Assembly (NCBI GenBank): GCA_964036045.1
Contig: OZ038381.1
Span: forward strand, 65,410,242-65,474,241
Length of the DNA stretch: 64,000 nucleotides
DNA from: Eutreptiella sp. 'Long Island Sound 2002'
Taxonomy: Eukaryota > Euglenozoa > Euglenophyceae > Eutreptiales > Eutreptiaceae
Reading direction: 5' to 3'
In this document: positions 1-64,000 of the stretch, piece after piece
Layout of the letters: every line of letters starts with the position of its first letter
How positions within the stretch are numbered: position 1 is the stretch's first letter
The notes under the pieces: generated by a model
What the model was told of the DNA's origin: nothing
Database searches by the model: none
Seen by the model: only the letters and a program-made list of their open reading frames with translations
Translations under genes and position numbers: made by a program

Positions 1-1928
1 GCAAATTGTACCAATATGCACACACTTTTGTCTGCGCAACACTCCCACAGGAAGCCTCGAGTCGCCAAATAAACACTGGCACAGGCTGACTGACACAAAT
101 GGGAGGTTGCCTGAACAATGTGCCCTGACCCCCCCCCCCCAGCAACCACCGGGAGGAGCCATCAGGGAGTTGTCTTGACCACAGTCCCAAGCGAGGTCGA
201 AAACAACAGGATGGGCCACAAACAGAATACTCATACCTGCCTCAGACATTCTGCGCAGGCCTTAAAATCCTCAAACTGCTGCACTTGCTCTGGGAAAGAC
301 AAGCACGTGCATTGATTGTTCCACCAGCACATGGCACTTGGGGGGTGTTGAGAGTTGGCACAGGGTTGTGGGGAGATTGAAAACAGCGTAAGGTGAATGA
401 TGATCTTTCAGCAGGAGAAGAAGGAGAGCAGGAGAATAAGCAAGCAGGCACAAAATGTAAAAATCAGAACTCAGCCCCTGGTAGCTTGGTTCCGCTCCAA
501 GTTTGGTGTGCAAACCTTGGAGTATGAAATTAAATCACAGCTGATTGCATCCCCTGTAAATTCCCAAAAACGCCTAAAAATGGCGCTTTTGGGGACCCAC
601 AATGGTCCAAAACGATGGTCGAAAGTGTCATACTTTGGCCCACAACACCCACCCTTGTCAAACGCTGGTGTCATGTTGTAGGCATGGTAGGGTGGGATCA
701 TGGGGTTATCAGGGTCGAAAACGGGTCAAAATTCAGTTTTCTAAAACTGACTAGGAACATGAAGTATGGTTAAGACAGCGTTTTGGAGCCAACATAGGCC
801 ACAATTCACACAATTGTGTCCTGGATCAAGTGTATCTAGGATAGTACAGATGGTGTTCAGGCCATGAACGGCCATTAGTGCCCCAGGTGTGTCTGCTACA
901 AACTCTCAAAGTTCCTTCAAATGCAATGAAAAGGGACAAAACAGCATAGATGGGTGGTTTCGTGGGGCCTCTACCCCGTTCCACGAACCGGGTCTTCAAC
1001 TTTTGGTACCAAGGGCGGGAAAACGTCATGCCAGAGGTTTGTTCTTCCTTTCTGAAATCAGCTTGAAAAGGAGTTTGTAATACAATTTGAGTTCGGGTTC
1101 AACTTACCAACAATTTTTCCGGTTGCCACATGGTTTGGACGCCAAATTGCAGTGTAATGACCACATCTTGACCTTATGGTAGTTGCAAAGCCTACTACAG
1201 GGGCTTCTGTTGGGTGGCATTTAGGGAGTGGCCTCCCCACACAGGAATGTACAAAATAGACGGATGTGAACTCACCTGGTCAGGGCCTGGGTGGCGCCTT
1301 AACCTCCCCTTGGGGAGGTTTGTCCATGGGTGACATCTGGGTTGCTTTGGGTGGTGGTTTGCAGTCCACAACACTTATTGGACATTTATATTTATCCAAT
1401 ATGTTGTTTCATTTAGGGCTGCTGCCCATCTACTGTTTCGGCTGAAGTGACGACATGCTGAAGTAAGACTGGCGAAGTGAAAACCCGCCCTTTACACCTG
1501 GGCATTATTCCAGAACCCTGTTTTGGGCCATTCCTGACCCTTGTTTCCAAAAAATAGAGGAATTGTGACCAAGATGGGTTCTAAAACCGTGAAAAATGCA
1601 TTCCCCGTCATAAAAGTAGAGAGTTACTGGGTTGTTGGTTGGTGACTCCCAAAGATGGACCCGCCAGCTGCTGGTGGATTTGGGGGTTTACCCCCCACCC
1701 CTGTAGTAAATCATCCACATACACCTTTACAATCATCCCCAAAAAAGTGGGATCACTTTTGAAAAATCACATTCTTGACCTCTTGCTGCTTTCTACCACT
1801 GCTTGCTGCTGCTCAATGTTGCTGCTGGCTAACACGGGGCTCTGGCTAAATAGCAAAGGGGGCAATAAAATGTTACCAGCTGTACAGACTCAGGTGGTGG
1901 CGGGAGGTTGCGGGTGAGAGCCAAGATG
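1..1928. other. No gene seen; 3' flank of the myosin-like gene
   Basis: I see no convincing exon, RNA gene or repeat array here. Short frames occur on both strands but lack splice-site support or recognisable motifs. A short minus-strand frame ending at 1,767 (ending KRSRM) follows a plausible acceptor near 1,846, but its phase does not fit the terminal exon upstream, so I leave it out. The stretch probably holds the 3' untranslated and intergenic sequence of the minus-strand gene ending at 1,929. Confidence 0.5.
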
Positions 1929-2078
1929 TCATCCCCCTGCATGATGTTGCTTCCCTGGCGCACCTGCAGTCATGAACTGGCCCATGTCCGCCGCTGCATC
2001 AAGATCCACCTCGTCTGCATCTGCATTCAGACCCATCGAAGCCCGCACCTTGTCCCTGATCGCCTGGCGCTTATGCTC
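1929..2078 (-). CDS. Probable terminal coding exon of the myosin-like gene
   Basis: On the minus strand an acceptor (AAATGTGCAG) precedes 49 codons and a TGA stop at 1,929-1,931. The peptide begins EHKRQAIRDKVRASMG and ends GKQHHAGG; it is helical and then acidic. It starts in phase 0, matching the phase-0 end of the exon at 2,353-2,524. The 274-bp gap between them has a GT start and AG end. No domain is recognised. Assignment to the same gene as the myosin exons near 11-12 kb rests on strand, order and spacing, and is an inference. A cryptic GT donor at 1,963 could shorten the exon. Confidence 0.5.
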   Translation of the reverse strand, partial: EHKRQAIRDKVRASMGLNADADEVDLDAAADMGQFMTAGAPGKQHHAGG

Positions 2079-2352
2079 CTGCACATTTAGCCACACATGG
2101 TAGGCTCAGGCACAGCAGAGGTTGGGGCAGCACAGGAGCTAGAGCAGGCTGCAGAGACTGGGAAAATGCGGCAGTGCATGAGGTGGGGAAGGGCACAGGA
2201 ATCCCTAATGCCTTCTCCAGGTTCCTACAGTGGGCAGAAATAAAGGTGGCTACATAAACCGTGCATTTTTGGGGGCTTCGAATCGTGACCGATGCCCACC
2301 ACAGGGGTGCGGAATCCGGGCAAATCACTACCAATATTTTTTGGGTGGTCAC

Positions 2353-2524
2353 CCTTAAATCTTCTGCTTCCCGGGCTAGACGGAGCTGCGTGTACACCAC
2401 ATCCTCAAGTGTATGTGTCGCCGCACTCCGTTGATGCAGGCCCCCACCGCTGAGCACCCATGTTGTTGCCGAATACAGCGTCAAAGCTGCCCGCGCACGT
2501 TCTAGGTCTTCCCGTGTGCAGTCC
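2353..2524 (-). CDS. Internal exon, helical protein of unknown function
   Basis: This 172-nt exon reads on the minus strand from an acceptor (CTACCTAG) to a donor (AGG|GTGACC). It encodes a mostly helical segment beginning DCTREDLERARAAL and ending LAREAEDLR. One leading base completes a codon with the two trailing bases of the exon at 2,576-2,750, and the exon ends in phase 0 as the next one requires. The intron to the upstream exon would be only 51 bp and contains a CTAAA branch-like site. No family is recognised; it probably belongs to the tail of the myosin-like gene. Confidence 0.5.
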
Positions 2525-2575
2525 CTAGGTAGCTTGTACATTTAGCGGATGGATAACCGTAGCCGCCTCACCCAC

Positions 2576-2750
2576 TTGCACCCAATGGCGCGTCGCAGAG
2601 CGGGGTCCCCCGAGCTGCTCGCCGCCCTTAGAAAGATCCCTCCAAGGGTGTCCATCACCTTGATTGTGTCGTCCACGAGTAGGTCGGCACATATCCTTTG
2701 GATACGGGCCCGGCGGTCTTGCGCCTGTCGCCCCCGAGTGTCCCATACGC
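2576..2750 (-). CDS. Internal exon, helical protein of unknown function
   Basis: The minus strand reads from an acceptor (CACCCTGGCAG) through 57 codons including VWDTRGRQAQDRRARIQRIC and ends RRAIGC before a GTGGGTGAGG donor. If translation ran on instead of splicing, a TAA would follow within 14 codons at 2,542-2,544. This supports the short 51-bp intron, or alternatively marks decay. The segment is charged and helical, without recognised motifs. It lies just upstream of the two terminal exons and is in phase with them. Confidence 0.5.
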
Positions 2751-2839
2751 CTGCCAGGGTGGTAATGATGCCAGCAATTGATCAACTTGTGTATTGATAG
2801 CTGGCATGGTGGCTGTTGACAAAACGGTGGGGATGAAGG

Positions 2840-3012
2840 CCTGTTGGAAACCCGCTAGAACCCGACTGGAACTGGTTCTAGTGCTGGAACCCCCGCCGGA
2901 ACCCCCCCGTTCGAACCCCTTTCAGCGCTCGAACCCCCTGCTGAAACCGGTTCCCGCGGGGGGGTTCCAACGCTGGAACCCCCGCCAGAACCGGTTCTAG
3001 CGGTGGTTCCGG
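2840..3012. repeat. GGAACC/GGTTCC self-similar block
   Basis: About 170 bp are built from imperfect copies of GCTGGAACCCCCGCC and its complement, with a GGTTCTAGCG-like core, so the block pairs with itself. It lies between two exon-like segments and is probably intronic. Similar blocks occur at 15,985-16,210 and at 17,400-17,481. Confidence 0.6.
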
Positions 3013-3040
3013 CAGCCCTCCTACCCACTTGCAAACTCAC

Positions 3041-3143
3041 ATGGAAGGACGCCACATGATGCTGGTCGACATGGCAACAGAACAAAACGTATACGGAAAT
3101 TTCAGCATGTTCCGGAGGTCCTCACAACCCATCCAAATAGCAG
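3041..3143 (-). CDS. Exon-like segment with strong splice sites
   Basis: The minus strand shows a good acceptor (CTGCTTGCAG) and a consensus donor (GTGAGT) bounding 103 nt that are open throughout. The peptide includes AIWMGCEDLRNMLKFPYTF. The stretch WMGCEDLRNML faintly resembles the part of myosin motors where a small helical LLG..xDL segment occurs, but its place downstream of the neck exon argues against that, and I do not assign it. Its phases do not join directly to neighbouring exon candidates, so exons may be missing between them. Confidence 0.4.
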
Positions 3144-3540
3144 CTGCAAGCAGAATGTTCTTGTCAGCACGAACGAAACGAGGGGCCTTGCTGGCGGCCC
3201 AAGGACTTGGTACACTTCCTAGGCGGAAGGGGTGGCTGTTCACAAGCAATCACGGCAAGTGTTGTGGCACTTCGTACTTGTCATCGGGCCGGCCACCACG
3301 ATATGGCCCCCGAAAAATGGAAGTCTTCGTGAACGCGCACACACAATGCACGTGTTCATGCCCACAGTGAGGGCATGACCGCCAAAGTCGTTCCCATGAT
3401 GCCGTGTGGTAAGCGGCGAGATGGGTGCTGAGCGCGTGCGCAGGGATGTTTGCGTGTGCACACCCAGCCAACGTTTGGTCCTGGCCTCCCCATCCCTCCC
3501 CATTCCTAGGGGCATCCAACCAGGCGTCCGGCCCATGGGT

Positions 3541-3900
3541 TCAATCCTTTGAACCCTTGGCCCGGTAGGCCTCGTTGACGACGTTGCTCAACGTCGTTTC
3601 CCTCTTCTTTGCCTCTTCCTCCACCTTTTCCGCCCCCATGGCCCGATCCCACAACCTAAGGTTCTCCGCCTCGAGGTCCTTCACACGCACCTTCAGCCAC
3701 GTGATCACCTAATCCCTCTCCACCACCTGAGTCTTCGGGCTCTCCACCTCCATCTTCAGCCTCTCCACCCGCGCCTCCGCCTTCCCCTTCACAGCTAAGT
3801 CCACGGCAGTCCGCACAGCCGAGGGGATAGTGTCCCTCACAGCAAGCCCCACAGCTTCCGTCAGGCTCTCTGGGCATTTGGCCGTGACCTGTTGTGCCAA
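3541..3900 (-). pseudogene. Coiled-coil reading frame with one in-frame stop
   Basis: The minus strand reads MAQQVTAKCPESLTEAVG... through a basic, helical region to KTQVVERD, then an in-frame TAG near 3,709, then a clear coiled coil (VKDLEAENLRLWDRAMGAEK) and a TGA at 3,541-3,543. The frame is otherwise unbroken for 120 codons. Such short leucine/charge-rich proteins are common in retroelement gag-like frames, but no motif fixes the family. It is preceded (4,065-4,230) by the same repeat type that precedes the frame near 10.2 kb, which suggests the two come from related elements. Confidence 0.45.
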
Positions 3901-4064
3901 GGCATCGGCACTAAGAGCGGTGGGGGGGGGGGGTCACGGGGACGTCCCTTGTGGGGCCCGATTGGGAGGGATCCTTTTTGGCCCTCTTGGGTGGGGGGGA
4001 ACTCCCCTCTTCTTCAACCTCTAGGGCACGCTCCTTCGTGTGCCCCCGCCCCGCATACCCGGGC

Positions 4065-4230
4065 AAAAATGCTATGTCGCCCCTGCATTCTCGGGCATCC
4101 CCAAAGAAAGCGGGAGTAAATCAGAAGTGGTTGCCTCACCCTTGCCTTCTTAGGGGCCCAAAAGAGGGCACAATTGCAATGTCACTCCTGCATTCTCGAG
4201 GATCCCCAAACAAATGGGGAGGTAGGAAAA
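4065..4230. repeat. Diverged copy of the 107-bp repeat also at 10.24 kb
   Basis: The stretch contains CCTGCATTCTCG, then GTGGTTGCCTCACCCTTGCC, then GGGCCCAAAAGAGGGC and CCTGCATTCTCG again. The same words in the same order form the tandem at 10,238-10,465. Both lie directly upstream of minus-strand open frames. Confidence 0.75.
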
Positions 4231-4914
4231 TCACCATATTTTTTTTTGTTGGGTCCAGTCCTTGCATCAGCTAATCATACTTGTCTAGCAACCCCCCGAG
4301 TAGCCACACTTTGGTTGAGTCGCTGATTAGTCTGGTCAAAAGGTTAGAGCAAGTGGGAAATTGTCACAGTGATATGATTGACTCAAACTGGCCTGTTGTT
4401 TCATTGGCGTGCCAATTGGACAATCATCACAACTAGTGTGTTCAGGGTAACCTAGGGCAGCCGATACTCGCAAGTACAGGTACACCATGAACGCAGTGAC
4501 CCCCCCCCCCCGCTTTTTTCAATTGGCTCACCTTCATGCCAGACAGCATGGTGTCACACTTTGCAGAACCCCCCTCCCCCCTTTGTTCAATCCCAGGATG
4601 CCGGGGACAATAATCTCCAAGGTGAGAACCGGACAGAGGGTTTTTCCAACAGAAGTGGGAAGCAGATGGGTTTTGTCTCCTGAGGAAAACCCCCTATCTA
4701 CATCTCAAAGTCTCTTCCTAACCAAACCCCTGTCCATTTCTCAATTCTCTTGCCTTTGGCAAATCCACCTCACAGAGAATCGGTGTTAATGAGGTCCAGT
4801 TGGTAGGCCCCAATCTCTTGCACCCACAGTAGTATTCGGTTGCTTGCCCGTTGTTCTGCCAAATGCATAATACACAGGGACTCCAAGCACTAACATGCGT
4901 AGTATTTGCCGGTC
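4231..4914. other. No gene seen; contains C-tracts
   Basis: No coding signal is supported. A poly-C run follows the word GAACGCAGTGA near 4,490. The words CATGGTGTCAC and GCAGAACCCCCC recur together at 4,549-4,575 and near 6,873-6,903, marking another diverged duplication. Confidence 0.4.
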
Positions 4915-6440
4915 CTAGGCGGGTCTAGAGGCTACAATACATGTTTACTTGCATCCTACCATGGGTACACTGTCACAACATCCCCCGTCCCAATCGTCAA
5001 CGGGGCTACCACAGGGTCATTATGGCCACCTAGCACTCTACCGTAACAGAAATGGCTGAAAACTACATAAACTATATCAACACTTGTCCTGCTCCGCCTC
5101 ATCAAACCCCGCAAAGTCAGGACCTGAAAGCACTTTTTTGGCTTAAATCTATAAAATGAAAAAAGTTGCTGATTTTCAGCCCCAAAAAGGGCGGGGTCAT
5201 TTTTTGACGTTTTTTTATCCTCCCCCCCACCCCCCTCCCCCCAAAGTGGATTTCAGGTGCTGGTGGGGGAAAGACAACAAAAAAATTATTGCGGGATGCT
5301 TGTACTCGACAAAATAAGGATTTTACAAGGATTAGACAACCAATTTGACCCCGTGATCCAACCACCTCTGCAAGCTGAGTTTCATGCCTTCCGCAAATCC
5401 ACCTCACACAAAATCACCCCTAGCAATGCACCACCAAGTGGCTTCAGAGCTGTGCCTATCCATCTATACCAATTTGTTTGTACCACCTGCTAATGACCAT
5501 TTCATGGGGCCATGGAAACCCAATGGTAGCCTGATTGGTGCTACACGGCTCATAGGATCACACCTTGTCCCATTGCCACCAAGTGGTGAGCCAAGCTCAG
5601 CCCAAGGGTCCCCGGGGGTTTGCCGGAAAAAGTTGGTTTTCACTCCACTTGTGTAGGCCAAGTTAGTGGAAACTACCAATTTCATGGGTGTCAAACCGGC
5701 AACAACCGGCTCCAAGCAAGGCTACAGGCTGCAAAACTTATGTGTTTGCATCTTAGCATGGGTATACTGCCAGAGCATTCCCAATCCCACCCCTCTAGGG
5801 GAGTACCATAGGGTCACCAAGGTCTAGAAAAAACATTGTTCTCACCAAAATGACTCACACTACCCGGGGGCGGGGGGTTACGTCTGCCGTGTAAGCTGAA
5901 TTCTATTGTTAGGGGTTGAGCAAATTGACCCTACTTGCTGGCAAAGCGTGGCAAATGAATCTCCGCTGCATAGTGAGTGGCACTGGACTCAACTCTTTTT
6001 TGCCAATTGGCAAAATCAACCATGAAGTTTTCGGCCCACCAAGCCATGCATATCATGACACTGCAGTTCGTATGGGAAATTTCCCACGGCGTTTTCAGCG
6101 ACCTGTGCAAAACTGCTACACAATTGTCCTCACACAAATACCCACCGACAAAAACAGCCCGCACGCTTATCCGGTTCCGCTTGTCCAAGCCCCGCGGAGC
6201 GGGGACCCAAACACACTTTTCCCATTCAAATTCGAAAAAAGTCAACAGATTTGTGATTTTCAATCCAACAAGGGGGCTTCTTTTTTTACCTCACGTTCCT
6301 CTATGACCCCCCACCCTACCCCCACCCAGAAAAAAAAGTGGATTTCAACTGGGGTGTTGGGGGCTTGCCATCGAAAACTCATCCGGGGATACTTTTTTGG
6401 GACAAAATGATGACCTTACAAAGGGTCAACCACAATTTCA
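4915..6440 (+). repeat. Diverged direct duplication, about 0.8-1.1 kb apart
   Basis: Sequence at 4,920-5,030 (GGCTACAATACATGTTTACTTGCATCC..., then a stretch with ATGGGTACACTG) recurs at 5,705-5,820. Sequence at 5,155-5,350 (a GATTTTCAGCCCC stretch, then AAGTGGATTTCA and TTTTACAAGG) recurs at 6,240-6,440. The second copy is about 290 bp longer. Neither copy shows a gene, and the parent element is not identified. Confidence 0.6.
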
Positions 6441-7555
6441 ACCGCTTGCGATACAATGCGTGACTGGGGTGTTACTTAGTGTTTTCCCATCTGTGTGCAC
6501 GGAAGCATTTGATCTAGCAATCTCTATGAGGATGTGTCAATTTACCATTACGTTGGGTTGCGGGATATGGTTTGGCAATCTTGAAGTGTCCCTCTTCCCT
6601 TCTCGTGACCCGGTTTTGTTGCCCGTTTGCATGGCTTTGATGTTCCAATTAATGTGGGAAAGAATTGGCTCCACCTAGAAGCAACACCTAGGCACATCAA
6701 TTTCTGTCGTAAACGATCATGTTGCAACTTGGCGGAAACTGGCTATTTTTCGGCACTTCGACCACCATAGCATGTACCCACAAATTCTAATGTTGCTTTC
6801 TCATTGCTCATCAAAAGGGGTATATGGGAGAAACCTGGCCAGCAGAAATGGGGGGAGGTGTTGCATAAACCTGCATGGTGTCACTTTCCGCAGAACCCCC
6901 CCCCCCCCCGCCCTGGAACTGGATTTGCAGATGACTGTCAGGAGAACCTCCTTCCCCAGTTCTAAGTGGGGATTTTGTACCCTGGGGATGAAAATCCCCA
7001 ATTTAAGAATCGGCCTCGAAAACAAGTGCTGGTGGCCACAAATCCCATGCCACACCCAGATCAAACCTCAAACCTCAAAGAAGTGTGGACGGAGGCTATG
7101 TATTGCATAGCCCATTGGGGCAACCCCCAAAAAGGGCACTGTGGATTATCATCAAAAAGATTCTTCTGACGCCTTTGGTGGCATTGCATGACTGCGACTG
7201 GGAGGAGAATGAGGGGGAGGGGCTGCATCTGCAGACCACGTCGGGGCCGTCCCCCTTGGGGAGACAACCTGATGCTTCTCTCACAGGGCCCAAAACAGAG
7301 CACCTTTGGAGAGAGGGTCCAGAAAAGTGGCTTGGACGACCCAGTGCCGTGCAACGGATGTGCTCCCTCCCAAGGGCGAAGGGAATGCAGTTGTTCGCTT
7401 CAAATCCCATATGCCCCTGGCGGAGACGCTGGTCTGCGTGCACAACTGAATACACGGAGCTGGGCTTCAGCAGAAATACTGTTGCGGGGGCGGGGGCGGG
7501 GGTGGGGGGCGGGGGGGGAGGGCAGCCAAAGGCAGGAGCGGAGGTACGGGTAGAC
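6441..7555. other. No supported gene
   Basis: Open frames on both strands between 7,085 and 7,708 overlap each other and are G/C-biased. A minus-strand segment at 7,200-7,480 stays open but lacks a donor/acceptor pair I trust. The region is probably intron of the minus-strand gene. Confidence 0.35.
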
Positions 7556-7676
7556 CTCAGCCCGCAGGTGCTGATTGCGGATCTCCACCAAAATCTCAAG
7601 CTCAGCACTGAGCCAGTCCACAAGCTCTTGCTGTTTGTCTTTGGCGATCATTGCAGACCGCGCGCCTTTGACATAC
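7556..7676 (-). CDS. Internal exon, helical segment, probable myosin-like tail
   Basis: A 121-nt minus-strand exon lies between an acceptor (GGACTGTGCAG) and a donor (GAG|GTCTAC). It encodes YVKGARSAMIAKDKQQELV followed by an amphipathic segment ending NQHLRAE, with the charge and leucine spacing of a short coiled coil. It lies on the same strand as, and 3' of, the myosin neck exon, so a place in the tail is reasonable. It ends in phase 0, so at least one more exon is needed before the candidate at 3,041-3,143. Confidence 0.5.
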
Positions 7677-8477
7677 CTGCACAGTCCAGCGCCCTGAGAC
7701 ACCCCTAGCAAAAAGATTGGGAGGACGGAGCAAACACCATCCGGTGCGGTGCAGGTACTGTGCACCCCAAAGCAGAAACGGTTGGAGGCTGCTGACGCTC
7801 GGTAGAACCCCCGCACCACGACGCGAACTGAACCAGGAAGGGCTCACAAATAATTCGCAGAAACAAACAACAGCATCCACACAATCACGACACAAAACTG
7901 TTTCACCCCCATACTTGGAGCTGCTAACCTCTGCGATTCACACAGGAGTTGGGCGTTGGTGGAATTTGCCCCGGAAAGGTACCATGTGCCATGAGGCATT
8001 CCAAGGTGCAGCAATATTACACGGATTCTAAAGATAATTTGGATTTCGCATTGCAGAAAGTGGTACATTGGTCATGTGCCCTTGCATTGGGGCTAAAATA
8101 GAGGTCGAGCAGCCGTAGGGGCCGACACAAAGATGTGATAGGGAAGCCATTTCCACAGGCTACACCGCGACATGAGCGGGACATTGTGCCTGGGTGCAGA
8201 GCCGTTTGGGGGGGGGGGGCATAGGTATAACATCTGAGGCCATGTACCATGGCATGTGTTCACATTTGTAAAATTCGAAAACCTTCGGACCTTTCTGGAT
8301 CCGAATCTGTGGTAAGTCATATTACATCTGCGCTGTGAGGAGTCCCCAATGAATACCGTTTGCCATTCTCCCAGGCGAGGGTCCAAACGGGGTAAAGGGG
8401 CTGATATGGAATGTACCCCTGCAAACAAACCAGACTGAGCTACACGCGCACAACACACAGCCATGGACGCACGCACG

Positions 8478-8500
8478 TACACACACACACACACACACAC
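8478..8500. repeat. AC dinucleotide microsatellite
   Basis: Eleven or so AC units stand in otherwise unremarkable sequence. The Cys/Val- or His/Thr-rich frames across it come from the repeat. From 7,677 to 8,990 I see no gene. Confidence 0.9.
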
Positions 8501-8989
8501 TGCTCGCGCACACTACATCCCTTTTTGCTTCTGTAGGCCACCCCCTCACTCAATCCCCATGCACAAACCACACCGGCATTGTCTGCATCGGTGCTGCATC
8601 CGTCCCACCCCATGACTGCGCACCCGAAAGAACGGATCCATGCTGCACAGTGCCCCACAACCTCAGAGGTACTCTGTGGTACGTCAGCTCAACAGCACAA
8701 CTAGCAAAGCAGAACGCAGAGATGAGCCTGGTCCGTGGCCATAAAAGACCATAATGGCCTTTTGCTGTCACAAAACAGAGGGACGGAGGGGTGAGCGGTA
8801 GGTTGGACACCGACAACTGAGTAACAGCCCCCTAACAGTTGGCCCATGTGCAGCCGGAATGCGGTGACGGCCGGAGCTGGTCAGGCAGGGGATACGCATC
8901 CTGGGCCTGTGCCCCACCCCACTCCTTTGCTCCGCCATGTGCACATTGCTGTCGCACCTCCCTGTCGCCCGCGCTGCGGTGAAAAATGT

Positions 8990-9120
8990 ATCTCGTGTAC
9001 AAAAAAATCGTCGAGTTGTGTAATTTTTTTTGGCGGTAAATGTGTGTAATTTTTTTTTGCGGTAAGTCATGTAAATTATTTACAAAAGAATTGAATTTTT
9101 TTTCGTGGTCAACACGTGTA
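8990..9120 (+). repeat. GTGTAATTTTTTTTGCGGTAA repeats, forward orientation
   Basis: Three imperfect copies of GTGTAATTTTTTTT followed by GCGGTAA stand in an A/T-rich stretch. The complement (TTTACCGCAAAAAAG then AATTACAC) occurs at 10,557-10,580, so the pair flanks 1.4 kb as inverted repeats. Confidence 0.6.
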
Positions 9121-9304
9121 ATTTATTTTTGGTAGATTGTGTAAAATTTAAAAAAAATTGAAAAATTGAAAGAAATACAACTTTTCCAACACATGAGCAA
9201 TATGTACAGCTGCCGGTTCAGGACGGCACCCCATAGCGACCTTTACGATGGGACGCCAAGTCCACAAAGCACATACTACTTCGTGTGGTCACCAATTAGT
9301 TGGG

Positions 9305-9735
9305 ACTCGGCCAATATAACACAGTTTCACATGGTGTCACTGGCACTAGACACAAAATCAGGTCCAAGAAAAGAGTCCTGACAGGGCCATGGCCAACATC
9401 CAGGGCCATGGCCAACATCCAGTGTGCCAGCACTAGGAACAAAATCAGGCTCAAGAAAAAGAGTCCTAACAGGGCCATGGCCAACGCTAGTGCCACCATT
9501 ATAGGCCACCAAGGCACTGGTATGGGGCGAATATAGCATAGTTTCACATGGTGTCATGGGCACTAGACACAAAATCAAGCCCAAGAAAAGAGTCCTGACA
9601 GGGCCATGGCCAACATCTAGTGTGCCAGCACTAGGAACAAAATTAGGCTCAAGAAAAAGAGTCCTAACAGGGCCATGGCCAACGCTAGTGCCACCATTAT
9701 AGGCCACCAAGGCACTGGTATGGGGCCAATATAAT
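9305..9735 (+). repeat. Two-copy tandem repeat, period about 218 bp
   Basis: The words TTTCACATGGTGTCA, AGAGTCCTGACAGGGCCATG and GCCACCATTATAGGCCACC recur in order at 9,326 and 9,543. The first copy has an extra internal duplication of CAGGGCCATGGCCAACATC. The open frames here are shadows of the repeat. Confidence 0.85.
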
Positions 9736-9840
9736 AGCATGCTTATACGCTCCACCATTGGTACACCAAACGGGCGCAGGAAAATACAGCCCACAAAACA
9801 TGCACCCGCTGCAAGTAGTTGCAGCATGCACGCTTGTAGA

Positions 9841-10222
9841 TCAAGTCCATTTTTGTATCGCTAGACTTGGACTTTGCACTAGGATTGGGGTTAAGCTAAC
9901 AACTGCGCGCAACTCCGCAACCAGCTGCTTGGCTAGGTCATTGATGAAAAGCAGGGCACACTCTAGATGGCTAGATGCATCTCCTGGGTAGCCATCCGGC
10001 ACCTTGCGCCACTCTCCACAGATGAGGACCTTGGGACGGGTGTCCTCCTCTGTGGGAGTGGCCATGGAAGGTTGCAGCCTGGCCTCCGGGCTTTCCACAC
10101 TCTGCTCGGCGGAGGCCTCCTTGCTGTCGAGTGGGGTGCGGGTGGCCTGAACACTCTCCTCGGTTGCCGAAAGTGCACCTTCAACTTGGGTGCTTGGGGG
10201 GAGGGTTGCTTGAGAGGGCAAG
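9841..10222 (-). CDS. Exon-like open frame of unknown function
   Basis: The minus strand is open from a possible acceptor (CCCTCTCAAG) near 10,223. It reads SQATLPPSTQVEGALSATEE, then a Ser/Glu-rich low-complexity part, then the more structured PKVLICGEWRKVPDGYPG and the helical ECALLFINDLAKQLVAELRA. The switch from low complexity to an ordered segment looks like real coding sequence. It lies between two exons of the myosin-like gene on the same strand and could be a tail exon. However, the repeat just upstream also precedes the unrelated frame at 3.9 kb, so a mobile-element origin is equally possible. Confidence 0.4.
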
Positions 10223-10237
10223 AAAGCTCGGACACAA

Positions 10238-10465
10238 AGTGGCTGCCTCACCCTTGCCTTCTCGGGGGCAAAAGAGGGCAGAATTGCTACATAACCCCTG
10301 CATTCTCGGGGGTCCCCAACGCCAAGTGCGGGGAGAAAATCAAAAGTGGCTGCCTCACCCCTGCCTTCTCGGGGGCCCAAAAGAGGGCGGAATTGCTACG
10401 TAACCCCTGCATTCTCGGGGGTCCCCAATGCCAAGCGCGGGGAGAAAATCAGAAGTGGCCCACAG
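10238..10465 (+). repeat. Tandem repeat, period 107 bp, about two copies
   Basis: The unit begins AAGTGGCTGCCTCACCC and includes TGCATTCTCGGGGGTCCCCA and CGGGGAGAAAATCA. It is present at 10,238 and 10,345, with the start of a third unit at 10,450. A diverged copy is at 4,065-4,230. Confidence 0.85.
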
Positions 10466-10504
10466 GTGGGCACATCGCCTACATGCATGCATTTTCAGTA
10501 AAAT

Positions 10505-10625
10505 TGGTAGTTTTATTCTTTGCGGTAAGGTCGTGTAATTTTTTTTCGTACACGCGTTTACCGCAAAAAAGAAATTACACGGCGTGATATTTTTTACACA
10601 CGTTTACGCAAAAAAAAACACGAAT
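10505..10625 (-). repeat. A/T-rich repeat, partly inverted relative to 9.0 kb
   Basis: GCGGTAAGGTCGTGTAATTTT is followed by the complement TTTACCGCAAAAAAG and GAAATTACAC, so the stretch is itself a hairpin. It also pairs with the block at 8,990-9,120. Together they may be the ends of a small nonautonomous element. Confidence 0.5.
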
Positions 10626-10656
10626 TACAACATACACCATGCTGCAGCAAGACCCG

Positions 10657-11130
10657 CTAAGGCTCAAGGGGCCGACACGCCAGGGGGCACACCCCGAACT
10701 CATCAAGTGGCACAGATCTGTGCCACACCCGCACACGGCCTTGCGCACACCTCTGCACCAGCGAAGAGGATGCCTGCATCGCATCGTACCACTCCTTCTC
10801 CTTCACACGCATGTGTCGTGCACTGAGCACCGTACGGCAGTCCGCCTGCACCCGCAGCAGCTGCGTATTGAGCCACCGGCGGCGCCGGAGGTCTGCAGCC
10901 AATTTGCACCGACCGTGGCATTGCAGCTGCAGGCTGGCCCACAGGCATTTGGTGCGCCACGCCAACTCCGCAGCGCGCGCCACGTGCTGGGAGTAAAGCG
11001 CCGCTGTGTGTGTCTGGATCTGGATGGCCGCGAGCAGCAGCCGCTGCGCGTACCTGCGCTGCATGGCCCATTTTGAGCGTAAACACTGCTGCGCCGTCGT
11101 GGCGACTTGATCCAGTTTTGTGTTGCGGGC
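10657..11130 (-). CDS. Myosin heavy chain neck (IQ) exon
   Basis: The minus strand has an acceptor (CTCTGCACAG) at 11,131 followed by ARNTKLDQVATTAQQCLRSK, which joins in phase 0 to KILEE at the end of the exon at 11,904-11,998. This is the usual passage from myosin converter to lever arm. IQ-like calmodulin/light-chain sites follow: AQQCLRSKWAMQRRY is the best match to IQxxxRxxxxR; AAIQIQTHTAALYSQ, LQLQCHGRCKLAADL and VQADCRTVLSARHM are degenerate. A charged helix (RVKEKEWYDAM) comes next. The frame stays open to a TAG at 10,657, but GTGTGCG near 10,755 could be the real donor, so the 3' edge is uncertain. Which myosin class it belongs to cannot be told. Confidence 0.75.
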   Translation of the reverse strand, partial: ARNTKLDQVATTAQQCLRSKWAMQRRYAQRLLLAAIQIQTHTAALYSQHVARAAELAWRTKCLWASLQLQCHGRCKLAADLRRRRWLNTQLLRVQADCRTVLSARHMRVKEKEWYDAMQASSSLVQRCAQGRVRVWHRSVPLDEFGVCPLACRPLEP

Positions 11131-11903
11131 CTGTGCAGAGGAGAGCACCGTCGCCTGCACCAACAAGGGACCCATCGTCCAGCGCATGGCAACAGAAGAC
11201 ATTGCCCGACCGTATCCATCAAATGACAGTTATGACAATGGGCAGTGCACATGGGGTCTCTCATGAACCACTACCGCTGCAGTGGCCGTGCCTGGGGGGG
11301 GGGGAGCTCCCAAATGGATGGCCGCCTAAAGCTGGTGGCGGCTATTGGCCTCTCGCCACTTACCCTTGTCCTTTCCTTGAACCCTCTCCCTCCGTGTGCG
11401 GCGGTGCCCAGCGGTCCCTCACCCCCGAGTGCCCTCCCTCTCCCTGTCTGGCCTATCCCCACCTCCCTACACAAACTTTCCCTTGGGAGGTTATGCAAAG
11501 GGAGCCCCCGCACTGCCCCTGTTTCACTGCTCTGTGTTGGGTCCACACAGAGGAGGGCAACGGACATTGCCATTGGCACCCCCTGGAACGAGAGGAGATG
11601 GGGGGGGGGGGCACCCTGAACCTCCTCCTGAGCCCCAGGCTCCCCCTACAGGCTACTCCTGGCGGGGGGGAGCCCTCCCCAACGGCGGCTTTTGGGCCCT
11701 GGGATGTGTCCACTTGCGGGGTCACTTCCCCAATGGCGGCACATAACAACCTCCAACCTGCCCTTTCTCGTGCTCAGTCCTCCTTGTGGCGAGTGCATCA
11801 TGTGTCTCCCCGACCCCCAGCCCATCCCCCCCAAGTCCGTTGTGTGTGTGTCGTATGTCCATTCCCTCACGTGGCATGTGCGCCATCCGGGGGGCACAGA
11901 GAC
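11131..11903 (-). other. Intron between myosin motor and neck exons
   Basis: It begins GTCTCTGTGCC and ends CTCTGCACAG on the minus strand and is 773 bp long. It is C-rich on the plus strand. The long plus-strand frame crossing it (11,010-12,212) also crosses both exons on the opposite strand and is treated as spurious. Confidence 0.65.
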
Positions 11904-11998
11904 CTCTTCCAAAATCTTGTACGGCCCATTTTTGAGGAAGACTTTCGTCTTGCCAATTTGGCAGTGAGTCTTCTGAAACCCCAGAGCCTCCGCAATCC
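11904..11998 (-). CDS. Myosin heavy chain, end-of-motor (converter) exon
   Basis: A 95-nt minus-strand exon lies between an acceptor (GCTTTACAG) and a donor (GAAGAG|GTCTCTG). It encodes GIAEALGFQKTHCQIGKTKV followed by FLKNGPYKILEE. The core GKTKVFLKNG is the hallmark found near the end of the myosin motor domain (typically G-K/H-T-K-V/I-F), followed by the LEE that leads into the lever arm. Myosins are actin-based ATPase motors; this exon lies in the converter region, not the ATP site. The upstream exons with P-loop and switch motifs should lie above 12 kb on the minus strand, but I did not find them in the window. Confidence 0.8.
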
Positions 11999-13221
11999 CT
12001 GTAAAGCGAAACAGGGCACAGGATTGGGGCTGTGGGGGAATGGGGTGGGTTCTGGAGGTGTGCAGCGTGTGCAGAAAAAAGGCCGCAGAGGACGGGAGGC
12101 ATGGAAGGACGGCCGTGGGGCACAGCAGGGATGTATTATAAGGGGGGGTCTGAAGGGAGGGGGGGGGGGGGGGGCACACCTCCTCCTTGGGTCCCCCTAT
12201 GGTCCCTGCTGAGGGCGGGCCGAAATTTTTTAGCCTTAAATCCTAAATCCAAAGGTGGCGAAGAAAATTTTTGGCTGTCAGCCTCAAACATTGGAAGGTG
12301 AGAAGAGGGGGGGGGGGGTATTTGGATTTGGATTTCGGGGCCGATCTTAAGGCTCACAGGACGCCTGGGGAGGAGCTCAATGGCTTCCCCAACGACTCTG
12401 CATATGGGCCGCCAATGCCATGTGATGCACTCCCAAGCCCTCGGCGGGCCTCTCCATCCGTCCCCTCGGGCGGCGGTAGCCCTGGCTCGCGCGGGGCTTC
12501 CCTGTGTCGCACCGGGCCACTCCTACCCTCGTCACCAGACCACCCCGTGCCTTGCCCTGGTGGAAGGCACGTCCGGGTCCATGGCTGCGCCGCGGCTTGC
12601 CCGAACATCCCACCGGGGCGGCCATTCCCCTCCGGGGCGCGCTACCGCACTGCGGCTGACACCCCCATCACACCGCGGCTGTCACGCCGCCCCGCCCACG
12701 TGGCGGCGCGCGGCTGGTGGTCCCCTCGTCCCCTTGGGCTGCCCCCTTGCCCGTGTTACCGCGGGCGACGCCCCCATCCGGCGTCGCCCGTCCCGTGTTC
12801 GCCAATACCCCCGCTCCTCCCCTCTTGCGCACTGCCACCTGCCCTCCCCCCCCCCACACTTGGAGTCCCACCTTGCGCCGCACGTGCACCCCTTGTCCCT
12901 CCTTGCACGGGCACTGAGCGCTGGACGCCTCACTACTACGACTCGTCTCGTGTGAGTCTCCCGTGCTGTGAGCTAGCATGCTTGCGAGCCCTTGATGCCA
13001 CTCACGGTGGCACGCCGTGGCCACGGGGGCGGGGTCATGTCCCGTGGGACGGCCCCATGCCCTCGGCGGCAAGGTCACACTAGGGCCCGCACTAAAGTGC
13101 GAGCGATGCCTGCTCGGGGCGGGCGACAGCGCCCAACCGGGAGCGCTACCAGCCTCGGAGACGGGGGGGGGGGGTAGGGGTTCTAGGCAAGGTTGCTGGA
13201 GGGCCAGGCGTGTGGACGGGG
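11999..13221. other. G/C-rich stretch without supported gene
   Basis: It includes a 12-13-base G run near 12,160 and a C-rich part at 12,400-12,950. Both strands are open in several frames because of base composition. Probably intron upstream of the myosin converter exon, or unrelated inserted sequence; no motor-domain motif was found. Confidence 0.35.
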
Positions 13222-15800
13222 TCAATTAAGGAGGTACTGGTCGACCTCGTCAGCCCTGGCCTCCAAGACCACGTCCAAGTCCAAGTCATAGTCCGGCAGG
13301 CCATCGGGATCCTCCTGCGGCTCGCCCACCGCCCGATCGCCCGCGGAAGCAGGGCTTCGAGGGCCCTCAGTAGGCCCTCCGGCGCCCGCCTCGCGGGGAA
13401 AGCCGGAAGCGGGCCTTCACCCACGGGCTCGAGGGTGTACCTCTCGAGTGGCGCTTGCTCAATGGCCCCCGTGACAAGGACCACCTCTAGTGCTACCATG
13501 TGCCGCGAGGGCGGTTCCCCCACGTGCGGGAGACACGCCCCAGTCATGAGGCGTGAGAACGGAAACCGGGAGTACCCCGCCGACCAAATTGGGGCGCGGG
13601 CTAGCCACTTTGACGGCGCCCTCCCCCATGGTGTACTGTAGGAGGATTGCCGCAGTGGCGAGCGGCCGCGCAAGGCCCGTGGGCCAATGCGGGCCACCCT
13701 AGTGGAGTAGCCGTGCCCACCGCGCAGCAGGAGGGAGGGAGGTCCACTCCCGTACTGCACCCACATAGTCGGTTGCTAGCCCCGTGCGGCGGCTGACAGT
13801 GAGTGTCCACGAGTCACGGGCCCACAGGAGCCATGACAAGGTGACGCTACGTCCCACGCCGCGGACGTGGCTTGGATGGAGACGTGCTCGTCCCGCATGA
13901 CATGCCACAACTCAATTTTGCCGTGGTTTGCGGTCATACACGCAGGCGCCCATAGTGTCGGTCGAGTGCACGCCGCAACCCTCACGCATGAGGACACGCG
14001 CTACTGCCTGCAAGCCCATGAGCGCCGCCGCCATGACGACTACACAATCACACAGCATGTGATCCCCCCACTTGAAGCAAGGGGCGGAATGCCACATGCA
14101 GTGGAACTCCCGCACGCACGATGTGATGTGTGCATGGTGGCTGTCACGCGGACCCACGCCGCGAATCGCACGCCCTCTGCGGTGACCGCACCGCTGCCCA
14201 CCGCATGGGCCCACACCCGCAACGCCGCGGAGTCACTGGGTGGATCCCGAAGGCACGCAGAGCGAGTGCCACTTGGTTCGTGTACACGTAGTCCAGGTTA
14301 CCAATGTGACCATGCGACCGCTGGCAAACAGCTAGGCGGAGTTGTCCAGCGCCCCGGGGAACGGGTAGGTCTCCGCGCGGCCCCCCTACACTGCAGGCCC
14401 CGAGCGCTCAACGGACTTTGCCCGGGTTGGCCTTTGCCCCAGCGAGCTGCTCCTTTGATTGGTCCCCCATGACTAGCGGCACTCTTGCCAACATGAACCC
14501 TTCGGTCTGCTGATCAAGAGGCCTCAACGAGGTGGGCAGTGTGCCTAGCATGTACCGGATGTGGCGCCCGTCGAGCCGCAAGCACTACACCTTGAGCTTG
14601 CCCACCTGCATGGAGCCACAAGCGGCCGCTTGCGCCAAAGCACACACTCCCATGAGCGGTGCGAGGCCCCATTCACTGAGCGCAAAATGACAGCGATCGT
14701 CGTTGCAGCCCTCCTCTAGCAGCGACCCGTGGGGCCGAGCTGGCTGCCGGGGGATGTGGGAGCCGGCCTACGGGCCGCCGGGGCGCTGGTCCTCCGAGCG
14801 GATGGCGTGGTGAACCACGTAGCGCGGGTATTTGGTCCACTTCTCGGAGACCTTGGTGAAGTACCCCACACCCATGCTGCCGCCCTAGGCGCATCTGTGC
14901 GCCAGATGATAGAGGCCTGCCAAGCTGCAGGGTGAGGCGACCCAAACCTCCATGGTATCGTAGAAGTGTCGCAACCAAGGCGACAAGGACTCCTCCGGCG
15001 CCTCGTGGACCTAGGCGTCGCCCCGGTCGCAATCACGGTTGCAGAAGGTGTTGGCAGCGTCCTAGTCATCGGACCAGGCCTCGCCGTACTACAGCACCTA
15101 GCCCACTAGGAGCCACTAGCACGCGAGCGCAAGCATTTGGCCCGATAGTTGGCGAAGGTAGGCGAATAGCTGAAGCAATACAGCCCTCCAGCGCTCCCGG
15201 CGGCTCATGCACCTTTCTTGGACCACACTAGTCTCTAGGCGGTGGAGGTAAAGCTGCAGCATGACCGGTTGGCTATTGCGGACTAGCTAGGCCGGCTCCT
15301 TCTTGGCCAAGCAGAGGTAGAGGACCAACGTGAGGAGCCTGCTTGACAACCCATCCGACGGCACCCACGGCACCCGGGACACGACCAGCGGAGCATACCC
15401 CGGGAGTGCGCCCACTAGCGGCCGTGGCAACTTGTCAAGGGATGTCAGTGGTGAGCTTTTGCCCACGACACGAACAAGGTCGTGGAAGGACGGCGGGGCA
15501 CCGGACACTTGCGGCTCCGGCGGCTACGGCATCGCCCCCCGCATGCGGGAGACGAAGTCCGAGTTGTGTGCCAGGCCGCCAGGGTCGGCGAGGACCACCA
15601 GCCACGAGGGGTCCATGGGCAGGCCGGCATGGCCACAGCACAGCTCCGTGGCTTGGTGCACGATCCGCCTGGAAGCCCTCTAGCGTGTCAGGGAACCGGA
15701 TGCCGTCCAGGTTAACGTCCGTGAGGAGGCGGTACTTGGAGGGCTACAAGCGGAGGGGGCGTCCTTTTTGGGCTATGAGGCACAACCCCTACAACTTGGA
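13222..15800 (-). pseudogene. Decayed long reading frame of unknown function
   Basis: Coding-like sequence runs along the minus strand with several stops and frame changes. Recognisable protein-like stretches are APPSFHDLVRVVGKSSPLTS (near 15.5 kb), APEESLSPWLRHFYDTME (near 15.0 kb), RYMLGTLPTSLRPLDQQT (near 14.5 kb) and DYDLDLDVVLEARADE with a clean C-terminus VDQYLLN and a TGA at 13,222-13,224. Base composition is G/C-rich, unlike the flanking A/T-richer DNA. No domain is recognised. It could be an old host gene or a large mobile-element gene; the many lesions favour a pseudogene. Confidence 0.4.
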
Positions 15801-17481
15801 CTGGTGAGCGCCGCGTTCGCATAGCCCTGTTGTGTGTGCCACCAAGTTTGCACGGCGGCCTCCCCGTCCGCGGCCATCGCACGGTCTAGGGCGCAAGCTG
15901 CCTTGAGCGCATCACCGTCATGGGGGCGCCAGGAGTCCTATTGTTGTCGCACCAAGCCCTCCCGTGGTATGCCTTTGAACCGAAAGGTTGTTCCGGCCAA
16001 ATGGCTCCAGTGTTGAAACAACAATGGCCGGAACAGAAAAAGTTCGAAGTTCGATGCCGACCCAACAAACGATCCCCATACATGCTTGGAGGATGTCTTG
16101 TTTGCTAGCCGAGGGGCACCCCACTGGTAGTTTCATATTCGTCATTTTCCGAGTTGGCGTCCGAAAACAAGTTGGTTTCAAAAACAACTTTTGCCGGAAC
16201 AAGTTACCGGGACACTACCGGAACAAGCATTTCACAAAAAATGCAAGCATGTATGGGTACCCCATAGTACAAACTGTGTAGGTGACGTTGCGGGCAATGG
16301 CTCACGGGTTACACCCCCTGAGGGCAATGTGGCTTAGACCTCCTTGGTGGTTGGGCGCCTAAGCAGCACCTGAGAACTTTGCCGGTGCACCCATTGCCAG
16401 TTTGTCGTTCCTAGTTCACATCAACGTTTCTGTGACTTTTCCCGGGTCAAGGCACATGCTTTCCCCCATGATTGTGCCATGTGTGGTGCTTGTTTTCTCC
16501 AATGGGTGTAGATACGCATGTTGCTTGGGACAAGATGTAACCACTGGCTATTTGCATTCCTAACTTTGGTCACCCATGATAAATAGTGTATGTTACTCCT
16601 AGTTTAGATCAACGTTTCCCTAACTTTTCAAAAGTTGGGGGTCCACTTTCTTCCATGTTTGTGCCTTGTTGTTGCGTGTCGTGATGGGAAGGGCTAAGTT
16701 ACGAGTAATACAAAGTATATGAGTGGGGGGGCGGGTTTTGGGGTGTGAAACAAGGAGCACAAACAAGCAACCACAGGAGGGGACAGAAGCCCCTTTGCAC
16801 CCCCTCATCGCACAGCCTCTATAAAGGTGAGGTTATTTGACTTTCTTTCACTTGGAGGGGGGGGGGGGGGTGATGGTGCATCGGCTTATTTGTGGTTGCG
16901 GTGAAGGCTAGGGTAGGTACGCCTCTTCTCTTCTTTCAGGTTGTTGTCGCTAGAGGTTTGGCAAGAGCACTCCAAGTCTGTGGGTGTGTTACTCCTTCCC
17001 TTGGGGGGGTATAACCATTGGTGTGTCGTACCGGCCACCAGCCAAGGTGGGGACCAAGCTCTTAGTTGCGGTGGCATAGTGTACCTTGCACACCCTTAAA
17101 CAGGGCGGTGCGGTATGCCGCCTTTGTGCCCCCCTAACCTCAGCACCCTCGGGCAAGCTGCTTATGCAACATTGCGCTGTTTGGTTCTATGGAACTGTTT
17201 GCATTGGTTTGAGATGATAAAATTGTGAATGTCATCTACTTAAGAGCCGTGGATAGGGTGCACGACACGCACCGCATGATACCAATTGCCACCCCACCTG
17301 ACCCCCCCCCCCCCCGTGCTAAGGGCCTGCCCACCACCCCCAAGCCCCCACCTCCCCGTGAACTTGCAAAGGAGGGGCCAAACAAATCATTGCGGCAACA
17401 ATTGGGTGAGTTGTTCCAACGACATTCCGGCGGTGTTCAAGCGTTTTTAGGTGCCCAAGATTGGAACACCGCCGGAACCCC
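15801..17481. other. No gene seen; holds GTTCCGG self-similar blocks
   Basis: 15,985-16,210 contains repeated, partly inverted GTTCCGGC/GCCGGAAC words, and 17,400-17,481 contains CATTCCGGCGGTGTTC and its complement GGAACACCGCCGG. Similar words (GGAACGTTGCCGGAAC) stand at 51,436-51,455, just beyond the far end of the level-1 element. They may therefore be two sides of one original sequence split by the insertion. Confidence 0.45.
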
Positions 17482-18004
17482 TTGGTACACGCTAGAAGAC
17501 CCTATTTCGTTTTAGCCTATAACTTCTGGCCTAGACTCTAGCCTAGGCTAGATCAATGTTAGAACGATATAATGTCCACCAAGAAGTGCCATTTTCTTCA
17601 TTGTCCCGCCGTGCATGCTTGCTACTGCCCATAGTGCATTCTCCCATGTTCCTCTCTCACACACTTATGTACCCTTTGTGAACGGCCCGTACTGGAACTT
17701 TTGAATGAGAATGCGAATTTGCGCGAAAATTGGCGCAATTTGCGCGAATTTGCCAAATTCACGCGAATGCGCATGTGCGAATGTGAATGCGAATCTATTT
17801 TTTTTTGCAAATTTAGCCTAAATTAGGCCAAAATCAAGTTACAGGTCGCGTCTTTTGAATTTTTATGATTTTTTGGCGAAGTAAGCATAGCAAACGGGCA
17901 CAGAGAAAAGGTACCACGGGCAAAACAGGCAAATAATGAACAAAGTGAGTATACTCATTCAAAAGTTCCATTCACACGGGGTACATAGATGTTTTTTATT
18001 ACTC

Positions 18005-18752
18005 GCCCGTTGCTCCCTCCTCAACTGGTGAGGATACCTCCCTATTGTCTATGGCACTACGGGACTTGAGTAGGGCTACTAGCCTCAAGGATGAGCCGGT
18101 GGACCATTACTTGGCCACGTGCGCGCTATCATGGTCCGTAGCATAGCGGCAATTCAACCACGCCGTCCAATATGTGAACAGCGCCACTTCCGCCCATGCT
18201 ATGGGTGAGGCATGCAAGGCCGCCGTTGAGGTATACACCGCCCCTCTACTCCCCCCCACCGCCATGTCTCAAATTGTGCTCAACTTAAGGGCCCCTAAGT
18301 CCTTGTGGAGGACACTGTTGGAGCTCTACATGCTCCGCAAGATAGAATACCAGCGCACCCTCGCCGGTGGCCCCTACTCCGGGCCGATTTGCACCGAGCG
18401 GGACTTCCAAGCCCGTGGGAAGGAGTTGGTCGCCCCCGTGGAATTGGATGACCCCGTTGCCACGGTGTTGCCCAAGGACACCGGGATCTCATGGCCCTTC
18501 GCCTCATGGGTCAAGTACATCCTCTCGTGGCCAGGTTTGGTGCCGTCAATCAACCGCTCCTTCCCGTTGGCGTTCATCGTCCGGGGTGATGCCTACCCCG
18601 TGGACTGGGGCAATTGGACACAAAACCCCGCCTCACTGGCCAATTGCGACCGCTTGGTCCGCTCCCGCGCGGACCTTTGGGTGTTGACCATGGCCAATTG
18701 CGATGACAAGGCCATGGACACCCTTGGGACGTTGTGGAAGAGCAAATGGGAG
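18005..18752 (+). pseudogene. Transposase-like protein, exon 1 (level-1 element)
   Basis: The frame starts within SPVAPSSTGEDTSLLSMALR (the start codon is lost in this copy) and passes an in-frame TAG near 18,146. It continues QFNHAVQYVNSATSAHAM, then APKSLWRTLLELYMLRKI, and FIVRGDAYPVDWGNWTQ, ending DKAMDTLGTLWKSKWE before a GTAGGC donor. The minus-strand copy at 58,244-59,010 aligns along its length. The protein family is not one I can name. Position after the TIR and conservation between copies make a transposase the natural guess. Confidence 0.6.
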
Positions 18753-18881
18753 GTAGGCCTCTCACCTAGTGCCTTTCACTTGTTCTAGTTTGGTTCTAGT
18801 TGGCTCCGGACACCGCTCGCTAGAAGCTAGGCTAGGTTAGACTAGAAGTAAACAAGCCATCCCCGATGTCTCGTGTTTCAG
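18753..18881 (+). other. Intron with CTAGAAGCTAGG motifs
   Basis: GTAGGCCTCTCACC to CTCGTGTTTCAG, 129 bp. The homologous intron in the other copy is 58,116-58,243 (128 bp). Both contain TTCTAG words and GCTAGAAGCTAGGCTAG-like words. Confidence 0.75.
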
Positions 18882-19973
18882 TGATTCAAGCGATCATCGA
18901 CACGGGCCTCGTCCAGTGGGAGTCCTCAAAGGAGGAGGCAAAGGTGATCCTCGGGGGGGATAAACCATGACATGGAGGGTGATCGGGCTGTCCACATGCC
19001 CCCAAGTGGGCTCCATGTTCAACGAGGGGGTATGGAACGCCCAAACGAAGACTTGGGGGGTAGTGCTATGCCGCAGACCATGGGGGGTGATGAGGCCCGC
19101 ATCTGCTTTCCTCCTTGGGACGCCTTCTTTGCAAGCCACCGGTTGCGGTATGCAACCAATTTTGAAATTGCCACGTGTGTGGGTTGTCTTGTGCATTTTG
19201 CACCTGACGATCCCTGGGCCGCTTGTTGGGCGAGTTTGTTGACCGGGACGCTAGGGGTGTCACCCCTTCGCTTCATCAAGACCTGCAAGTCCTGCTATCG
19301 GAGGGGCGTGATGCGGGTCTGATGAGGTGTTTGGTTTCCTTGTCTACTAGAACAATTAGCCCTTTTCTTGACCCCAGTTTTCGTATTAGGAAGTCGTTAA
19401 TGTTTGGCCGGTGCCCCAATAGTGGGGCTCACCACGAAATGAGGGTTTCTCATCACTCTATGTTGTGCCACTAGGACTTGCCCCGTACACATCGGCCAGG
19501 TTGGAGCATTTACGGGGCAGCTTCCTAGAATGGGGAAGAAACGGCCAATTTCTTTGAGGCTTGGCCGGATATTGCTTGGTGTCTTGGCATTAGGCCGGGG
19601 TCGGCCAAGTAGAAGGACATCGCGAACATGTGGGACCTGCTATAGGCCCTCTATTGTAAATATCAGGGTCCTAACCCGTTGAAGTGTGCCGCAGTGGTGC
19701 AGGATTTCCGCCGTCACTGCACTGTTGGTACTGCATCATGGTTTCTACCGAGCCGTGAGCACGATCCAGATGCCATGTTGCAGAACATTTGGCCATTTGG
19801 GCCGGCCACGTTTTGTGGTGACACTTCAGAAAGCATCAACCGCTTCCTGAAATATGGGCATAACGAGCACGGCAATCAGTGGGGGGGGGGGGGGGGCTTT
19901 GAGGAGGAGGGGGTGGATGAGGTGTCAAGGCGAAAATGGGCGGCCATCCACAGGGAGGCAAGTGTGCAAGCAT
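18882..19973 (+). pseudogene. Transposase-like protein, exon 2 (level-1 element)
   Basis: The exon continues TGLVQWESSKEEAKVILGG, then with frameshifts STCPQVGSMFNEGVWNAQ, WVVLCILHLT, and from 19,679 in another frame KCAAVVQDFRRHCTVGTASW, then DTSESINRFLKYGHNEHGNQ. The last block (acid-rich SGD.SESIN followed by HNEH.N) is the most conserved between the two copies and could hold a catalytic acidic residue of a DDE-type nuclease. That is an inference from position and conservation, not from a recognised family. At least three frame changes and an in-frame stop make this copy dead. Confidence 0.55.
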
Positions 19974-20123
19974 AATGTATGACTTGGCTTTTTGCGTATT
20001 TTGAGGTGTCATGGGTTGTGCACGGGGGGCCACGGTCGCAAGTTCCAAGCTCGGGCAGGGATGCCATGGAGAGGAGGGGCAAGGGCCACATGCAGGCTTC
20101 CCTCGGACAGACTGTTCATCATC

Positions 20124-21059
20124 ATGGCAGATCCGAATGGCCAACTCCTCGAAGAAATCATGGCGCAGGTATTTTGCTGTGCGTTCTAGCGTTGAACTAG
20201 GGAAGGTTTCTAGCGTTGATCTAGGCAGCGAGATTGGTCGCTATAACGTCACTAGAACGCCGCTAGAATAGTTGGCTAGAAGGTCGCTAGAACGGTGCCA
20301 CGTCTTTTGCCTCAGCAACGCCGAATCGGCGACATGGCTGCGCAGTTGCACGAGCAACCCCAAGCTAGCACCTACCCCAAGCCCAGCTTCCTACTCCTCC
20401 CTTGCCACCCCTTGACCCCGCGCCGCCAAGAAAACCGCCGCGGCGTTGAAGCCGGAGCACGTGGAGGAGGTGGAGGAGGTGGTGAAGGAGGGCTAGGGCG
20501 AGGGAAAGGTAAGGGAGTCCCCCGACAACGCGGAGGACCTGCAAGCCGAGCTCCTTAGGCTCTCCAGTTCGTTGGGGGCACAACAGGCAACAAGGTCGAG
20601 GGCGGAGGGGAAGGTTAGGCAGTGGGAGGAAAAGGAGGCAGATTTCCGTAGGGCGGGACAAGAGGAGCGTGTGGACTGGGCAAGGGGCAATTTGGAGAAG
20701 GCGCAGAAGAAGGCGCAAAAGAAGGCAACCGTGGAGCAGTTGGGAACGTCGGTGCACAGTTGGAGGACTAGGTTGTTCGGGGTAGGAAGGCAACGGAGGA
20801 CGAGAAGGAGGAGGTGGTGGACGTAGACGTGGAGGTGGAGGAGGGGAAGGTGAAGCAGGAGTTCAGGAAGAGAAGGTAGAGGTCACGGGGTCCTCGGTCA
20901 AGTCATTTTTGGGCAACCGAGCGGCGGGCGCCATCATGGACACGCCCTGGGACCCCGACGTCCTGGCTGGCTCCCACCCCCCTGGGCCTCAACCACCCCC
21001 TTCTGTTGCACGGAGAGTCCGGTTTGGACTCTCCGTTTTGTGATGCACCGTGTCACGAC
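20124..21059 (+). pseudogene. Second protein of the level-1 element, 5' part
   Basis: ATG at 20,124 opens MADPNGQLLEEIMAQ. A 147-bp GT-AG intron (20,169-20,315) follows and the next exon resumes QRRIGDMAAQLHEQPQAS. After a Pro/Gly-rich part the frame shifts into a charged coiled coil (KKTAAALKPEHVEEVEEVV, VRQWEEKEADFRRAGQEER). The gene stops abruptly at 21,059, where the level-2 element begins; the homologous protein in the copy at 53-59 kb goes on for several hundred codons. The rest of this copy is at 48,461 onward. Confidence 0.6.
20169..20315 (+). other. Intron packed with TTCTAGCG motifs
   Basis: GTATTTTGCTGTGCG to CTTTTGCCTCAG, 147 bp. It contains GTTCTAGCGTTGAACTAGG, TTTCTAGCGTTGATCTAGG and the reverse-complement words CACTAGAACGCCGCTAGAA and GTCGCTAGAACG. 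The homologous intron at 56,860-57,004 is 145 bp, has the same GTATTTTG donor and the same motif layout. Confidence 0.85.
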
Positions 21060-21785
21060 TGTGTATGAAGTCTGATGTCGGATGTCTGATATGGGATGTT
21101 GTGTGCGCAGTGTATCCAAGAAGATATCTGATGTTCTTGCCTATTGGAGGTGGGTTTGGGGGTCTAATGCCTAGAGGAACTTGGAATTTGGGGTCCTAGG
21201 GGGGGGTTGGGAGAAACTATGCCCCCCCCCCCCCCACTAAAAAAACAAAAGGGAAAAAGGGAGGCCTTGACACAACTGAAAAATCGTTGATGATTGGGGA
21301 ACCACCTTGGACAATAAGAAACATGGCAGTACAAAAAAAAAGACTTTGAAAACCAAAAGGGGAAAATGGGGAAAATGTGTGAGCAGGAAAAGTGGCAAAC
21401 AAAAAAAAAGACATTGAAAACCAAAAGGGGAAAGTGGGAAAATGTGGGAGCAGGGAAAGTGGGATAAATGAGGCCTTGACACAGTTGACAAATGGTTGAT
21501 CATTGGGGAACCACCCTGGACAATCAAAAAACATAGCAGCACAAAAAAAAGGACTTTGAAAACCAAAAAGGTAAAATGGGGAAAATGTGTGAGCAGGAAA
21601 AGCGGCAAAAAAAAAAAAAGACATTGCAAACCAAATGGGGAAAGTGGAGAAAATGTGGGAGCAGGGAAAGTGGGAAAATTCAATAACCACCACATAAAAC
21701 AGACATATGCAACATTGAAAACCAAAAGGGAAAAGTGGGGGAGATGTGACAGCAAGGAAAATGGGGAAAATCTTGGAAAAGAGCA
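21060..21785 (+). repeat. Left subterminal region: TCTGATG words and 208-bp tandem (S5)
   Basis: AAGTCTGATGTCGGATG and GGGATGTTGTGTG, then GATGTTCTTGCCTATTGG, are followed by A/G-rich tandem repeats (21,225-21,785). These contain GCCTTGACACA, GGGGAACCACC, GACTTTGAAAACCAAAAGG and GGGGAAAATGTGTGAGCAGG, with a period near 208 bp. The same sequence in the same order, with one S5 unit, starts the level-3 element at 30,060-30,376. Confidence 0.8.
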
Positions 21786-22012
21786 GAGCACAAACCAACA
21801 AACAGGCACATGCAAATACGTGAGCACCATCCTTTCATTCATCGATGAGTCGATCCATGTCATCCACCGGTTGCCAGCAGCAAGGTTGGGAGATGCTTGG
21901 TGGTGCTGCAGAACGGGTAACGCGGTATGTGTCTGGCACAAAAGCATCCCATTGTGCCAACAAAGGCAACGCATGCTGCATTGCAAGGTCGTTCATTTGC
22001 CGCCGATTGCTA

Positions 22013-24010
22013 CTACTTGCCACCTTCACACCAAGCACATCGAGGCAGTGCAACAACGCCCCCCCTTGTCCAATCACGCAGCTTGCCATTCTGTGCTGCC
22101 ATCACTAACTTTGCCTGCATCCTGACCACACGACGCCCCTTATCTCGCTTACGTGGTGTTGCCAATTCGTCCGCAATATTGTTCTCCCCATCGTCACAGA
22201 CATCATCTGCAACATTCACCACCACCTCTGTACAAGGACGTGGACCTGCGCAAAAGCATGCATGGCACACCAAACATGTGTTGCACCAGATGCGAACCAC
22301 CGGCTTGCATGTGGCACGCTGCGTACCTCTACGAAACGTGATGACGTCATGGTTGCCGGCATGTGAGTAAGGGGTACAATCAGGTGCAACAGTGGTGACT
22401 ACATCACCCCTGTGCCGTTTGGTAGCCTTTCTTGAGGGTGCCGTTGAGGTTAGTGCCGTACCCGGCCCTCCAAAGAAGGGCAGGATGTCACCATCATCAG
22501 CCACTGCTTCATTACCTTGCACACATTGAAGCATCGTAGCTTCTATTTCATTTACCTTCCGTGAAACCCTCTGTCTTGGGCGTAGATCAAAGTGTGCACA
22601 CACAGCTAGGTGGCGTGCCACTGCAACGCCTTGTCCCCTTGCCCATTGCTGTAAAGGGGGCAAGTTGGAATGCAATGGCATGCACATGCTAAGGACATGT
22701 GTCTCCACAATGTCTTGCATACTACGGCAGAACCTCCCACGCAACGAGATGGCACGGTCTACATCAGCTTCAGAAGGGCAATATGTTCGCAATAATGCAA
22801 GAACACGCCACAGATTCACCCACTGTGCATGCGCCTTTTCAGTTGCCAAAGTCTCCCACATCTTGGACATTTGAACGCTTGCAAAGTGCTGCACCATGTG
22901 CTCCTTAAGGCCTTCCCACTCAACCAAGGCACCAAGGCACGGTCACAGTTCACATGTGCTGCGCGCAACTCTTCTTGGTTTGAAGCCATGAATCGACGCA
23001 ACTGCTTTACGCCATATGCGGCACACTCATTGACCGGGAGGGCAAGGAAACGGCCATGGTCCAACAATACTGCTCACTTCAACACCCCCCCGGGTCCAAT
23101 TGTTGCCTGCCCCTCCTTGATGACTGCAAGCAACACATCAGTTACTGCACACGTCTGAACGCCTGGAAAAGAGGAGGTTGTTGCACACTTCTGCCCACCT
23201 GAATCGAACTGGACCAACTGCACACCATGCCATGCACCTGCCACAGCTTGCTCTTTGAACAGCAACCAGCCCGGACCCTCCTCTTGCGCCACGTTCTGCA
23301 AACGTGCCTGTAGCATACCTGTGGCAGTGGCTAAATGTGCACCAGTGGGCGCGCGCAGTTGTGCCACATTGTCAAAACACCGCATCCCATGCAGAATGTT
23401 CCCATAAACCACCCCCCATGCAAGCAAACTAGCATCATGGCACTCCTCCCACACATCCACCTCTTTGGTAGAATGCTGCACCTTCGAATCCAAGTGCCAT
23501 GCCACCCATGGGACATTGGCCAAAAAAGCAGTGGTGCGCCGTGAATTGGCCCGTGACCCCGTCATGCGATGGCTTGTCGGGATGAGTAGCAAGCCACTAC
23601 GTTCATGATGCACATGGTTTTGCATACACTTTTGCGACTCCTTCCATTGCCGTGCCCCATTGTACAAGGCTCGTTGGCGATCCACGGCCAGTCGGTGGTG
23701 GTGCCCTAGCCTACGCAGATTCTTTCGCCCTGATGTTGTGCCACGTGACAACCCCAAGTGGCTTTCCAACACTTCCCGCCGCCATTTTTTTGGGCTAGAC
23801 GTCTCCATACGCATCCCTTCACCATAAGTTCCCAATAACAAGGCCTGACTAGCCCGAGGGGGAAGCGCCACCCCAGGAATGCCACACACATTAGCCCATG
23901 CACAACACACACACTCAACACCCCCACCTATTGGACAGTTTCGGCCCACCGCATGGGTGCATGGGTGGGCAAAGTCTCTGACCTTGCAGCACATTGCACC
24001 CTCACCCCAG
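22013..24010 (-). pseudogene. Cys-rich protein of the level-2 element, decayed
   Basis: The minus strand is open with a few frame changes. From 24.0 kb it reads a cysteine cluster (CCKVRDFAHPCTHAVGRNCP, then CVCCAWANVC), then ESHLGLSRGTTSGRKNLRRL, VPWVAWHLDSKVQHSTKEVD and LLFKEQAVAGAWHGVQLVQF. A frameshift near 22,925 separates DRALVPWL from VEWEGLKEHMVQHFASVQMS. The C-terminal part has CNTCLVCHACFCAG, likely metal-binding, and a basic ATPRKRDKGRRVVRM. I do not recognise the family. It could bind nucleic acid through its Cys clusters. Its 5' part is interrupted by the LINE fragment at 24.0-24.4 kb. Confidence 0.5.
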
Positions 24011-24394
24011 GTCACACACCGCCAGACCAAAGATATCTGGTCGAAATTCTGCAACTGCCAATACCCGCCGAGCCTGAGTGACTTTGTGTATACAGCACTC
24101 TGGGGGAAAGTCAAAGTGCAGCACCGAATACAGCCAATCTCGCAAACAGACGAATGTCCGTTGTGCCGCATAACAAAAGAGTCTGTCTCTCATGCACTTA
24201 GATACCGCAAGTTTTACCCGCACGTCTCTGTCCTGCTCTCCAAAGCGTTTGGACTGGACACCGCCAGTTGGAGACTGGGTGCGCTTGAGGGCACCAAAAC
24301 GGTGGATTCCCTCCTGCTATGGGCTGCCAGGGAAGCCCACTGGTGGACCTGGTGCAAGGTGATTTTGCCAATGAGCGTACACGAACACTTGTAG
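24010..24394 (+). pseudogene. LINE-type fragment, zinc-binding region after RT
   Basis: The plus strand reads TKDIWSKFCNCQYPPSLSDF, VYTALWGKVKVQHRI, then DECPLCRITKESVSHALRYR. This matches the zinc-binding region that follows the reverse transcriptase in many plant and algal LINEs (W..LW/F....P....F.W....L.V......, then CPLC...E...H....C). The usual last cysteine appears replaced by Tyr or Arg (HALRYRKF). A helical tail (LLLWAAREAHWWTWCKVI) follows. It lies antisense within the Cys-rich gene, so it is probably a 5'-truncated LINE insertion. I cannot place its edges exactly. Confidence 0.65.
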
Positions 24395-24703
24395 TGTCTT
24401 TGGACCACTATCCGGTTGCATGGGAGCAACGTGCATGAGCATACACAAAGCATCGCTCCCTGCTGTTGCCAATGCAATGGACCGCAACCTGTCTTGCTCC
24501 ACTGACTGTGCCACTCACGTTTGCGACATACCATGCTATGCGTGCCGCTCATCCCACTCTTTTGCATGCCGTGCTCTAAGTTGCATCTGGTGTGCCTCAA
24601 CACGCACTTGCAGATGCCTTGCCACTTGCACCTTGCGGTTCTGCAACAACTTTGCCATTGCCTCAACTAAATATGAGGAGGGCTGATTTGCACCAACGGA
24701 CAT
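24395..24703 (-). pseudogene. Short helical frame, 5' part of the interrupted gene
   Basis: ATG at 24,703 (minus) opens MSVGANQPSSYLVEAMAKLL and a coiled coil (VARHLQVRVEAHQMQLRARH). An in-frame TAG follows after KEWDERHA and a TGA soon after, then it reopens in frame with VAQSVEQDRLRSIALATAGS up to the LINE edge. It presumably continued into the Cys-rich frame below 24.0 kb before the insertion. Confidence 0.45.
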
Positions 24704-24759
24704 GATGTCCTGCTAGTCACTACAAACATGCTGTAGCGGTGCCACGGCAGCCACACACA

Positions 24760-25040
24760 TGTCAACGGGCATGCTCTGGGCATGTGTATTCATGTTCCGG
24801 TGCCCAACCCTTGATGCACCTTGTGTTGCAGTTGGGGAAGGGGGGGGGTGCACCTGGTGGTAGCACCATAGCTGGCACAGAGGTGTCACTAGGCATGCCC
24901 TGGGCGTGCATAGTCATGTTCCTGTGCCCAACCCTTGATGCACCCTATTTTGCAGTTGGGGCGGGGGGGGGGGCGCACCTGGTGCCAGCGCCATGGCTGG
25001 CACCGAGGTGTCAGTGGGCATGCTCTAGGCATCCCGTGTC
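24760..25040 (-). repeat. Coding tandem repeat, 123-bp unit (41 codons)
   Basis: Two and a bit copies on the minus strand encode DTSVPAMVLPPGAPPP followed by GASRVGHRNM and MHAQGMP. GTGCCCAACCCTTGATGCACC recurs at 24,800 and 24,923. The unit is a multiple of three and Pro-rich, like the 96-bp repeat at the start of the helicase gene. Confidence 0.7.
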
Positions 25041-25066
25041 TTGCTAAGGGCTGAAGCTTCTGTCCG

Positions 25067-25447
25067 TTAGGAGGCAGACTGCGACATGTCTAGTACCATG
25101 AGCTCGGTTGGTTTGCGCTTGTACAACCGGAAGGTGGCTTGTCGCGGACTGGGGGGTGGGCTCATGTCCTTCACCGTGGTATCGTCAGACAGCCACCACG
25201 TGTTGAAAACCACATACACTACAAAGTCATACTCATTCTTGGTTGCCCCAATATGTACCACCATGGCAAGCAAAGACCATTGGCATCCGAAGATATCCAG
25301 AAACTCATGGTCCACAACCAACTTGTATTCTTGTTGGTGGTGGACATGTAACCCCACAACTTCATTGAACATCAAGGATGCATAAATTGGTGCCTCTCGC
25401 AGATCACCCCCACGGGCACAAGGGGGGGGGGGGTATTGGGCCAACAC
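25067..25447 (-). pseudogene. Unrecognised protein segment of the level-2 element
   Basis: 126 codons are open on the minus strand: DLREAPIYASLMFNEVVGLH, then EYKLVVDHEFLDIFGCQWSL and VVHIGATKNEYDFVVYVVFN, ending TELMVLDMSQSAS. The alternation of hydrophobic strands looks like a folded domain, but I cannot name it. It sits between the 123-bp coding repeats and the frames above 25.7 kb on the same strand. Confidence 0.45.
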
Positions 25448-25699
25448 GTCGCCTCTTCATTTCCTCCTTCACACGTTGTCGCACACTTTGCCCCTGGTTC
25501 GTCACATGTAGTACCTATGATGTCATGCGTGTCTCCCCCCCCTCCCGTAGAACCTTCACCTCACACTCCCCACACCGTTGCCAGAACTGCTCATAAGACA
25601 AGCAACATGATAAATCCACCACGTCCTTCAATGAAGACTGGTGCTCCATGCCCTTGCGCTATGGCAGAGGATGTGCAGTCCTTGGGGTCACCTCCTGGG

Positions 25700-26741
25700 T
25701 GCCCTTGTGGACTTAGGTGTTGTGTGTATGCCGGACGCACACCGGCCTCCTCCATTTTCGCCACCAATTCAGCATTCCTTCAGCATCTTCAGACCTGCAT
25801 CATCCCTCCATGCGTTGTCCACAAACGGTACTGCCGCATGCAAACGTCCAGGGTGGTTGTCTAGTACCTCCGGGCTGAAAAGGCTGCAACGCATCAACTG
25901 CTCACTAGAGTCTCGCATGGGCACCCGCATATTATTTGCAAAGTGGCGCCCCAGCGTGTATCCTGCCACCAGGCTCTCCTCGCTCAATGGTTCATTGCGT
26001 TGCTCCTGTAGCCCTTGGCAAGCAATCGTCAGACAACAGGCAACCCCATGGGCGGCTTGCATCAGCGCTTGGTCAAAGCGCTGTTGCCGTGTTAGGGTGA
26101 TAGAGACACACACGCGTGGGGCCGCAGTCTCAGGCAACAACGAGTTGCGCCGACGGGCATGGCTGCGAGACTGACCTGCCACCTTGAGACCTGGTAACAG
26201 GTCACTAACAAGTGGTTTGGGCCCACTTGTTGCTTGAGGCCACACAAATGGGCCCGGCTGAACCCCAAGTGTGCGAACCAGAAGCTCATAGAAATGGGCC
26301 ATAGAAGGTGTGGTATATGGATCACGTCCTGTCAAGAACGGCCACTCTTCCACCCAGAGGTAGTGCACGCACCAATTTGCACCAAATGGCCCTGTGGTTT
26401 GTCGCCTTCACAACTGTTGGCCACCCTGACATTGCACCGGCCTGACGGAGACCACTACGAACGGTCTGCCGTTTCGCGAGCCGTTCCCATAGTTGTGTAG
26501 CAACCTCACGATGGTGCTTATGGATGCCCCCATCATGCAGGGTGGGTATGGCGAACCCATGCTCGGTGTACATGAACCAGCACAACGCCCTGGCACCATT
26601 GTGATTCACCACATCCGGTTCACATGATGCCATGCGGTCCGTGAACCGCCTCCAAAGGCCTCCTCCAACCTCACGGGTGGAGTCCCATCCCAATCGTCCT
26701 GTGGCCAACAGCAGGCCATACTTCCTTCTTGCGGGCTCCAA
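25700..26741 (-). pseudogene. Unrecognised protein segments of the level-2 element
   Basis: Two overlapping minus-strand frames join by a frameshift near 26,340. The first reads ARALCWFMYTEHGFAIPTLH and ATNHRAIWCKLVRALPLGG. The second reads VEEWPFLTGRDPYTTPSMAH, FYELLVRTLGVQPGPFVW, RQQRFDQALMQAAHGVACCL and LAAVPFVDN-like C-terminal sequence. Both have the even residue use of real protein. No domain is recognised. They lie just downstream (minus sense) of the shared motif at 27.39 kb, so they may be the 5' part of a large multi-part gene running down to 22.0 kb. Confidence 0.45.
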
Positions 26742-27385
26742 TAACTTCTCCGGCGGCCACTCAGGAGGCTGGTCAATTGCTGGGCTCGTGCACCACCACT
26801 TTTACTGGTGTGGGTGCCTTTCGTGCCTTGCAGGGTCCACAACTGTGACCACTATGGGGCTCCCACAGCTCAGGTGGGCAATCAAGCGCACGACCCTAGT
26901 ACTCAAAGTGCCCCCCCGGCTTCTCCTCAGGCTCACAAGTTGGTCCACAAGACGCCGTTGTGGGTGAGTTTGTGTCAAGATCGCTATGGCTCTGACCACA
27001 GAAAAAATGCTGCTGCTCAGTGGCACACAGTGGTTGGGACAAGGTTTGGTCGCGAAACGCGAGGGCTTGGACTAGAACCGAGTGCTCATAGGCACACGAG
27101 AGATGGTCCCACCCCAATCCATGCCCGGAGAGAGAACCTAACCAATGCATGGCCCAGGAGTGAGAACCTAACCAATCCATGGCCCAGGAGAGAACCTCAC
27201 CAAAACCCAATCCCAAGAGCATGCATATGGAGGGAGAGTCTCGCCTAGCCATGGCTGAGGAGAGCATTCATGCACTTGGAGTGAGCATCCCCAACCTTAA
27301 CCGACGATTGTCCCTAAATCCATTTGCCAAATTAAGTGAACCCATGCCCTATTTTGTACGAAGTTGCGGTCAGGCGAACTGACTT
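26742..27385. other. Leader region upstream of minus-strand genes; no gene assigned
   Basis: A short imperfect repeat (AACCTAACCAATGCATGG, AACCTAACCAATCCATGG) stands at 27,130-27,190. Frames on both strands are short or compositionally odd. Confidence 0.35.
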
Positions 27386-27470
27386 CTGAGGCCTACAACG
27401 CCAAGGTTGCAGCGACAAAACACAAACCTACACCTCAAAGGGCGTAGTGAGGCAAAAGAAACTACAAGAA
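27386..27470. promoter_or_regulatory. Shared hairpin-like motif of the giant-element family
   Basis: CTACAACGCCAAGGTTG, then CCTACACCTCAAAGGGCG and TAGTG. The same words stand at 46,057-46,115 (upstream of the helicase gene), at about 41,219-41,275, and in looser form at 47,883 and 48,040. CTACAAC and GTAGTG give it partial inverted symmetry. It lies upstream of minus-strand genes twice, so it may be a promoter or processing site; this is inference. Confidence 0.4.
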
Positions 27471-27579
27471 GAAATGGCATAGATGAAACCACGGAATGGG
27501 CAATCACGTTTTACACTCGTCCGGCGCGCAGTATTCATTGCCGGGTGGTCATCCGATGTTTCGAATGGCGATCTGCAAG

Positions 27580-30055
27580 GTTGTAGGAGGAATGTAGGAA
27601 TCATCCCGTGGGCCCGCCATGGTCCTAGGAGGGGTCTAGACCCTGTTTTGAATCATCGCGTGCCCAATCGATGAGTCCCAGAAAGTTGTAGACCCTGTTT
27701 TGAATCGTAGCGTGCCCACGCGACGATTTCTAGAAGGGTCTGGACTCTGTTTTGAATCAACGCGTGGAGACGTGATGGTTCTAGGAGGGGTCTAGACCCT
27801 GTTTCGAGTCATCAGGTGCCCACGTGATGGTCGTAGGAGGGGTCTAGACCCCTCTAGGAATCCTTGTGTGCCCATGCGATGTCTTTGGGAGGGGTCTAGA
27901 CCCTGTTTTGAATCATCGCGTGCCCAAGCGATGGTCGTAGGAGGGGTCTAGACCCCTCTAGGAATCATTGCGTGCCCACGCGACGTCTCTTGGATGGGTG
28001 TAGACCCTGTTTTGAATCATCGCGTGGCCACGCGATGATTCCGAGAGCGGTGTAGACGGTGTTTTGAATCATTGCGTGCCAACCCGATGTTTCAAAACAG
28101 AATCTAGGAGGGGTCTAGACCCCTCTAGGAATCATCGCGTGGGCACGCCATGGTTCTGGGAGAGGTCTAGACCCTGTGTGGCATCATCGCGTGCCCACGT
28201 GATGATTCAAAACATGTTCTAGGAGGGGTCTACACCCTGCTTTGAATCATCGCGTGCGCACGCGATGATTCCAGGAGGAGTTTGGACCCTGTTTTCAATT
28301 AGTGCGTGCCCACGTGATGATTCCTCGAGGGGTGTAGACCCTGCTTTGAATCATCGCGTGCCCCCGCGATGATTCAAAACAGCATCTAGGAGGGTTCTAG
28401 ACCCCTCTAGGAAACATCGCAAAGGCACGCGATGGGTCTAAGAGGGGTTTAGAGCCTGTTTTGAATCATCGTGTTCCCACGCGATGATTCCTACAGGGGT
28501 CCAGAACCCTCTAGGCATCATCGCGTGTGCACGCGATGATTCAAAACAGGGTCTACACATCTCCCAGAACCATAGCGTGCCCACGCGATGATTCCTAGAG
28601 GGGTTTAGACCCCTCCTAGACCCTGTTTTGAATCATCGCGTGCGAACGCGATGATTCCTACAAGGGTCTGGACCCCTCTAGAAAACATCATGTGGGCAAA
28701 CAATGGTTCTGGGAGGGGTCCAAACCTTTTGAAGCATCGCGTGCCCACACGATGGTTCTAGGAGGGGTCTACACCCCTCTAGGAATCATCGCGTGCCCAC
28801 GTGATGGTTCTAGGAGGGGTCTAGACCGTGTTGTGAATCATCGCGTGCCCACGCGATGATTCCTAGAGGGGTCTAGACCCAGTTGTGAATCATCGCGTGG
28901 GCACACAATGATTCCTGGAGGGGTGTAGACCCTGTTTTGAATCATCGTGTGCCCACGCGATGGTTCCTACAGGGGTGTAGATCGTGTTTTGAATCATCGC
29001 GTGGGCACGCGCTAGGAGGTCGTAGACCATGCTCTGAATCATCGCGTGCCCAGGCGATGGTTCTAGGAGGGGTCTGGACCCTGTTTTGAGTCATCGCATG
29101 GGTACGCAATGATTCCTAGAGGGGCATAGACCCTGTTTTGAATCATTGTGTGCCCACGCGATGGTTCTAGAACGGGTCTAGACGCTGTGTTGAATCATCG
29201 CATGCCCACGCGATGATTCAAAATAGGATCTAGAAGAGGTCTAGACCCCTCTAGGAATCATCGCGTGGGCACGTGATGGTTCTAGGAGGGGTCTACACCC
29301 CTCTAGGAATCATCGCGTGCCCACGCGATGGTTCTAGGAGGGGTCTAGACCCTGTTTAAAATTTTTTCGTGCCAAGCGATGAATAAATACAGGATCTCGG
29401 AGGGGTCTAGACCCCTCTAGGAATCATCGCGTGGGCACGACATGGGTCTAGGAGGGGTCTAGACCCTGTGTTGCATCATCGCGTGGGCGCGCGATCATTC
29501 CGGGAAGGGCGTAGACCCTGTTTTGAATCATCGCGTGCGCATGGTTCTTAGAGGGGTGTAGACCGTGTTTTGAATCATCCTGTGGGCACGCCATGATTCC
29601 TAGAAGGGCCTAGATCCTCTTGTGAATCCTCACGTGGGGACGCCATGATTCCTTGAGGGGTTTAGATCCTCTTTTGAATCATCGTGTGCCCACGCCATGA
29701 TTCCTAAAGGGGTGAAGACACTGTTTTGAATCATGGCATGCCCACGCGATGGTACTAGGAGGAGTCTACACCCCTCTAGGAACCAACGTGTGCCCACGCG
29801 ATGGTTCCAGGAGGGCTCTAGACCCCTCTAGGAATCATCGCCTGGGCACGCGATGGGTCTAGGAGGGGTTTACACCCCCCTAGGAATCATCGCGTGCCCA
29901 CGCGATGATTCCTAAAGGGGTGAAGACCCTGTTGTGAATCATCGCGTGCCCACGCGATGGTTCTAGGAGGGGTCTAGACCCCTCTAGGCACCATCGCGTG
30001 GGCACGCGATGATGCCTAGAGGGGTGTAGATCCTGCTTTGAACCATCGCGTGCCA
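27580..30055. repeat. S1 minisatellite, about 52-bp unit, two palindromes per unit
   Basis: About 47 units are present. Each unit joins two inverted repeats: GAATCATCGCGTG with CACGCGATGATTC, and CCTAGAGGGGTC with GACCCCTCTAGG. Units vary in which half is complete (for example CTAGACCCTGTTTTGAATC). The array resumes at 41,440-42,085 after the level-3 element, and a short remnant is at 37,623-37,700. Confidence 0.9.
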
Positions 30056-30059
30056 GCTA

Positions 30060-30376
30060 TGTGTATAAAGTCTGATGTCTGATGTTTGATAAGGGATGTT
30101 GTGTGTGCGGTCTGTCCAAGAAGATGTCTGATATTCTTATCTATTGGAGGTGGGACTAGGGGTCTAATGCCCAGAGGAAATTGGGAGAAACTATGCCTAA
30201 ATCTAAATCAACCCGCCCCCCAAAATGAAAAAAACAAAAAGGGAGGACACAATTGAAAAATCATTGGCGAACCACCTTGGACAATCAAAAACAAGGCAGT
30301 ACAAAAGTAAAAAAGACTTTGAACACCAAAATGGGAAAATGGGGAAAATGTGTGAGCAAGGAAAGTGGCAAACAAA
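30060..30376 (+). repeat. Level-3 left subterminal region (TCTGATG words plus one S5 unit)
   Basis: It aligns along its length with 21,060-21,400: AAGTCTGATGTCTGATG, GGGATGTTGTGTG, TATTGGAGGTGGG, AACCACCTTGGACAAT, GAAAATGTGTGAGCAAGG. S2 begins immediately after GGCAAACAAAAAGG. Confidence 0.8.
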
Positions 30377-31955
30377 AAGGTGCCCATAGGCCCCCATAGG
30401 CCCCCATGGGCCCCCAAAGGTGCCCATAGGTCCCCAAAGGTGCCAATAGGTCCCCATAGGCCCCCATAGGCCCCCATAGGCCCCCAAAGGTGCCCATGGG
30501 TCCCCAGAGGTGCCCATAGGTCCCCAAAGGTCCCCCTAGATGCCAATGAGTCCCCATCGGCCCCCAGAGGTCCCCATAGGTCCCCAAAGGTGCCCATAGG
30601 TCCGCATAGGTCCCCACAGGCCCCCATAGGCCTCCACAAGCCCCCATAGGTCCCCATGGGTCCCCATAGGCCCCCATAGGCCCCGATAGGCCCCCATAGG
30701 CCCCCATAGACCCCCAAAGGTGCCCATAGGCCCCCATAGGTCCCAATAGGTCCCCATAGACCCCCAAAGGTCCCCATAGGCCCCCATAGGCCCCCATAGG
30801 CCCCCATAGACCCCCATAGGCCCCCATAGGCCCCCATAGGCCCCCGCAGGTCCCCATAGGTCCCCATAGGTCCCCACGTGCCCCCATAGGCCCCCATAGG
30901 CCCCCAAAGGTCCCCATAGGCCCCCATAGAGCCCCATAGGCCCCCATACAGCCCCATAGGCCCCTATAGGCCCCCAAAGGTCCCCATAGGCCCCCAAAGG
31001 TCCCCATAGGCCCCTAAAGGTCCCCATAGGCCCCCATAGGTCCCCATAGGCCCCCATTGGCCCCCATAGGTCCCCATAGGTACCCAAAAGTGCCAATAGG
31101 CCCCCATAGGTCTCCATAGAACCCCATAGGCCACCATAGGTCCCCATAGACCCCCATAGGCCCCTATAGGTCCCCATAGGCCCCCATAGGTCCCGATAGG
31201 TCCCCATAGGTCCCCACATGCCCCCATAGGCCCCCATAGGCCCCCAAAGGTCCCCATAGGCCCCCATGGAGCCCCATAGGCCCCCATAGGCCCCCATAGG
31301 CCCCCAAAGGTCCCCATAGGCCCCCAAAGGTCCCCATAGGCCCCCATACGCCCCCAAAGGTCCCCATAGGCCCCCATAGGCCCCGAAAGGTCCCCATAGG
31401 CCCCCAAAGGTCCCCGTAGGCCCCTATAAGTCCCCATAGGCCCCCATAGGCCCCCCTTGGCCCCCATAGGTCCCCATAGGTGCCAATAGGCCCCCATAGG
31501 TCCCCATAGGAACCCATAGGTCCCCATTGGCCCCCAAAGGTCCCCATAGGCCCCCATAGGCCCCCAAAGGTCCCCATAGGCCCCCATAGGCCCCCAAAGG
31601 TCCCCATAGGCCCCCAAAGGTCCCCATAGGCCCCTATAAGTCCCCAAAGGCCCCCATAGGCCCCCATAGGGCCCCCTTGGCCCCCATAGGTCCCCATAGG
31701 TGCCAATAGGCCCCCATAGGCCCCCATAGGCCCCCAAACGTCCCCATAGGCCCCCAAACGTCCCCATAGGCCCCCGAAGGTCCCCATAGGCCCCCATAGG
31801 CCCCGCTTGGCCCCGAAAGGTCCCCATAGGCACCCATAGGTCCCCATTGGCCCCCATAGGTCCCCATAGGCCCCCATAGGCCCCCATGGGCCACCATAGG
31901 TCCCCAAGGTGCCAATAGGCCCCCACAGGTCCCCATACGTCCCCATACGTCCCCA
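30377..31955. repeat. S2 minisatellite, 10-bp unit CCCCCATAGG
   Basis: About 158 units of CCCCCATAGG with variants TCCCCATAGG, CCCCCAAAGG and TGCCCATAGG. Because the unit is 10 bp, the minus strand is open in all three frames and gives Gly/Tyr/Trp/Met-rich translations up to 330 codons. These are not genes. Confidence 0.95.
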
Positions 31956-34900
31956 TTTGACGGATGGGTTTCCGTCAAATATTTGGGGGGTCTACACCCC
32001 CAAAACATTTGCGGATGGGGTTCCGTCAAATATTTGGGGGGTCTACAGCCCCCAAATGATTCACAGATGGGGTTCCGTCAAGTATTTCGGGGGTCTACAG
32101 CCCCCAAATATTTCGCGGAACCACATCCGCGAAATATTTTGGGGGTGTAGACCCCCAAAATATTTCGAGGATGTGGTTCCGTCAAATATTCGGGGGCTGT
32201 AGACCCCCGAAATATTTTGGGGGTGTACACCCCCAAAATATTTCACGGATGGGGTTCGGTCAAATGTTTGGGGGGTCTACAGCCCCAAAACATTTCACGG
32301 ATGGGGTTCCGTCAAATATTTGGGGGGTCTACACCTCGAAAATATTTGACGGATGGGGTTCCGTCAAATATTTGGGGGGTCTACAGCCACCAAATATTTC
32401 ACGGATGGGGTTCCGTCAAATATTTGGGGGGTCTACAGCCCCCAAATATTTCACGGAACCACATCCGTCAAATATTTTGGGGGTGTAGACGCCCAAAATA
32501 TTTCACGGATGGGGCTCCGTCAAATATTTGGGGGGTCTACACCCCCAAAACATTTGACGGATGGGGTTCCATCAAATATTTGGGGGCTGTAGACCCCAAA
32601 AATATTTCACGCATGGGGTTCCGTCAAATATTTGGGCGGTCTACAGCCCCCAAAATATTTCACGGAACCACATCCGTGAAATGTTTTGGGGGGAAGGGGT
32701 TCCGTCAAATATTTGGGGGGTGTACAGCCCCCAAATATTTGACGGAAGGGGTTCCGTCAAATATTTGGGGGGTGTACAGCCCCAAAATATTTCACGAAAG
32801 GGGTTCCGTCAAATATTTGGTGGGTGTACAGCCCCCAAATATTTGACGGAAGGGGTTCCGTCAAATATTTGGGGGGTGTACAGCCCCCAAATATTTGACG
32901 GAAGGGGTTCCGTCAAATATTTGGGGGATGTACAGCCCCCCAATATTTCACGGAAGGGGTTTCGTCAAATACTTGGTGGGTGTACAGCCCCCAAATATTT
33001 TGGGGGGAAGGGGTTCCGTCAAATATTTCGGGGGTCTACAGCCCCAAAATATTTGACGGAACCCCTTCCGTCCAATATTTGGGGGCTGTAGGGCCCCCAA
33101 ATATTTGACGGATGGCGTTCCGTCAAATATTTGGGGGGTGTACAGCCCCCAAATATTTGACGGATGGCGTTCCGTCAAATATTTGGGGGGTGTACAGCCC
33201 CCAAATATTTGACGGAAGGGGTTCCGTCAAATATTTGGTGGGTGTACAGCCCCCAAATATTTGACAGAAGGGGTTCCGTCAAATATTTGGTGGGTGTACA
33301 GCTCCCAAATATTTGACGGAAGGGGTTCCGTCAAATATTTGGTGGGTGTACAGCCCCCAAATATTTGACGGAGGGGTTCCGTCAAATATTTGGGGGGTGT
33401 ACAGCCCCCAAATATTTGACGGATGGCGTTCCGTCAAACATTTGGGGGGTGTACAGCCCCAAAATATTTGACCGAAGGGGTTCCGTCAAATATTTGGTGG
33501 GTGTACAGCCCCCAAACATTTCACGGAAGGGGTTCCGTCAAATATTTGGGGGGTGTACAGCCCCCAAATATTTGACGGATGGCGTTCCGTCAAATATTTG
33601 GGGGGTGTGCAGCCCCCCAATATTTGACGGAAGGGGTTCCGTCAAATATTTGGGGGGTGTACAGCCCCAAAATATTTCAGGGAAGGGGTTCCGTGAAACA
33701 TTTGGGGGCTGTACACCCCCCAAATATTTGACGGAAGGGGTTCCGTCAAACATTTGGGGGGTGTACAGCCCCGAAATATTTCATGGAAGGGGTTCCATCA
33801 AATATTTGGGGGGTGTACAGCCCCAAAATATTTCACGGAAGGGGTTCCGTCAAAATTTTGGGGGGTGTACAGCCCGCAAATATTTGACGGAAGGGGTTCC
33901 GTCAAATATTTGGGGGGTGTACAGCCCCAAAATATTTCACGGAAGGGGTTCCGTCAAATATTTGGGGGCTGTACACCCCCCAAATATTTGACGGAAGGGG
34001 TTCCGTCAAACATTTGGGGGGTGTACAGCCCCAAAATATTTCATGGAAGGGGTTCCGTCAAATATTTGGGGGCTGTACAGCCCCAAAATATTTCACGGAA
34101 GGGGTTCCGTCAAAAATTTGGGGGGTGTACAGCCCCAAAATATTTCATGGAAGGGGTTCCGTCAAATATTTGGGGGGTGTACAGCCCCAAAATATTTCAC
34201 CGAAGGGGTTCCGTCAAATATTTGGGGGGTGTACAGCCCCCAAATATTTCACGGAAGAGGTTCCGTCAAATATTTGGGGGGTGTACAGCCCCGAAATATT
34301 TGACCGAAGGGGTTCCGTCAAATATTTGGGGGGTGTACAGCCCCCAAATATTTGACGGATGGCGTTCCGTCAAATATTTGGGGGGTCTACAGCCCCAGTA
34401 TTTTGACGGAACCCCTTCCGTCAAATATTTGGGGGGTGTACAGCCCCCAAATATTTGACGGAAGGGGTTCCGTCAAATATTTGGGGGGTGTACAGCCCCC
34501 AAATATTTGACAGATGGCGTTCCGTCAAACATTTGGGGGGTGTACAGCCCCAAAATATTTGACGGAAGGGGTTCCGTCAAATATTTGGTGGGTGTACAGC
34601 CCCCAAAAAATTCACGGAAGGGGTTCCGTCAAATATTTGGGGGGTGTATAGCCCCCAAATATTTGACGGATGGCGTTCCGTCAAATATTTGGGGGGTGTA
34701 CAACCCCCAAATATTTGACGGAAGGGGTTCCGTCAAATATTTGGTGGGTGTACAGCCCGAAAATATGTAACGGAAGGGGTTCCGTCAAATATTTGGGGGG
34801 TGTGCAGCCCCCAAACATTTGACGGATGGCGTTCCGTCAAATATTTGGGGGGTGTACAGCCCCCCAATATTTGACGGAAGGGGTTCCGTAAAATATTTGC

Positions 34901-37622
34901 GGGGTGTACAGCCCCAAAATATTTTAGGGAAGGGGTTCCGTCAAATATTTGGGGGCTGTACACCCCCCAAATATTTGACGGAAGGGGTTCCGTCAAATAT
35001 TTGGGGGGTGTACAGCCCCAAAATATTTCACGGAAGGGGTTCCGTCAAATATTTGGGGGGTGTACAGCCCCAAAATATTTCACGGAAGGGGTTCCGTCTA
35101 ATATTTGGGGGGTGCACAGCCCCCAAATATTTGACGGAACGCCATCCGTCAAATGTTTGGGGGCTGCACAACCCCCAAATATTTGACGGAACCCCTTCCG
35201 TTACATATTTTCGGGCTGTACACCCACCAAATATTTGACGGAACCCCTTCCGTCAAATATTTGGGGGCTGTACACCCCCCAAATATTTGACAGAACCCCT
35301 TCCGTCAAATATTGGGGGGCTGTACACCCCCAAATATTTGACGGAACGCCGTCCGTCAAATATTTGGGGGCTGTACACCCCCCAAATATTTGACGGAACC
35401 CCTTCCGTGAATTTTTTGGGGGCTGTACACCCACCAAATATTTGACGGAACCCCTTCCGTCAAATATTTTGGGGCTGTACACCCCCCAAATGTTTGACGG
35501 AACGCCATCCGTCAAATATTTGGGGGCTGTACACCCCCCAAATATTTGACGGAACCCCTTCCCTAAAATATTTTGGGGCTGTACACCCCGCAAATATTTG
35601 ATGGAACCCCTTCCATGAAATATTTTGGGGCTGTACACCCCCGAAATGTTTGACGGAACCCCTTCCGTCAAATATTTGGGGGGTGTACAGCCCCCAAATA
35701 TTTCACGGAACCCCTTCCCTGAAATATTTTGGGGCTGTACACCCCCCAAATATTTGACGGAACCCCTTCCGTCAAATATTGGGGGGCTGTACACTCCCCA
35801 AATATTTGACGGAACGCCATCCGTCAAATATTTGGGGGCTGTACACCCCCCAAATATTTGACGGAACCCCTTCCGTGAAATGTTTGGGGGCTGTACACCC
35901 ACCAAATATTTGACGGAACCCCTTCGGTCAAATATTTTGGGGCTGTACACCCCCCAAATGTTTGACGGAACGCCATCCGTCAAATATTTGGGGGCTGTAC
36001 ACCCCCCAAATATTTGACGGAACCCCTCCGTCAAATATTTGCGGGCTGTACACCCACCAAATATTTGACGGAACCCCTTCCGTCAAATATTTGGGAGCTG
36101 TACACCCACCAAATATTTGACGGAACCCCTTCTGTCAAATATTTGGGGGCTGTACACCCACCAAATATTTGACGGAACCCCTTCCGTCAAATATTTGGGG
36201 GCTGTACACCCCCCAAATATTTGACGGAACCCCTTCCGTCAAATATTTGGGGGCTGTACACCCCCCAAATATTTGACGGAACGCCATCCGTCAAATATTT
36301 GGGGGCTGTACACCCCCCAAATATTTGACAGAACCCCTTCCGTCAAATATTTGGGGGCTGTACACCCCCCAAATATTTGACGGACCCCTTCCGTCAAATA
36401 TTTGGGGGCTCTACACCCCCCAAATATTTGACGGAACGCCATCCGTCAAATATTTGGGGGGTGTACAGCCCCAAAATATTTCACGGAAGGGGTTCCGTCA
36501 AATATTTGGGGGGTGTACAGCCCCAAAACATTTCACGGAAGGGGTTCCGTCAAATATTTGGGGGGGGGACAGCCCCCAAATATTTGACGGAAGGGGTTCC
36601 GTCAAATATTTGGGGGGTGTACAGCCCCAAAACATTTCACGGAAGGGGTTCCGTCAAATATTTGGGGGGTGTACAGCCCCAAAATATTTCACGGAAGGGG
36701 TTCCGTCAAATATTTGGGGGGTGTACAGCCCCAAAATATTTCACGGAAGGGGTTCCGTCAAATATTTGGGGGGTGTACAGCCCCAAAACATTTCACGGAA
36801 GGGGTTCCGTCAAATATTTGGGGGGTGTACAGCCCCAAAATATTTCACGGAAGGGGTTCCGTCAAATATTTGGTGGGTGTACAGCCCCCAAATATTTCAC
36901 GGAAGGGGTTCCGTCAAATATTTGGGGGGTGTACAGCCCCCAAATATTTGACGGAAGGGGTTCCGTCAAATACTTGGGGGGTGTACAGCCCCCAAATATT
37001 TGACGGATGGCGTTCCGTCAAATATTTGGGGGCTGTACAGCCCCAAAATATTTCACCGAAGGGGTTCCGTCAAATATTTGGGGGGTGTACAGCCCCCAAA
37101 TATTTGACGGAAGGGGTTCCGTCAAATATTTGGGGGGTGTACAGCCCCCAAATATTTGACGGAAGGGGTTCCGTCAAATATTTGGGGGGTGTACAGCCCC
37201 CAAATATTTGACGGAAGGGGTTCCGTCAAATATTTGGTGGGTGTACAGCCCCCAAATATTTGACGGATGGCGTTCCGTCAAATATTTGGGGGCTGTACAG
37301 CCCCAGAATATTTCACGGAAGGGGTTCCGTCAAAGATTTGGGGGGTGTACAGCCCCCAAATATTTGACGGAAGGGGTTCCGTCAAATATTTGGGGGGTGT
37401 ACAGCCCCAAAATATTTCACCGAAGGGGTTCCGTCAAATATTTGGGGGGTGTACAGCCCCCAAATATTTGACGGAAGGGGTTCCGTCAAATATTTGGTGG
37501 GTGTACAGCCCCCAAATATTTGACGGAAGGGGTTCCGTCAAATATTTGGGGGGTCTACAGCCCCCAAATATTTGACGGAACCCCTTCCGTCAAATATTTT
37601 TGGGGGGTGTAGACCCCCCAAA
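31956..37622. repeat. S3 minisatellite, 52-bp palindromic unit
   Basis: About 109 units. The unit is CCGTCAAATATTTGGGGG, a TGTACA centre, then CCCCCAAATATTTGACGG, plus the asymmetric spacer AAGGGGTT. A single-stranded unit would fold into a 19-20-bp hairpin. Variants include ATGGCG spacers, CTGTAGAC/GTCTACAG centres and TTTCACGG arms. The early part (to about 32.7 kb) has ATGGGG spacers and is more diverged. Open frames of 60-277 codons across it are artefacts of the repeat. Confidence 0.95.
33100..36330. repeat. Large inverted duplication within S3
   Basis: Rare unit variants occur in the same order on opposite strands. ACAGAAGGGG, GCTCCCAAATATT, GACGGAGGGG, ATTTGACCGAAGG, CATTTCACGG, ATTTCAGGGAAGG and TTCATGGAAGGGGTTCCATC, at 33,260-33,820, recur as complements at 36,130-35,590. 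CCCCCAAAAAATTCACGG (34,600) and CCCGAAAATATGTAACGG (34,757) recur as complements at about 35,410 and 35,210. The left arm carries about 0.65 kb (33.82-34.48 kb) that the right arm lacks. The spacer is about 34,870-35,100. Confidence 0.85.
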
Positions 37623-37700
37623 TAAGACCCCTCTAGGAATCGGAGCGTGCCCACGCGCCAATTCCTAAGAGGGGTCTACACCCCTCTGTGAATCAATGGG
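37623..37700. repeat. S1 remnant between S3 and S4
   Basis: AGACCCCTCTAGGAATC, GCGTGCCCACGCG and AATTCCTAAGAGGGG match S1 units, although S1 otherwise lies outside the level-3 element. Confidence 0.7.
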
Positions 37701-38572
37701 GGGGGGCTATGAAGTCAAGGGGGGGGTATGAAATAGATGGGGGGGGGGGCTATGAAATTGAATCGGGGGAACCTATGAAATTCATTGGGGTGGGGCTATG
37801 AAATTGATGGGGGGGGCTATGAAATTGATAGGGGGGGGGCTATGTATTGGATGGGGGGGGGGGGCTATGAAATTGAAAGCGGGGCATATGAAATTGATGG
37901 GGGGGCTATGAGATGGATGGGGGCGGGGCTATGAAAATGATGGAGGAGGGGCTATGAAATTGATAAAAGGGGGGTTATTAAATTGATAGGGCAGGGGGCT
38001 ATGAAATCGATGGGGGGGGGCTATGAAATTGAATGGGGGGGACCTATGAAATTGATGGGGGTGGGGCTATGAAATTGATGGGGGGTAGGGCTGTGAAATT
38101 GATGGGGGGTAGGGCTATGAAATTGATGGGGGGGGGGCTATGAAATTGATGGGGGGGGCTATGAAATTCATAAGGGGGGGGGCTATGAAATTGATAGGGG
38201 GGGGGCTATGAAATTGATGGGGGGGCATATGAAATTGATGGGGGGGGGCTATGAAAATTGATAGGGGGGGGCTATGAAATTGATGGGAGGAGGCTATGAA
38301 ATTGATGCGGGAATGGCTATGAAATGGAGGGGGTGGGGCTATGAAATTGATGGGGGGGGGCTATGAAATGGATGGGAGGGGGCTACAAAATTGATAGGGG
38401 GGGCTATGAAATGGATGTGGGGGGGGGGGCTATGAAATTAATGGGAGGGGGCTATGAAATTGATGGGGGGGGCTATGAAATGGATGTGGGGGGGGCTATG
38501 AAATGGATGGGGGGGGGGGGGGCTATGAAATTGATAGGGGGGGCATATGAAATTGATGGGAGGGTAAATAAG
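37701..38572 (+). repeat. S4 G-rich minisatellite (GGGGGGCTATGAAATTGAT)
   Basis: About 35 units of 20-30 bp, each CTATGAAATTGATGG followed by a G run of 5-13. Length variation is in the G runs. The strand asymmetry is extreme, and the G runs could form quadruplexes. Confidence 0.9.
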
Positions 38573-38772
38573 TGTCAAGGGGGCGCTTGGGGGAGCGGTG
38601 CCCCATCCACCCTCCACCGGAACTAACTAAGGAACGGAGTAACATACCTGGTATTTTAATTTTTTTTGGGTTCGGACCTTGGTAAGCGGGTGGGAAAACA
38701 CTCTACCGGAGAAGAAAACCTGAAAAAGAAAAACAGGCATACCCTCCCTAACCTCAACCAGACAAGCAGGGA

Positions 38773-39000
38773 AATGACAGGGTGGGAGGGAGGGAGGGAG
38801 GGGAGGGAGGGAGGGGAGGGAGGGAGGGGAGGGAGGGAGGGAGGGAGGGAGGGAGGCTCTCTTGGGCGGCCGTAGGGGCTGTGTTGTGCTGTGTTGTGCT
38901 GTAATATGCTGTGCTATGCTGTATGTTGTGCTTTGGTGTGCTGTGATGTGATGTGCTGGGATGTGCCGTGCTGTGCCGTGCTGTGTTGTGCCGTGCTCGA
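38773..39000 (+). repeat. Simple repeats: (GGGA)n then GCTGTGTTGT-like
   Basis: 38,785-38,862 is almost pure GGGA/GGGGA. 38,880-39,000 is a degenerate run of TGCTGTGTTG/TGCTGTGATG words. Confidence 0.85.
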
Positions 39001-39204
39001 AACCCACTACCCCCCCTTTGTGGGGGGAGGGAGGGGTCACCACCGACGGATTTGGGGATGCGGCTTCGGTTCCGGGGGGGGGGTCTGCCGCCAACATGGA
39101 TGGCTTTCAGGACCAGGGGTGTGTGCTCGTCATCCTTGCTAAGGAAATGTGACCGGCTCATCCGCATTCTCCCGTTTTTTTTTCTTGGGGTATTGAACCG
39201 CAAA

Positions 39205-39501
39205 CTAATACATGGCTCGGCGATTAAATTCCCCGTCCATGAAATATGCCACCTGCTGCCCGTGGTTGTCACGGATCAGGTGCAGTGTCTTGGCACCGTA
39301 GGGCCCGCGAACTATGGGTTTTTGGGGGGATGGGCTGTCTTTGCGGACAAATGTGGGGGGTCGAGGTGCGGATGGTTGGGACACGCCGGTGGAAGTGAGT
39401 GCCTCTTGCACGGCTACCAAGGCGACCTCTTCTACCATCAAGGGAATTCGGGGTGCTGGTGGGCTTGGGGAGCCAGTGCCAAACTCAGGTGTGGTGTGCA
39501 A
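39205..39501 (-). pseudogene. Coding-like minus-strand frame in level 3, unrecognised
   Basis: 98 codons read PLMVEEVALVAVQEALTSTG, then SPSPQKPIVRGPYGAKTLHL and QQVAYFMDGEFNRRAMY. Past the TAG the same frame continues FAVQYPKKKKRENADEP. Residue use is protein-like, but there is no recognised motif. It may be the remains of a level-3 element gene. Confidence 0.35.
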
Positions 39502-39857
39502 ATTGGCCCGCTTGCTAGGTGGGAGGGGGTTGGGGTCATCATTGGGGGCTGGGGCGAGGCTAGTTCAATCAGATGTTTCTCGGTGTTCGAGTCCCATGGA
39601 CATGCGGGTTGTTCGCCAAACTCCATGAGCTCTAGGAGGTCCCCCCCATCTCATTCCATGGAACGAGGGTTTGAGTAGGGGAGGGGTAGGGAGCAGAATT
39701 CTAGCATTGGGGACGAGGCTATACTAATCGGGCTTGGCGAGGTGATGGGACCTTGGAGTAGTGCAAAGGAGGTGTGTAGAAGGTGTTGGTAGCGTGTAGG
39801 TGCACTACTACGGACCCCTTAAAATGACCCCAATTGGGCCTAGTATGTCCCGGAATC

Positions 39858-40170
39858 CCCCAACTTGCTCTCAACGCCCCTCCATGTTCGTGGCAGCCCT
39901 ACCGTTGAGACCTTTTGCCTTCTTTTTGGCGCCCTATGGGATTTACAAAGAGCCCTAGACAATGCAAAACGCGCCCGCAGCCCAAACCACGAGCATAGAA
40001 GGAGGGATACAGATAGCAAGATCAACGCTCCAAAGAGTACGCTCAAAATGACACTAAATCAAGCCAGTACGGCCGGGAATACCCCAAATTGCCCTCAACA
40101 CCCCTCCATGCTCGTGGCACCCCTGCATCTGACAATCTTTTGCCTTTCTGTTGGCATGCCCTTGGGTTCA
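39858..40170 (+). repeat. Two-copy tandem duplication, period about 225 bp
   Basis: CTCAACGCCCCTCCATG, TCGTGGCAGCCCT, CTTTTGCCTTCTTTTTGGC and CACAAAGAGCCC-like words recur at 40,090-40,180 with about 80 percent identity by eye. Confidence 0.7.
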
Positions 40171-40302
40171 CAAAGAGCCCCGGACGACCCTCAACCCGCC
40201 CGGAAGCACCGGGCAGCACGTGGCAGCGCTCGGGAAGGAGCCCCTCCCTAAAGAAAAAACGAGTCGGAACAGTAGTTTGGCAGGTGCTTCCGGGAAGCGG
40301 AG

Positions 40303-40909
40303 TGCAAGGCGCTGGAGATGCAAGAGACCGCCTAGCGGAAGGCGATGTTGGTAGTGAACACACCGAAAGGAGGACATAGGACCAAGCAGATAAAGAAAGC
40401 CAACGACGAGTGCGACTTATACCTTGGCAAGAGGGAAGGAGTGCGTGAAGCCAAGAAGGTGTCCGAGAGGCTGAAGATGCTGCAAGCAGGGAAACCTGGC
40501 CACATTCCACCAGCAACAAGGTGGGCGGAGACGTCGCCGACGGACAATGGCCCCTTGGAGGACACCTATTTGCGGCACGCGCGCGTGGTTGCCCGCACTG
40601 CAGACCTGAAGACCGCTTTGATGGTTCCGCTAGTCCTGAGTCCTAGTGTGACCCTGTGCGTGCAGCTGCGGGAGGCGGGGTACACAGACCAGTGAGGTGA
40701 AGCGGGAATGGTCCCCCAAGACGGCGCAAACCCCCAACTGTTCCTTCCTGGCGGCCTCGATTGCCGAGAAGTTTGTCAATGCCCCGACCCCCGGTTGGAG
40801 AGTGCTGCGCGAGATGAAGTTTTACCGAGCGAAGGAACAGTCGGTGTCAGAGCAAGACAAGCAGGACAAAACAACGGAAGGTTGTAGATGGAGACTTTGG
40901 AATGGCTAG
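40303..40909 (+). pseudogene. Decayed plus-strand frames of unknown function
   Basis: The plus strand reads VVNTPKGGHRTKQIKKANDE, REGVREAKKVSERLKMLQAG, RHARVVARTADLKTALMVPL and ends YTDQ at a TGA (40,695). A second frame from 40,697 reads NCSFLAASIAEKFVNAPTPG and REMKFYRAKEQSVSEQDKQD. Charged helices alternate with ordered segments. No family is recognised. These are the only plus-strand coding-like segments of the level-3 element. Confidence 0.4.
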
Positions 40910-41044
40910 AGAATTGGCCCACGATCGCGAAGCACAGGACCAGCCTGAAGTGAGCTCGAGCGAAGGTGCGGAGACGTCTCTCTCCACAGTTCCGGCCCAA
41001 CCCGATGAACCCACACCCACCCACCCCTCCAGCAAAATTGACCC

Positions 41045-41439
41045 GATTAGCTGAGGTGAGGTTGCTTGGGCCAGATATCAGGATTCTGTTCCCAGTTGTC
41101 TTCAGTCACATATGAGCCCCCCGATCGGTTGCAGTCAGAGAGATGGGGTGGGATGGGGTGGGGGGGGGGGGGGGGCGTACCATCATTGAAGGGGTTGCAA
41201 GCACTGGTTGGGTTTGAGACGCTAGGGTCGAGACCACAACCCACTTCTACACCTCAAGGGTGTGGTGACAATGGGACAAGTCTGATATTGGGGGGAGACA
41301 CGGGGGGGGGGGGGGGCGAAGTCTGACACAGGGGGGGGGGGGGTTAGAAAGGGTGTTGGGGGGGGGGGGGGGGTTGGGGGTGATGGTCCATAAAAGTCTG
41401 ATGTCTGATGTCTGATAGCCGACTAGGTCGCTATACACA
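41045..41439 (+). repeat. Level-3 right subterminal region
   Basis: It contains CATCATTGAAGGGGTTG, a diverged shared motif (CTACACCTCAAGGGTGTGG), several G runs of 12-16, CATAAAAGTCTGATGTCTG and the terminal GACTAGGTCGCTATACACA. Matching words close the level-2 element at 47,860-48,460. Confidence 0.7.
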
Positions 41440-42085
41440 TAGCTGTCGCGTGCCCGCGCGATGCTTCCTAGATGGGGGTAGACCCTATTTGGAATCATCG
41501 CGTGGACACGCGATGATTCCTAGAACGTCGTCGACCATGTTTTGAATCATCGGGTGCCCACGCGATTGTTCTAGCATGGGTCTCGACCCTGTGTTGAATC
41601 ATCGCGTGGGCACGCGATGATTCCTAGAGGGGTGTAGACCGTATTTTGAATCATCGTGTGCCCACGCGATGGTTCTAGGAGGGGTCTAGACCCTATTTGA
41701 ATCCTCGCGTGCCCACGCATGGTTCTAGGAGGGGCTTAGAGCCTGTTTTGAATCATCGCGTGCCCGAGCGATGGTTCTAGGAGGGGTCTAGACCCTGTAT
41801 TGAATCATCGCGTGCCCACGCGATGATTCAAAACATGTTCTAGGAGGGGTCTAGACCCTGCTTTGAATCATCGCGTGCCCACGCGATGATTCAAAACATG
41901 TTCTAGGAGGGATGGCTCTAGGAATCATCGCGTGGGCACGCAATCATGCAAAACAGGGTGTGCACCCCTCCTAGAACCGTCGCGTGCCCACGCGATGATT
42001 CATGGAGGGGTCTGAACCCTGTTTTGAATCATCGGGAGGGCACGCGACGATTCATAGAGGGGTGTAGACCTTGTTTAGATTCATC
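41440..42085. repeat. S1 minisatellite, right part
   Basis: About 12 units with the same two palindromes as 27,580-30,055. It starts directly at the right end of the level-3 element and is read as the other half of the interrupted array. Confidence 0.9.
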
Positions 42086-42384
42086 TCATTTCTTGGAGAA
42101 CTGCTCTGGTTTCGCATTTGTCACACACTTGTAACTGCCAGCCATCACATCCCATCCCACACAAGGGTACTAAAGGCACAGAAAGGCAAAAATGGTCGTG
42201 GTCAAAGGTCTCCAGTCCCAAGTGTGTACCCTTTCCAACTAGTGTTGTGAGTGGTATTGTTGTGAGGTGATGTGGATGGTCACAGGCCGTAGGTCAATGC
42301 ATGTTCTTCTACAAAAAAGGTGAGGCAACATGAAGGCCTGGCGCCATGGCCAAGACCTCATGGAAACCATGCTGCCACAAAGGG

Positions 42385-42950
42385 TCAGTTTAGTGGCGCC
42401 CCAGAATGTAATCCTTCACCGCATGGGGCAGCTTGCGCCACCCAAATTGGACGTCCTCCCCCAAATGCACCGGCAGCGGTGCACACACCCCAAGGGTCCC
42501 AAGGAAGTGGTCCACCCCATACCCCAAGAGGTGTGTAGAAGTCCCCCTTCAAGAACCCCAGCGAATCCAGACAGCTGCACGCGTCCTGCCAGAAAGGCAG
42601 GTAGATCGTGCGGTATAACCCTACCGTGTCCTTAAATTCGTACTTCTGCTTTTTGAACAGGGGCTTGCCCACCAGGTGTTGCACCAGTCTGGCCTCCCAA
42701 GCTTTGAGATCGGTTGTGTGGGTCACCCTTTCCAAACCACCCCACCTCCAAGCAACCTGTCCATCGTCCTCAACCTAGACATAGGGCAGCGCCCACTCAG
42801 GGAAATCAAGGAAGAAGACCCCCAAAAGGTGGGGTGTAACAACGTTCCCCAGCGAATCCCTCACATGCACTGCCACATCATCCTTCCGAGTGTTGGCCAT
42901 GATGCGCTCAAAGTCAAGCAACTGCTCAGCACCGCCAGGTGAATACCCCC
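42385..42950 (-). pseudogene. C-terminal part of the helicase gene, decayed
   Basis: The minus strand continues below the helicase core in a shifted frame: KNKRARDPWGYSPGGAEQLL, NTRKDDVAVHVRDSLGNVVT, GVFFLDFPEWALPYV, then a TAG and ERVTHTTDLKAWEARLVQHL, KQKYEFKDTVGLYRTIYLPF and QDACSCLDSLGFLKGDF. It appears to be a C-terminal extension of the helicase protein, with no recognised motif of its own. Confidence 0.45.
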
Positions 42951-42955
42951 ACGGG

Positions 42956-44680
42956 TCACGTGCCCTCTTGTTCTTCTTCCACGCCTTCCATAGCCAGTGC
43001 CACAACCCCCCCACCCGGCGCCAACCGATAGATTGTGCCCTCCATGACCTTCTCAACGACTCCACCCTCCCTCAAAACCCTTGCCAGCTCAAGGGTGGTG
43101 CTCACAGTTGCTGAGCGTGCTTCCCACGAGACATCGTGCAATGCAGCTATCCATGCACCAGGGGTGGGGTGGCCATCCCAACCTGTGAATCCTCCGAGGA
43201 GGTGGAGCTCAGGCTGTGCCCTGCTGGTTAGTGTGTTCGACCTCCGGATGTCATGCATGATCCGTGGTGTGGCGGACACCAGGGAGCCGAAGATGACTGG
43301 GGCTTGCTGCCCTTGGAACCCATCCTGGGTAGCAACCGTCAACAAAATAGGGACCTGCGTGGCCCGCCACTTGCTACCAACATACCTCAGACACCATTGG
43401 AGCCACACCATTTGGACATAGTGTGTCGTCACTCCCGCCACCGACCTATTTGGGTAATTGCCTTTGCTGACAGCCAGCTCCAAGGAATGGCACACGAGCA
43501 CTCCCTCCTCCATGCTCATGTTCCCTTGTCTAAGCAACAAAGGATCCATCTTCATGGTGTTCCATGCCTCGTGCACATGACTATGCACTTTCCGCATGTC
43601 GTCGGGGCCCAAAGTTTCCTCCGGTTCCCACCACAAGCTGTTCCCATCTGGGTTCACAATGCGGATGGGGTTGTGCAGGATTGGGTCAGGGAGGGGATGG
43701 ACCAATGAGTGGTAGTGACCAAGGGCCCCCCCGTCTGAACAAGGCACGCATGATTGTAGCCACAGGCGTATTCATCCGGTACTGTTGTACCAAGATACTA
43801 GCACGGCACCGTGGGCGGTACAAAAAGAATCGCAAGGTGATGGTGGTGTAGAACCGTTGTGAATCATGCGAATGCACATGAGGGCTAGCAGATTGTATGT
43901 GGACATTGTTGTATGAGAACGTCCGGTCCGTTGACCACGCCAAAACTGTGGCCTTTCCTTCACCCTCACAAGCGCTAGCCAAAAGCTGGACCTGGATGTC
44001 GGGTCGCAAGTGCCCAGGGTCACCACACAACAGACATTGGCTGCTCATGGCTGCCAAGTCCAAGCCCACTGAGATGCTGTGCCTGGACGCCTCATCCACA
44101 AAGCTGAAGGCAAGCCTGGTTTGTGGCCTCCCGTGTGCAGCCCCAAGAAGCAGCTTTTGCCGGTTGGCAACCGTTCCAGCTGTGGAAAACACCACACAGC
44201 AAGAGTTCAGGGCACATGTGAGGGTATCCTTACAACCTGGGGTGTTCCCCAAGGTCTCCTACACCTTCAGCTCGTCAAAAGACGCCAGCCCTAGTGGGGC
44301 AGTAGTCCGTTGGGCATGGAGTCGCAACAAGGGTGCTGGATGGTCGCCAAGCACCCTGTCGCGAAACACAACGTCATTATAACACTTGTCATGCACGCAT
44401 GACAACCAGTTGTTGACTTGTGCATTGGTGGGTGCAGTCGCCAGCAAACATGCGCGGGGTGGGGTATCTCCCTCCACACCCCCCACTCTCTCGCCCATAT
44501 TGATGGTGCCAAGGTTAGCAGGATCTGGGTTCCGGGGAACAATGAGCCCTTGCTACCATAGCACGACTTTGATGCATACCACCAAGGCCGCTGACTTTCC
44601 CGTCCCAGCACCAAGAGTCGATGCTTGATGCATGACTCGTCTAGTACCTGACGCAGAGCCAACGCCTGTGAGGGGTTCAA
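42956..44680 (-). pseudogene. SF1 helicase core, Upf1/DNA2 type, decayed
   Basis: All main superfamily-1 motifs appear in order on the minus strand. Q-like/N-terminal SQALALRQVLDE; Walker A GAGTGKS at 44,592-44,612, reached by a frameshift after HRLL; Walker B VDEASR near 44,084-44,098; motif III GDPGHLRPD near 44,008; motif IV QQYRMNTP near 43,773-43,787; motif V DGFQGQQ at 43,304-43,324; motif VI RRSNTLTSRAQ near 43,214-43,246. QYRM, DGFQGQ and the R.N...SRA form are typical of the Upf1/DNA2/Sen1 group. Such enzymes unwind DNA or RNA 5' to 3' using ATP. A TAG follows VVLW after Walker A, with frameshifts near 44,600 and 43,740, so this copy is dead. Confidence 0.8.
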
Positions 44681-44719
44681 GCAGTGGCGTTGGACAAGGT
44701 GTTTAAGGATCTCCTGGTC

Positions 44720-45298
44720 TTAGTTCGACAAGGGAGGCGCGTCCCTTGGTTTGGCCCGGATGTTTGGCAGCATTTTGGGCCATGCTAACCCTTGTTGGAT
44801 CTCCTTACGCAAGGTGCGAAGGGCAGCTGTGTCACAGACAACCTTACACCAATATGTGACAGTCAGATTGGCTGGTGGCGTATTAGCACTACTGATCCAA
44901 ACACGGTCGCCCGAGATGCCATCACCATGCACCCTTGCCTCAAAGTCGTCTTTCGAGGCGTCCCTGTTGTTGTTGGCAGTGACCGAGCCATGCACCATGT
45001 CACCATCGCTGAGCTCATAGTTGCCCCAAACCTGCATTTTGGAGGCCCAATGTCGCTGTTGGAGAACATTCGCATTCCCATCACCATCATCTTCAGCGTA
45101 CCATTCCTCAAAGGCCAGCTTCCGATTCGTGCCGTTCTTCTCTGCCCACACCTCAGCAGCCTCCATCTCATGGAGAGTGTACACCTTTGATGCTTTGACC
45201 ACAAACTTGTCACGGTCAAGACACCGTTGTGTAAACCGTGCCACAAGGTTGTCATCGGGCCCATAGTCCAGATGGTTCAATATGGCAGTACTGGGCAA
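44720..45298 (-). pseudogene. Region N-terminal to the helicase core
   Basis: 192 codons are open on the minus strand: AILNHLDYGPDDNLVARFTQ, FVVKASKVYTLHEMEAAEVW, KLAFEEWYAEDDGDGN and ANLTVTYWCKVVCDTAALRT, ending AKPRDAPPLSN and a TAA or TAG. It then leads into DQEILKHLVQRHCLNPSQAL of the helicase. In Upf1-like helicases an accessory beta-rich domain precedes the motor. This segment has the right place but no recognisable signature. The intervening stop is consistent with decay or a short intron. Confidence 0.5.
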
Positions 45299-45339
45299 GG
45301 GTGCTGGGTGCTATGGGAGTGGGAAGGATGGCTGTGGCG

Positions 45340-46018
45340 GAGGGGCACATGGTGGTTGTGCTTGGGGTTGACCATCTTGTGGCGCACCCGAGTCCACCGG
45401 CGCCAAGGCCAGGACGGGGGTGGACTGTTGTGGCTCACGGGCACACAGTGGTTGTCATGAGGGTTGACCACCCTGTGGCGCACCCGAGTCCACCGGCCCC
45501 ACGGCCGGGACACGGGTGGAATGCTGTGGCTCGGGGGCACACAATGGCTATGAAGAGCGTTGGGCACCCTGTGTCGCACCCGAGTCAACCGGCACCAAGG
45601 CCGGGACGGGGGTGGACTGCTGTGGCTCCGAGGCACACAGTGGTTGTCATGAGGGTTGACCACCCTGTGGCGCACCCGAGTCCACCGGCGCAAGAGGTTC
45701 AGCACCCCATGGCGCGCCCGAGTCAACCGGCGCCACCACCGGGAGAGGGGCGGACTGCTGAGGCTCAAGGGCACACGGTGGCTGTGCAGAGGGTTGAGCA
45801 CCCTGCGGCGCGCCCGAATCAACGGGCGCCAAGGCTGGGACACGGTGGGATGGCTGCGGCTCGAGGGCACACAGTGGTTGTGGTTGTGCGGAGGGTTGCG
45901 GTGGGACCATGACGAAATCCACACCCTCGGGTGGTGGTTGGGCGCTTTGGCTTTGGCTTTGGACCACCACACTTGGTCTTGTGGGTGACTTTTGGACCCA
46001 TGTTTTGGGGGGTCGCAA
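45340..46018 (-). pseudogene. Pro-rich N-terminus with 96-bp coding repeats
   Basis: From MRPPKTWVQKSPTRPSVVVQ at 46,018 the frame enters about six 32-codon repeats of CALEPQQSAPVPALAPVDSG followed by APQGAQPS. GCGCACCCGAGTCCACCGG recurs at 45,382, 45,478, 45,574 and 45,670, then a short 43-bp unit. Three units have in-frame TGA or TAG codons. The reading frame with the unit length in multiples of three marks it as former coding sequence of the helicase protein. A 251-codon frame in another phase across it is a shadow. Confidence 0.55.
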
Positions 46019-46049
46019 TAAGTTGAAGACACCGGTTGGAGAGCGGCTT

Positions 46050-46115
46050 AGTGGACTACAACGCTAAGGTTGAGGCCACATAGCAAAAACTACACCTCGC
46101 AGGTTGTAGTGGGCA
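46050..46115. promoter_or_regulatory. Shared motif upstream of the helicase gene
   Basis: CTACAACGCTAAGGTTGAGG, then ACTACACCTCGCAGG and TTGTAGTGGG. It is the close counterpart of 27,386-27,470, in the same position relative to a minus-strand gene of the level-2 element. CTACAAC and GTTGTAG are complementary. Confidence 0.45.
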
Positions 46116-46625
46116 AAAAACAGCTGACAAGTATAGAAAAGCATGGAAGATTGGCATGGGGGCATGTTGGACCACATGAACACTAAATAAATGCGCCACT
46201 ATTGTCAAAGGGGGGGGGGGGGCGGCTGTTGGATGTGGTCGCAGAATGGGGAAGGGGAGGAGGGCGTTTTCCAATTTGTTTCCCAATGCGTGAAGACGGA
46301 TATGGACGGCAAAATGAAAGCAAAGCACAGAAGGCGCCATGCGACAAAGTGCGTTCAACTGTGAAGCAAATATAACACATAGCAGAGCCCCTTCTCAGAT
46401 GTGTGGTTTTTGGATATGAAGGTCGGATATACCCTGTGGGGGACCCCTTAGGAACACCCTGTGGTGCTCATGGAATTTTGGGGCTGCCACTCTAGGGCAC
46501 TCAAAGGCCGCAGTGGAGAGTGGAACTGTCTGCTTGCCGATGGCATGGCACACAGGCTGGTGGTGGCCCGGGCCTTCTCAACGTGCAAAGTGCATGAACG
46601 TCTCCATGCTGTATAGCGCTTTCAT

Positions 46626-46850
46626 GTGTTGAAGAATCAGCAAGGGGCGGTTCTCAGTGCACAAAACAGTGCGGTTTTCAACCTCTCTGCTTACACGAAG
46701 CAGGGCCTAAGAAAAAGGTCCCCGCAGGGGTTTGTGGCACAGCCCAAACGCAAAATCGGCAGACCAGCCCCAGAGGGTACACAAATGAATGAGATCATCA
46801 CTGAGGAAGTTGCAAAGAGACAAAATGCAAACAATGGCAAATGGGTGGGT
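46626..46850 (+). CDS. Exon-like plus-strand frame with AT-hook-like core
   Basis: The plus strand is open from near 46,626: NQQGAVLSAQNSAVFNLSAY, KQGLRKRSPQGFVAQPKRKI, GRPAPEGTQMNEIITEEV, ending NANNGKW at a GTGGGT donor-like site. KRKIGRP resembles an AT-hook (basic residues around GRP), which binds the minor groove of A/T-rich DNA. The acceptor is unclear. It could be a remnant of a level-2 element gene or of a captured host exon. Confidence 0.35.
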
Positions 46851-47099
46851 ACATGACAGCTACACATCACCTACAGTCACAGTGTCACAGTTGAGTTTGC
46901 AGGCAGGCCCTGCTGCCTCAAGGCACATCATCATGAGCATTGCAATTTGTATCAATTGAATTCGGATCCACAAATTAAATGGTCATGGTAAGCACAAGAA
47001 CATCAAACAACTGAGACATATGTTCACACATACATTCTTTGAACAGACCATGTGACGCATTGTATACAAAGAGGGAGGACAGGCTTTTCCACATGCTCA

Positions 47100-48070
47100 T
47101 GCACGAGGGAGGGGGGGGGGTTCCCTACGCTGTGGTATTTTCTAAATGATTTTCCATACTTCCTAGAGAAATAGCACAAAGGAAAGGAAAGCATAGAAAC
47201 ATGCAAAACAGGGCAAGACAAAGCACGCAAAGCACGAGGGGGGTGTTTGATGGTCCTCACCAAATCTTTTTCCATACTTCCTATGAATGAACAACAAAGC
47301 ATGAGGGGTGCAAGATGTAGCAAATTGCAATCGTCCTTGAAGGCTAAGCAAGAGGGTCCAGAAAAAAAACATCACACAATGGCAAATCAAATTGGAATTC
47401 AACTAAAAAGCTCCTTCTTAGATGTATGTGGGTTGCACATGGGATTGACAAACAAGGGTTTTCAAAATGGTTGTTGGCCAATGGAGGACATGGTGCACAT
47501 TTGGTCGGCCATGACAAACTAACTGATGGTGGCAACGGCGCAGAGGACATGGGGGGATGTCCCTTTCCTCGGCTGCGAAGTTTTTTCCATTTTCAATAGC
47601 TCGGTCCGCACAAAACAGGTCCAAAGAAACAGGTCCCTGCAGGGGTCCGCACAGTGATCCACGCGTGACAGAGCATTGTGTCGTGCTGGACAATCCACAG
47701 CCCACAATACACATCCCGTGAAACTTGGTGTGGGCTACGGAGAGGCCTAGGCAACATCTGTCAAGTGTCATGCATCGTCATTGAAGGGGCTCGCAGTCAT
47801 TAAATTGTAATTGGATGCAGAAGCGAACATGTCAGAACCCCTTCTCAGCTATTGTCGCCATACTCATCACTGAAGGGGTATATGGTCGTAGGCGCCAAGG
47901 CCTAGACCACAAACAATGAAAACACCCCAAGGCTGTTCAGCATAATTAAATTGCTAGCAAATTGTAATTGCACGTAGAAGCGGACATGTCAGAACCCCTT
48001 CTCAGCCGTTGTCCGCATGTTCATCACTGAAGGAGTATATGGTTGTAGGCGCCAAAGTACCAAAACACGT
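47100..48070 (+). repeat. Right interior of level 2: short duplications
   Basis: TTTCCATACTTCCTA recurs at 47,151 and 47,269, with shared flanks. ATTGTAATTG, GAAGCGGACATGTCAGAACCC-like words and CTGAAGGGGTATATGGTCGT recur at 47,804 and 47,961 (period 157 bp). No gene is supported from 46,860 to 48,355. Confidence 0.65.
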
Positions 48071-48354
48071 GAAGGGTGTTTTGCACAATCAAATTGAAAT
48101 TGTCACATACACTGCTGTCAACAAAAAAGGGGAGGTGCAGGAAATTGCAATTGTTTTCCGGGGGGCGGGGGGGTTGCGTGTTTTCCATGACACCTTTGTT
48201 CCTTGGGACGGGGGGCTGCTTGAAAGCACCCAAGAGTGGGGGGAGGGATGGGTGGCTCACCAAGGGGGGGATTTCACCATCAGACGGGGGGGGGGGTTTC
48301 CAGTGAAGAAGTTTGATGTGGAAAAGGGCAGGGAGGGGGGGCGGGGTCGGATGT

Positions 48355-48460
48355 AGTGCAAAATCAAGGGGTTTGGGGAAAGGGGGTTCATGGTTGGGTA
48401 ATGGTGGCCCATAAAAGTGTGATGCCTAATGTCTGATAGCAGACTAGGTCGCTATACACA
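48355..48460 (+). repeat. Level-2 right terminus
   Basis: GGTAATGGTGGCCCATAAAA, GTGTGATGCCTAATGTCTGA and AGACTAGGTCGCTATACACA match the right end of level 3 (41,385-41,439) almost word for word. The level-1 element resumes at 48,461. Confidence 0.8.
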
Positions 48461-48977
48461 ATCCTGCGCCGCGCGCATCACAAGATTTTGAGGCAGGGGA
48501 GTTGGGTGTGGGTGGATGAGCGGGGGGTGCACAAGGACAAACCGTTGCGGGTCGGTGAGGTTTGAGGGAAATGGCACTGCGCGAATGCAAGGGGGAGCAG
48601 AGGGCCACGTGGCCCCCTTTGACAAGGGCATGAAGATGTTTGAATTGGTCCAATTCAACGTCTTCCCCCCCGATGTCAAGAAGGGGGGGGCAGGGTGTTG
48701 GCAAGCCATGGGGCTTGGGGGTATGCCGTCCGTTGGGAGGACGTGCGAATGGTCTCCGACATGGTTCGAGATGATGCGGGTTGGCAGCTTCGACCCGTCG
48801 GCGGCCAACTGCAGGGCGTATGTCGGAATGGTGCACAGCATCGCGTCTAGCCCCCAGCCCAAGCGCAATACCTTCAGCAATCTCGTAGCCAGGTGACCCC
48901 CGCAGCCGCACTCCCCAACCCCCATTACGCCTTCACCAAAGCCTTGGGGGCAATCCGCTCCACCCTGGACACACAAG
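48461..48977 (+). pseudogene. Second protein of level-1 element resumes (exon b, 3' part)
   Basis: The sequence resumes with codons for HHKILRQGSWVWVDERGVHK, homologous to LLGPGRWVWVDEGVVVHFDK in the copy at 56.0 kb. After frameshifts it reads MFELVQFNVFPPDVKKGGAG, CWQAMGLGGMPSVGRTCEW, then CRAYVGMVHSIASSPQPKR, and ends at CACAAG before a GTACGG donor (48,978). Counterparts in the other copy are MFELAQLNLFSPERKKGEAT and YAGLVHGIASRPKSKPK. Stops and shifts show decay. Confidence 0.6.
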
Positions 48978-49154
48978 GTACGGTAGGCTATGTGCCTTCT
49001 AGCGTTGATCTATGAAAGCCGTCTAGCGTTGATCTAGCCAAGCCGCCGCAGCCGTCGCTAGAACGTCGCTAGAAAATCGCGACAACAGTAGACGAGAACG
49101 TCGCTAGAAGACACCTGCCTGCGGTTTTTGTTCTCACACGTCATCAGCCTGCAG
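48978..49154 (+). other. Intron with TTCTAGCG motifs
   Basis: GTACGGTAGGCTATG to ATCAGCCTGCAG, 177 bp. It contains CTTCTAGCGTTGATCTATG, TCTAGCGTTGATCTAGCC, GTCGCTAGAACGTCGCTAG and AACGTCGCTAGAAG. The inverted duplicate at 50,095-50,271 is also 177 bp. Confidence 0.8.
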
Positions 49155-49990
49155 GTTTGCAGTGGGGTCCCCCGCGGGGTGCCGGTCGAGTGTCGCGACG
49201 CGGGGTGTCACCCGCACCTAGTGGGGGTCACCAAGTTGGGCCGGATGTTGGGGAATGACGCCACCACGGCCCTCTCGGTGCCGTCCGAGTTGGGTAGGTG
49301 GGAGGCGGAGAGGAGCCGGTGGCGAATGGACCCGCAGCCCACGGGTTGGATGAGGGTGGGGGAGGAGGGGGGAGCAGCAGCAGCAACAACAACATGAGCA
49401 GCAGCAACACCAGCACCAACAGGGGGGCGAGGGACCCCCCCCCCAAAAGCCCTCAAACCCCCCCCCCCCCAGAGCCCCCCAAAAGCCCAAGAAGCACGGT
49501 CAGATCGGGAGTAGCGGGGAAGAAGCCCCCCCCGAACCACACCCCAAGCCGAGAGCCAAGGCCAAGCCCATTCCCCACCCCCCCCAAACCATAGCCCCCC
49601 CCTCGCTAGAAAATAGGGACTGGGACCCCTATTGGAATGTGCCGGGTGTGGCGGACACACGGTATGTCCCTTAGGCGGAGGGGGGCAACGGGGGGACCGT
49701 CATCCAAGTGAGGATGTGCGGGGATCGAGATGAGAGGCTGGACCCGGGGGAATGGTGGGTGGTGTCTCAGGAGTCCATCGGTGGGGGGGAAGAAGGGCAA
49801 GAAGGGGAAGAAGAGGAAGAGGGAGAAAGATGGGGGCACCTTCCGGGTGCCGGGGGAGCTCCTCTTTCGGACCTAGGAGGCGTAGGCCCACCTCCGGGAG
49901 GCCTTGGAGGAGGGGGTCCATGGGGACGACAGGGATGACGAGGGGGGCGGGAGGGACGACAAAGGGGAGGTGGGTGACAAGGGGGGTGAG
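49155..49990 (+). pseudogene. Second protein of level-1 element, exon c (first copy)
   Basis: It reads VCSGVPRGVPVECRDAGCHP, HLVGVTKLGRMLGNDATTAL, RWEAERSRWRMDPQPTGWM, then Ser/Asn/Pro low complexity. After frame changes come KKGKKGKKRKREKDGG, FRVPGELLFRT and AHLREALEEGVHGDDRDDEG. The blocks LVGVT.LGRM, GRWEA, RVPGELLFRT and AHLREAL recur in three copies (here, 50.3-50.9 kb, 54.4-55.4 kb). The acidic Asp/Gly-rich tail lies next to a basic Lys/Arg patch. Function unknown. Confidence 0.55.
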
Positions 49991-50288
49991 GTCACTCGCC
50001 AACATGCGGCCCAGCTCGGTGACCCCTGCGAGGTGCGTGCGGTCCCCTCCATGGCGCCAGTCCACCCACACCCCTCGGGGGTCCCCACTGCACGACTGCA
50101 GGTTGATGACTTGTGAGAAGAGAAACAAGAGGCAGGTGCGTTCTGCGACGTTCTAGGCAACTATTGCACCAACGTTCTAGCGACGTTCTAGCGACGGCGG
50201 CGCCGGGTTGGCTAGATCAACGCAAGAACGCTTCCCTAGATTTGCGACAGAACGCACGTAGCATACCGTGCCTTGCGTGTTGAGGGTG
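49990..50288 (-). repeat. Locally inverted piece in the duplicated 3' half
   Basis: Read on the minus strand it holds the exon-b end (CACGCAAG), a GC-AG intron (50,095-50,271) and the start of exon c (SCSGDPRGVWVDWRHGGDR, LAGVTELGRMLASD). The sequence on both sides is in plus orientation. It therefore appears that the second copy of this region was flipped in place. Confidence 0.65.
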
Positions 50289-51000
50289 GGGTGGAAGAGG
50301 AGGGCAGCAGCAGCAGGAGGCAGAGCAGCAGCATCGGCACCAACGGTGGGAAAACCCCTCAACCAACTCCCCCAAGCCCTCCCCCAAGGCCCCGAAAAAG
50401 GAGCCCCGCAACCTGGAGAGTAGCATGGAAAAAGGACCTGCCCCGAACCTCATCCCAAGGCCAAGGCCAAGGCCAAACCCAAGGCCTAGGCCATGCCCCC
50501 CGAACCCCCTGCCCCCCCCGCTGGTAAATAGGGGCTGTGACCCTTATGGGAATGTGCCGGGTGCGGGGGACACCCGACATGTCCCTTGGGGGGGGGGGGG
50601 CAACGGTGGGACCGTCATCTAAGTGACAATATTGGGGGATTGGGATGAGGAGCTACACCAGGCAGACTAGTGGGTCGTGTTGCAAGGGTCCAATGGGGAG
50701 GAGGGGAAGAAGGAGATGAAGGGCAAAAAGAGGAAGTGAGAAAAAGAGGGGGTACCTTGCGGGTGCCGGGGAAGCTCCTCTTTCGCACCCGGCAGGAGGC
50801 CTTTGGGAGGCCTTGGGAAAGGGGGTTGATGGGGATGACGGGGATGACGAGGGGGTCAGGGTTGAGACAAGGGGGAGGGGGGTGAAGGGGGCCGACAAGC
50901 GGGGCGAGGAGGGGGTTGAGGGGAGAGGCGAAAATGGGGATGAGAAGGAACGGGACACCGGGGGCGAGAAAGGGGGTGCCGGGAGCCAAGCCGCCAAGTA
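50289..51000 (+). pseudogene. Second protein of level-1 element, exon c (second copy)
   Basis: It continues in plus sense from the Ser-rich linker (EEEGSSSRRQSSSIGTNGG) through PPSPPPRPRKRSP and, after frameshifts, the counterpart of WDEELDPG (WDEELHQAD near 50,645). The basic patch follows, then a long acidic/G-r tail (GDDGDDEGVRVETRGRGVKG) ending GGAGSQAAK at a TAA. Stops interrupt it. It is a tandem partial duplicate of 49.36-49.99 kb extended to the true 3' end. Confidence 0.5.
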
Positions 51001-51424
51001 ACCTTCCAAGTTACCTATTGGCTAGGGGGCGCACCGGGCTAACTGGCGGGTTAGAGGGGGGGGGGGGGGGCAGCGCTCCATGAGTCAAGTAGAGCATCGC
51101 GACCCTGTGGTTGGCCACGGCTGACCATGGCAGCCGGGGCAGCTTCTCTTTGAGGAGTAGCGGAGCATTAATTTATATTGTTCTAGCTAGGTTCTAGCGA
51201 AGCGTTCTAGCGACGTTCTAGCAAGTTCCAGCGGCGCTGAAAATAGTGAAATTTTGAAAAACAATGTGTGCCCCCCCGAGTACAGATAGGGGGGTCCAGG
51301 TTGAAACCCTAAAGATACCCAACAGTTACCTCCACATTGGGGGGCAACCCCCCCCCTTTTTCCGTTCTCGCCTCCTAGCGCCATCTAGGCTTGAACACCG
51401 TTGGGTCTTCTAGCCTGTACCTAG
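51001..51424 (+). other. 3' noncoding end and TIR of the level-1 element
   Basis: It holds GACCCTGTGGTTGGCCACGG and GCAGCCGGGGCAGCTTCTCT, both matched in minus sense at 53.75-53.81 kb. Next comes a subterminal TTCTAGCG cluster (GGTTCTAGCGAAGCGTTCTA) near 51,190, then GAGTACAGATAGGGGGGTCC, and the inverted terminal GGGTCTTCTAGCCTGTACC at 51,402-51,420. Confidence 0.7.
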
Positions 51425-51579
51425 GGACAAGGTACTGGAACGTTGCCGGAACAAGTTGTTGGGGACGATGCCACACAGCTTTTTTGGCTCGATTGGCCCT
51501 CGTGACAAGCAGGACAGTGGTTTGTGGTGGACCATTGGAGCCCACCCTAGGCCCCGCCGGGGGCCTTGGGGGCCAACCC

Positions 51580-51795
51580 CTACTGCATGCTGCGCGCGGA
51601 CGTTGAATTGAAGACACAACTCGCACCACTTTCTAGCGCGTTGGGGGGTGCCAGCAGGGCTGAGGGAGTGCACCGGTGTAGGTCCAAGATAAGCTCACAA
51701 CACTGCTCCGGGGGCATGTCCTCGGAGGCGTACTTGGTGATTGCCCCATGCTCTACCTGTTGAACACAGCTAGGTTGGGACAAACGCACGGCCAC
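51580..51795 (-). CDS. Short coding-like frame, unrecognised
   Basis: 71 codons are open on the minus strand, including VQQVEHGAITKYASEDMPPE, QCCELILDLHRCTPSALLAP and ASCVFNSTSARSMQ. It lies in the DNA outside the level-1 3' end. No motif is recognised, and it may be chance. From 51,796 to 52,344 I see no gene. Confidence 0.25.
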   Translation of the reverse strand: MAVRLSQPSCVQQVEHGAITKYASEDMPPEQCCELILDLHRCTPSALLAPPNALESGASCVFNSTSARSMQ

Positions 51796-52344
51796 AGCTA
51801 ATGGGCGCCGAGCATGCGGGGGGGGAGAAGGCCCAATTCGCCAAAATATTCCTAGTACAAAGACCTTCTTGAAGGCCTACCGCACCCCCCAAATGGACAA
51901 GGTGGGCAGTCACTTCCTTGACCCGGGTCTCTTTCGCACCCATGGTGCCCTATGAAAAATGAACACGGATGACCAAATTTCAAAATGTATAGCCCTAGTT
52001 GAAGGTATCTTTGGACTACATCAGACTCCCCTGGTTGTACACGTTTCGAATCTTTGTCATCCGTCGTCACAATACTCTTATTTTCCGGTCACCACAACGA
52101 TTCTATGTCTTTCCAACGGTGAGGCACGACCTTTTTGGTTACGCTTCTGCCTTGTTGCCGTGTCTAGTGCTTCTTTTTGGTGCCGTTCCTTGGTATCCAT
52201 ATTACACAACATGCTAGTAAGGCCCTAATGACCATTGCAGGCCCTGAAGGCACACAACACAAAAAAAAAAGACGAATACAATCATTTGAAAGCTTTGGAA
52301 CTATGGCAACCTACTAGATCATCTGGTCCCTACAACTTGCTCCG

Positions 52345-53275
52345 GTGGTGTTCCCGCAGCAAATGTTCCGCACCAAACTTGTTCCCACTCGCAATATTCT
52401 CACCAAAACAAGGTCTATGGCCAAATGTGTACCAAGGGTGACCTCCGATCACACGCTAAGCACCGTGGCGTACCAGGAGAGGTTGGCGTGCGCGGAGCAC
52501 CAAATAGCCAAGGCCGTTGGCGGTGCTTGCTCCTCCGGGCGCCGCCGGTGCTTGCTCCTCCGGCCAGCTTTGCGACCACCTGAACCGGCAAAATGACAAA
52601 TCGGCCGCCGTGAAGATGCACGAACCTAACCACAAGGCGCACTCTACCATGTGGTGGGTGCTCAACACGGGCAAGAGCCGGCAAGTAGCCCCCACGCACA
52701 AGGTCTCCGCATTGAGGGGTCTCCTACTAAGGAGTACCCAGTCGAGCTTGCGCTTAGATTGGTGGCCCGCGTGCCACAGCACAGGGGCTGACCTGGGCTA
52801 ACCCAGTGGGTATGGGCTGTAGAACCCCGCCAACAGCCCCCGGGCACTCAAAGACTTGTTGAGTTCCCCCACCAGCAGGCGCAAGGTAGTCCTGTTGTCC
52901 CAAGGAACGCCGCCGCGTCACTCACGACCACATGACGCCGACGGCCGCCAACACAGCCGGTGGGTGCAGATTGATGGTGGCGATGGACACTCCCTGCACG
53001 GGGTCCACCTTCACACACAAGGAACGTTGTCGTGGGTGGGCCTTGACCTAGATCCCCGATGCCACTCGCTGGACAGCATAACCGCTAAGCCGGTGGCCGT
53101 GAACACCGGCCCCACCTTGATGGGGTATAGCAAGCCCCGAAACCACGCCGACGTGAATGTCACGCCGAACACCTACAAATGGGTATGTCCATCTTTGCAC
53201 ACCCCAAAAAGGCTGCCAGCCAGCGCACCTTCATACCTTGCACGGAACCGTGGGCGCCACACAATGGTTTAGGTG
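52345..53275 (+). pseudogene. Decayed plus-strand frames, unrecognised
   Basis: The plus strand reads MFRTKLVPTRNILTKTRSMA, YQERLACAEHQIAKAVGG, then after a shift LCDHLNRQNDKSAAVKMHEP, MWWVLNTGKSRQVAPTHKVS and SSLRLDWWPACHSTGADLG. After stops it resumes ALKDLLSSPTSRRKVVLLSQ and MGYSKPRNHADVNVTPNTYK. The opposite strand is also open for about 100 codons (52,456-52,782), so the strand is not certain. It is cut off by the level-1-type element at 53,426. It may be an older mobile-element gene. Confidence 0.3.
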
Positions 53276-54416
53276 CCATGCCACCCTGTGTTGCCCAATG
53301 CCTGCAACACACCGGCACCCGCGGCTCTCTCCCGCGGTTTAGGGAGCCAAAGTCGTCCCACCGCGGCACCCTTGGGCAGGGGTCCCGTGGGCCCCGCTGC
53401 CCGTGCGGCCAACTGTCACCTACGATTGGTACACGCTAGAAGACCCAATCTCGTTCTAGCCTGGACGCCGCTACAGTAGCTAGAACGAAAAAAAGATGGG
53501 GTTACTTCCCCCCGGGGAGGGGGGGGGGGGTTGAGATGTCTAACGTGGACCCGCGTATCCGTACTCGGGGGCCGATAATTTTTTTTCACAATTACCCTGC
53601 TTTTACCTGACTTTGGACTCCAAAAATTTGTCGTTCTAGCGGCGTTCTAGCGACGCTCCAGCGAGCGCATGTAGAGCGCCGCCAGAACGCCGCTAGAACA
53701 ATTCGCTAGAACGCCGCTAGAACAATAGACATGAATGGTCCGCCATTCCTCAAAGAGAAGCTGCCCCGGCTACCAAAGCCAGCCGTGGCCAATCACAGGG
53801 TCCCAATGCTGGACCCGACTCACCAAGCGCCGGGTTCCACCTCCCTACCCCCCGGTTAGCCCCACATGGTGCTGGGACGCACAGCATAGAAGGTAAAAAA
53901 TGGTAGGAAAATGCTGAGCATATTGCTCAGGATATTTGGGGATGCTCAGCATTCATGCTCAGCAAATGGGACTCATATTGCAGGGTTGATCTCGGAAGTC
54001 CCAGCCAAAATTTCTTCCGAGCTCCCCCGGCACGGTCGGCTGGGAAGACCATGGAACAATCTTACCGATATTGGTTGCGTTTTGGGACCCGATCTGGCTG
54101 CCCAAACTTCCGAGCATCTTTCCAAGGGTTTTCGAAAACTTCCAAGCGACGGACCGAAGCATATCGCATGCACGTCGGTACAGATTTCCTAAAATTGCCA
54201 CCGGTAACCGGACAATATTGGTCTCTCTTTCCATGTTCTATGCTGGGCACCGGTGGTACGTGCGGTTAGCCCCGCACCACACCCCATAGGTCACTTGGAA
54301 GGTCACTTGGCGGCCGGCGCCGGGTCACTTGGTGGTGGGTCAGCCCGATTAGCCCGGTTAGCCCAATCAGCCCCCATGCCCCCGAGGCCCCCATTGTGCG
54401 AGTCATGACACGCAGG

Positions 54417-55363
54417 TCACCCCCCCTGCGTGGTGGGGGGTTGCCGGGGCTCATCCTTGCTCTCGGCCCCCCCCTTCTCACCCCCCGTGTCCCCTTCCTT
54501 CTCACCCTCCTTGTCACCACCCACCTCACCCCCCTTGTCACCCCCCTCCCCTTTGTCGCCACCCTCGTCCCCCTCGTCATCCCCGTCATCCCCGTCGTCC
54601 CCGTCGTCCCCCTCCCGCAAGGCCTCCCGGAGGTGGGCCGCCGCCTCCTCCCGTGTGCGGAAGAGGAGCTCCCCCGGCACCCGGAACGTGCCGCCCTTTC
54701 TCCCGCTTCCTCTTCGTCCCCTTCTCCCCCCCCTCCCTATTGGACCCCTGCGACGCCACCCACCAACACCCCCGGGTCCAACTCCTCATCCCAATCCTGA
54801 AACACCGTCAATTGGCTAGTGGTCCCCTCATTACCCCCCTCCTTCCAAGGGACATACCGGGTGTCCCCCACACCCGGCATAATCCCATAGGGGTCCCGGC
54901 CCCTATCCTCCAAGGGGGGGGGGTTGGGGTTTTGGGGGGGGGGGTTGGCCTTGCCCTTGCCCTTGCCCTTGGGCTTGGGCTTGGGCTTGGCCTTGGGCTT
55001 GGTCTTGGTTTCGGGGGGGGGGGGGCGTCTTGCTCGCTACTCTCGAAGCGGGGTTTCTTCTTGGGGGCCTTGGGGGGGTGGTTCCTTTCCCTTGCAGGTG
55101 GTGGTGGTGGTGGTGTTGCTGCTGCTGGTCCCCGCCCGGTCATGCACCGTCATCCAACCCTTGCACTCCGGGTCCATGCCCCCCACACTCCTGCCCGCCT
55201 CCCACCTACCCAAACCGTGCTGCACCGAGAGGGCCAAATTGGGGTCAGCCCCGACCATCCGGCCCAACCGGGTGACACCCACGAGGCGCGTCCGGCCTCC
55301 GCAATCGCGCCACTCGACGCGCACCCCGCACAAGTCGGCTCCACACGTCTACACGCTCACAAC
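54417..55363 (-). pseudogene. Second protein, exon c
   Basis: After a CTCAG acceptor the minus strand reads GVRVEWRDCGGRTRLVGVTR, LGRMVGADPNLALSVQHGLG, RWEAGRSVGGMDPECKGWM, Thr-rich and Pro/Lys-rich low complexity, then (shifted) FQDWDEELDPG. A basic patch, FRVPGELLFRT-like words and REEAAAHLREALREG follow, and an acidic Asp/Gly/Glu repeat (DDGDDGDDGDDEGDEGG) ending QPPTTQGG. The strong charge segregation suggests a nucleic-acid or protein-interaction tail. Family unknown. Confidence 0.55.
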
Positions 55364-55523
55364 CTGAGAACAGAAAGATGATGCAAGTGTGTTCTAGCGG
55401 CGTTCTAGGCAACTGTTCTAGCGGCGTTCTAGCAGAGTTCTAGTGGCGGCGGCACGGCGGTGGCTAGATCAACTCTAGAACATTTCGCTAGATCAACGCT
55501 AGAACGCAGTCAACATATTGTGC
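55364..55523 (-). other. GC-AG intron with TTCTAGCG motifs
   Basis: The donor is CAAG|GCACAATATG and the acceptor TTCTGTTCTCAG; length 160 bp. The homologous donor at 48,978 is GTACGG, so one base change gave the GC donor. It contains GTTCTAGCGTTGATCTAGCG, AACGCCGCTAGAACAG and similar words. Confidence 0.7.
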
Positions 55524-56859
55524 CTTGCCGGTCCAGGGGGGGGGAGATGGCCCCCAGGGCCTTGGCGAACGCGGCCCGGGGGTTGGGGGGGTGCGGCTGC
55601 GGGGGGTCCCCAGTTGCGCGGGTTGCGGCGAGCTTGGGCTTGGACTTGGGCCGGGAGGCGATGCCGTGCACCAATCCAGCATACGCCCCCCTGCCGCCGC
55701 CGGGTCGAACCCGCGCATGTCCATCAGCGCCGACCAGGTCGGCGTTCAGTTCCACGTCCTCGCCGCAAATTCCATCCCCCCAAGTCCCACCGCCTGCCAG
55801 CACATGGCAATGAATCGCCAGTAGGTGGCCTCCCCCTTTTTCCTCTCGGGGCTAAAGAGGTTAAGTTGGGCCAACTCAAACATAGTCACCCCCTTTTCCG
55901 GGGGGGGGGGGGGCGTCTGCCCCCATTTCCGCCAAGGCAACTCCTGTTGCCACCCCCACCACCCTCGGACCACCCCCAGCCGCATTGGCTTGTCGAAGTG
56001 GACCACCACCCCCTCGTCCACCCATACCCACCTCCCCGGCCCCAAAAGCCTTTGATGCACCCGCTGCATCAAAAAACAGAAAGTCCAAACCAGACTCTCC
56101 GGGGGGAGGAGGAGGGGGTGGTCCATGTTTTGGGGCTGGGGGCCAGCCACGACGGCCGGGTCCCATGGCAGGTCCTGGATGGCCCCCGCATCCCTCGACC
56201 ACAAAAAAAAACCCTAGCCACACCCCCCCCCCCCCCGACCCCCGTCTCCACCACCACCTTCGCCTCCACCTCCTCCTTCACCGTCTCCTCCACCATCTCC
56301 TCCGCCTCCACCTCCACCTCCACCACCTCGTCCACCTCCTCCACATTCACCTTATCCACCTCCGCCGCCACAATCCTCTCCATCCTCCGCACGGTGCAAT
56401 CCAGGGCCTGGATCTCCTCCTCCGTTTCCTCCACCTTCTCCTTTGCCTTGCCAATGGAGTGCTCCCCCATGGCGATCCGCTCCTCATCCCCAATCCGGCG
56501 CAGCTCCACCCGCTCGGTCTCCCATTGGGCGACCTTGGTCTCCGGCTTGGCCTTTGCCCCCTTCTGAGCTGTGAGGGAACCCGAGAGATCCCCAGCTCCC
56601 CCGCAGCTCCTCCAGCTGCTCGCGCTCTGGGGCCGCCTTGGCCGACTTCTTGGCGGTCAACGGGTGAGGGGGTGGCAACGGAGGAGGTGGGGCTTGGGGT
56701 TAGGGCTTGGGCTTGGGCTTGGCGAGGGGGGGTGGCATGGGCTTGGCCTCAGCCGCGGCCTTGGGCTTGGCCTCCGCCCTCGGCCTTGGGCTCGGCGTGC
56801 TGCGCTTGCTGCTCCCGCTGGGCGTTCACCGCTGCCAGCACATCCGCCATCTGCTGTTG
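55524..56859 (-). pseudogene. Second protein, exon b
   Basis: After the GTAG acceptor the minus strand reads QQQMADVLAAVNAQREQQAQ, a Lys/Ala-rich linker, then a long coiled coil (VELRRIGDEERIAMGEHSIG, KEKVEETEEEIQALDCTVRR, then Val/Glu repeats such as VDEVVEVEVEAEEMVEETV). With frame changes it continues DLPWDPAVVAGPQPQNMDHP, GRWVWVDEGVVVHFDKPMRL, MFELAQLNLFSPERKKGEAT and YAGLVHGIASRPKSKPK. The ordered C-terminal half has conserved Trp/Asp motifs (RWVWVDE). Function unknown; a partner of the transposase is a reasonable guess. Confidence 0.55.
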
Positions 56860-57004
56860 CTACAAAAAAAAGAAGGAGCGTTCTAGCGGCGTTCTAGGCA
56901 ATCTTTCTAGCGGCGTTCTAGCGACGTTCTAGCGACCGATCGTGCTGCCTAGATCAACACTACAACGCTTCCCTAGATCAGCGCTAGAACCCACGACAAA
57001 ATAC
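56860..57004 (-). other. Intron with TTCTAGCG motifs
   Basis: GTATTTTGTCGTGGG to CTTTTTTTTGTAG on the minus strand, 145 bp. It includes GGTTCTAGCGCTGATCTAGG and three AACGCCGCTAGAA or AACGTCGCTAGAA words. It splices the first exon of the second gene (57,005-57,043, MAS*ELIEQLMRQ, with a stop) to exon b. Confidence 0.85.
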
Positions 57005-57043
57005 CTGTCGCATGAGCTGCTCGATCAATTCCTAGGAAGCCAT

Positions 57044-58115
57044 GTTGCTGATGGTGAATATTCTATTCGAGGGAAGCCTGCATGTGGCCCTGGCCCCTCC
57101 TCACCTCCATGGCATCCCTGCCCGAGCACGGCACTTGCACCGCGGCCCCCCGTGCACAACCCACGACACGGCAAAATATGCAAATAGCCATGTGATGCAC
57201 TGTGCGTGCACATTGGCCTCCCTGTGGATGGCCGACCACTGACGACCCAACACCTCGTCCACCCCCTCCAACCGACAACCCGCCCCCCCCCCCCCCGGTT
57301 GCTGTGCTCGTTATGACCATGTTTTAGAGAGCCGTTGATGCTTTCTGACATGTCACCCGACAACATAGCCAACCCAAACGGCTTAATGTTCCGCAACATG
57401 GTATCTACATCATGCTCGAGGCTTAGTAGATACCATGATGTTGTATCGACAGTACACTGCCGCCGGAAATCCCTTGCCACAACGGCGCATTTCTATGCGT
57501 TAGGGCCCTGATATGTACGATAGAGGGCCTGCAGCAGGTCCCAAAAGTTCGCGATGGCCTTGTACTTGGCCGTGCTCGGCCTAATGCCGAGGCACCTAGC
57601 AATATCGGGGCATGCCTCCAAAAAACTGGCCGTCTCTTCCCCGTCCGGGGAAGCTGACCCATAAACGCTCCAACGTGCACGCCTCTCCGACGGACGAGAG
57701 GACTTGCACGGCTTGATGGAGCGCACGGGTAACCAACCGAGCCTCCCCGTCGACAAACTCCCCCAACAAGCGGCCCATGGCCGTTGTCAAGTGCAAAATG
57801 CACAAGACGACCCAGGCACATGGCAATTTCAAAATCCGCTGCGTACTGCAGCCAGCGGCTTGCAAAGAAGGCGTCCCAAGGAGGAAGGCCGTGTAGTGGG
57901 CCTCATCACGCTCCATGGTCCGCAGGATAGCACTACCCTCCCAAGTCTTCTTTTGGGCATTCCATATCTCCTCTTTGAACATGGAGCCCACTTGGGGGCA
58001 TGTGGACACCCCGATCACCCTTCGTGTCCACGGTTGATCCCCCGAGGATCACTTTTGCCTCCTCCTTGGAGGCATCCCATTGGACGCACCCCGTGTCGAA
58101 GATGTCTTGAATCAC
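57044..58115 (-). pseudogene. Transposase-like protein, exon 2
   Basis: After a GTGTTTAG acceptor it reads VIQDIFDTGCVQWDASKEEA and, after shifts, IGVSTCPQVGSMFKEEIWNA. LPCAWVVLCILHLTTAMGRL and LGEFVDGEARLVTRALHQ follow, then CPDIARCLGIRPSTAKYKAI, NFWDLLQALYRTYQGPNA, ARDFRRQCTVDTTSWYLLSL, EHDVDTMLRNIKPFGLAML and SGDMSESINGSLKHGHNEHS. CILHLTTAMGRLLGEF and SGD.SESIN..LKHGHNEH are the best conserved blocks and the likely core of the enzyme. I do not recognise the superfamily; a DDE-type nuclease is possible but not shown. Confidence 0.6.
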
Positions 58116-58243
58116 CTAAACACGAGACATGGGGGGTGGTTCGTTTCGTTCTAGTCTAGTCTAGCCTAGCTTCTAGCAAGCGGCGTCCGAGGCTAACTAC
58201 ATCAGGACTAGAACGAGTGAAAGCCACTAGGTGAGAGGAGTAC
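58116..58243 (-). other. Intron with CTAGAAGCTAGG motifs
   Basis: GTACTCCTCTCACC to TCGTGTTTAG, 128 bp on the minus strand. It is the homologue of 18,753-18,881, with the same TTTCACTCGTTCTAG and GCTAGAAGCTAGGCTAGAC words. Confidence 0.75.
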
Positions 58244-59010
58244 CTCCCAATTGCTCTTCCACAACGTCCCAAGGGTGTCCATGGCCTTGTCATCGCAATT
58301 GGCCATGTTCAACACCCAAAGGCCCGCGGGGGAGCGGGCCAAGCGGTCGAAGTTGGCCAAGGAGATAATGAGTTGGGTGCACTTGCCCCCGGCCACGGGG
58401 TAGACATCCCCCGGACGATGAACGTCAATGGGAAGGAGCGTTTGATGGACCGCACCAAGCCCGGCCATGAGGGGATGTATGTGACCCATGAGGCGAGGGG
58501 CCATGAGATCCCGGTGGCCTTGGGCAACACCGTGGCAACGGGAGGATCCAATTGCATGGGGGCGACCAACTCCTTCCAACGGGCTTGGAAGTCCCGCTCG
58601 GTACAAATTGGACGGGAATAGGGGCCACCGGGGACGGTGCGGTGCTACTCCAACTTACGGAGCGTGTAGAGCTCCGAGAGGGTCCTCCACGAGGACTTGG
58701 GGGCCCTCATGTTGAGCACTAAGTCACACGTGGCGGTGGAGGGGAGTAGGGAGGCGGCATATGCCTCGACGGCGGCCTTGCATGCCTCACCCGTGGTTTG
58801 GTAGAAGTGGCGATGTTCACATATTGGACGGCGTTGTTGAATTGCCGCCCTGCTAGGGGGCATGATAGCGCCCACGTGGCCAAGTAATGGCCACGTCCGC
58901 TCATCCTGGATGTTCGAAGCCCCACTCAAGTCCCGTAGTGCCTTAGACAAGAGGGAAGTATCCCTCCCGGTTGAGGAGGGAGCAAGGGGGGAAGTGGCGG
59001 GGCGCTTCAT
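58244..59010 (-). pseudogene. Transposase-like protein, exon 1
   Basis: ATG at 59,010 gives MKRPATSPLAPSSTGRDTSL, LSKALRDLSGASNIQDERTW, a frame-ambiguous region, GEACKAAVEAYAASLLPSTA and APKSSWRTLSELYTLRKLE. An in-frame TAG follows, then TEXDFQARWKEL-like sequence, LASWVTYIPSWPGLV and GGKCTQLIISLANFDRLARS, ending DKAMDTLGTLWKSNWE. It aligns with 18,005-18,752. Because this copy and the 18-kb copy have their lesions at different places, the parent gene was intact more recently than either copy. Confidence 0.6.
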
Positions 59011-59220
59011 TGCAAAGAAATGTGTAACATCTAAGCTCAAGAAAAGGAACCATGGAACAATGCACTACGGACAATAGCAAGCATGCACGGCGGAACAATG
59101 AAGAAATTGGCACATCTGGGTAGACATTATATCGTTCTAGTATTGATCTAATCTAGGCTAGAACATCTAGGCTAGAGTGTTCTAGGCTACAACAAAATTG
59201 GGTCTTCTACTGTGTACCAA

Positions 59221-62160
59221 GGGTAGGGGGCCGGCTACGAGCCCTCTAGGGGAACCTTGTAGCGGCACATTCTGTGCCCGCATTTCAGACCCCCTTCCGG
59301 TCATTGCCGCAACCCTTATACGAAATTGACGGTGGTGACCTGGAAGCACTCCATGCCGTGCGGCCCGTGCCACGGAAAGTCCAACGGGTCCCCCTACAAG
59401 TGTATATGCACATCTCATAAGTCCCAGGGGAGCTCCATCCGGGGGGCTGCGGCATGTAGTGCATGCCCGGCATTCCGCCCACCAATAGGCCCCGGCCAGG
59501 CTGCGCTCCGTGAGTCCCACTGTGCACTAGCACGCCAGAGCAACCGTCATCATTGTCGTAGCATTGAGGCAGTTGCATAGCTGAGGTTGCTCCGTGGGAG
59601 GGGGCGCTGGAGCCAAAACTCTCGCCAGCGGCAGAGGGCCGCAGACTAGGCAATGTGGGCTCATGTGGTACGGCAGCGGCCCTAGCGGGACGCTAGCGAA
59701 CATCGGCCCCGGCGGGGTGCCCGCTAGTGTCTCCCTCACCTCGCCATGGTCGCCGCTGCCGTAGGCCCAGCCCTCCTATCAATCAAGCAAGGGGCCAGAA
59801 TCCTCTCCTCACCACACTTCGAGCACCACGTGGTCGACTACCAGCGGGAGGGAGGGTCGCGCTCGGCGCAGAGGCGGCCCGAGGAGCAGTGGAGAAGCTG
59901 CAGCCAAATGAGGGCGGCGGCGCATTATGTAGTCTCACACATTAGCCGGCACGAGGAGGCCGTCTAGCTCCGATGCCCTGCTCAAGACCAGCCACTCGAC
60001 CGTCACCTACCACGCCTCCCACCCCTCGATCAGCCGGGGTAGGCATAGTGACTCCACGCCCATGCACGTTCGGCACTCAGGCAACGCCGACGGAGGCAAC
60101 ACATTGTACTAGATAGACAGCAGCGGCAGACTCTGCCCCCCCGTGGAGTTGGGCACGTACTCGCCTGGCCCAGTGTTTGGGCAAGATGGGGGGGGCATCA
60201 CGCACAACGTTCGGTAGGGTGCTACAGCACCGTTGGATCACATTCAGCAGCGCCTATGACAGGAGCCGTTGCATCGAGGCATGCAGCTGCGCTACACTGC
60301 GGACCGCTGGTGGGAGATGCAAGGGGGTTCCAAACCACCCGGCCTGCCCCCTCCCCGGCACCCCATGGGCGCAAGGGCGGTGGCAGCCGGGGGGGACCAT
60401 ATAGGCGTCCTGCAACCTACAGCACCAAGGGTTGCGGGGCCGGCCACTACTGGAACGGCCCGGGCGCCCACGAGGGATTTCACCCAGCACCGGGGGCCAA
60501 CGGGGCGACAGCTTGCTGGGGAGGAAAAGCTGGGGGGGTGGGGGGGCAACCCCGCCGCCAGGGCCACCTGCTGGGTCTGGGCCGGCGCGCCCATTGGCTT
60601 GGCATGCTTCTTTAGAAGTTGGCGCACATTGGAAGCAGTCTCCAAGGGTACGGTGAACAGCGTGCCGTTCTGGCGGTGGGTGTGCCGGGCCAGCGGAACG
60701 TATCCGGTGGCCCACATCACCAGGACGACGGCGCTGGTTTCCCCCTGTGCAAACATGGTCCACACCGCCGCAAAATACCATAAGTAGTCGAAACCCCGTT
60801 GCAACATGGTGAGAGAGATGTCTTTGGTGACGCGGAGCCGCTAGCGCGTCAACAACAGCAACTGTCGTCAAGGTATCCGGGTCAATGCCCGACAACTGCA
60901 GCACTATGCGTTGGGCTACCGGCAAGCCTGCTTGAGAGTTCACACCGGGTGCAAGGAAAGGCGCTGCCCAGGGGGAGGGTGGCTGAGGGGCCTAGGCCAT
61001 GGCTAGGGGACCTAGCCGCCACCGTGGCTTGCGCCCCCCTGGGAGGGCATGGTGCCTGGTAAGACCCCGGACAAGGTGCGTGCCCTGCCGGGGGCGCGTG
61101 CCTCACTGGCTACGCGGGCTGGAGGTAGTACCGGGGCGGCTTGCAGGCCGGGGTCGAGGGGGGCACACTAGGAATGCGACGGGTCACAGCCACGGCCCCC
61201 GCTGGCACGATGGAGATGCCTTTTTGTTCCTTAATGGGCACCTCGATCGCCTATAGGTCCTCAAAGCGGGCCATGATGGCCACCGCCGCGACGATGGCGC
61301 CCAAACGTGCCGCGGTCCTTGAGCTACCGCAGGGTGCCATGGATTTTGGGGGGCACGCCCGCACCGGTGACAAGGGAGTGGTTGACGGTGGAGTACCACC
61401 CTGGGTCCTGATGTCCAACAAAGCGAGGTTGATCCATGGAGCACCCCGGTGACACGTTGTGCGCTTGGTTCGCAATCCTCACCATGGCCTACACCAGACC
61501 GAGAGTGCACAAGAGGCCAAGGCCTAGGTGGAACCATTGCATGCTGGGTGACCTCCATCCAGTCGTCCCTAGGCTCTTGACCCTAGCCAACTACCTCCTG
61601 GGGGCTGTCCGCGCCTAGGCGTGCGACCCCCCGACACCCGAGCACCAGGCCCTCTAGTGGACTTTGCACTAGATAGCCCGTGGCCTACGCATTCGGACGT
61701 GGAAGGCAGCCCTCCACTGGAGGTACCTAGACGCTATCTAGTCATTGGTCTGGGCACCCGGCTTCAGCCGCGACCACTAGCGGTGCGAGGTGACCTTATC
61801 AAGGTTGTCCGGCGCCATGACACCTTGCCAGCCCGCGACCGCCGCGGGTGGCACGCAGGTGGATTGAAGGCCTCCCGCCTGTGGGGGAACGGTGAGGCGA
61901 CAAGTCATCCAACTGGAGGGCTAGAGCGAAGGCCACACTTACATCTTGGAAGTGAGTGGCCGGGAGCACCACACGCTCTGTTTGCAGCCCAACGCAGGTT
62001 GCAAAGGACTTGCATAAGCAGCGGTGGCAGGCCCTAGCGGCCTTGCCAGCAGGGACCGGAGGGGACTTCATCACCGTCCCCGATGTGGGGCAAATCGGCG
62101 CAACGATGGGGCCGCCGGCCAGGGCCGCATCACAAGACCCAAAGTCCGCGCAGTTGCGGG
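59221..62160 (-). pseudogene. Decayed coding-like minus-strand block, unrecognised
   Basis: Protein-like stretches on the minus strand are ATHFQDVSVAFALALQLDDL (near 61.95 kb), INLALLDIRTQGGTPPSTTP and ARLGAIVAAVAIMARFEDL (61.25-61.45 kb), AVEVP-like KEQKGISIVPAGAVAVTR (61.2 kb), then Gly/Pro-rich MPGMHYMPQPPGWSSPGTYE (59.45 kb). Stops are frequent. G/C content is high, as in 13.2-15.8 kb. No domain is recognised. Confidence 0.3.
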
Positions 62161-62258
62161 GAGTTGGACATTTTTTTAACGAAAAAAACATAGTTGTGTC
62201 CGATTCTAGGGAAATCTGCGAATATTTACCATTGTGGTTCCAGCACCACGTCTTTGTC

Positions 62259-62700
62259 CTGAATGTGATACACGTCATATGTCAAGACATCCCTAGTGTT
62301 GCTTTCGACGCCAGCTGTGTCCCGAGGATTGGTTTTTTCCTTGAGTTTGATGCAACCCGTATGTCCAAACATCCCCGGTTTTGTTATTTTGATGGCTGCT
62401 GGTTCACCAAGAATTTTCCTTTTTTAGTGCGACGCAACCCGTATGTCCAGTCAACCCGAGTTTTGCTTATTTCCATGACTGCTATTTCAGCAAGAATTTT
62501 TTCCTTTTAGTGTGATGCTACCAGTACGTCGAAACATCCCTAGTTTTGATGATTTTGATGATTGTTGCTTGACTCGGGCTTTTTGTTTAGTCGGATGCAC
62601 CCATATGTACAAAACTCCCACGTTTTGCTTTTTTTGATGGCTGCCGATTCACCAAAAATTTGTCGTTTTAGTCTAATGCAACTCATATGTCCGGACCATC
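62259..62700 (+). repeat. Diverged tandem repeat, period about 82 bp, five copies
   Basis: Each unit has GATGCAACCCGTATGTCCAA, then CATCCCTAGTTTTG, TTTGATGGCTGC, TTCACCAAGAATTTT and CTTTTTAGT, with many substitutions. Confidence 0.75.
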
Positions 62701-63857
62701 AGTCTACAAGCGTTGGAACTAGTCTTCAAAGGAATCATATATTGTGGTCATTCCCACCGAAAGGTGCAATGACCCCGTGCAAACTGTCAATCTTTGGCCC
62801 GCGCACGTCAGGATGTCATGATGGTCAGAATGACCACGGCACACGAACTACAATTCTTTGATTGTCCATTCATGGATGTGCGCTGTCGAGTCAATTGTGG
62901 ACGGCATTGTCAACATCAAATTGGAAGATCAAATAGGTTGGCACCATCACGGGCTCAGGTCAGGTGATTGTGGTGGGAACAAGTTCAGCAACGGAACTAG
63001 ACAAAGGGAATCTTCATCTACCTTACAGTTAGCATCCCCTTCAACACCGTATATGGCTTGCCATTCTCACACAATACCTGCGGATGTTGATTTTTGCTGG
63101 CCTGCCTACGCGGAAGAGCCCACGAATTGTTGAGTTCGTGATCAAAATCAAGGCGCATGGCCAGAGTGGACCGAATGTTACGATCCTTATAGCCCTAAAA
63201 AAACAATAGGGATGCCTCATTCGCCTGCAACAGTGACTTGGACGAGTTTTTTGAGGATGCGTGGTCAAAATTGCATCAAGCGGATATCATCAAAAACGTC
63301 TATGGGGCACTAGTACTCCACCTCAACATTGTTACAATGCACCCAGAATGTTTGACACATTCATTCTCCCGTTCGTCCCCGGCAAGGGGGGGGGGGTGGA
63401 AAAAAAATTCCTGGAAACGGCATAGGGTTTTTTCTGCGCAGCCAACCCCTGGAGGGTGGGGGGGGTACGCAAATTTTTTCCTTACACATATGACCAAAAA
63501 TTTTACCAAGCAAAGCCGCTTCAAAGCAAAAATAGTGCACGTTGATCTGTTGACACCATCGCTCCATCAATGTGAAGACTACGGCCCCGGCTCAACGTGC
63601 AAAGCGTGGTAGGGAAGTCTCACCCTTCAACTCTGGTTAAGGAGGAGGGGCGTTACTCCCTCGGTCAGAAGTGGTAGAGCCCCAATACTACTTCTTTCCC
63701 CATACCCCGTGGTTCAGGCAACAACCTGCCTGACCCGCTACGTCACAAGGTGCCCATTTTTGTGACGTAGTCGTTTCGGTTCGCATGTTGCGACGTTTCG
63801 CGTTTCGAGTCGTTTCGCGTTTCGAGTTGCCGTGCTTGCTGCTAAGTTGCTACCTAC
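62701..63857. other. No firm gene; weak plus-strand coding signal
   Basis: Two plus-strand stretches read like protein. VHSWMCAVESIVDGIVNIKL lies near 62.87 kb. SDLDEFFEDAWSKLHQADII lies near 63.25 kb, following a CCTGCAACAG acceptor-like site. Neither has a recognised motif. 63,770-63,830 holds a GTTTCGCGTTTCGAGTC direct repeat. Confidence 0.3.
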
Positions 63858-63930
63858 TGCTTCTTGGCCTTCCCACCATGGGAGGCCGCGGCTTGCTTCT
63901 TGCCCTTGCCGGCGGCTGGTTTCTTTTTCG
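63858..63930 (-). CDS. Possible early exon of ribosomal protein eS25
   Basis: The minus strand reads (A)KKKPAAGKGKKQAAASHGG then KAKKQ between an AG (GAAGCTAG) and a strong GTAGGTAGC donor. Small-subunit protein eS25 starts with a short Lys/Pro/Ala-rich tail ending GGK.KKKKWSKGK, and GGKAKKQ would fit just before an intron. The leading CG would complete a codon from an ATGG in the preceding exon. The rest of the protein is not in the window and the acceptor lacks a pyrimidine tract. Another lysine-rich protein, or chance, is possible. Confidence 0.35.
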
Positions 63931-64000
63931 CTAGCTTCTCTCAAAGCTGATAGCCGCTCCCCACAAATACAATTCCAGCCGTCCACAGTGCGGTTCGCCC

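Follow-up and report, generated by a model that had tools for sequence, protein, structure and literature searches.

A probable four-layer nest of mobile elements in a euglenophyte genome, with one DNA transposon lying inside its relative

DNA transposons of the hAT superfamily generate 8-bp target-site duplications, with a preference for nTnnnnAn target sites, and have short inverted ends, and EnSpm/CACTA elements leave 2–3-bp duplications and have ends starting CAC. Nested insertions are common among plant LTR retrotransposons, including ‘autoinsertions’ within a single family, according to the portions of the literature drawn on here (PMC6911290). Giant and cargo-bearing eukaryotic elements, Helitrons, Polintons and Teratorn among them, have also been reviewed, and the sections of that review used here describe Helentrons as pairing a helicase with an OTU-like protease (PMC6431247); the word ‘hAT’ is absent from its main text.

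Here we describe a nest within a 64-kb window (the whole stretch of DNA analyzed, positions 65,410,242–65,474,241 of contig C4) of the Eutreptiella sp. ‘Long Island Sound 2002’ assembly, which comprises 2.28 Gb in 2,205 contigs. This nest very probably comprises four layers of mobile or repeated DNA, established in succession as Z (a dispersed repeat), A, B and C, an order that follows from which element interrupts which. An initial annotation had likewise proposed a four-layer nest; the number of layers stands, but the fourth is Z, which it did not describe, and the exact ends lie 3–6 bases away from those it gave. A TTAGGG-type telomere repeat lies at the start of contig C4, and elsewhere, within the window, a host-gene-like stretch (11,646–12,179, minus strand) contains a myosin-like motif, CQIGKTKVFLK, recognized by eye, with no Pfam family found there.

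The two outer layers, together with a second copy of A, comprise the following features:

15,975–17,478, plus strand: dispersed repeat Z, left part (outermost layer); minimum extent, with internal gaps, boundary from the alignment to locus L042
17,477–17,478: 2-bp target-site duplication of A (AC), left copy
17,479–21,053, plus strand: left part of element A, with the inverted end CCCTTGGTACACGCTAGAAGACCC at 17,479 and, as its final 8 bases, the left duplication of B
48,467–51,426, plus strand: right part of element A, which opens with the 8 bases of the right duplication of B
51,427–51,428: 2-bp target-site duplication of A (AC), right copy
51,427–51,528, plus strand: dispersed repeat Z, right part; minimum extent, boundary from the alignment to locus L043
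53,423–59,223, minus strand: uninterrupted relative of A (the copy), with its own 2-bp duplication TA

A query made by joining the outer flanks of A through a single AC matched 47 times in the 40 scored of 312 candidates; 33 of the 47 matches extend 20 bases or more past the join in both directions, and the window's own halves match only up to it. Fourteen of these 33 sites were fetched, and all 14 read across without A (12 of them free of gaps out to 22 bases from the join, L047 with small gaps next to it, and L050 with a single gap at a distance of 22 bases), which places A within a dispersed repeat. The initial annotation had recognized both A and the copy, but its start for A (17,482) and its limits for the copy (53,426–59,220) give way to 17,479–51,426 and 53,423–59,223, respectively. 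Duplications of 2 bp flank all three A-type elements compared (A, AC/AC; the copy, TA/TA; a short relative at locus L030, CC/CC), a call that depends on the inverted-repeat start chosen, a choice supported by the empty-site alignments.

The short relative (L030, 148–1,038; ∼890 bp), which retains both ends and the 2-bp duplication, is probably a miniature, non-autonomous form of A; locus L029, fetched as a complete A copy, matched A at its left end only. The left half of A in the window contains a 186-bp insert (19,311–19,496) that is absent from the copy exactly between 57,678 and 57,677. None of the 40 homologs of A that were found is named. EnSpm/CACTA was considered as a classification for A, given the fit of the 2-bp duplications, but was rejected: the ends begin CCC or CGA, and the nine A-type proteins yielded no Pfam family above cut-off, and hence no recognizable CACTA transposase.

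Element A is interrupted by element B, whose features are:

21,046–21,053: left 8-bp target-site duplication of B, CACCGTGT
21,054–30,053: element B, left part, with terminal CACGACTGTGTAT and subterminal GTCTGATG repeats
22,013–24,171, minus strand: transposase-like gene pieces matching protein P0113; frameshifted and without about residues 216–476 of P0113
25,028–25,435, minus strand: USP-type peptidase box, 81% to the piece at locus L025
41,446–48,466: element B, right part, terminating in ATACACAATCCTG
42,956–44,719, minus strand: UPF1-like helicase pieces, with Pfam AAA_12 (E 6.2e-7) within 42,956–43,747
48,467–48,474: right 8-bp target-site duplication of B, CGCCGCGC

As had been predicted, the two halves of A abut when aligned to the copy, without loss or gain of a single base (blastn): 20,924–21,053 aligns to 56,189–56,059 of the copy (minus strand) and 48,475–49,992 to 56,058–54,523, such that 21,053 pairs with 56,059 and 48,475 with 56,058. 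At the base level, A reads GATG CACCGTGT (B, 21,054–48,466) CGCCGCGC GCATC, compared with GATG CAGCGGGT GCATC in the copy, one 8-mer having become two in A, a net gain of 8 bp. The duplication copies agree at five of eight positions, all three differences being transitions, and at least five matching bases are expected by chance with p ∼0.03; taken alone, this is weak to modest evidence. Points against the four-layer reading include this 5/8 agreement, a terminal inverted repeat of B that matches at 11 of 14 bases, and a duplication of 3/8 at locus L009. The case for insertion of B into A is strong, because the net gain relative to the copy is exactly 8 bp and the family termini of B lie exactly there. 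The insert had been reported as 27.4 kb with TGTGTAT…ATACACA ends, which is accurate except that B runs 6 bases further at each end; its description as ‘giant’ holds at 27.4 kb when C is included, B without C measuring 16.0 kb (16,021 bp).

With a transposase gene that is broken and gapped (the gap amounts to ∼0.76 kb relative to locus L021), the window's copy of B looks dead, and its genes were read from relatives instead. The USP-type box matches Pfam UCH at E 1.2e-8 in the L025 piece, the window piece (E 0.0017) falling below cut-off. The N-terminal part of the helicase matches a piece at locus L013 that is recognized as AAA_11 (E 1.3e-9), AAA_12 at L013 being below the Pfam cut-off. A Helitron or Helentron identity for B, considered because of the helicase, was rejected, as B and C have terminal inverted repeats and target-site duplications. 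Rfam gave no match in the window.

The innermost layer, element C, lies within a tandem array (S1) internal to B:

27,598–30,053: S1 array (52-bp palindromic units), left part
30,046–30,053: left 8-bp target-site duplication of C, TCGCGTGC
30,054–41,445: element C, 11,392 bp, with a 14-bp terminal inverted repeat CAGCTATGTGTATA
41,446–41,453: right 8-bp target-site duplication of C, TCGCGTGC
41,446–42,085: right part of the S1 array, which keeps the phase of the left part

The array is split by an 11.4-kb element, as first reported, although not at 30,055/41,440: C occupies 30,054–41,445, extending 6 bases beyond TGTGTAT…ATACACA at each end. B and C are kin with the same ends (77.7% identity over 349 columns at the left and 87% over 69 at the right), and blastn found no other similarity between them. 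The terminal inverted repeat of C matches at 14/14 bases and its duplication, TCGCGTGC, at 8/8, the latter being less telling in this array than in unique sequence, as every S1 unit holds the same 8-bp word. The phase of the array across the join was therefore tested: once C and one duplication are removed, the 60-base stretch spanning the join scores 78 against the array unit, compared with a mean of 73 (sd 15) for array windows and a mean of 13 (maximum 22) for 200 background windows.

Because TCGCGTGC is part of every unit, recombination between repeats could also leave identical flanks, and C might in principle have arisen or been exchanged inside the array instead of transposing into it. 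We consider such an origin highly improbable: the termini of C are complete, with a fully matching inverted repeat, C-like elements also occur outside S1 arrays (left end and left flank at locus L028), and other family members have 7–8/8 duplications in non-array flanks (L020, L010). For C as an insertion, a single-layer version of the site, in a relative of B, can be recognized from the sequence of L013, where the array runs unbroken over ∼3,039–5,727, between B coordinates 27,583 and 42,091. S1-like units occur in 5 of 20 fetched family loci (L009–L028), and in four of the five (L012, L013, L019, L027) the array adjoins B coordinates 27,521–27,583, as in the window.

Tandem arrays make up ∼73% of C, in which the family's transposase, USP and helicase pieces have no match (tblastn, E 1e-3) and two reading frames have no Pfam family above cut-off. 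Given its B-like ends, C would most simply be a non-autonomous element moved in trans. A 52-bp array within C (32,692–37,624) is near-identical on both strands around a center at ∼34,700, with an inverted match of 90% over 32,700–36,696 that suggests a large inverted duplication.

Both the nesting and the order of insertion in the initial annotation are thus borne out, by target-site duplications (2 bp for A, 8 bp and degraded for B, 8 bp and exact for C) and by hosts lacking the insert at every level: the 33 of 47 matches and 14 of 14 fetched sites for Z without A, the copy, with one 8-mer at the point where the halves of A abut, for A without B, and the array-intact relative at L013 for B without C. 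The perfect scar of C and the degraded scar of B agree with C being the younger. That assembly falsely joined abundant repeat pieces into a nest has a very small probability in our estimation: A, B/C and Z are all abundant, S1 and C are rich in arrays, and the joins are known from the assembly alone, but nothing about a false join would explain family-length duplications placed exactly at family termini, the 8-bp net gain relative to the copy or the in-phase array. It is these insertion scars that argue against misassembly.

In this very probable series of insertions, A entered Z with a 2-bp duplication, B then entered A with an 8-bp duplication that has since degraded, and C, with ends like those of B, entered the 52-bp array of B with an 8-bp duplication that is still exact. 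All three events would represent cut-and-paste transposition, catalyzed by an enzyme of the DDE type. No transposase was detected in C, which may have been mobilized in trans by an intact B-type element whose transposase recognizes the shared ends. The landing of a relative in the repeat-rich interior of B would be a tolerated chance event rather than a working arrangement.

Nesting is an ordinary phenomenon, here well preserved; less ordinary is the family to which B and C belong. A genome search produced 734 first-look candidates for the left end of B and 759 for the right end, 40 of each being scored, and 20 of the 40 scored left-end places were fetched as 10-kb stretches (L009–L028). The typical left end, judged by eye, is CAGGAYTGTGTATAAAG. 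Duplications match at 7–8 of 8 positions in four of six end pairs (C, L020, L010 and the inner pair at L017), at 5/8 in B and at 3/8 in L009, at least 7/8 being expected by chance with p ∼4e-4 per pair; L017 was first paired with an outer left end (5/8) and was re-paired, after its C-like content was seen, with the inner one at 4,650 (7/8). The C-like element at L017 (4,650–9,146), with its 7/8 duplication, lies downstream of another family left end, a possible second self-nest. Two intact-looking transposase-like proteins, P0006 (1,036 aa) and P0113 (1,093 aa), represent the two longest protein clusters (231 and 215 member sequences, respectively) of this abundant family, which may have been recently active.

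Among the 20 loci, transposase matches were found in 16, the USP-type box in 11 and the N-terminal helicase piece in two (L013, L026), the last a count to which many 10-kb stretches may not contribute, as they may end short of the helicase's place. Locus L026 holds transposase, USP box and helicase pieces together, like B, so this association is not unique to the window's copy. An OTU-like protease was set aside as a family component, with motifs seen by eye (P0058, L025) and no Pfam match; tblastn results for it were not counted, as the query slice overlapped the transposase. Loci L022–L026 (contigs C23, C20 and C15, and C9 twice) have a common 100-bp left flank (99–100 of 100 bases) and are ∼95–99% alike inside, indicating that element and flank were copied together; the 1.6-kb flank of the C20 copy (L031) encodes a Glycos_transf_1 domain (E 2.6e-15). 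The B/C family is thus abundant and poorly known, with copies that carry helicase-like and ubiquitin-protease-like genes. The literature matches listed include no giant inverted-end element, hAT-like or other, with a UPF1-like helicase and a ubiquitin protease. More than one copy of the family combines the unclassified transposase with a USP-type peptidase and a helicase, which makes it a testable question why a DNA transposon would keep such genes.

The identity of this transposase concerns the family, not the nest. We lean toward its being a strongly diverged member of the hAT superfamily: the B/C element works like a hAT element in its 8-bp duplications (7–8/8 in four of six end pairs) and short inverted ends (14/14 in C, 11/14 in B), and motifs recognized by eye follow the order found in a genuine hAT of this genome, at locus L039 (a D region, DGAS, CH..R.L.LA, RIRW, and AAVERAISLRGRF versus SAGVERLFSAAGLTF, the last pair being the best local hhalign alignment in one comparison). 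Against this assignment, 0 of 90 members match hAT Pfam profiles at E 1, the transposase has no PDB sequence match, hhalign against hAT is not significant (0.1% in two comparisons, in one of which the best alignment lies elsewhere), two low-confidence structure models (pLDDT 30.8 and 47.0) gave no clear fold match, and clean family duplications do not follow the hAT target preference. NCBIfam likewise has no match for the transposase, BLASTP against hAT proteins of the same genome reached a best E of 0.31, and alignment A2, used as a query, retrieved 238 proteins, with neither names nor Pfam domains among the 120 listed. This genome is rich in true hAT genes (PF05699; 150 scored of 1,757 candidates, all above cut-off). 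A less probable, tentative alternative to diverged hAT ancestry is a lineage-specific superfamily of giant DNA transposons apart from hAT, whose complete members would use the ubiquitin-protease-like gene and UPF1-like helicase in their life cycle, and whose gene-less members would grow by tandem-array expansion and could land in each other's arrays.

With its four layers resolved to the base, the nest provides a stratigraphy within a 2.28-Gb genome that can help to order transposition bursts and to test assemblies. It shares with nested plant LTR retrotransposons (PMC6911290) the enclosure of younger elements by older ones, in some cases members of one family, together with target duplications and an order of insertion that can be read. 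It differs from those nests in that B and C are DNA elements bounded by short inverted ends and duplications of 8 bp, that the duplications of A measure 2 bp, and that the innermost insertion occupies an internal tandem array. B and C resemble the hAT superfamily in their 8-bp duplications, short inverted ends and hAT-like motifs seen by eye, but differ in a transposase without a significant profile, sequence or fold match, and in the size of B, 16 kb with other genes. Like the giant elements in the sections of the review used here, B is large and carries accessory genes beside its mobility gene; unlike rolling-circle Helitrons, it has terminal inverted repeats and an 8-bp duplication (PMC6431247).
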